From: Nannobrachium achirus | Lineage: Eukaryota > Chordata > Actinopteri > Myctophiformes > Myctophidae | DNA: 64,000 nt | Reading direction: 5' to 3' | Assembly: GCA_963921795.1 (NCBI GenBank) | Contig: OY997643.1 | Location: forward strand, 17,396,379-17,460,378 | In this document: piece after piece, positions 1 to 64,000 of the stretch | Layout of the letters: every line of letters starts with the position of its first letter | How positions within the stretch are numbered: the first letter of the stretch is position 1 | Notes under the pieces: model-generated | Told to the model about the DNA's origin: nothing | The model's input: the letters and a program-made list of their open reading frames with translations, nothing else | The model's database searches: none | Program-made: the position numbers and the translations under genes

Positions 1-197
1 CTGTGCACACAGTATATGAGGGATGGAAAGTAACTTTAACTGGTGCTTGCATGATAATATGTAGGAGCATCAATGTAAGAAATACCCGTTTCGTTTAATG
101 GCTACAGAGATACTGTGTACCGATCTGCATGATTTTTGGACAAAATCTGTAACGGTGCACCGGGCCAGACAACAGACCCCCCCCGCCCGCCCGCCCG

Positions 198-286
<89 letters not shown>

Positions 287-473
287 TGTGCACACAGTAT
301 ATGAGGGATGGAAAGTAACTTTAACTGGTGCTTGCATGATAATATGTAGGAGCATCAATGTAAGAAATACCCGTTTCGTTTAATGGCTACAGAGATACTG
401 TGTACCGATCTGCATGATTTTTGGACAAAATCTGTAACAGGGCCAGACAACAGACCCCCCCCCCGCCCGCCCG

Positions 474-572
<99 letters not shown>

Positions 573-870
573 CACAGAGCTGGTCAAACATGTTGCCTCA
601 TGCTAGATGCAGAATAGATATGCCTCAAGCTAGATGCAGAATAGATATAGATACACCATAAAAATGCTAATATACAGCATATGATTTGTGAAAGTGACAA
701 ACGGGCTTCACAGTTATGTTAGGTGTGTTCATATGCTAATGGTGATGCGATTTCAGATCAATTGCTCCAGCCACTGAGGAGAAACGCTGTGACAGACACT
801 CACTCAGACAGACAGACAGACACTCACTCAGACAGACAGACATTTGGAAAATTATATGTTTGATGACCAG
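1..870 (+). repeat. Two head-to-tail copies of the (CA)n-bearing repeat unit R
   Basis: Copy 1 runs from base 1 (cut by the window edge) to about 286 and stops after its CA tract. Copy 2 runs from about 286 to 870. Each holds the block from CTGTGCACACAGTATATGAG to a C-rich run, then (CA)n at 200-282 and 475-571. Copy 2 continues through paired GCTAGATGCAGAATAGATA motifs to (CAGA)n-rich sequence near 800-845. Two more copies lie at 60352-61953. Confidence 0.85.
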
Positions 871-2170
871 ATGTCCCCCTTTGCGAGGGACAGTCCCACA
901 TTTCCATGACTTTTCAGGCGTCCCCCAAATTGAGACTCTGTCCCACATTGTGACTGGCAGGTGTTGATATAGGTGCGCTGATTGTTGCTGAAGAGCTCTT
1001 TAACATGAGCTCACAGCAAGCTAGCTAGACTGACCACACTGGACTAGATATTAATATGTTATAGGGCATTCCATTGTAATGTAAATCTCTCATTGTCTCT
1101 TTTACCTGCAAGATATGTTTTTAAGACTGTTATTAAAATAACCTAGTTATGATTGGAGGATGAGAGCAATTTAATATTAATTTTAACATTAATAATGATG
1201 ATAATGATATGCCTTTGAATGCCTTTGTGGTTGCAGTGACAATTGACACTTGCAAATGAATTCTGTCTTACCATTTAAATTTTCCCCAATCAAGTCAATG
1301 GGGAAAATTATATAAAATATTATATTATATATATATTATAATTGAATGGCCATGATCTCTGTGTCAGTCCCTGATGTCATCAATATTAATCCAACTGTTG
1401 TGTTAATAAAAGAATATAGTGAATGGAATGCAACCACCCTGGACTACAAGCCATTGAGCTTGTTGTGTACTATTTAAATCGTTTTGAGAAACAAAATGCT
1501 GCCATTTGTCCCAAAAATGACTGCAAAAGATTTCTGCTATTTGTTTAAAAAATCTTTAATAACATGTTTAACAAAATGTGACATATACTGTAGGCTATAG
1601 CCTAAGTTCCCCCTTTCCAACTGTTTTTATTATATTTTGACACTTTCTTTGGCAGGCTGGATCTTGGACAATATAATAATCCAATCAGAGGTCAGAGAAA
1701 GGTTAACAACCAACAACACATATCCTGTAATGTCAAGTGAAGCATGACCAGTCTGTCTGATAGGACATTACATGGTAGATATCCAGCCTTACAACCCTGA
1801 TAACATCAGTCAAAACGTTTACTAAAGACAGCTTCACTTTGCTGGCAAAAGATTCTCTGACCCAGAACAATAGTGTGTTGCCCATAGCAACCACACTAAT
1901 TGCCCATTTATTACTCTTACTATTGTGACGTCATCTTTCACTTCCTCAGATTTTGTTTTGTAAATGGTGGGCACTCCTCTCCATCGATCCAGCTGAGCCG
2001 CTAACAGCTGCAGATGTTGTGTGTAAATAAATGACAAATAGACCTATACTGTACCTACCTTCCTAGCCGCTTTGCATTGAGGCCACAAGATTTCCTAGAG
2101 GCCACACATGCAATGGGCCACCTGCCCTGCTAGCCTCATCCTTCTCAATCAAAAATGTACTATAGTATAT
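871..2170. other. AT-rich intergenic stretch, no gene seen
   Basis: No coding exon or clear transposon end. A short inverted repeat around GGGGAAAATT at about 1277-1310 and a fragment resembling a LINE 3' tail (tttttattatattttgacac, about 1624-1650) are the only structure noticed. Confidence 0.5.
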
Positions 2171-2176
2171 ATATAT

Positions 2177-2540
2177 CAGGGGTCTTCAACGTTTTCAGGC
2201 CAAGGACCCCTTAGTTGAGAGAGAGAGAGATGAAGCAGGGACCCCCACAACCTGTTCATAGATTCCATATAGTTTCATTGTTTGGCAGTATGAGTGTATT
2301 TTGGATTCGTGTCAGTTTGTGTTTTCAGATATTTAACCACTTGAGCCGTCATTACCTAATACCTAATAAACTTGACCTTTCACTCTGTACTTAGTCTGCT
2401 CTTTTCCCCCTCTACACCAAACCTCTTTGCCGAAAATAGCAGATCTATAAAGCTCACAACGCCTCACAGCGCAAGGCGTTGTTAGCTTGTAGATCTGCTA
2501 TTTTTGGCTAAAGTTCTCAGAATATGGACACAACATTTTT
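2177..2540 (+). mobile_element. Type B hAT-like MITE fragment with hairpin module
   Basis: Starts CAGGGGTCTTCAACGTTTTC, as in the other type B copies, but the matching right end is missing. The hairpin module at 2432-2506 has both arms: GAAAATAGCAGATCTATA ... GTAGATCTGCTATTTTT. Confidence 0.7.
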
Positions 2541-2604
2541 TTATGACCACAATATAAATGTAAGACAGAATTCGTTGATGCATACATCATCAACATAAAC
2601 CAAT

Positions 2605-2893
2605 TATAATTAATTGCATTTTTATAGCGCTTTTCCAAGTGCTCTACAATGGTTCATTCATACATTGGGAGGTGAAGCGGTGAACAGTCGACGCCAGCAT
2701 CCTCACTTCCCACTTTCACGCAACAACGGTGGCAAAGCTGACACCGACCCACTCATTGGAGGCAATGTGGGGTTCAGTGTCTTGCCCAAGGACACTTCCA
2801 CATGTGAGGAGGAGGAGCCGGGATTCAAACCGCTGTCCCATGGATCATTGGACGACCTGCTCTACCTCCTGAGCCACAGCCACCCCACGTTAT
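2605..2893 (-). repeat. tRNA-derived SINE
   Basis: On the minus strand it begins with a tRNA-like head. The A box is TGGCTCAGGAGG and the B box is GGTTTGAATCC (seen as GGATTCAAACC on plus, about 2820). The body has the teleost CTTGGGCAAGACACTG block and the tail has GAAAAGCGCT. Confidence 0.8.
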
Positions 2894-3103
2894 ACTGAAT
2901 CTTTCTGTCCCAAAAGGACTCATCCTAAGAGGTCATCTGAGTACAAAAATCAATGTGCTCTAGAACATGGGCTCATTCCCCAAAGACTCTCATAATAATG
3001 AATGTAATCATGTATACTGTGTAATAAACTCTAAGATGTCTTATGTATACAGGGGTTAAAGCAAAAAAGAAAAAAAAATTATGTGACCGCACCCACCAAT
3101 TCA

Positions 3104-3402
3104 TTAAAGGGGAAGACCACCCATTTTCAATATTGAACTGTGTCATTAATATACCTTAGTGGAGTTGTGTGCAATAGAAACAAAGTTCCCCCCCTTCTGT
3201 GTTGCCTAGAACTGGAGGATTGATTGCAAAGTACAATGTGATGACATTACACCGTTGTACTTTACAATACAAACCCCAAAATCAATCCTCCAGTTCTAGG
3301 CAACACAGAAGGGGGGGAACTTTTTTTCTATTTCCACCCAACTCCTCTAAGGTATATTAATTACATATTTCAATATTGAAAATGGGTGGTCTTCCCCTTT
3401 AA
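3104..3402. mobile_element. Fully palindromic TTAA-flanked MITE (piggyBac-like)
   Basis: TTAA at 3104-3107 and 3399-3402 flank inverted arms of about 140 bp that start AGGGGAAGACCACCCATTTT and end with its complement. Nearly the whole element is one inverted repeat with a short centre near 3250. The TTAA target site points to piggyBac mobilisation. Confidence 0.85.
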
Positions 3403-3579
3403 GTACTGTATGCCTGGTTGTCAGGTGGCTGGTGACCCTACTGAAGTTAGCCACACCCACAGTGTAGGGTGTATGGTAAAGGGGTAGGGGATGATGTTAT
3501 GATGTCATTATATCAGTGTATTTGAGTTGGGCCTTTTGACAAAGAGGCTTTCAGCTTTCAGGAAGGGAAGACATATTTG

Positions 3580-3765
3580 CATATTATAACCACACCTGGG
3601 GGTCTATTAGGGAAATGTTAACTCCATAGACACATACAAAACATATTATAACCACACCTGGGGGTCTATTAGGGTAATGTTAACTCCATAGACACATACA
3701 AAACATATTAAAACCACACCTGGGGGTCTATTAGAGTAATGTTAACTCCATAGACACATACAAAA
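3580..3765 (+). repeat. Three-copy tandem repeat of about 60 bp
   Basis: Unit carries CATATTATAACCACACCTGG, then GGGTCTATTAGGG and GTTAACTCCATAGACACATA. It ends about 30 bp from the TRIM-like stop codon, so it probably lies in that gene's 3' untranslated region. Confidence 0.85.
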
Positions 3766-3796
3766 CTATGGCACCACCTCTTTAAGAACCAGATCA

Positions 3797-5089
3797 TCAA
3801 TTTAAATCTTTAATTACACTGATCCTCCTTGGTAAAATCTTCAGAGGCTGACCGAGGCCATTATACACGAAAGGAAACAGTGTGTTAGTGAAGGTGTGCG
3901 TGAAGGTGTGCAGGTGTGTGTCAGTATCAGGATCAGAGAAGGACAGCTTCCCTGCGCTCCAGTCCAGCTGGATTCTGATCCTCCGGGGTTTCTGCTTCAC
4001 TGAGAGAAACGTGGTCAGGAGCCATGGTCCCGGTCTGGAGCGGGCTTTGTATTCACCTTCATATAAGGCTATTCTCCAGAATTGACTCACTTTGTCTCCC
4101 GTCCGAGGGAAAGACTCTGATAAGGCACCTACTGACCAGTATCCACTTTCTCCCACCTCCACGTCCCAGCTGTGAGTCCCTGAGTTAAAGCCTTCAGAAC
4201 CCAGGACGAAGGGCCAGTAGTCAAACCTCTCTGGGTTGTCAGGAAGCTGCTGTTCCTCATCTCCATGTCTCACACTGGTCAGATCGTCAGACAGGGTCAG
4301 TCTTGAATTGGCAGTGTTGGGGTCCAGGATGACAGGCGTGTAGGAGACGATGTCCTTCATCTTGTCCCAGACTCTGAAGGTCAGGTTGCCCAGGTGTTTG
4401 ACCTCGTCTATCAGTGCTCCGGGGTCCAGCTGTGGGTCCTGCAGTGTGAGCTGAACTCTTTCCACTGTGGTCTTGTAGTTCTGCAGAGATGAGACGTGTT
4501 CATCTCTCAGCTTCTTCTCTTTGACACTGATTGTGTTTGAAAGAGTTGATATATCTCTGTTCAGAGTCTTGATCTTCTTCTTCATCATCTGACTCTTCTG
4601 CTGCTCTTCCTCCCTCAGTGCAGTGATCCTAGCCTCCTTTTCCTCATGTAGAAACTGTTGAAGCTTCTTAAACTGTTCCTTAATGCTCCTCTCTGTGTTC
4701 TGTGTCTGGGCCATAATGTGTTCCGTTGCCTGTTCATATTTAGTTTTAAATTCACTGAAAACCTTTAGTTTCTCCTGTAAGAGCTTCAGTGATTCGTTGT
4801 CTTCCTCTATGGAATCGATTTTCCGTTGTTTTTCCTGTAAGAAGGTCTCACACATATTCTTCAGAACACGAACACAGGGTGGATCATTCACTGAAGATAT
4901 CTTCTTACAAACTGGACATTCCCTTGTTTCCTTATGCGTCCACCATTCCTGCAGGCAGGCCTTACAGAAGCAGTGGCTGCACGGCAGGACAACAGGGTGT
5001 TTAAATACGTCACGACACACGGAACAGGATAAATCCTTTTCTGAAAAGGACAACTGGAAAGACATCTTAGTGTCCGAATGAACCCTCAA
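3797..5089 (-). CDS. TRIM35/NF7-like RING-coiled coil-PRY/SPRY protein, single exon, no B-box
   Basis: Intact 430-codon reading frame ending in TGA. The RING has C3HC4 spacing: C22, C25, C37, H39, C42, C45, C58, C61 (numbered from the first Met). A long charged coiled coil spans about residues 85-215. PRY-SPRY fills about 255-425, with LDPNTA, the ERFDYWPFVLGSEGF block, a WDVEVG motif and LDWSAGKLSFSD. Fish TRIM35/NF7-like proteins normally carry a B-box2 zinc finger between RING and coiled coil; here the chain runs from LCESF-like sequence (CETFLQEKQRK) straight into the coiled coil (LQEKLKVF), so the B-box looks deleted in frame. The second Met (residue 9, MSFQLSFS) is the likelier start. 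Family role: E3 ubiquitin ligase, often immune. Ligase activity is inferred from the RING only. No intron is visible and no partner genes lie nearby. Assignment to a named TRIM is uncertain because this family is multicopy in fish. Confidence 0.88.
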   Translation of the reverse strand: MRVHSDTKMSFQLSFSEKDLSCSVCRDVFKHPVVLPCSHCFCKACLQEWWTHKETRECPVCKKISSVNDPPCVRVLKNMCETFLQEKQRKIDSIEEDNESLKLLQEKLKVFSEFKTKYEQATEHIMAQTQNTERSIKEQFKKLQQFLHEEKEARITALREEEQQKSQMMKKKIKTLNRDISTLSNTISVKEKKLRDEHVSSLQNYKTTVERVQLTLQDPQLDPGALIDEVKHLGNLTFRVWDKMKDIVSYTPVILDPNTANSRLTLSDDLTSVRHGDEEQQLPDNPERFDYWPFVLGSEGFNSGTHSWDVEVGESGYWSVGALSESFPRTGDKVSQFWRIALYEGEYKARSRPGPWLLTTFLSVKQKPRRIRIQLDWSAGKLSFSDPDTDTHLHTFTHTFTNTLFPFVYNGLGQPLKILPRRISVIKDLN

Positions 5090-5159
5090 ACACTCAGGAA
5101 GAAATCTGTCCGAGTCAGTTGACTTTTAGCAGCAGGTTCTTTATGTCCGGCTCAGCATA

Positions 5160-6205
5160 GGTTCCTGCATCTACGAAGACAGTTTGTGCTGTCTGCTTCT
5201 TTCGGTTTCTCTAGAACTAGACCAAATTTAGAGAGGATGTGACGGTGACATCACATCTGTGACATCATGGTGTGGGCCAGGTCAATGCTATGCATGTCCA
5301 TTGGATCTCTTCATGTGTTGTTGCTTCATAACGTCAGTCTATGAAGATGTCACCAGTGATGTCACTATGATGTCACCAGTGATGTCAGCCTGATTTGTCC
5401 ACAGTGGTTAGCAATATGTCCGTGCAATGACAAAGACGTCCTGGTCTGTGGCAAATGTTATAGATTTTGTTTTTACATAACGTCATGTTCTTATTTTGAT
5501 CATAAAGACCCAATTACTGAGGTTTTCTTCAGAATATGTATGACTCAAAGGTATATTCAGTGACTGTATTTCATTCAAACAAAAATATAATTGGTACACT
5601 TTCCATTCATTCTCCTAGAATGTGTGCTGACCATATAAGGACTTCATGGTCCGTGTTACGAGCATAGCTAGATTTGGTTTTCAGAGGTGGCAGGCCAGTC
5701 CTCGACCAATCAGGGTAGAGTATGGCCGTAGTTATGTTATGATGTTTAGTTATGATGGTCAAAATAAGAGTCTGCTAAATGCCTAGATTGTAAACTACTT
5801 AACTCCACAGTCTCGTAGTAAATCAATATCATACATATCCTGAAGCTGGAGACGTAGGCCTACCGATATTCAGTGATTGGGTCTAATGATCAAAACGAGA
5901 ACATTATAATGGTGTAAAAGATCTATAAAAAACTAAACATTTCCACGCTGTAAGGCCACTTTCATTATCACTGAATACACCTTTAAGCCTACTATGACTG
6001 GTTCCATTGGTACCCTGGAACAGACCACTCCAAGGAAACCCAAAGGTCCCTGTACTGAGTTTTAAAAAGATACACATCCTGGGATTCCTGGCCCACAGGC
6101 TGTGTGCACATGCCGATCTGTCCAGTGGTTTGCATTGCAAGATCAGACTCACAGACCCTCGCTGATTGAAATAACCTATTAAAGCTGCACTCTGTTAACT
6201 CTCTG
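5160..6205. other. Upstream flank of the TRIM-like gene, nothing recognised
   Basis: No exon or transposon terminus recognised. Imperfect repeats of GATGTCACCAGTGATGTCA occur at 5345-5385. The promoter of the TRIM-like gene should lie here, but no TATA or binding site could be assigned. Confidence 0.4.
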
Positions 6206-6209
6206 TTTT

Positions 6210-6560
6210 CCATGCAATCACTGGGTCGGGAGTCTCGGGACCCATTTGTGGGTCGCAGACACATTTTTATGGATTGTTTTTGGTGTCCTACCTTTTTTTA
6301 TTATCATTATAATTTAAAAATATTTTCAAAAAACATTCCCAAAAAAACATTTTTTTCTCGTGTTTTTCAAAACAAAATTATTTTATTTTTTTCAGCCTAA
6401 TTCCATGAAGAAATCAACGAAATATCTAAGAAATTCCATAAATTAGAGCACAAAATAGTAGTGAAAATAGTTGATCTACAAGCTCACAACACGGCCCGAA
6501 GCGACCCATTGTGAGCTTGTAGATCTGCTATTTTCACTAGTTTGGGTCCCAGGCAAACAT
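6210..6560. mobile_element. hAT-like MITE (type D) with hairpin module
   Basis: Left part CACTGGGTCGGGAGTCTCGG then GACCCATTTGTGGGTCGC; right part TTTGGGTCCCAGGC. The hairpin at 6460-6538 has complete outer arms (GTGAAAATAGTTGATCTACA / TGTAGATCTGCTATTTTCAC form) and a degenerate centre. Confidence 0.6.
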
Positions 6561-6659
6561 ATCTAACCAGCTAAAAAGTTCAACCTGTCCCTGCCACGCA
6601 TGTTCAGAATGTTGACCTTCAGGCAATATGCAATATTATACATAAATAATAAAATAATA

Positions 6660-6660
<1 letters not shown>

Positions 6661-6703
<43 letters not shown>
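6661..6703 (+). repeat. (GAT)14 microsatellite
   Basis: Uninterrupted GAT triplets; reads as poly-Asp or poly-Ser by chance, not coding. Confidence 0.95.
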
Positions 6704-6704
<1 letters not shown>

Positions 6705-6981
6705 AGGCAGAAGAAACCAGCTGAAAGAAAAGAAGCTGTTGCCCTTTGGGAAAAAATAAGCTGTTTTTTACATAAATTCAATAAATAAAATAAATTGTTG
6801 CTGCTGCTGTTGTGAATAAAATCGTCTCATTGCCAGTTTATGAATGCTATTGAACAATAAATATATATCATAATAATCCTAACCCTGGTCCGTTTCTCGC
6901 TCTTGGCTGCCACCTGCTGATAAAACAAGATATCATCATCATCACAATTGTGGCACAAGTGGTGGCTCTGCTCCACCGCGT

Positions 6982-7535
6982 TAGAAGGAGTCCTCCTTAA
7001 CGCTATGTTACTCTACATGCGCTGCACCGCAGAAAGCCTGCTGACCCTGCTCACACTCACTTCTGGTCCAAAAATAACTCATTTATTTTCGCTAATCATC
7101 AGAACAAAGACGGCTTTTGGGAGTTGAAAGCCTGCTTTTCTTAGTGGCAACACTCTGAGCCCCCACCTCACGTCTAAAATACGCTTTATGGACAGAAAAG
7201 AAAACATTTCACCGGACATTTTACCTACTCCACAGCGTCCTCTACAGATCTTGTCAATAGAAACGTCCATTGACCAGATTTTCACCTTCCGGTGAAATAT
7301 TTTCTTTTCTGTCCATAAAGTGTATTTTAGAGTGAGGTGGGGCTCAGAGTGATGCCACTATTAAGGAAAGCAGGCTTTCATCTCCAAAAAACTGTCTTTG
7401 TTTTGGTGAATAGTGAAACAGTATTCGTTATTTTTGAACCAGACCGGAGGGTGAGCAGGCTTTCTGCGGCGCAGCGGATGTAGAGTAACATAGCGTTGAG
7501 AGGAGAACTCCTTATATGGACAGAGATAATGCGGT
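6982..7535. mobile_element. Large foldback element with arms of about 250 bp
   Basis: Left arm about 6985-7222 and right arm about 7272-7532 are inverted copies. Landmarks are AACGCTATGTTACTCTACAT against ATGTAGAGTAACATAGCGTT, and GACAGAAAAGAAAACATTTC against GAAATATTTTCTTTTCTGTC. The spacer is about 50 bp. A relative lies at 23117-23650. Confidence 0.85.
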
Positions 7536-7699
7536 GGCAGATCTGCCCAGAATACACCATCTCTGACTGGAGGTGGTACCCACTACCACGTGACACAGGA
7601 CCAGGAAGTAAACAACAATAGTTCGGTGTCTTTTCTTCTTCTTGCGAGATCAAACTAAAGTTTCTCTCTTTTCTGCCCGGCATTTATTCATTTACTATC

Positions 7700-8600
7700 A
7701 CACAATGAAACACAGGAAGCAGGGATGTGTGTCAACATAAGGAACGCGGTCAGATAGAGCGCCGATCCGCTGCTATAAGTCTTTAAGAAGAGAAACAGGA
7801 ACCAAGTGGACTTAATGAGAGTCATGTCTGTTTAATTAACATTACATTACACACAGGATCCTCTACTGTAAACCACTGATCCATAAATCATCTGGATCGA
7901 CTCCACTCCACTCCACAGGCGGTCTGTCTTGTTGCAGTGACTGGTGGTGAGCTCACATTCACCTTATGTTTATTTACTGTTTGTTTTCTTATTTGTTTCT
8001 ATTTCTTGGTTCGACAGACAGAGACAGGCAGTCGCTCAGGTTCGCTTGACGACCAGAGCAGATCTACAAGGTCACAGCGGGTCAGGCTAGACGGTATTTT
8101 ATGGATCCAAGTTTAATTCATTCATTCTAAGTTAGAATGAATTTCTATAACCTAATATAGGCTATAGAATTGGCATGATTTTATGATCGATTGGGGGCGG
8201 GAAATATAGACCTATAATATTGGTCGATTTTTCCAAAATATGAAGTAGGCTAGGTTATTAATTGTAGCTTAGGACTATTGCTTGATAGTTGTTAGTATTG
8301 TAGCTGTTTCAACATACAGTCATGGACAAATACAAATCATAGATTCTCAATGTTGCTTCCTCTTTAACCTGGTTGTATTCAGACTTCAGTCAGGATAGGC
8401 AGATTCATACAATACAAAAATAAAACCTTTAAAATCCAGGAAATGTATAGATCATTGATTACAGGGACGTGCTGGGCCCCTGATTCAGCCCGGGAAAAAG
8501 AGTTGGAGAGGCCCTCATAGAGAGAGATCTCTCTACATGCTGCCACTCAAAGATTTGCCATTTCAGATCATGACAAGTGACAAGCCAGTGGGCCAATTAC
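7700..8600. other. Intergenic stretch, no gene seen
   Basis: Nothing coding. GACAGACAGAGACAGGCAG-type short repeats near 8016, otherwise unremarkable AT-rich sequence. Confidence 0.4.
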
Positions 8601-8616
8601 ATGAGTTATTATATTT

Positions 8617-8877
8617 TGTCGTTGCCGGGTGGAAACCTTGTATGTCCAAAACCGTTTGTTTTGTATTTATCATTTCAAAAATGATTTAAACTAGTGAAAA
8701 CAGCTGATCTACAAGCACACAACGCCTCGCACTGCAAGGCGTTGTGTGCTTGTAGATCTGCTGTTTTCACTACTTTTGTGCGACGGCCTTTTATGATGAA
8801 GCAGGGCTTTGCTTTGCGAAAAAATGTACAAATTTTAAACTTGGAGATACGAGGTTTCTGCCCGACAGTGACGATTT
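8617..8877 (+). mobile_element. Type C MITE built around the hairpin module
   Basis: Ends are inverted: GTCGTTGCCGGGTGGAAACC on the left and GGTTTCTGCCCGACAGTGAC on the right. The hairpin at 8693-8771 is nearly perfect and uses the CAAGCACACAACGCC arm with its exact complement GGCGTTGTGTGCTTG. The same family recurs at 50653-50902, and its right half inside 38879-39266. Confidence 0.8.
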
Positions 8878-9203
8878 ACTTTGTTGGCCGCCCAGCCCCC
8901 AAAATGGAACGAAGGCCGACATTGGCTGCGCTTCCCAAAGCGATTTTGAGTGCTCGTAAGCTCAGGCATGGTCGTAGAGACCAAAAACGTTTCAAGAACG
9001 CCCTCGCAGCCTGCGCAGGCACCTGTCAATCAAGAGCAACGAGGGCTTTCAGGAACCCGTTCGAGAGTGTACAATGGAACCAAATGGCTGTGATGACGGT
9101 TGAATGCACACCTTATACGAATGGCCATCGTAAGGAGGATTTTAGAAGCAAACACCTTTCCTGCAAGTTTCCCACGGGTGCTGCAGACGTACAATGTTTT
9201 TTT

Positions 9204-9725
9204 TTAACCCTCTAAGGCCCAAATATAGAAATACTTGAAATAAAAAATTGGAAAAAATCAGATGGTGTTGTAATAATGTGAGTCCTAATAAGAGGAAAAT
9301 GTAATGTTTTTTTTTTCAAAAAAAATGTTTTTGTAAGGTTTTATAGCCATAAATCATGCTCTAATTTACATACGGGGGATATTTTTCACAATAATAACAT
9401 ATGTACATGTTCTAGACATTCTAATGATCACCCAAAAAATAGTACAGGCATTTTACTTATGTTTTTGTGAGGAATAGCTTCCATGAAAAAGTGAGATGTT
9501 GTTCGTCAAAACTCTGGAATGTCAGCGGGTGTGGCGGGTGTGAATGTCAGCCCCTGTGGGGGGTATTTATATGCAAATATTATGGCCAATGGCATTGTAA
9601 TACTAAACAATAGAATCCAATGGTGATGTTTAGGTGGTAGGGGGAGCTAAAATAAAATGATTTAAACCTTTTTTTGGATAAAATACAAACGTTGTAATAT
9701 TACAACAGTGGGCCTTAGAGGTTAA
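9204..9725. mobile_element. TTAA-flanked MITE (piggyBac-like)
   Basis: TTAA at 9204-9207 and 9722-9725. Inverted ends are CCCTCTAAGGCCCA and TGGGCCTTAGAGG. No transposase frame inside. Confidence 0.8.
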
Positions 9726-9729
9726 GGGT

Positions 9730-11550
9730 GCGCCTGGGGCGCCCGTAAGCACCCTTCATAGAAAACTGAGCACTATTATAACTAAGTATAACTATGAAAG
9801 TATATTTAAAAAAGCTATCTAAGTCTTGTGGATGGTAGAGTAGGCTATTCTACACACCTGCTATACAAAATAAACAAGTTAACTATATATTAATATTTAT
9901 ATAATAAATACATAAAACATACAGAGGTGAACTATATGTTATATGTTATGCGTGTCGCTTGCTTTGATATATAGGCTACTGAGAAATAGCGCACCACAAC
10001 ACACACTTACATAAAAAAGAACAAGCTTATAGGCTGCCTCATTTGTTAAGTGGGTCCGTGGACCAGTGGGGGTTACCTGTCCCCAGCTAAAAGGCATGCA
10101 GTGATGCGTGAAAGCGGTGATAGAACTCGGATCATCCAGTCGCTAGTCCAACACACAACCCCTCGTGCCAACACGACTCAGTGAGAAACAGTCCGCACAG
10201 AGAGTCGGCTGGAGCCAGGCACTCAGCATCCTACACTCTTGAGAGCTAGCCTACACTTTCGAACCATTTGGTTCCCAACCTGCAAACCTCCAAACCAAAA
10301 TACAACAACCCTGCGCCTCCTTAGCCCCTTGTGCGTCGTGCCAACACAACACTGAGGTAAAGAGACAGGGCTGTTATATTTTAGTTTGGACGTTCGAAGC
10401 CAGGAACCAAATGGTTCCAAAATGCAACCCACATTTTGAGAGTGTAGGATGACGATCGCCCGGCTCAGCCCACTCTCTGAGCGGACTGGTTCTCCAGCGC
10501 TGAGTCTGAAATCAGACTAGGAAGATAATTATTACAGCCAAGACAGGGCGGACAACAGCCTTAGTAGCTGAACACAGCAGGCTTAATAGCATGACGACTT
10601 GTGAGTTGGACTAAGCATTGAGAGCCTCGGATTCGACTCCCGCTTCAGCAGATCGAATGATACAGAGAGTCCCCGAGTATCATTTTGAGAACCAATACTC
10701 TAGTCTACAATACTGTCTTAGTAGGCCTAGCCTATAAAATAAAATAAATAAATATTTAAGACGGGCAGTTAAGTCAATTTGTGCAGTCAGTTATAGGCCT
10801 ATACCAACAGGCAACAGCGCTTTGCAGCTTTGAATGTAGTTTCAAATTAAAACAAGGGGTTTGTACTGTCAGTTTAGCTGCTACCAACAGCGCTAAACGT
10901 GTGTTAATTTTCAGCGTTGTAGCCTATGTTTTATTGATGGGCCGCCGAGTACAATCACACAAACCATCAGCTGAAATTAATTTGGGAGCGCAGCTGCTGA
11001 CGTCCTATCAATCGAAGCCCATGAGCTATTCAACGAGAGTTTCAGGGAGAGTTGCATCATATCCGTTCACATGGGGCCAGGGCCCCATGTGAAGGCTCTG
11101 GCCAGCCCAAGGGCATGCGTAGGCTGTTTTGAGAGGGGCGCTTACAAGCGCGTTTGAGAAACGCCATAATCGTTAGGACCGCAGCCGTACGAAGGGCCTC
11201 GTACGACCTGCGCTTTGGGAAACGCAGCCATTATATATATTTTTTTCCCCTATTGGCCGGCCTGGACCGGCCGGGAATGAACCGGCCGTTCGGGAGTTGG
11301 CCTGCTTTTCCCAATGGCCAGCACGTCCCTGACTGATTATGTTATGGATGCCTGTCTGCTGGCCATAAGTCAGGTCAGGTGATAACACTCCAAATCAGCC
11401 ATCTATCTGCCTGGGCAAACACAGAAAGAAAAACACACAGCACAGCATTATGTGTTCCCTCTCTGAGTCTGTTGCATCACATTATGGGAACTGCAACAGC
11501 TGAAGAAGTCATGTTATTTCAGGACATATTTTAAATGTACATACCTTCAT
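9730..11550. other. Intergenic repeats, no gene
   Basis: Holds a small inverted-end element (10227-10452) and fish repeat fragments with CGCTTTGGGAAACGCAGCC (11210-11235), whose inverted counterpart GGCTGCGCTTCCCAAAGCG lies at 8923-8941. That suggests one element's two ends, or two copies. No coding exon recognised; the DRAM2 promoter and 5' exon may lie here. Confidence 0.4.
10227..10452. mobile_element. Short inverted-end MITE
   Basis: Ends CATCCTACACTCTTGAGAG and TTTTGAGAGTGTAGGATG are inverted. Inside, AACCATTTGGTTCC-type palindromes recur at 10262 and 10408. Confidence 0.6.
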
Positions 11551-11559
11551 GTCCTACAT

Positions 11560-12106
11560 CAGTGGTTCTCAACCTGTGGGTCGGGAGCCCAGGGGGGGTC
11601 GCCAAATTAATTTGGGGGTTCGCCAGATGGTTAACTTAATGTGCAACATTGTTTTCTCACTCAACAGTAAACAAACCAACATAAAGTTTAAGTGTATAGA
11701 CGGTATCTGCACATTTCTAAAGTGACAATTTGAAGACTTTTTAATACCTCTAAAAATGACAAATTAAACATTGGCCAAATTGTCAAATATTAAAGGCAGA
11801 AATTGTGAAAATACTAGCGTTGCAAGGCGTTGTGAGCATGTACATCTGCTATTTTCACAATAGAACCATGTTATACAAAATGTAATGCCTCAACTCTTAG
11901 TGCTCATTAGCTTGTAGATCTGCTATTTTTGAAAAGTTGTGAAAATATGTGCAAATCTTTGAATATATGTATTTTTAAAGCGAACTTTTGTAACTCAAAT
12001 TTTGCTTCTGGGTGGTCCCTGGAACTAAATATTTTGAGATGGGGATCCGTGGCCAAATACATATCATTTTGGGGGTCCTTCACATGAAAAGGTTTGAGAA
12101 CCACTG
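11560..12106. mobile_element. Chimeric hAT-like MITE: type A left half joined to type E right half
   Basis: Left end CAGTGGTTCTCAACCTGTGG and the type A body run to about 11905 (CAACTCTTAGTGCTC). The sequence then switches to a type E body and right end GGTTTGAGAACCACTG. It carries two damaged hairpin modules: 11801-11861 (left arm lost) and 11908-11930 (right arm only). No matching 8-bp target duplication at the outer ends. Confidence 0.75.
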
Positions 12107-12290
12107 ACATAGTAGTCTCTCAAGAACAGACTAACTGAGCTCCAGTTAAGGGAAAAGGACCTTTTCTTTGACGATGGCTAACCAGATTGCTGACATAGAA
12201 ACATAGTTTTTTTTTTAAACCTCAGAAGGATTCAAAAGACACTTATAGAATCGGGTCAAAATTCTAATTTTCACAATAAAAAATAAATAA

Positions 12291-12347
12291 ATATCAGATC
12301 TACAAGCTCGCAGCGCGGCTGTGAGCTTGTATATCTGCTATTTTTCA
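12291..12347. repeat. Hairpin module, two arms, degenerate outer part
   Basis: CAGATCTACAAGCTCGCAG pairs with CTGTGAGCTTGTATATCTG; centre short. Lies about 150 bp upstream of DRAM2 coding exon 1. Confidence 0.75.
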
Positions 12348-12501
12348 ATAGTTAAAGCATAAAATAATGATACACAATAATGTGTACCCGTTCTATTAAT
12401 ATACATACTTAAAAAGAAGCCGTGCCAGTGACTCATTTTGCAGGGAGAAAGATGTACATCTCTCTCACACACTCATGATGACGTCTGTGTTTGTTCCAGG
12501 T

Positions 12502-12632
12502 ATGTGGTGGTTCCAGCAGGGTCTGTGTATCCTGCCGGTGTCTCTGGTCATCTGGACGGCAGCGACCTTCATCTTCGCTTACATAACAGCCGTGGAGCTG
12601 AGACATGTGGACCCCCTGGTCCCCTACATCAG
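12502..12632 (+). CDS. dram2: DRAM2 coding exon 1 (residues 1-43 plus two bases)
   Basis: Begins MWWFQQG and ends VPYI with AG left for the next codon; donor GTATAT at 12633. The exon itself starts at 12500 after TTCCAG. Its last 31 bases and the donor region are copied 39 bp downstream. Confidence 0.95.
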
Positions 12633-15600
12633 GTATATGTGACATGTGGACCCCCTGGTGCCCTACATCAATGGTTCTCAACCTGTGGGTCGGGCCCCCC
12701 AGGGGGGGTCCCCAAATTATTTTGAGGGGTCCCCAGATGATTGACTTAATGTGCAACATTGTTTTCTCACTCAACGGTAAAGAAACCAACATAACGTTTA
12801 AGTATATAGAGGGCATCTGCACGTTTCTTAAGTGACAATTTGAGGACTTTTTAATACCTCTAAAATGACAAATTAAACATTGGCCAGAAATTGTGAAAAT
12901 AGCCAATCTAAACATTGGCAGAAATTGTGAATATAGCCAATCTACATGCTCACAACGCCTCGCATTGCGAGGCGTTGTGAGCATGTAGATCAGCTATTTT
13001 CACAATAGAACCATGTTATACAAAATGCCTCAACTCTTAGTGCTCGTCAGGGTGGGGGGGTCCCCAGTTAAAATAGGATTATCTTCGGGTCGCGGCCTGA
13101 AAAGGTTGAGTACCACTGCCCTACCATGGCCTGTATCCCAGCCAGTCTCCACACGTTGGTTTGTGAGTCGTGGCCCAAACGTTGCTAGGGAGAAACTTTT
13201 TTTTTTCTTTTTTATACTTTATTGAGTCAAGAGTGTAACATTCTCTTTGAATGCCTTTTCATTTCATTTCATTTGACATATACATTTTGACCCATTTCTT
13301 TTTTTTCCCCTTTTTTTTGTGTGCATACCTTCACCTACATAAAACACAAAACAAATCCACATAACAAGAAAACAAAACAAAACAAAAAATATACAGAGGC
13401 CCAAAAAAAATAAGATAAAGAGGCTTTTGTGATTGTGTCTGAAATACTTTTGGTTTGAACAAAAATACGAATAAAATGGACAAAACAAAAGGTAGAATTA
13501 AGTGGGCGTGTTATCCTTATTTAGGCCCACCTTTTTTCAAATACATTTTCCTTACCATTAATTGTAAATGTCACCTTCTCCATATAGTACATGTCCTCCA
13601 GTTTTTCAACCCATTTATCCACCCTGGGAGGTTCCAAACTTTTCCAGCCCCTTGATATTTGTTTGAGTGCTGTAATTCTCATAATCCAAAAGAGATATAG
13701 ATCTCCCTAGATGCTAGGGAGAAACTTGCACAGTCACAGCTGTCATGTGTTAGGGAGAAGGGAGTCAAACATTTTAACTTTGATTTATTTGACTAAAACT
13801 GAAGAAATAAGGCAATACACAAAAGAGACAGAACGACGTGTGAATAAGTCAGTCGTCAGTCACGTATGCAGTGTGTGTGAATGTGTGGAGTGTGCTGTGT
13901 GAATGTTAGGGTTTCACTCAGGCCAGGTGGCGCCCAAGACAGGACTAGAGAGGAACTAGAGAGATTCAGAAGTCCTTAAATACTCTCCCAAACCCACAAC
14001 CCCAGGTGTACCAAGTCTGCTCCACTCTGGCCATCACCAAGGCTGCCGGCCCGGCTAGCCAACACTGAGCCTTATAAACCTAACCCACTGGTTCCCAGAC
14101 TTTATAGCACGAGACCCAACAGTCTCCCTGTGACTCAAACACGTTGTAAGCTTGTAGATCTGCTATTTTCACTGTACTGCTTCTTAAAAGTAATTTATGG
14201 AATTTCTTCGAATTTACTTATTTATTCATGAAATCATTTGTTGCCAGTCAGATTGGAAATGTAAGATGATCATACCAGAGGCTTACAATTAGAGTATTTT
14301 AAAGAAAACTATCGTAACACTTATACTTTAGAAAAACGCACCACATTGCTGTGTGGAAGCAGGCGACTTCCTGGACCCTCCTCGGTCACGCTCTCTTCCG
14401 CGGGGAGCACGCACGTGGGGAGCGCGCACGTGGGGAGCACGCACGTGGGGAGCACGCACGTCATGCTTCAAGCAGAAGTGAGAGTGTAAAGACCTGACTG
14501 GTAATGCCTCTGAGTACAGATCTAGGTCAAGGATCAGATTTCCTTTTCTCAATCCATTATTGTGAAATCCAAACCATACCAAACCAAAATTCATGCTCCT
14601 TTTTTTGTGAAATGGTGAAATTATTGTATTCTTTTGTATAAAAGTATTGATTGTACATCACACATAATTATCTATTATAATTATTCTATGATAATTATTG
14701 TACATCAGCCAACACTGCCTGGGCTCCTCCAGGAACTCTAATGGCTCCTTTTTCCACTCTAGATGAAATAAAGTATTAGCTGATCTACAGGTTAATATGA
14801 GGACAATGTCTAAACAAGTGTTGTGTCATATTTTCATAGAAGGAACAAGGATCTGAGTCATAACCTGTTGATCAACTATTGTTGCCTGGTTCCAGACCAT
14901 AGACCCCGCCCACTCTCAGAGTGGACTCTTTCTCTGGTCTGGAGCTGAGTACAGGAATCGGCTTTAGCAACCCAAAAATTCTCTGCTCCAATGAGCGCGG
15001 GGGGTGGGGGGTGGGTCTAACGAATATCCAATCAGCGCAGCAGTTGAAACGATTTCAAACGAAGTTCACACACGACAGGCACACGCACACATACACACAC
15101 ACACACACACACGCACGCGCTGAGTTCACAAGCTGTTAATGTTGATTACATGTTTCTGGTCGCAGTTCTGTGTGAGCACGATGCGTCGCGATCACTCGCG
15201 CGCGGTCACGCACGCGCACGCTCGCAAAGTCCCTCCCCCGTAAATCATTTAGAATAGGGCACAGCTTCAGACTAAAGCGTGAGCTGAGTCTGAAATCAGG
15301 CTACAACTATTGTGTCAGAACTCAAAAATCCATTTTATTGCTATAGATGGCCATTTATACAATATCTGTTGTGGTGAGAAAATGCACATGCAGGACTTGC
15401 ATACAGTAATAAAACTCGACGATAGACTAAACTGGACATTTAATTGTAATTATTTTACAGCATTGTTGCGACGATAGACTAAACTGGACATTTAATTGTA
15501 ATTCTTTTAAGTGAACAAAGCTAAATTCTAATTATAAATTTAAACCTCCCTTATAATTGCCTTGCTTTCATTCCTACGTTGTGTCGACACTGTTGTACAG

Positions 15601-16862
15601 TACAGCACTATAACCCAGAAGTTTAGGGTTTATGATACAGCTGAATAGAATTTAAATGTATTGTTGTGTTTTGCAGTGATACATTTGAATAGATGTTACA
15701 TGTAGTGTTGTATAATACAGCTGACACAGGGATGCTGACAGAACCCTCGCTAAAAAGCCCAGGACTCATCCTAGAAAATTTGCCCTCCTGGCCCCCAAAC
15801 TGTGGAATAAACTCCCTGTTGCACTTAGAACTACAGACTCACTCCCTAGCTTCCATTAGAACTACAGGCTCACTCTCTAGCTTCCATTAGAACTACAGAC
15901 TCACTCCCTAGCTTCCATTAGAACTACAGACTCACTCCCTAGCTTCCATTAGAACTACAGACTCACTCCCTAGCTTCCATTAGAACTACAGACTCACTCC
16001 CTAGCTTCCATTAGAACTACAGACTCACTCCCTAGCCTCCATTAGAACTACAGACTCACTCCCTAGCTTCCATTAGAACTACAGACTCACTCCCTAGCTT
16101 CCATTAGAACTACAGACTCACTCCCTAGCTTCCATTAGAACTACAGACTCACTCCCTAGCTTCCATAAGAACTATTAGTTGTATATTGTAGTGATGCAGT
16201 CAAATATAATTAAATGTTTGGCTGTGTTTTGCAGTGATACAGTCATATATAATTAAATGTTTGGTTGTGTTTTGCAGTGATACAGTCATACAGTATATAA
16301 TTTAAATGTTTGGTTGTGTTTTGCAGCGATACAGGGACGACGGCTCCCGAGAGATGTGTGTTTGGAATCATGCTGGACGTGTCAGCATTCCTAGGTACCG
16401 TAACCTTTCTTCTATAACTCTATGACCGTAAAACCCATTCCACATTTTGAACGCAGCCTTTTTGCCTAATGAAACCTCCTGCAAAAGCGGCAGAGGCATT
16501 GTCTACGCTACGGCAAGCTGTGATTTTCTGCGATAAGAGGCGGATCGAGCAAAGAAAATGATCCAGAACAATGTCGGAAAGTTACACTTTTTTGCTTAGG
16601 TTTGCCGCGGCACAAAGCCAACCATGAGCTCGCCGTGGTATTTTAGGTGTTTTGTACTCAGGAGGAGGCAGAGCGGCTGCTTGGGAAACTTAAGGTTCCC
16701 AGTTCGATCCCCGGCTCCGCCTGCGTTCTTGTCGAAGTGTCTTTGAGCAAGGCACTGCATCCCGAACTGCTCCTGATGAGCATTTTGATGCCTTGCATGG
16801 TTTCCTCCACCGTCAGTGTGTGAATGAATGTAATGCACATTGTAAAGTGTCACAGCATAATG

Positions 16863-16928
<66 letters not shown>

Positions 16929-17095
16929 GTGTGCGTGTGTGTGTGTGTTTGCAGGCATGGCCACCACATACGTGCGCTACAAGCAGGTCCAGGCTCTGAC
17001 GGGACAGGAGGAGTTTAAACTCCACAAAATCAACCAGTTTGGTCTGGTACTCGGCTGGATGAGCTCCTTTGGCATGTGTGTCGTGGCCAACTTCC

Positions 17096-17166
<71 letters not shown>

Positions 17167-17456
17167 TGAGAGTGTTGGACATAAAACCTATGGATTGCAG
17201 CTATAAACGTGTTGTAAAAACGTTTTAGACATGATTGACTGATTTCATTATACTATTATTTTTGCAAATAGAGTAATAATAATGTTGCTTTCACATATTC
17301 ATTTCTTCTGTTTTTTGAGCGGTGGTCACACCGTCTCCTATACGTGGCCGTGTGTGTGGGTATCCGTCCGGCCGTCCGGCCGGCCGTCCGTGTATGTAGC
17401 CTCAAGCATGCAGTACCTTTTCTGACCACACATGTTAAGGGAGGGGCGCTGTTGTT

Positions 17457-17500
<44 letters not shown>

Positions 17501-20500
17501 GGGGAAGGGTGGGTCAGCATGTGTGGTCAAGTATTATTATTATTATTAACAAACTGAATGTTTTAGGGTCAAATAAATTAGAGTGTGTGAAGAAACTACA
17601 GCATTGTAAAGCACACTAACCCCGCTGCACCCACCCAGTAGTGCTGTTGCACAGCCTCCACGACCACCGCTCAGTTCACACGGGTGTGATTTTTTTTAAA
17701 TCATTTGGTACCTTGGCTTAATTTAATTTGGCACAGATTCAGCTTTCTTTTGACATTTAAAGCATTGTGTGTAAACTCGTAAATAGTTGTATTATTAATA
17801 TTTGTATTATTTAGTTATTGTTGTTACAGCTCCCATGAACATGAATAATGCATGTGTCCCATGCGTGTTGCTTCCAGAAAACCACCCTGTTCTCCATGCA
17901 CCTGGTGGGGGCGGTGCTGACCTTTGGGGTGGGGGCTCTGTACATCCTGGTGCAGGTGCATTTGTCGCTCCGCATGCAGCCCCACGTCCACGGAAAGAAC
18001 ATCTTCTGGGTTCGCCTGGCCGTGGGGGTCTGGACCCTGTCCAGCATCATCAGCAGTATCCTTACTCACGCCAACTGAAAGACCCCTCCACCCAAAATGA
18101 TCATATTTGAGTCGAGGCATTACATTTAGTTTGACACGGTTCCACAGATGAATATTGTGAAAAAAGCAGATCTACAAGTTCACAGCACCTCGCGTTGCTA
18201 GGCGCTGTGAGCTTGTACTGTAGATCAGCTATTTTCTATTTTTTTGCCTCTTACTTTATTTGACAATTTAGCCAATGTTTGACCAGTTTTTATAGTATAG
18301 TTTGTTGAGTACTTTTGATGCAGTAATGGTCTTTTTCTTTTCTTTTCTTCTTTTTTTGGAGGTATTTAAAAGGTCTTAACTCATTTAGTGCCACCCTATC
18401 ACCACTAGAGGGCGCCCAGTGGCCATAGAATAATAGAGATATGCTGGTAATGCATGCCCAAGCCCTGGAGCCATGACTTGCCAGAACACTTTCCTTTGTG
18501 CATGTACAGGAAGAGAATGAAGTTAGCTTGAAGTTAGCTATTGGCTACCAAGCATTTTAGAAGATCTATTTTCGGCAATTTAGCCACGATTAAACCTTGC
18601 ACACCTCATGCATGGGAAAAAAACAGAGAAGAATGAGCTCTAAAAAATCCAATGCAATCCTGGATTGCATTGGAGTGGATTTGTGCAGTTTGTTCACAGC
18701 TTTCAAACAAAAAAATCCGATTGGAAATCCGTTCAGGCATTCTTGAGATAATAGCCATTATGTTTTACATGTTATGTAAACAAAAATGGCTGCCCTGTAT
18801 GTTAGATGGGGTTGTATGGGGGTGGAACATGCAAAATCGCGATTGAAATCATGTTCACTAGATTTGATGGGGTCCAAAAAAAATTTTTTCAAAATTTGAA
18901 CTAGTTCGGGATAGGCACTCTGGGATGCGATAATAATCCCGAACTAGTTCGGGATAGGCACTCAATGAGTTAAAAGTCCTTGAATTGTCACTTCACCGTC
19001 ATCTGGGGACTCCCTCAAAATCATGTGGGGACCCCGATCCACAGGTTGAGAAGCACTGGATTAGAGCACTTTGTTGAATATATATTTATGTGTGTTTTTT
19101 ATGTTGATTTTCAAATGGAACTCTATATACTTAGTAGCCCAGTGTCCCCCAGGGCCAAGGGTCAAATGTCTTTGTGTTGTGAGCTTGTAGATCGCCTATT
19201 TTTGGCACGTTCGCCTGTTTTGAGTCCTAGGGTTCATGTTGCTAAAACCCTGGACTTGGCATTTACGCCTAATGAAACTCAATTGCACCACTCCCTGGCA
19301 GTATTGTAAGTGGTGCTGCAGCTGGTCATCATCTATCTATAAATGCGAGAAGTCTCTGCGTGCGTGTCTGCGTGTGTGTCTGTCTGTAATCCGCGTATCT
19401 CGAGAACCGTTCGTCCCACCGGCTTCAGATTCGGCACGCGCGCTCCCCGCCGCGGCACGGAGTGCAGTGCCGGGCCTCGACCCGACCCGACGCGCGGTTT
19501 TCCCTAACCGCCGCGAAACGTTCGGAATCTCCTTATGCGGAAATCGGCGCAAAATCGGCGCAAGCGCTGAGTCATTGTGACATCACTGCAGTGCCGGGCG
19601 CAAGCGCTGAGTCATTGTGACATCACTGCAGTGCCGGGCCTTGCCTCGACCCGACAGATATCTCCGTATATGGGCATAAGACTGAGAACTCCATATACAG
19701 ATATCTCCGTATATGGGCATAAGACTGAGAACTCCATATATGGGCATATGGGCAGATACAGAGATCTCCATATATGGGCATATATAGACAGATATCTCCG
19801 TATATAGGCATAAAAGGGACACAGACTGATACAGAGATCTCCATATATGGGCATATGGGCAGATACAGGGGCCTAGCCTCGAACCGACAGATATCTCCGT
19901 ATATGGGCATAAAAGGGACACAGACAGATATATGGGCATAAAAGGGACACAGACTGAGATCTCCATATATGGGCAGATACAGAGATCTCCATATATGGGC
20001 AATACAGGGGCCTTGCCTCGACCCGACAGATATCTCCGTATATGGGCATAAAAGGGACACAGACAGATATATGGGCATAAAAGGGACACAGATTGAGATC
20101 TCCATATATGGGCATATGGGCAGAATAAAAGGGACACAGACTGATACAGAGATCTCCATATATGGGCATATGGGCAGAATAAAAGGGACACAGACTGATA
20201 CAGAGATCTCCATATATGGGCATATGGGCAGATACAGAGATCTCCATATATGGGCATATGGGCATAAAATGGATGCAGATATATGGGCATAAAAGGGACA
20301 CAGACAGAGATCTCCATATATGGGCATATGGGCAGATACAGAGATCTCCATATATGACTGATACAGAGATCTCCATATATGGGCATATGGGCAGATACAG
20401 AGATCTCCATATATGGGCATATGGGCATAAAATGGACGCAGATATATGGGCATAAAAGGGACACAGACAGAGATCTCCATATATGGGCATATGGGCAGAT

Positions 20501-23115
20501 ACAGAGATCTCCATATATGGGCATATGGGCATAAAAGATGGACACAGATAGAGTATATGCACACTCCCCACCGCGGCATATATGAGCATAAATAGACACA
20601 GGCAAACAGATGGTCAAAACGGGTCCTATGACAACAGGTATTATGGGATGAGCATAAATGGACACAGGCAAACAGATGGTCAATACAGGTCCTACAGAGA
20701 TCTCCATATATGGGCATAAAATGGACGCAGACAGACAGATAACTCCATATATGGGCATAAATGGACACAGGCAAACAGATGGTCAAAACGGGTCCTACAG
20801 AGATCTCCATATATGGACATAAAATGGACGTAGACAGATAGATATCAACCATATATGGGCATAAATGATAAATGGACACACGCAAACAGATGGTCAAAAC
20901 AGATCCTATGACAACAGGTATAATGGGGTTTGCATTAAAGGGCGGGGCATTCATCCCCTATTTACATTGTTCCCGAGTTGGCCAGGGCGCCGACTAGACG
21001 CTCGGCCGCCCGAAGGGCGGCCGAGCTTCTAGTTGTATTAAAATGGCCATGTTTGGCCAAACTTGGTTGGTATGTGTTCATGTACTGGCCTTGAGCCAAA
21101 AGACCAAAATAGGGACAGCAGGTTGAAGGTGATTAATACATTCGTCACTGTCTGGCCAACATCTCTTAACTCAATTTTTTAGGTTTTTGATTGTTTGGCA
21201 TAAATCAGGGCTATCACTCTTTACATCTGAGTGTTGGTTAAAATAATATTGAACCCATGGAAAGTAGTAAAAAAAGTGGTTGGGAAAAAACCTCCTACTC
21301 CACACTTTCTGCCAAACCAGCTAACTCCACCCGATTGGCCCTCTCTTTTTTTCATAAATATGTGCTATTGAACACCCTTTGCGTCTGTGTGTTGGTTAAA
21401 ATAATATTGAACCAATGAAAAGTAGTATAAAGACCTTCGGTCAAAACCTCCTAACTTCACTTGAGCCCATTTTCCTGAAAATGAACATTTTGGAGTTAGG
21501 AGGTTTTAGCCCGACAGCAGAGATATGTGATAGTTCAGTTCAGTGGCGCGTGTGTTCCTTAACGTGTGTGTCTTAGTGTTTGTGTCGTCGGTCATCATGT
21601 ACAGCAGTCTGCCAGGAGTGGACGTTGCTCACAAACTGCACTGGACGCCTGGAGAGACGGTGGGTTTGTCTGTGTGCTCATAACAATACTGTGTTGAAGG
21701 TTGAAGCCTCGTTTGCACTTTGTCTTGCGATGGCACATGGATTCAGTCGACTCCCACCAGAGAAAGTCAAAAGTCGAAGTTGAAAAAATATATACTTTCT
21801 ATTGTGAAAATAGCAGATCTACATGCTCACAACGCCTTGCGTTGCGAGGCGTTGTGAGCATGTAGATCGTCTATTTACACAATTTCGGCCTCTATATATT
21901 TGACAATTTGGACAATGTTTAATTTGTCATTTTAGAGGTATTAAAAAGTCCTTAAATTGGCACTTAAGAAATGTGCAGATACCCTCTATACACTTAAACT
22001 TTATGTTGGTTTGTTTACAGTTGAGTGAGAAAACAATGTTGCACATTAAGTTAATCATCTGGGGACCCACCAAAATAATTGGGGGGTAGTGTGTGATGTG
22101 ATGACGTCATCATAATGATAAAGTCGACTACAACTCAACTTTTTACTGAGTCGAGTCGACTTGCAAAAATTACTAGTCGTTAATGCCCTACACCACACAT
22201 CATCATAATATTATAATGATCATATTGTGTTGTCCAGGGCTACACTGCACACATCATCAGCACCATCTCCGAGTGGTCTCTGGCCTTCTCCTTCGTCAGT
22301 TTCTTCCTGACCTACGTCAGAGACTTCCAGGTAACAATATTTTTTTATATATATTTTTCTCCCAAATTTGTATTAATGCCATGAGAAACAATAAAACTTA
22401 GACCCGAGGCCGATTCTAAAAACGCCTTCTAAATCCTGAAGCTTTCTGAAAAAGTTTCTATATTCTGTACATAGCAACAACAACCCCAAAAGGGCTTCCC
22501 GGATTGAAAGGTATTGTTACGTATAGGGGTTCCTCCGCTGAAGATCAAACCGAAAAACAGTTTAAAAAAAAAAAAAAATTCCCCGCACTCAAGGGCATAA
22601 TTTTAGATCCTACCTAAAACCCTTCATGCGGCGTAGTTTTGCTTATTTTGGAATAGTTTGTTTGGTATGTCCATCTTTTAGCCCGACTCACAGCGACAGG
22701 CTGACTACACTACTCATAGCAATTAAATAGTGATTGGGGAAACAAACGGGAGGGACAAAGCAATGCTGCTTGCCTGCTTCTTCTGCCTGTTGCCGGTTCA
22801 GGCCACGCCTAGACCGGATCAGACGGCCCGTTTGAATACCAGGCTTTCCTCCGAGGTGAAAAGTCTGGTGACGCAAGGTTATCCCTTGATTAATGCTCGC
22901 ACGGTTGGCTTTTGCAGGAAGTGGTACAAACTTGAGCTTGTCTACTGATATTTACAACATGTTTTTTATCGCCTTCTTTCCCCCAGAAAATCAACCTACG
23001 AGCAGAAGCGGACCTTCAGAGCAGCCACCTGTACGACTCCCCTCACTACAGCATCACCTCACCTGTCAACGTCAACCCCTCTGAAACCTCCCCACTGCTA
23101 GCAGGGAGCATATGA
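12502..23115 (+). CDS. dram2: DRAM2, lysosomal autophagy modulator, 7 coding exons
   Basis: Coding exons join in frame with GT-AG borders: 12502-12632, 16327-16394, 16955-17097, 17878-18055, 21577-21659, 22238-22330, 22987-23115. The 274-aa product (human DRAM2 is 266) starts [20 protein letters not shown] and keeps the family's hallmark stretches: [56 protein letters not shown], and HKLHW followed by [21 protein letters not shown]-type sequence. Six hydrophobic segments fit the Frag1/DRAM/Sfk1 fold. The tail carries E265-x3-L269-L270, a dileucine lysosomal sorting signal also present in human (ERTRLL). Known role: lysosomal membrane protein promoting autophagy; human mutations cause retinal dystrophy. 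An acceptor AG at 12498-12499, two bases before the ATG, means a 5' untranslated exon lies upstream; I did not find it. Introns are crowded with MITEs. Convergent with DENND2D. Confidence 0.96.
12602..12670 (+). repeat. 39-bp tandem duplication of the DRAM2 exon 1 end
   Basis: The block from GACATGTGGACCCCCTGGT to CCCTACATCA occurs at 12602 and again at 12641. The second copy has lost its donor because a type A MITE is inserted right after CCCTACAT. Confidence 0.9.
12669..13118 (+). mobile_element. Type A hAT-like MITE with full hairpin
   Basis: Ends CAATGGTTCTCAACC and GGTTGAGTACCACTG. Flanks CCCTACAT and CCCTACCA look like an 8-bp target duplication with two changes. The hairpin at 12924-13006 (83 bp) uses TACATGCTCACAACGCC arms. 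Lies in DRAM2 intron 1, 36 bp past the donor. Confidence 0.85.
13183..13727 (-). mobile_element. 5'-truncated L1 LINE with 16-bp target duplication
   Basis: Flanked by TGCTAGGGAGAAACTT at 13183-13198 and 13712-13727. The minus strand encodes an L1 ORF2 tail ([20 protein letters not shown], then [20 protein letters not shown]) and ends in an A-rich tail at the low-coordinate side. Lies in DRAM2 intron 1, antisense to the gene. Confidence 0.88.
13735..15715. other. DRAM2 intron 1 middle part: repeat fragments only
   Basis: Contains a single right hairpin arm at 14141-14173 and a fish repeat around 14230-14600 that is related to 58330-58790 (shared TGCCAGATTGGAAATG-like and CATACCAGAGGC words). 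Also a four-copy 16-bp array at 14398-14462 (GGGGAGCACGCACGTG) and a (CA)n run at 15085-15117. No exon seen. Confidence 0.6.
14398..14462 (+). repeat. Four-copy 16-bp tandem repeat
   Basis: Unit GGGGAGCACGCACGTG with one changed copy (GCGCGC). Confidence 0.9.
15668..16330 (+). repeat. Tandem copies of the DRAM2 exon 2 splice acceptor
   Basis: The true acceptor TGTGTTTTGCAG with first exon bases CGATACAG ends at 16326. Near-identical TGTGTTTTGCAGTGATACA blocks end their AG at 15676, 16234 and 16277, and a decayed one lies near 16195. The 43-49 bp units also share AATTAAATGTTTGG. Confidence 0.85.
15726..16172 (+). repeat. L2/CR1-like LINE tail expanded into an 11-copy minisatellite
   Basis: 15726-15830 encodes the end of a LINE ORF2 ([18 protein letters not shown] then stop in one frame, with breaks upstream). 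From about 15830 the last 31-32 bp of that frame (AGAACTACAGACTCACTCCC then TAGCTTCCATT) is repeated about 11 times to 16172. Confidence 0.85.
16327..16394 (+). CDS. dram2: DRAM2 coding exon 2
   Basis: Completes the split Ser codon, then reads [20 protein letters not shown] and FL; donor GTACCG. The acceptor TTTTGCAG is the last of a tandem series of similar acceptors (see 15668-16330). Confidence 0.95.
16655..16862 (+). repeat. tRNA-derived SINE
   Basis: The head has an A-box-like CTCAGGAGGAGGCAGAG, then the B box AGTTCGATCCCC. The body has TCGAAGTGTCTTTGAGCAAGG and the tail has GCACATTGTAAAGTGTCAC. Its tail leads directly into the TG tract in front of DRAM2 exon 3. Confidence 0.8.
16863..16950 (+). 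repeat. (TG)n tract forming the acceptor region of DRAM2 exon 3
   Basis: About 43 TG units with a few GCGTG interruptions, followed only by TTTGCAG before the exon. There is no conventional pyrimidine tract. Confidence 0.95.
16955..17097 (+). CDS. dram2: DRAM2 coding exon 3, enclosed by two TG tracts
   Basis: Reads [17 protein letters not shown] through to CVVANFQ. The acceptor TTTGCAG follows a (TG)n tract with no normal polypyrimidine run, and the donor is the first GT of another (TG)n tract. The length is 143 nt, so skipping would shift the frame. Confidence 0.95.
17098..17164 (+). repeat. (TG)n tract starting at the donor GT of DRAM2 exon 3
   Basis: About 33 TG units. The first GT is the splice donor, so any of many in-register GTs could be read as alternative donors. 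Confidence 0.95.
17459..17499 (+). repeat. (CA)20 microsatellite
   Basis: In DRAM2 intron 3. It is complementary to the UG tracts at 16863-16950 and 17098-17164, so could pair with them in the transcript. Confidence 0.95.
17878..18055 (+). CDS. dram2: DRAM2 coding exon 4
   Basis: Reads [20 protein letters not shown] and onward through [20 protein letters not shown]. Ends one base into a Met codon; donor GTATCC. Acceptor TTGCTTCCAG. Confidence 0.95.
18140..19058 (-). mobile_element. Type A hAT-like MITE interrupted by a TTAA-flanked element
   Basis: In reverse orientation: hairpin at 18154-18236 near its start, right end GGTTGAGAAGCACTG at 19058. A second element occupies 18376-18973. The outer left terminus is lost. 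Lies in DRAM2 intron 4. Confidence 0.75.
18376..18973. mobile_element. TTAA-flanked MITE nested in a type A MITE
   Basis: TTAA at 18376-18379 and 18970-18973. Ends CTCATTTAGTGCC and GGCACTCAATGAG are inverted. A relative with the same core words (AAATCCGTTCAGGCATTC) lies at 42465-42890. Confidence 0.8.
19332..21032 (+). mobile_element. Non-autonomous Helitron carrying a tandem-repeat array
   Basis: 5' end TCTATCTATAAATGCGAGAA follows a host A at 19331. 3' end CTAG at 21029-21032 is followed by a host T. A GC-rich hairpin at 21001-21025 (CTCGGCCGCCC, loop GAA, perfect complement) sits four bases before CTAG, as in Helitrons. No Rep/helicase frame. The interior at about 19665-20900 is an array of ATATATGGGCATATGGGCAG and GATACAGAGATCTCC units mixed with GGGCATAAAAGGGACACAGA units. 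Lies in DRAM2 intron 4. Confidence 0.88.
21165..21515. repeat. Dispersed repeat with GGAGTTAGGAGGTTTT motifs
   Basis: Two internal sub-repeats share TGTTGGTTAAAATAATATTG and AAAACCTCCTA. An inverted copy of the whole block lies at 50920-51235. Confidence 0.75.
21577..21659 (+). CDS. dram2: DRAM2 coding exon 5
   Basis: Completes Met, then [20 protein letters not shown] and HWTPGET, matching the LxQKLHWNPED region of human DRAM2. Acceptor TGTCTTAG, donor GTGGGT. Confidence 0.94.
21735..22190. mobile_element. MITE ending TTAATGCCCTA, with a type A fragment and full hairpin inside
   Basis: Outer parts GAGTCGAGTCGACTTGCAAA and TTAATGCCCTA match the copy at 47609-47925. A type A body without its CAGTGG ends occupies about 21790-22089 and holds an 83-bp near-perfect hairpin at 21801-21883. 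Lies in DRAM2 intron 5. Confidence 0.7.
22238..22330 (+). CDS. dram2: DRAM2 coding exon 6
   Basis: Reads [17 protein letters not shown] and then [14 protein letters not shown], the last membrane segment. Acceptor TTGTCCAG, donor GTAACA. Exactly 31 codons, phase 0 on both sides. Confidence 0.96.
22987..23115 (+). CDS. dram2: DRAM2 coding exon 7 with stop
   Basis: Reads [19 protein letters not shown] and ends [10 protein letters not shown] then TGA at 23113-23115. Matches the human cytoplasmic tail in layout, including the acidic dileucine signal. Acceptor TTTCCCCCAG. Confidence 0.95.
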   Translation, partial: KINLRAEADLQSSHLYDSPHYSITSPVNVNPSETSPLLAGSI

Positions 23116-23116
23116 T

Positions 23117-23650
23117 CTCTGGTCCATAGCGTTAGTGGAGTTCTCCCTAACGCTACGTTCCTCTACCTCCGTATCTCCTTGGCAAAACCGGAAAACCCTG
23201 CCGTCTGGTCCGAAAATAACAAAGACCGTTTCGCCCCTGACGGACCGTGCGACGGAGACACTCCTCCTGGTTCCAACGTCGCAGAGCTGAATAACACCCA
23301 ATGTGAGACTAATGCTCTGTTAATGCGGTCCTCTGACCTGCGCGGCAGTAGTGAGTTGGTGCCGTGATGGTGATGAAAAAATAGTAAAAAAAATAGAAGA
23401 AATGGAGTCTCCATCCGGTGGAATATTTTTCATTTCGCCCTAGAAATGTATTTTAAGTGTGGGGGGCCCAGACTGCGTCCACCAAGTAGAGTAAGCTTTC
23501 AACTGTCCACTGATACCTTTGGTTTGGTGAGGGGCAAAACAGTTTTTGTTATTTTCTGACCAGACGGCTGGGTTTTCCGGTTTTGCCAAGGAGGTGCGGA
23601 GGTAGAGGAACATAGCGTTAGGGAGAACTCCACTGCTATGGACCAGAGCT
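23117..23650. mobile_element. Foldback element beginning two bases past the DRAM2 stop
   Basis: Left arm about 23120-23230 and right arm about 23530-23645 are inverted copies. Landmarks are AACGCTACGTTCCTCTACCT against AGGTAGAGGAACATAGCGTT, and GCAAAACCGGAAAACCC against GGGTTTTCCGGTTTTGC. Related to 6982-7535. It would form a long RNA hairpin in the DRAM2 3' untranslated region if transcribed. Confidence 0.85.
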
Positions 23651-24093
23651 AGGAGCAGATGAGCCTGCCAGCCGCCCTTGGAGGTGTTCCCCAAGGCTCC
23701 GTCACGGGCCCCGTCCTCTTTCAACACTCGGCGGTGTCATCGAAAAGCACAAACAATTTTTTTAAATTATGCTGGACACACCCAGTTATATATCTATCCC
23801 CCGAGGATTTAACCCCATTAACACCTCAGTGAAGTGTTTTTCATTCTGACATCAATGTTTGAATGAAGATAAAACATAGATTTCTGTCTCAGAGATCAAC
23901 GTTACATTTGTTTGCACAGAAAACCAAGGACTACATAAAAATAATAATAATCTTGGTGTCTTTACTGAATCAAACTCGCATCGTTTTCTTTTTACTTTTT
24001 AGATGGTTTGAGGATTGAAGGCCAGTTGAAAATCTTTCATGGTTCATGCCCAGCTGTCTGACCACTTAGGTTGCTGTGTTCAGTGTTCAGGCA

Positions 24094-24121
24094 GGGGGGG
24101 GGGGGGGGGGGGGGGGGGGGG
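24094..24121 (+). repeat. 28-base poly-G run
   Basis: Uninterrupted G; would be a strong G-quadruplex former in a transcript reading through from DRAM2. Length may be an assembly estimate. Confidence 0.9.
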
Positions 24122-24164
24122 TCACCTGGGGTCACCTGCATTTCTCTCAGAGCATATTTATTTT

Positions 24165-24170
24165 AATAAA
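24165..24170 (+). promoter_or_regulatory. Possible DRAM2 polyadenylation signal
   Basis: AATAAA about 1.05 kb past the DRAM2 stop, after the foldback element and the poly-G tract. It is the first canonical hexamer I noticed on this strand; use is unproven. Confidence 0.25.
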
Positions 24171-24479
24171 GGAGAGTTTTGGCCCAGAAGGCAATCCTAA
24201 CTTAAGTACTTATTTGGTCCCCCAAAAGATGGTCCGGTTGTTCAGTTTTCAAAAGATGCAATATATTGCATTATGCGTCTATTTGTCCTACCCGACCAGG
24301 GCTTCAGACAGGAGTGAACGGTTAAATTGTTAATCCACTTATTTAACTAGCCCCAAAGTTTGTATTTTTATTTTCACGTCTGCCGCAAATGCTGTTAGTA
24401 TCCCATTCGAGCAGTAATATTACCACTGCACCACCATTGTTGTTGTTCAAATGCTGAATCTTGAACTCCTGGGCTAGAT

Positions 24480-24769
24480 CAGTGGTTCTCAACCCAAAAA
24501 AATGGTGTTGCGAGGCGTTGTGAGCATGACGATCGGGTATTTTCACAATTTCTGCCTCTAATATTTGACAATTTGGCCAATGTTTAATTTGTCATTTTAG
24601 AAGTATTAAAAAGCCCTTCAATTGTCACCTTAGAAATGTGCAGATACCCTCTATACACTTAAACTTTATGTTGGTTTGTTTACTGTTGAGTGAGAAAACA
24701 ATGTTGCACATTATGTTAATTATCTGGGGACCACCCTGGGGGTCGCGACACACAGGTTGAGAACCACTG
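24480..24769 (-). mobile_element. Type A hAT-like MITE with half hairpin
   Basis: Ends CAGTGGTTCTCAACC and GGTTGAGAACCACTG. Flanks GGCTAGAT and GGCTAGAG form an 8-bp target duplication with one change. Only one hairpin arm remains (24509-24550), joined directly to the left end. Confidence 0.88.
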
Positions 24770-24879
24770 GGCTAGAGCAAGAACAAAAGCATGGAGCAGC
24801 AAATGTAGAACATTTAGGCTGGGTCTGAAATGCCATAACATACTATTATCCCTATTAAAACGAGGAAAGCTTCTGTGTA

Positions 24880-25064
24880 ACCACTTTAAACGTTATTTTA
24901 TATGTTGGCTGTTCAAAAATACCAGATATACAAGCTCATAGCACATCACAATAAGTGTTTTTTTTTTTTTTTACTCAAATCCTTGCTTCTGGGGGTTCCT
25001 GGATCAAAACATATACATGTCATTTTGGGGGTCCTTGACATGAAAATATTTGAGAACCGCTGAT
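24880..25064. mobile_element. Type E hAT-like MITE fragment
   Basis: Right end ATTTGAGAACCGCTG preceded by GGGGGTCCTTGACATGAAAA. One hairpin arm remains at 24914-24945. Confidence 0.65.
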
Positions 25065-26185
25065 ATAGAGACTTCAGAAAACTGTTTGGAAGACTCAAGT
25101 CTTACAGGGTTAATATGCTAAATTACAATGTGAGAATGATTTGTTGGTATGTTTGTCTGACAGCTTTGTTGCTAAACTGCTACCTCTGCTTTGCCACAAG
25201 ATGGGGAACTTGCCTAACATTCTGTGTTCTGATTAGTATGTCATACATGAAACATACTATTGCCTGTGCACACAAAAGTATATTGATAAATAGCATGTGA
25301 TTTCGGATGCAGAAGATATTTTCTGATTACTGAGAGCTGGAGAGGCAGGGAGACCCCTGTTAATGAACTTTTTAAAAGATTTAACTTGCAGCACCTTTAA
25401 CCAATGTGTATTGGTTTATTGAGCCACGAAATGTGGCTGTCTCTGTGTATGCCACTGTTTATAATGACACAAAGTGTCATCATCAAACTAAAACACAAAT
25501 AATTTTATTATACTAATAATGTATGTCTAACTCAACAACCCGCTTCACCAACTGACAAGAACATGGCAGCTTACTGTACAGTTTAAAGCAACACAGAAAA
25601 CTAAAACATGCTGGGGGCATAATGTCTGTTGATGCTTTTGTTTTGTAATACCGGTATGTATATTATAATTGCAAATTATATATAAAAATAAAAAAAATAT
25701 ATATTAAACTAAAATATCAGTGGACCTTTTTCAAATTAACATTTAAAACTTGAATGTAACTTTTCCTGTAGTCATCATTGTGTTGTTTTCGTTTTGAAAG
25801 TACAAGTTTATTATTTAAATGTGTGTAATTGAGGTTGTCGTTGGGACCTTGGGATGTGGCGACTGCAGAGAAGCAGGATTGATCCTTAAAAGGCAAAACA
25901 AGCTCACAATGCATCGCATCATGATGCTTTGTTTGCTTGTAGATCGGCTGTTTTCACTATTTTGGATTGGATTTTAATTCTCAGCTACTAAGCCACTGGG
26001 TGGCAATGAATACAACACATTATCACAATCACTTAATACATAAAACACCTCCTGAGCCTCTGTAAGGAGTTTGAAAATGAAAGTGTCTAAAAACAAAACT
26101 ACACTGATGGGAAATGATGAACCAATCCATTCCACACAGAAGCAGAGGAAATGAAGGGGCTTTTGTATCAAAACGAAACTACTGT
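25065..26185. other. DRAM2-DENND2D intergenic stretch, no gene seen
   Basis: AT-rich. A degenerate hairpin module lies at 25892-25958 (right arm GCTTGTAGATCGGCTGTTTT). Nothing coding recognised. Confidence 0.5.
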
Positions 26186-26189
26186 TAGG

Positions 26190-26975
26190 AAATATACCGT
26201 CCAGTTAAAGAGGAATATACCGGTCCAGTTTAGGAGGACAGCTGAATATGTAAACAGAAACCCATATCTTTGGGAATTCCAAACTGCAGCCCAAAGGCTA
26301 CCGTGTTCAGTGGACAGATGGGTGGACCCTGATCCACTGGCCTAATGTATGAAACATTAACCTAATATATTAAACATTAGCTCATATACATAACCTAATA
26401 CAGGGGTCTTCAATGTTTTCAGGTCAAAGACCCCTTAGTTGAGAGTGATGAAGCAGGGACCCCCACAACCTGTTCATAGATTCCATATAAATGTAGTTTC
26501 ATTGTTTGACAGCACAATCATCTGTGTATTTTGGATTCATGTAAATTTGTGTTTTCAGATATGCAGCGGGAGGCGTAGTGAGCTTGCAGATCTGCTATTT
26601 TTGGCTAAAATTCTCAGAATATGGACACTAGGGTTCAAGTGGTTAATATAAAAAAAGGAGAAAAAACTTTTCTATCACACAAATATTTGGAGGACCCCCT
26701 GTAGTAACTCTGAGGACCCCCTGTTGAAGACCCTTGACCTAATATATGAAACATTAGCTCATATAAATAACCTATTGCCGCCTCATTCAAGTCTGCTTTT
26801 CAATACTTGCAGTTCATTTCCAACAAATAAACTGCATTTTCATTCAGTCTTCATGATGAGGCCGTTAACGTTGATATCTGATTCTGAATAATTGTTTGTT
26901 CCAGTGTTGACAATTCTCGATTTTATTCTCATGAAAAAAAAAAAAAAAAAAAATGATATTGCTTGAATCCCATCA
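26190..26975. repeat. Duplicated segment, copy 1 (with MITE inserted)
   Basis: Matches 29655-30135 in the same orientation. Shared words: CCATATCTTTGGGAATTCC, CTCATTCAAGTCTGCTTTTC, TATTGCTTGAATCCCATC. Copy 1 has an extra type B MITE at 26401-26736 that copy 2 lacks. Confidence 0.85.
26401..26736 (+). mobile_element. Type B hAT-like MITE with exact target duplication
   Basis: Ends CAGGGGTCTTCAATG and TTGAAGACCCTTG. ACCTAATA flanks both sides (26393-26400, 26737-26744). One hairpin arm at 26570-26605. Confidence 0.9.
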
Positions 26976-27004
26976 GCCCAGTCTATCACAAAGTCCTCTA
27001 TAGT

Positions 27005-27010
27005 TTTATT
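27005..27010 (-). promoter_or_regulatory. Possible DENND2D polyadenylation signal
   Basis: AATAAA on the minus strand about 0.95 kb past the stop codon. No nearer canonical hexamer was noticed. Unproven. Confidence 0.25.
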
Positions 27011-27192
27011 AACATTTAACATAAATAAAACTTTAACAATGATTAAAATAACAGTGAATAAAACATATAAAAAGCAACAACAAAGTATTCTTCACTGGAG
27101 TCTCTTTCCAACGAGTCACAAAAGTGTTTTTTCTTTCTCCCAACTCTAGTTCACAGAAATGGCAATTTGAATGTATGCTTTGTAGTACGGTC

Positions 27193-27222
27193 ATAACAGC
27201 TTATAGATCGGCTATTTTTCAT
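27193..27222. repeat. Single hairpin arm
   Basis: AGCTTATAGATCGGCTATTT; the other arm is gone. In the DENND2D 3' flank. Confidence 0.55.
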
Positions 27223-27544
27223 GCGCGACATCGTCATTATGACGAAGAATAAACCTGGCTTTACTCTCTCATCCACAGACAGTTCACAGATAAAGATCAG
27301 TTTATGCTCTAAGCGGCAAGTGTCGAACGACGTCTCGCGGCATTCGAGTTTTGAGCGCTCATGGCGTCTGCAACTCTCATCAATGAACCGTTTTCTGTAA
27401 CCATCACATCCATGACTAGAACAGTAACCTTCTCATCCAGAAGCAGTTCACATGAAGCCGCTCATCAGTGAACAGTTTATAGTAACCCTCTCATAGATGA
27501 ACAGTTAACAGTAACCGCCTCTCTTCCATAACCAGTACACAGAG

Positions 27545-27893
27545 TAAAGGCTTTATCAGAGTCCGAGCTGAAGAGCTATCACCTCAACTTTTAGGTGATA
27601 AGCTATCACCTTAAAATTAGAAAACAAGTGGAGGCCATCATAGTCACAGACTCACGGTGAAGTCCCATCACTGCGCCGATGTGCCTCTGAAACCAGGTGG
27701 CACACTGATTGGTCAAGATCGACCAATCAGTAAACGGGGTGATGGGGAGATGTCTGAAGGTAAAAACAGAGGACAGATGTCTAGGTCCGCAGTGATGGCT
27801 CTTCACTGCGGCTAATGACGTAATGTTGTAGTTTTCTGACTTTAAAAGACTACACCGTGGTGATAGCTTATCACCGCAGACTGTACTATGATA
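27545..27893. mobile_element. Foldback MITE of the GATAGCTTATCACC family
   Basis: Internal inverted motifs AGCTATCACC / GGTGATAGCT recur several times; outer part TTTATCAGAGTCCGAGCTGA. Related to the element at 35394-37329 (ACTACACCG, TACTATGAT words shared). Confidence 0.6.
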
Positions 27894-27894
27894 C

Positions 27895-27956
27895 CTAACC
27901 CTTAACCCTCTCATCATCACATTAACCCTCTTTTCATCACATTAAAATTCTCATCA

Positions 27957-27975
<19 letters not shown>
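27895..27975 (-). repeat. Tandem repeat supplying the DENND2D stop codon and 3' UTR start
   Basis: Four imperfect copies of GATGAGAGGGTTAATGT on the minus strand. The terminal residues MRGLM and TGA of DENND2D fall in the first unit. Confidence 0.8.
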
Positions 27976-56403
<28,428 letters not shown>

Positions 56404-56413
56404 GTTGACAGGC

Positions 56414-57000
56414 TGGAGAGAGAGACAGGGAAACACAGCGGAAGGTGTTCAGTGTGAGCACTACAGTAGAGAGAAACAAACACAGAGGAAGGTGTTCAAT
56501 GTGAGCACTAGGGATGGGACGATATGAACATTTCATATCACGATTATTGTGACAAAAGAAATCGCGATTTACGATATTATCGCGATAATCAAAATCCATT
56601 AACCCGGTGGCGGAACATTTGCCATGAAATAGGCGATCTACAAGCTCACGACGCGTCACATTGTGAACTTGTAGATCGCCTATTTTTTGGCAAAGACATT
56701 TGATAGAGAGTGGAAAAAAAGACTGTATCAAGTACGTATATTATAAGTACATTTTTACCAATTATAGAGTGTTTAAGTGGTACCGGATATGCAGCTAGGC
56801 AAATAAAACGTGAATTGAACCCAGTGCATGACGGAGGACGATATCACGATGTACAAATCTCCACGATACGATTATAGTGAGTGTTTTTTATCACGATAAA
56901 CGATAATATCGCTTATCGTCCCATCCCTGAGCACTACAGTAGAGAGAGACAGAAACACAGAGGAAGGTGTTTAGTTTAGTGTGAGCACTACAGTATAAGC
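56414..57000. repeat. Tandem units upstream of DENND2D exon 1, split by a MITE
   Basis: Three units with AAACACAGAGGAAGGTGTT and GTGAGCACTACAGTA; the second is interrupted by the element at 56510-56928. Confidence 0.8.
56510..56928. mobile_element. hAT-like MITE (type G, AGGGATGGGACGAT ends) with hairpin
   Basis: Inverted ends AGGGATGGGACGAT and ATCGTCCCATCCCT; GAGCACT on both sides. Hairpin at 56624-56688 pairs GAAATAGGCGATCTACA with TGTAGATCGCCTATTT, matched changes on both arms. Confidence 0.88.
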
Positions 57001-57200
57001 CAGAGATCCTGTCCAGGTCAGGACATACTTATATCTACATATCCGGTAAGTAGCATTTACAAAAAGGATGCTTCAGAAGGTCAGACTCTCCCCATCTACC
57101 AAACCATGCAGACATCTACAACCCTAACCCACTGCTCCACTTCCATCTAGATTAGAATAAGGGTCCCCCCCCACATTTACTTTAAATTACCACATATAAA

Positions 57201-57247
57201 TGTTGTGAAAATAGGCGAACATGCTTGCAGATCGTCTATTTTCACAA
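57201..57247. repeat. Reduced hairpin module
   Basis: GTTGTGAAAATAGGCGA pairs with TCGTCTATTTTCACAA; centre only ATGCTTGC-like. Confidence 0.75.
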
Positions 57248-57280
57248 TGTTTACCTCATTTGTATGTGATATGTAGCAGA

Positions 57281-57356
57281 GTGACTCGCTGCTGTTGAGT
57301 CCGATGTTGGACTGCAACGCGGGATACCCGGGTTCGAATCCCGGGCGTAACATCAA
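57281..57356 (+). other. tRNA-like fragment
   Basis: CCCGGGTTCGAATCCCGGG gives a perfect T-arm and B box, preceded by an A-box-like TAGCAGAGTGACTCGC. The acceptor stem pairs poorly, so a tRNA pseudogene or SINE head is likelier than a working tRNA. Confidence 0.45.
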
Positions 57357-57395
57357 ATAATTTGGGGAACCCCATGATTTGAGAACCTCCGATTT

Positions 57396-57476
57396 TTTTT
57401 TTACTCCACTGTAATTATTTGAAAACTTTAGTTACTAGTTACTTTGTAGATTTTGAGTACTTGTTCCACCACTGCT
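57396..57476. mobile_element. hAT MITE end fragment
   Basis: TACTCCACTGTAATTATTTG then ACTTGTTCCACCACTG, same family as 63250-63430. Confidence 0.6.
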
Positions 57477-57610
57477 TCACAGATGGGGCAGCAGCCCTAG
57501 CTCTCTCTGTGCTTGTAGAGACGAGAGCAGAGCAAACAACGGAACACATCATAGAAGTCTGTCCTCTCCAAAGACTGGAAGGAGGATTAGTCACCCTCCA
57601 TACTGTACAG

Positions 57611-58305
57611 CAGGGGTATTCAACACAATTGTCCAGGGGGCCACATTGACAGAAACCCAAGGGGCCGGGGGCCGCACTAACGTATCCACCCCCCCAGCTA
57701 TTAATCTAATGAACACTTGAAACAACGGGCACGACCACATTTTCTCTACTACATTTTCACAAACAAGCACATTTTCATCTAACTACATTGCAAAGCAGAA
57801 TACTTTTCAGAATACTTTTCATGTTAATGTGCTTAATTTATGTTCAAGTTGACAACTGTACACATGCTTTCTTGTTACTTAGTGCTAACTACATCACACT
57901 AGTGATGGCCAACCTGGCTTTGATGCTATCTTAGAGTAGATGTCGACCTTATTGACAGTGCACACACAATTGCCTTCTTTGATGCTTTAACGATGCTCAA
58001 CGAGGATCAGGTGGGTCGCAGACACACACACTCCACTCTGCTGCAGTGCTCTGACTGGAGTCTCTTCACTTGAATATGATGGAATATGATTAGGGATTAC
58101 TGTGATTATGGTAAAATGAAGCTCACGTTCCATATCGCGCAAACCATACCTATAACGTTCATTAGTCTCCACGAAAGAAAAAAAATAGATTTTGAATTTT
58201 TTTTTTTTTTTTCAAAAATCTTTTTTTTTTTTTTTTTTTTTTTTTTCAAAATTGCTCCAGGGGCCACAAGGAAGGTCCCCGCGGGCCGCCAGTTGAATAC
58301 CCCTG
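57611..58305. mobile_element. hAT-like MITE with exact 8-bp target duplication, no hairpin
   Basis: Ends CAGGGGTATTCAAC and GTTGAATACCCCTG; CTGTACAG at 57603-57610 and 58306-58313. 695 bp, T-rich interior near 58197-58246. Confidence 0.92.
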
Positions 58306-58329
58306 CTGTACAGTATATCACTGTTTCCC

Positions 58330-59110
58330 AATTACTGGGTCGCAGTGTTGCCAGATGGGACATGTTGAATTATCATACCGGAGGCACAGAATTATCGTAT
58401 TTGACATGAAACTATCGTACACAGCCAAAAAAGAGAAATCACTCGCGTAAAAACGTAATTTCACCAAAAATATGCGTCTTTAGTGTAAGAAACAACCTTG
58501 TTTGAGACTCCTGCATGACAAAAACGCATCAGATATGCTGCGTTTAGGCAGGCAACTTCCTGGAGCTTACACAAATAAATGCCTGAAACTGGTCTGGAAA
58601 GATACAACCAGTGTTTTTAATGCCTCCAAGTACAGATTGACTGATTTCCTGGCTTATTTTGAGAAGCCAAACCAGATCCCAGATCAGCAGCCAGGGAAAA
58701 TAGTGAATTCACGCTCTTTTTGGTGATATGCCGAAATTATCGTACATTTGGGCATTTTTGTAAATACATATCCCTTTTAATTATTATCTCAAAACATTTT
58801 CATTTTTTTTTTCATGAATTAGAGACAAATTCAGTGTTTTTTCTAAAAATAATTTCATACATCAAACTTTTTTTTAAATTAAATTGATTCCGGATGTCTC
58901 CATCCAGAATCAATGGGGTACATTTATTACAATCAAAGTTTTGGCTTAGGAATGTAACAAAAACATTGTTTAGTCTCCATGGAGTGAGTAATCCAAAGAA
59001 AGGGGGGTGAACTACTCCTTAAAGCCAGAAACAGTGGTTCTCAAAAATAGCAGATATAGCATCTCACGGCACGTCACTTTGTGCCGTACTGCGACCAGGT
59101 ACATTGGTTA
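58330..59110. repeat. Fish repeat fragments
   Basis: 58330-58790 relates to 14230-14600 (TGTTGCCAGAT, ATCATACCGGAGGC). 58900-59025 ends GAACTACTCCTTAAAG like a TTAA MITE end. A hAT end plus one hairpin arm lies at 59035-59085. Confidence 0.55.
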
Positions 59111-59317
59111 TTTTTGAAAAATCTTGAAAGAGTCTTAATGGGTTAAGTAAATGTAATGTAACTGGGTAAATGTAACTGAAAACTGTGGATATGGACGTTC
59201 TTCAGTGTGAGCAATAAAGCAGATAGGACTTAAGGAGAGATAAGGTGTGCTGGGGGAGAGGAAAGAGATGAAACAGGAAAGAATGCTGCCCAAGATTCAA
59301 GGACAAAATTAAAGGCT

Positions 59318-60180
59318 GGATTTTTTTTTTTTTTTTTTTTTTGATTTTTTTTATTTCAGTTTAGGCAACTTGTACAAATATAACAAACATATTTTCACAA
59401 CTGTTTTTCCTTACACATTTTTCAGCTGTATACCACTTGTAGAAAAAAAAGAAATAGAAATTATTTGGCAAAAAAGCAAAACAAACTAACAAACAAAAAG
59501 CACATTCGAAAAACGCACATTAGGAATATATAATACAGTAGAACAGTGTATTCTATGTGAATACTATGTGAATATGGCAGAGGAGAGAGAGTCTAAGTGG
59601 GAAGGTATTGAAAGAGCTGGGGCAGAATGAGAAATCAAAGCATTTATATTTGAGGGAACACAAGAAGTTTGATCCATCAAAATTGGTGTAGCTGGAGTCC
59701 ATCTTTTAAAGAACAAGTCCGATTGAAGTCTTAGAGCGTAAGTAATTTGTTCCACTTGATAAATTTCACGTACCTTAACCACCCACATGTTGTATGTTGG
59801 TGGGTCCGGTTTCAACCACTTAATTGTAATACATTTTATGGCCGCTGTGAGTAGTATATGGAGTAAATATATTTTGGCTCTGCCCTCTATTCCCTCAGGT
59901 ACCATTCCCAACAAATTACCATGGGATCAACATCAAAAGCTTGACCAAAGACTTCCTTCAGTGCCTCAGAGATCTCCTTCCAAAATAGTCTTAATTTGGG
60001 ACAGGTCCAAAATATATGAGTGTGGTTACCAATATGTTCCCCGCAGTCCCTCCAGCACATATTAGAATGAGTCGGTCCCATTTTAGCCACAATCACCGGC
60101 GTCCTAAAAAATCTAGTTATCACTTTCCATTTGAATTCCCTCCAAGTATTCGAATGGAATTTTGTTTTTAAAGCAGCCCC
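59318..60180 (-). mobile_element. 5'-truncated L1 LINE
   Basis: A-rich tail at the low-coordinate end (59318-59342). The minus strand encodes WREFKWKVITRFFRTP, then CWRDCGEHIGNHTHIFWTCP and, in another frame, IKWLKPDPPTYNMWVVKVRE. Same L1 zinc-knuckle-like C-terminal layout as 43403-45229. At least one frameshift. Confidence 0.85.
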
Positions 60181-60351
60181 CCCCCCCCCTCCCCTCCCCT
60201 CCCCCAAGATCAGGGCCCACTTGAAAATGCCACAGTGTTCACGGACACCCACTCATCTAACCCAGTGGTTCTCTGGGTTGGGACCCAGATGAATAGCTTA
60301 ATGTGCAACATTATTTTCTCACTCAACAGTAAACAAACCAATTGTTTAAGT

Positions 60352-61031
<680 letters not shown>

Positions 61032-61256
61032 ATAGTATAGATAGAGGGTTACTATCTGCACATTTCTAAAGTGAAAATTGAAGGACTTTTTAATATCTCA
61101 AAAATGACAAATTAAACATTGTCCAAATTGTCAAATATTAGAGGCAGAAATTGTGAAAACAGCAGATCTACATGCTCACAACGCCTCAAAACGCAGGGAG
61201 TTGTGAGCATGTACAGTAGATCTGCTATTTTCACAGTAGAACCGTGTTATACAAAA

Positions 61257-61953
<697 letters not shown>

Positions 61954-62237
61954 GTAATGCCTCAACTCTTAGTGCTCATAGGGTGGAGGGTCCCCCTCAT
62001 CTAACCCACAGGGTGCTTCTGGCTAGTTACATGCATGGGTAGGCAATCTGGGCATGTTTATTTTAATGACAATAATGACCTATCGATAGGCTTCAGGATT
62101 GGATCAATGAATTTATTTTTGCGAGAAATCTTGTTTGTTTTGCCAATTATTTGGAATCTCCTGAGGGCTCACTGGCTGGGAATCACAGCACTACAGATGA
62201 GAGAGATAAGGAAGAATGAAGAATGGAGAAGAGAGCA

Positions 62238-62727
62238 GGGGCGTCAATTGGGTATGGCAGGGGTATGCAGCTGCCATACCCAGGGGGGGGGGGGAATAAA
62301 AGTTACTTTTATATAAAAATCCATGAATGTCTCTTTGTCTATCTGTTCTGGTTATTATGTTGTTAGATTACAGTAAAATAACTACAAATGCAAAATGTAA
62401 CAAACTGGTCACTTTAACAAGGTATTATAATTATATTCTCCACACTTTGACAAGATGGTATATTCCCAGGTTCTGCAGGTCAGCTGCACAGGTGCAATGC
62501 ATTATTGTTAATTGTGGCACGTTTACTAACATGACAAGTTTAGCTGCACTTGAACAACCGCCATATCCAGCCCAAGAAACGTGGAGAAAAATAGAATGTA
62601 CTTCTTAAAATAAATGTATCATGCCTGTTGCTAAGGTATGGCAACATGACTGGTGTCTTGTCGCGTGCGTGCAAGACACCAGTCATGTTGCCATACCTTA
62701 GCTTTTTCTGAACTGACGCCACTGGAA
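62238..62727. mobile_element. MITE with its own 73-bp palindrome
   Basis: Ends GGGGCGTCAATTGGGTATGG and TGACGCCACTGG. At 62630-62702 a perfect palindrome with 31-base arms (CTAAGGTATGGCAACATGAC, then TGGTGTCTTG) is unrelated in sequence to the common module. Confidence 0.8.
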
Positions 62728-62729
62728 GA

Positions 62730-63245
62730 GAGATGGAACAGGAAACCTCTGCCAGAGGTTCAGGCTGGATGTTTCAAACAAAGAGAGCGGAAACAAAAGA
62801 ATGACTTGGTTTCACTTTCAACATGACATGGAGAGACCCTCTGAGACATAAAACCCTTTTTTAAGACATAACAACTGAGAAAAACAAGCATGTCTGACTG
62901 TACCATGTGCTGTTTACATTTCTGACTAACAAAGTATTCAATCAATAAAAACAAAATAAAAACTCGTGTTTTTTTATACAAAATGAAATTAGAGGAATGA
63001 TCCGGGTACTCACGAATAACAGGAGGAAAAAGTTATGAATAAAAAGTCTCCTTTATTCAAATGTTTGAACCAACATGTTTAATCAGTCTTCATCAGCAGA
63101 ATCAAAAACAAACAAACACTGTGTTTGTTTGTTTTTTGTTTTCATTCTTTTTACAGACCCGGATCCGTCCTCTACTTTTTATGAGATTAGATAATGTTGT
63201 TGAGCAATATGAGATTAGAACTAACTCCTAGGAAACTGCACGTCT
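62730..63245. other. Intergenic stretch, nothing recognised
   Basis: No exon or transposon end; several AATAAA-like words. Confidence 0.4.
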
Positions 63246-63249
63246 GCTG

Positions 63250-63430
63250 CAAAAGTAACTAAGTACATTTACTTAAGTACAGTACTTAGGAGGTATTTGT
63301 ACTTTACTTGAGTATTTCCAATTTCCAATACTTTTACTTCTACTCCACTACATCTAGGATCCAAATACTGTACTTTCACTCCACTACAATTATTTTTAAA
63401 CTTCAGTTAGTTACTTTGCAGATATAAATT
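63250..63430. mobile_element. hAT MITE fragment
   Basis: AAGTAACTAAGTACATTTAC then TTTGTACTTTACTTGAGTAT, a very common fish hAT terminus. Confidence 0.75.
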
Positions 63431-63667
63431 ATATTAATATTACAAAACACTTTTCTTCTCTTTTTTCTCTGTGTTCTGAATAGGTGTTTCCTATTAAGAA
63501 GATATGTGTTAATTCTGTTGAACTTTTGTTTCTAGCTTTTTACTGAATTAAAATTTAAAATGTGTTTCATGTGCTCTGAATTGCCTAAACCTGCCTTGCC
63601 TAGAAGGAACAGAAGGTCTCTTGGAAGAGGAGATTTTGTCCAACTAAAAGATGAAATAATCGAATGC

Positions 63668-64000
63668 ACTGGTTCTCAGAGTGAGGTTTGGGGACCCTGA
63701 AGGGTGATTGAGGGGTTTCAGGGGGTCCCCCAGCAAAAAGAGGAACAGTTATATTTTCGATGAATTGCCCAGCCCTACCAAGAAGGCAAAGATACAAAGC
63801 TAAACAAATGAGACCACAATGCAAAGCACAAAATTAATGTGTGCTAAAAACATGCAGACTGCAGACTAGAGTGAGAAATCCTGTGAAATATATTGGAAGG
63901 AGGGGGAGAAGAGGCTGATACTTCATCATATAACAGTGTCACGCAAAAGCAGCAAAAATAGTCGATCTACAAGTTTGTAGATGGACAGTTGGGGATTCAA
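63668..64000. mobile_element. hAT-like MITE cut by the window edge
   Basis: Left end CACTGGTTCTCAGAGTGAGG and GGGGGTCCCCCAGC; a hairpin remnant at 63952-63985 (AAAATAGTCGATCTACAAG). Confidence 0.6.

Follow-up and report, generated by a model that had tools for sequence, protein, structure and literature searches.

A single palindromic hairpin core recurs in many different host elements of this genome. One branch of it is TTAA-ended, copies of that branch lie inside hAT copies, and between families the two arms of the hairpin have changed jointly. We give roughly an even chance to the reading in which this palindromic domain is old, belongs to a large, non-autonomous tribe of DNA elements, and reached its many hosts through nesting and rejoining.

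Copy number and folding of the hairpin core

In the window (the whole 64,000-nucleotide stretch of DNA analyzed here), the arm GAAAATAGCAGATCTACA has 4, 20, 34, 51, and 57 matches at 0, ≤1, ≤2, ≤3, and ≤4 mismatches, compared to means of 0, 0, 0.03, 0.03, and 0.93 at the same limits in 30 dinucleotide shuffles. A BLAST search with three arm variants as queries (≥24 bits) detected 60 arms, which make up 20 two-armed and 20 one-armed hairpins, or 40 copies; the same search of the reversed window and of random 200 kb returned 0 matches. These counts confirm the original prediction of one recurring palindromic core with about 40 copies in the window. Each of the 23 positions that it listed as two-armed has at least one arm, but the second arm at 63952 is weak, and the BLAST total of two-armed copies is 20. 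In 20 randomly chosen 10-kb stretches of the genome (1.66 Gb), there are 89 hairpin copies, which extrapolates to approximately 0.74 million copies genome-wide (95%, 0.52 to 0.97 million).

The full-length hairpin is approximately 75 bp, and the stems of seven representative copies fold with z from -14.7 to -5.7. One-armed and apex-deleted hairpins are frequent, as are host copies with half a hairpin or none. Within one family, 60 to 90 bases separate the hairpin's flanks in 1394 copies and 30 to 59 in 842, and deletions of palindrome type were present among the 12 strings inspected. Searches of Rfam returned 0 matches for the whole window at the gathering threshold and 0 for positions 31330 to 31600 at E≤1, and two hairpin patterns had 0 matches in viral contigs. 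When 14- to 17-base hairpin pieces were compared with the accessible published sequence, the sole match was of an algal primer type.

Host elements

The hairpins of the window and their hosts are as follows (coordinates, strand, feature).

2177 to 2531 (+), hATb copy: hAT-type end at 2177, TTAACCACTT terminus 2333 to 2342, two-armed hairpin 2428 to 2508; right part unrecognized past approximately 2531
6459 to 6539 (+), two-armed hairpin of family D with TAGTG-type outer arm; host element starts CACTGGGTCGGGAG at 6219
8612 to 8879 (+), TCG element with ends TCGTCGTTGTCGGG; hairpin 8692 to 8772
11560 to 11905 (-), hATa copy; one-armed hairpin 11821 to 11858
11909 to 12394 (-), hATa' unit matching L015 2886 to 3389; hairpin arm 11909 to 11929 and two-armed hairpin 12289 to 12344
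12669 to 13118 (-), hATa copy, target duplication 6/8; two-armed hairpin 12927 to 13003
18157 to 18236 (+), two-armed hairpin in diverged hATa flanks
21797 to 22085 (+), hATa part; two-armed hairpin 21804 to 21880
24480 to 24769 (+), hATa copy, target duplication 7/8; one-armed hairpin 24509 to 24546, its apex almost abutting the left end
25880 to 25959 (+), two-armed hairpin, no host recognized
26401 to 26736 (+), hATb copy with perfect 8-bp target duplication ACCTAATA; one-armed hairpin 26566 to 26605, AAGTGGTTAA terminus 26637 to 26646
30259 to 30693 (-), hATa copy; two-armed hairpin 30496 to 30572
31335 to 31597 (-), hATa part; two-armed hairpin 31396 to 31472
33434 to 33650 (+), hATa' part; short hairpin 33434 to 33477, flanks combining hp2-right and hp1-right
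35324 to 35356 (+), one-armed hairpin with hATb flanks; left arm gone, base to apex
38971 to 39178 (+), TCG element nested in CAGTGTTTCTCAACC hAT copy 38879 to 39266; hairpin 38995 to 39075
40569 to 40747 (+), hATa' part; two-armed hairpin 40652 to 40718
42162 to 42376 (+), GGGCTC element, a whole-length palindrome (75% self-complementary); hairpin core 42235 to 42290
45325 to 45404 (+), two-armed hairpin; hATb right half, TAGTG-type left outer arm
50088 to 50141 (+), two-armed hairpin of family D
50648 to 50904 (+), TCG element; hairpin 50728 to 50796
53270 to 53380 (+), family D; short hairpin 53270 to 53314, end CAGTGGTTCCCAAAC at 53380
53639 to 54222 (+), hATa copy with perfect 8-bp target duplication GTGTAGGC; one-armed hairpin 53936 to 53973
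56510 to 56928 (+), AGGGATGGGACGAT element with GAGCACT/GAGCACT flanks; hairpin 56623 to 56690, flank past hairpin common to hATb
57201 to 57249 (+), short two-armed hairpin, no host recognized
61041 to 61256 (-), hATa part; two-armed hairpin 61153 to 61234
63955 to 63985 (+), one clear and one weak arm at the window's end

Across approximately 290 kb of sequence there are at least 12 flank families. Flank is shared with another sampled copy in 55 of the 89 random hairpin copies and with none in the remaining 34. An 8-bp target duplication accompanies hATb copies (perfect in L021, L027, and the window copy at 26401 to 26736, and 6 to 7 of 8 in seven others, given a filter of ≥6) and hATa copies (8/8 at 53639 to 54222, 7/8 at 24480 to 24769, and 6/8 at 12669 to 13118). 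TCG ends mostly adjoin TA, two GGGCTC copies have CTA/CTA and TTA/TAA at their ends, and the distance from hairpin to element end varies between hosts. PIF/Harbinger and Tc1/mariner MITEs, the classes considered for the GGGCTC and TCG hosts, have 3-bp TWA and 2-bp TA duplications, respectively. The original prediction that the hosts are many and different is upheld, but its list of hosts was partly wrong: CAGTGTTTCTCAACC is not a separate host family, since 38879 to 39266 is a hAT copy enclosing the TCGTCG-type element at 38971 to 39178, and some of the listed ends look related. By eye, the subterminal sequences of CAGTGGTTCTCAACC, CAGTGGTTCTCAAACC, CAGGGGTCTTCAAC, and possibly CACTGGGTCGGGAG resemble each other, and these elements are perhaps one hAT tribe.

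Among 159 between-family flank pairs, flank outside the hairpin stood out as common to hATb and fam15 (z 5.5) and to hATb and AGGGAT (z 5.0); the flanks of hATa, TCG, and D had no significant match to the TTAA-ended branch described below. D and TCG compared over 45 bases were not significantly similar (z 2.1, 13 of 400 shuffles), and an 8-base outer arm is common to them by eye. Descent of all hosts from one ancestor already containing the hairpin, named beforehand as the finding that would overturn the prediction, applies to some hosts only: hATb, AGGGAT, and fam15 have flank outside the hairpin in common, and hATa, TCG, and D do not significantly. In L041, the left half of fam5 is joined at the hairpin to the right half of hATb; a deletion between adjacent elements could be an alternative origin of this chimera.

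The TTAA-ended branch and its place in hATb copies

One branch of the hairpin sits within TTAA-ended elements (TTAACCACTTNARCCCTA). The pattern TTAACCACTT N20-50 AAAATAGCNGATCTAC has 5966 + 6022 = 11,988 exact matches in the genome (control, 0 + 0). The 100 TTAACCACTT/AAAATAGCNGATCTAC places listed include several clearly distinct spacer types, and in an alignment of 13 chosen strings, NARCCCTA, outside the required bases, was common to most spacer types. Conservation of two hATa' flank families ends directly after GGGTTAA, and several contexts contain the TTAA unit in one and the same form. We take TTAA with the inverted repeat TTAACCACTTNARCCCTA to be a piggyBac-like target, the superfamily being presumed. 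The 1.1-kb flanks on each side of 7 of the 116 scored piggyBac gene matches contained no TTAACCACTT end pair, and probably do not reach the element ends.

Ten hairpin-bearing hATb copies have target duplications matching at 6 to 8 of 8 positions. Both TTAA termini lie inside six of the ten, and those six had been selected for one TTAACCACTT end; of the four copies not selected by end, two have one TTAA terminus and two have none (≤1 mismatch). The TTAA unit lies inside hAT copies of the hATb family and has been amplified along with them. The hairpin is at the heart of many different elements partly because one kind of element carrying it sits inside others. As for empty sites, the joined flanks of two-armed copies in the sample gave 17 spanning matches, all of them self matches or still containing hairpin sequence, and the predicted hATb junction had 28 genome-wide matches at ≤3 mismatches (control, 1), with 0 exact and none judged convincing.

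The proposal that the hairpin is a mobile unit colonizing MITEs holds insofar as one branch is the center of a TTAA-ended element inside hAT copies, but the bare 83-bp hairpin is not that unit. The outer base pairs of the palindrome differ by family and so do not define one 83-bp unit with fixed edges, and a constant target duplication is absent from these varying edges. An independent 80-bp transposon was rejected as a candidate because the hairpin edges vary. By eye, the TTCT repeats next to the hATa hairpin resemble a 4-bp duplication, a reading set aside since the repeats are absent from every other family.

Comparison of the two arms

An A/C mismatch at arm position 10 is heteromorphic in 41 of 99 copies and is present in every group but hATa' (0/22); its recurrence suggests a single ancestral palindrome. 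Between families, both arms have changed jointly, at positions 6, 19, 22, 27, 31, and 16. Covariation among 21 window copies was 0.152, compared to 0.082 in 500 shuffles, none of which reaches the observed value, and 0.028 to 0.045 in slid structures, and such counts may be inflated by kinship of the sequences. Within families, the arms decay independently, with own-arm divergence equal to other-arm divergence in three families, and hATa' has fixed differences between its arms. The arms are not homogenized after insertion.

Origin and spread of the hairpin

Several other histories would also give one core in many hosts. Selection may act on the paired hairpin itself, which in the form of cruciform DNA or a hairpin RNA would aid any carrier, whatever its termini, and would be repeatedly captured and kept. 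The both-arm changes between families fit this explanation without proving it, and the strong stems and many hosts agree with it, but the arms drift freely within families, hATa' has its fixed arm differences, copies with half a hairpin or none are frequent, and relatedness can inflate the covariation; on balance we consider such selection rather unlikely. Symmetry could instead be a mutational by-product of template switching in quasi-palindromes, which overwrites one arm with the sequence of the other and lengthens the palindrome outward without selection. Family-specific outer extensions and the palindrome-type deletions (12 strings) would follow from this process, yet, outside hATa', all groups retain the A/C mismatch and the arms of inserted copies are not homogenized, which makes it improbable.

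Simple descent from one hairpin-bearing hAT MITE, with termini and flanks since diverged past recognition, would account for the several hAT-type hosts with ends related by eye and for the flank common to hATb and AGGGAT. It is nevertheless improbable, given that targets differ (8-bp duplications in hATa and hATb, TA-flanked ends in TCG, TA or CTA in GGGCTC), that the hairpin's distance to the ends differs between hosts, and that the TTAA unit keeps the same form across several contexts. We see very little likelihood that the bare hairpin, approximately 80 bp long, is an independent palindromic transposon like MADE1: its edges depend on the family and have no constant duplication, even though its length, its near-perfect palindrome, and the TA on either edge of the hairpin in TCG copies and in some D copies resemble such an element.

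Under the preferred reading of an old domain spread by nesting and rejoining, the hairpin of one branch is the center of elements ending in TTAA and the inverted repeat TTAACCACTTNARCCCTA. Such units would have been inserted into other elements, probably by a piggyBac transposase, and then copied by the host's transposase, with hATb as the observed case of their placement. In hATa, TCG, D, and GGGCTC, which have the core without recognizable TTAA ends, it presumably arrived through earlier nesting events or when elements rejoined at the hairpin. A hairpin that breaks and loses arms easily would serve as a rejoining site, from which new families may have formed. From the both-arm changes, we would guess that the paired form matters in copies that breed, in the handling of transposon DNA or as hairpin RNA. 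Weighing against the preferred reading are the searches in which no empty site was recognized, the lack of a TTAACCACTT end pair beside 7 piggyBac genes, the non-significant flank matches of hATa, TCG, and D to the TTAA-ended branch, the missing A/C mark in hATa', the possible deletion origin of L041, and the 34 random copies that share no flank.

If this is correct, MITE families exchange a core module, beyond decaying from autonomous parents, and one hairpin explains an estimated several hundred thousand repeats. Many families in one genome would then be a natural test of whether hairpins help or harm transposons. Repeat annotation would be affected as well, because unrelated families can be merged through a core that they share.

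Comparison with known systems

MADE1 is a palindromic mariner MITE with TA duplications. The hairpin resembles it in being a near-perfect palindrome of approximately 80 bp; however, MADE1 is a whole transposon, and the hairpin here is a core within larger elements. piggyBac-type MITEs end in TTAA on both sides and carry short inverted repeats, as does the TTAA-ended branch, which differs from them in its long central hairpin, its nesting in hAT copies, and the lack of a matching autonomous copy among 7 genes.

The composite P-MITE AgaP2-P12 unites halves of two families in one MITE (PMC1562414). L041 likewise joins the halves of two families, and it does so at a shared hairpin, a feature that the portion of that report available to us does not describe for AgaP2-P12. 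MER6 is a composite MITE, in which a foreign conserved domain sits within a MITE that amplified it (PMC6887750), much as the hairpin is multiplied by its hosts. As far as that account goes, MER6 has a single host family and numbers in the hundreds of copies in each genome, whereas the hairpin has many hosts and an estimated several hundred thousand copies.

A core module common to different transposon families is an unusual case, and its function is unproven. It resembles the CORE, V, and Deu domains, each a conserved central domain in many unrelated SINE families with differing ends and, in the sections consulted, of unproven function (PMC6887750). Here, in contrast to what those sections describe, the carriers are derivatives of DNA transposons, and the domain they share is palindromic and has changed in both arms. 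As a tentative extension, the hairpin might act in DNA transposons as a selfish structural domain, a counterpart of the SINE domains that is kept paired, crosses superfamilies by nesting and apex rejoining, and raises the copy number of its carriers.

Abundance of the hairpin in the window and the genome

The original prediction of about 40 hairpin copies in the window was borne out: we counted 40, comprising 20 two-armed and 20 one-armed copies, and the hairpin was practically absent from shuffled and reversed window sequence. In the genome (1.66 Gb in 564 contigs; window at C6:17396379-17460378), the exact 18-base arm occurs 30,843 + 31,152 times, compared to 0 + 0 for the control. A small random sample of 20 stretches of 10 kb (C1 to C20, first 40 Mb; 5,200 of 200,000 bases are N) contained 54 two-armed and 35 one-armed copies, or 4.45 per 10 kb, which extrapolates to 738,000 copies genome-wide (bootstrap 95% interval 522,000 to 970,000). 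At about 60 bases each, hairpins would take up 2 to 3% of total genomic sequence. The density in the window, 6.25 per 10 kb, is higher than average. At one other locus (L006, 2127-2701), 14 hairpin-arm pieces lie in a tandem array, the arm now being part of a satellite-like repeat.

Other features of the window, with the open frames classified by eye, are as follows:
3797-5125, minus strand: 442-aa open frame, TRIM-like (RING, coiled coil, B30.2/SPRY)
15825-16174: tandem array, 31-bp unit, 11 copies
32031-32520: tandem array, 46-bp unit, 11 copies
35885-37012, minus strand: 375-aa open frame resembling the end of a LINE reverse transcriptase

One hairpin in many host families

We clustered the outward flanks (E<1e-6) of 166 hairpin copies from the window and 28 other stretches (L001 to L028), about 290 kb in all. 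The 252 flanks formed 26 clusters and 89 single flanks; hand pairing of left and right clusters gave at least 12 host families, the original prediction for the window being seven or more MITE families (hATa, hATa', hATb, D, TCG, AGGGAT, GGGCTC, fam5, fam9, fam11, fam15, and one represented by L009_370 and L022_1075). Among the 89 copies of the random sample, 55 have a flank in common with another copy. The hATa and hATb hosts have 8-bp target duplications, TCG ends adjoin TA in most cases, GGGCTC ends adjoin CTA or TTA/TAA, and the fam5 hairpin occupies a single fixed position within another repeat. By eye, one hATa copy (53639-54222) appears to contain a second small element, GGGTGTGCCA...TGGCACACAC, which adjoins TA and lies beside the hairpin.

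In the arm-position tally (105 copies, L006 excluded), 41 of the 99 two-armed copies are heteromorphic at arm position 10, mostly A versus C. Copies with this heteromorphism belong to the P1/AGG, TCG/D, hATa, fam5, fam9, and unassigned groups; among 22 hATa' copies there are none. We read it as probably marking one ancestral palindrome. Positions 14, 24, and 33 also exceed background (24%, 23%, and 31%), the first two largely because hATa' has fixed arm differences there. Past the hairpin, flank homology across 159 family pairs is significant for hATb-fam15 and hATb-AGGGAT only, with weaker signals elsewhere (e.g., TCG-fam11, z 3.7).

TTAA-ended hairpin elements inside hAT copies

Several flank families terminate in AAGTGGTTAA or GGGTTAA, with conservation ending at TTAA. 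The pattern of TTAACCACTT and an arm separated by 20 to 50 bases has 11,988 matches genome-wide, compared to 0 for the control. Spacers among the 100 matches listed are clearly of different types; NARCCCTA, outside the bases that the pattern requires, is common to most of 13 chosen spacer types. In hATb, a unit of about 208 bp, TTAACCACTTGAACCC...hairpin...GGTTCAAGTGGTTAA, is contained within a hAT copy. Ten hATb copies with hairpin passed the duplication filter, and the six of these with both TTAA ends had been selected for having one such end; among the four not so selected, two have one TTAA end and two have none (at most one mismatch). No empty, hairpin-free insertion site was recognized in the stretches sampled or at the hATb junction genome-wide. 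A hairpin-free hAT copy with hATb-type ends (49474-49700) retains TTAACTACTT at 49623 and looks like an internal deletion rather than an empty site.

Ends matching those of the TTAA-ended units were not found in the flanks of seven piggyBac genes. TTAA is wholly absent from 11 of the 14 flanking stretches (1.1 kb each, L045 to L058), although its frequency in the random sample (1,221 TTAA in 200 kb) predicts about 6 to 7 occurrences per stretch; AATT and TATA are not lacking. Some of the seven genes may be related and hence not fully independent. These piggyBac elements may have lost their internal target site, which would avoid self-insertion. Adjacent to one piggyBac gene, a TCG-type hairpin element occurs twice together with its neighbor, at a distance of 671 bases (L049, 151-892).

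Damaged arms, possible breakage, and arm symmetry

One-armed copies account for 35 of the 89 in the random sample. In one family, the spacing between fixed hairpin flanks is 60 to 90 bases in 1,394 copies and 30 to 59 in 842, and in 12 shortened copies listed the loss is mostly centered on the apex or runs from the apex toward one base. In L041, a fam5 left half is fused to an hATb right half within the arm. The one-armed, shortened, and chimeric copies fit breakage at hairpins. The hATa' unit, about 600 bp long, has one hairpin close to either end, and three copies (W_33437 in the window, L010_7896, and L027_6293) have exchanged flank combinations, which fits inversion or exchange at hairpins, among other possible causes.

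For covariation we used 21 of the 23 window copies originally listed (53270 and 63952 omitted). Both-side changes occurred at 12 pairs and in 35 cells, compared to 12.5 cells in shuffles, counts open to inflation from kinship of the sequences; 12 of 500 shuffles reached the pair count and none the cell count, and slid structures scored far lower. Within families, the paired arms of one copy are no more alike than the arms of different copies: own-arm and other-copy divergences are 0.061 and 0.063 in P1 (9 copies), 0.062 and 0.061 in hATa (11 copies), and 0.076 and 0.067 in hATa' (17 copies). Only 2 TCG copies qualified for this comparison. An earlier window test agrees (hATa, P 0.11; TCG, P 0.67). 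With families pooled in that window test, own-arm divergence is lower (0.112 versus 0.160), as both-arm differences between families predict. It thus appears to be breeding lineages, rather than resident copies, in which symmetry is renewed or selected.

Proposed origin and comparison with known elements

We favor an origin in which an old hairpin domain was carried as the core of TTAA-ended elements that became nested inside other elements, whose transposases would have multiplied the nested units, with new combinations arising from breakage and rejoining at hairpins. For the maintenance of stem pairing, we consider both selection and template switching.

The hairpin had no matches in Rfam (searched with the window) or in viral contigs. 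We found no report of a hairpin common to several MITE families in a literature search that covered few subscription papers, so this absence proves little. Among related work, a composite P-MITE is reported (PMC1562414), cod inversion breakpoints contain hAT-derived MITEs (PMC12368964), and the European anchovy genome, with 24 chromosomes and 1.47 to 1.72 Gb by k-mers, is rich in DNA transposons (PMC13403563). The nearest parallel, described in PMC6887750, is MER6, a composite MITE carrying a conserved SINE domain, along with the CORE, V, and Deu domains of SINEs.
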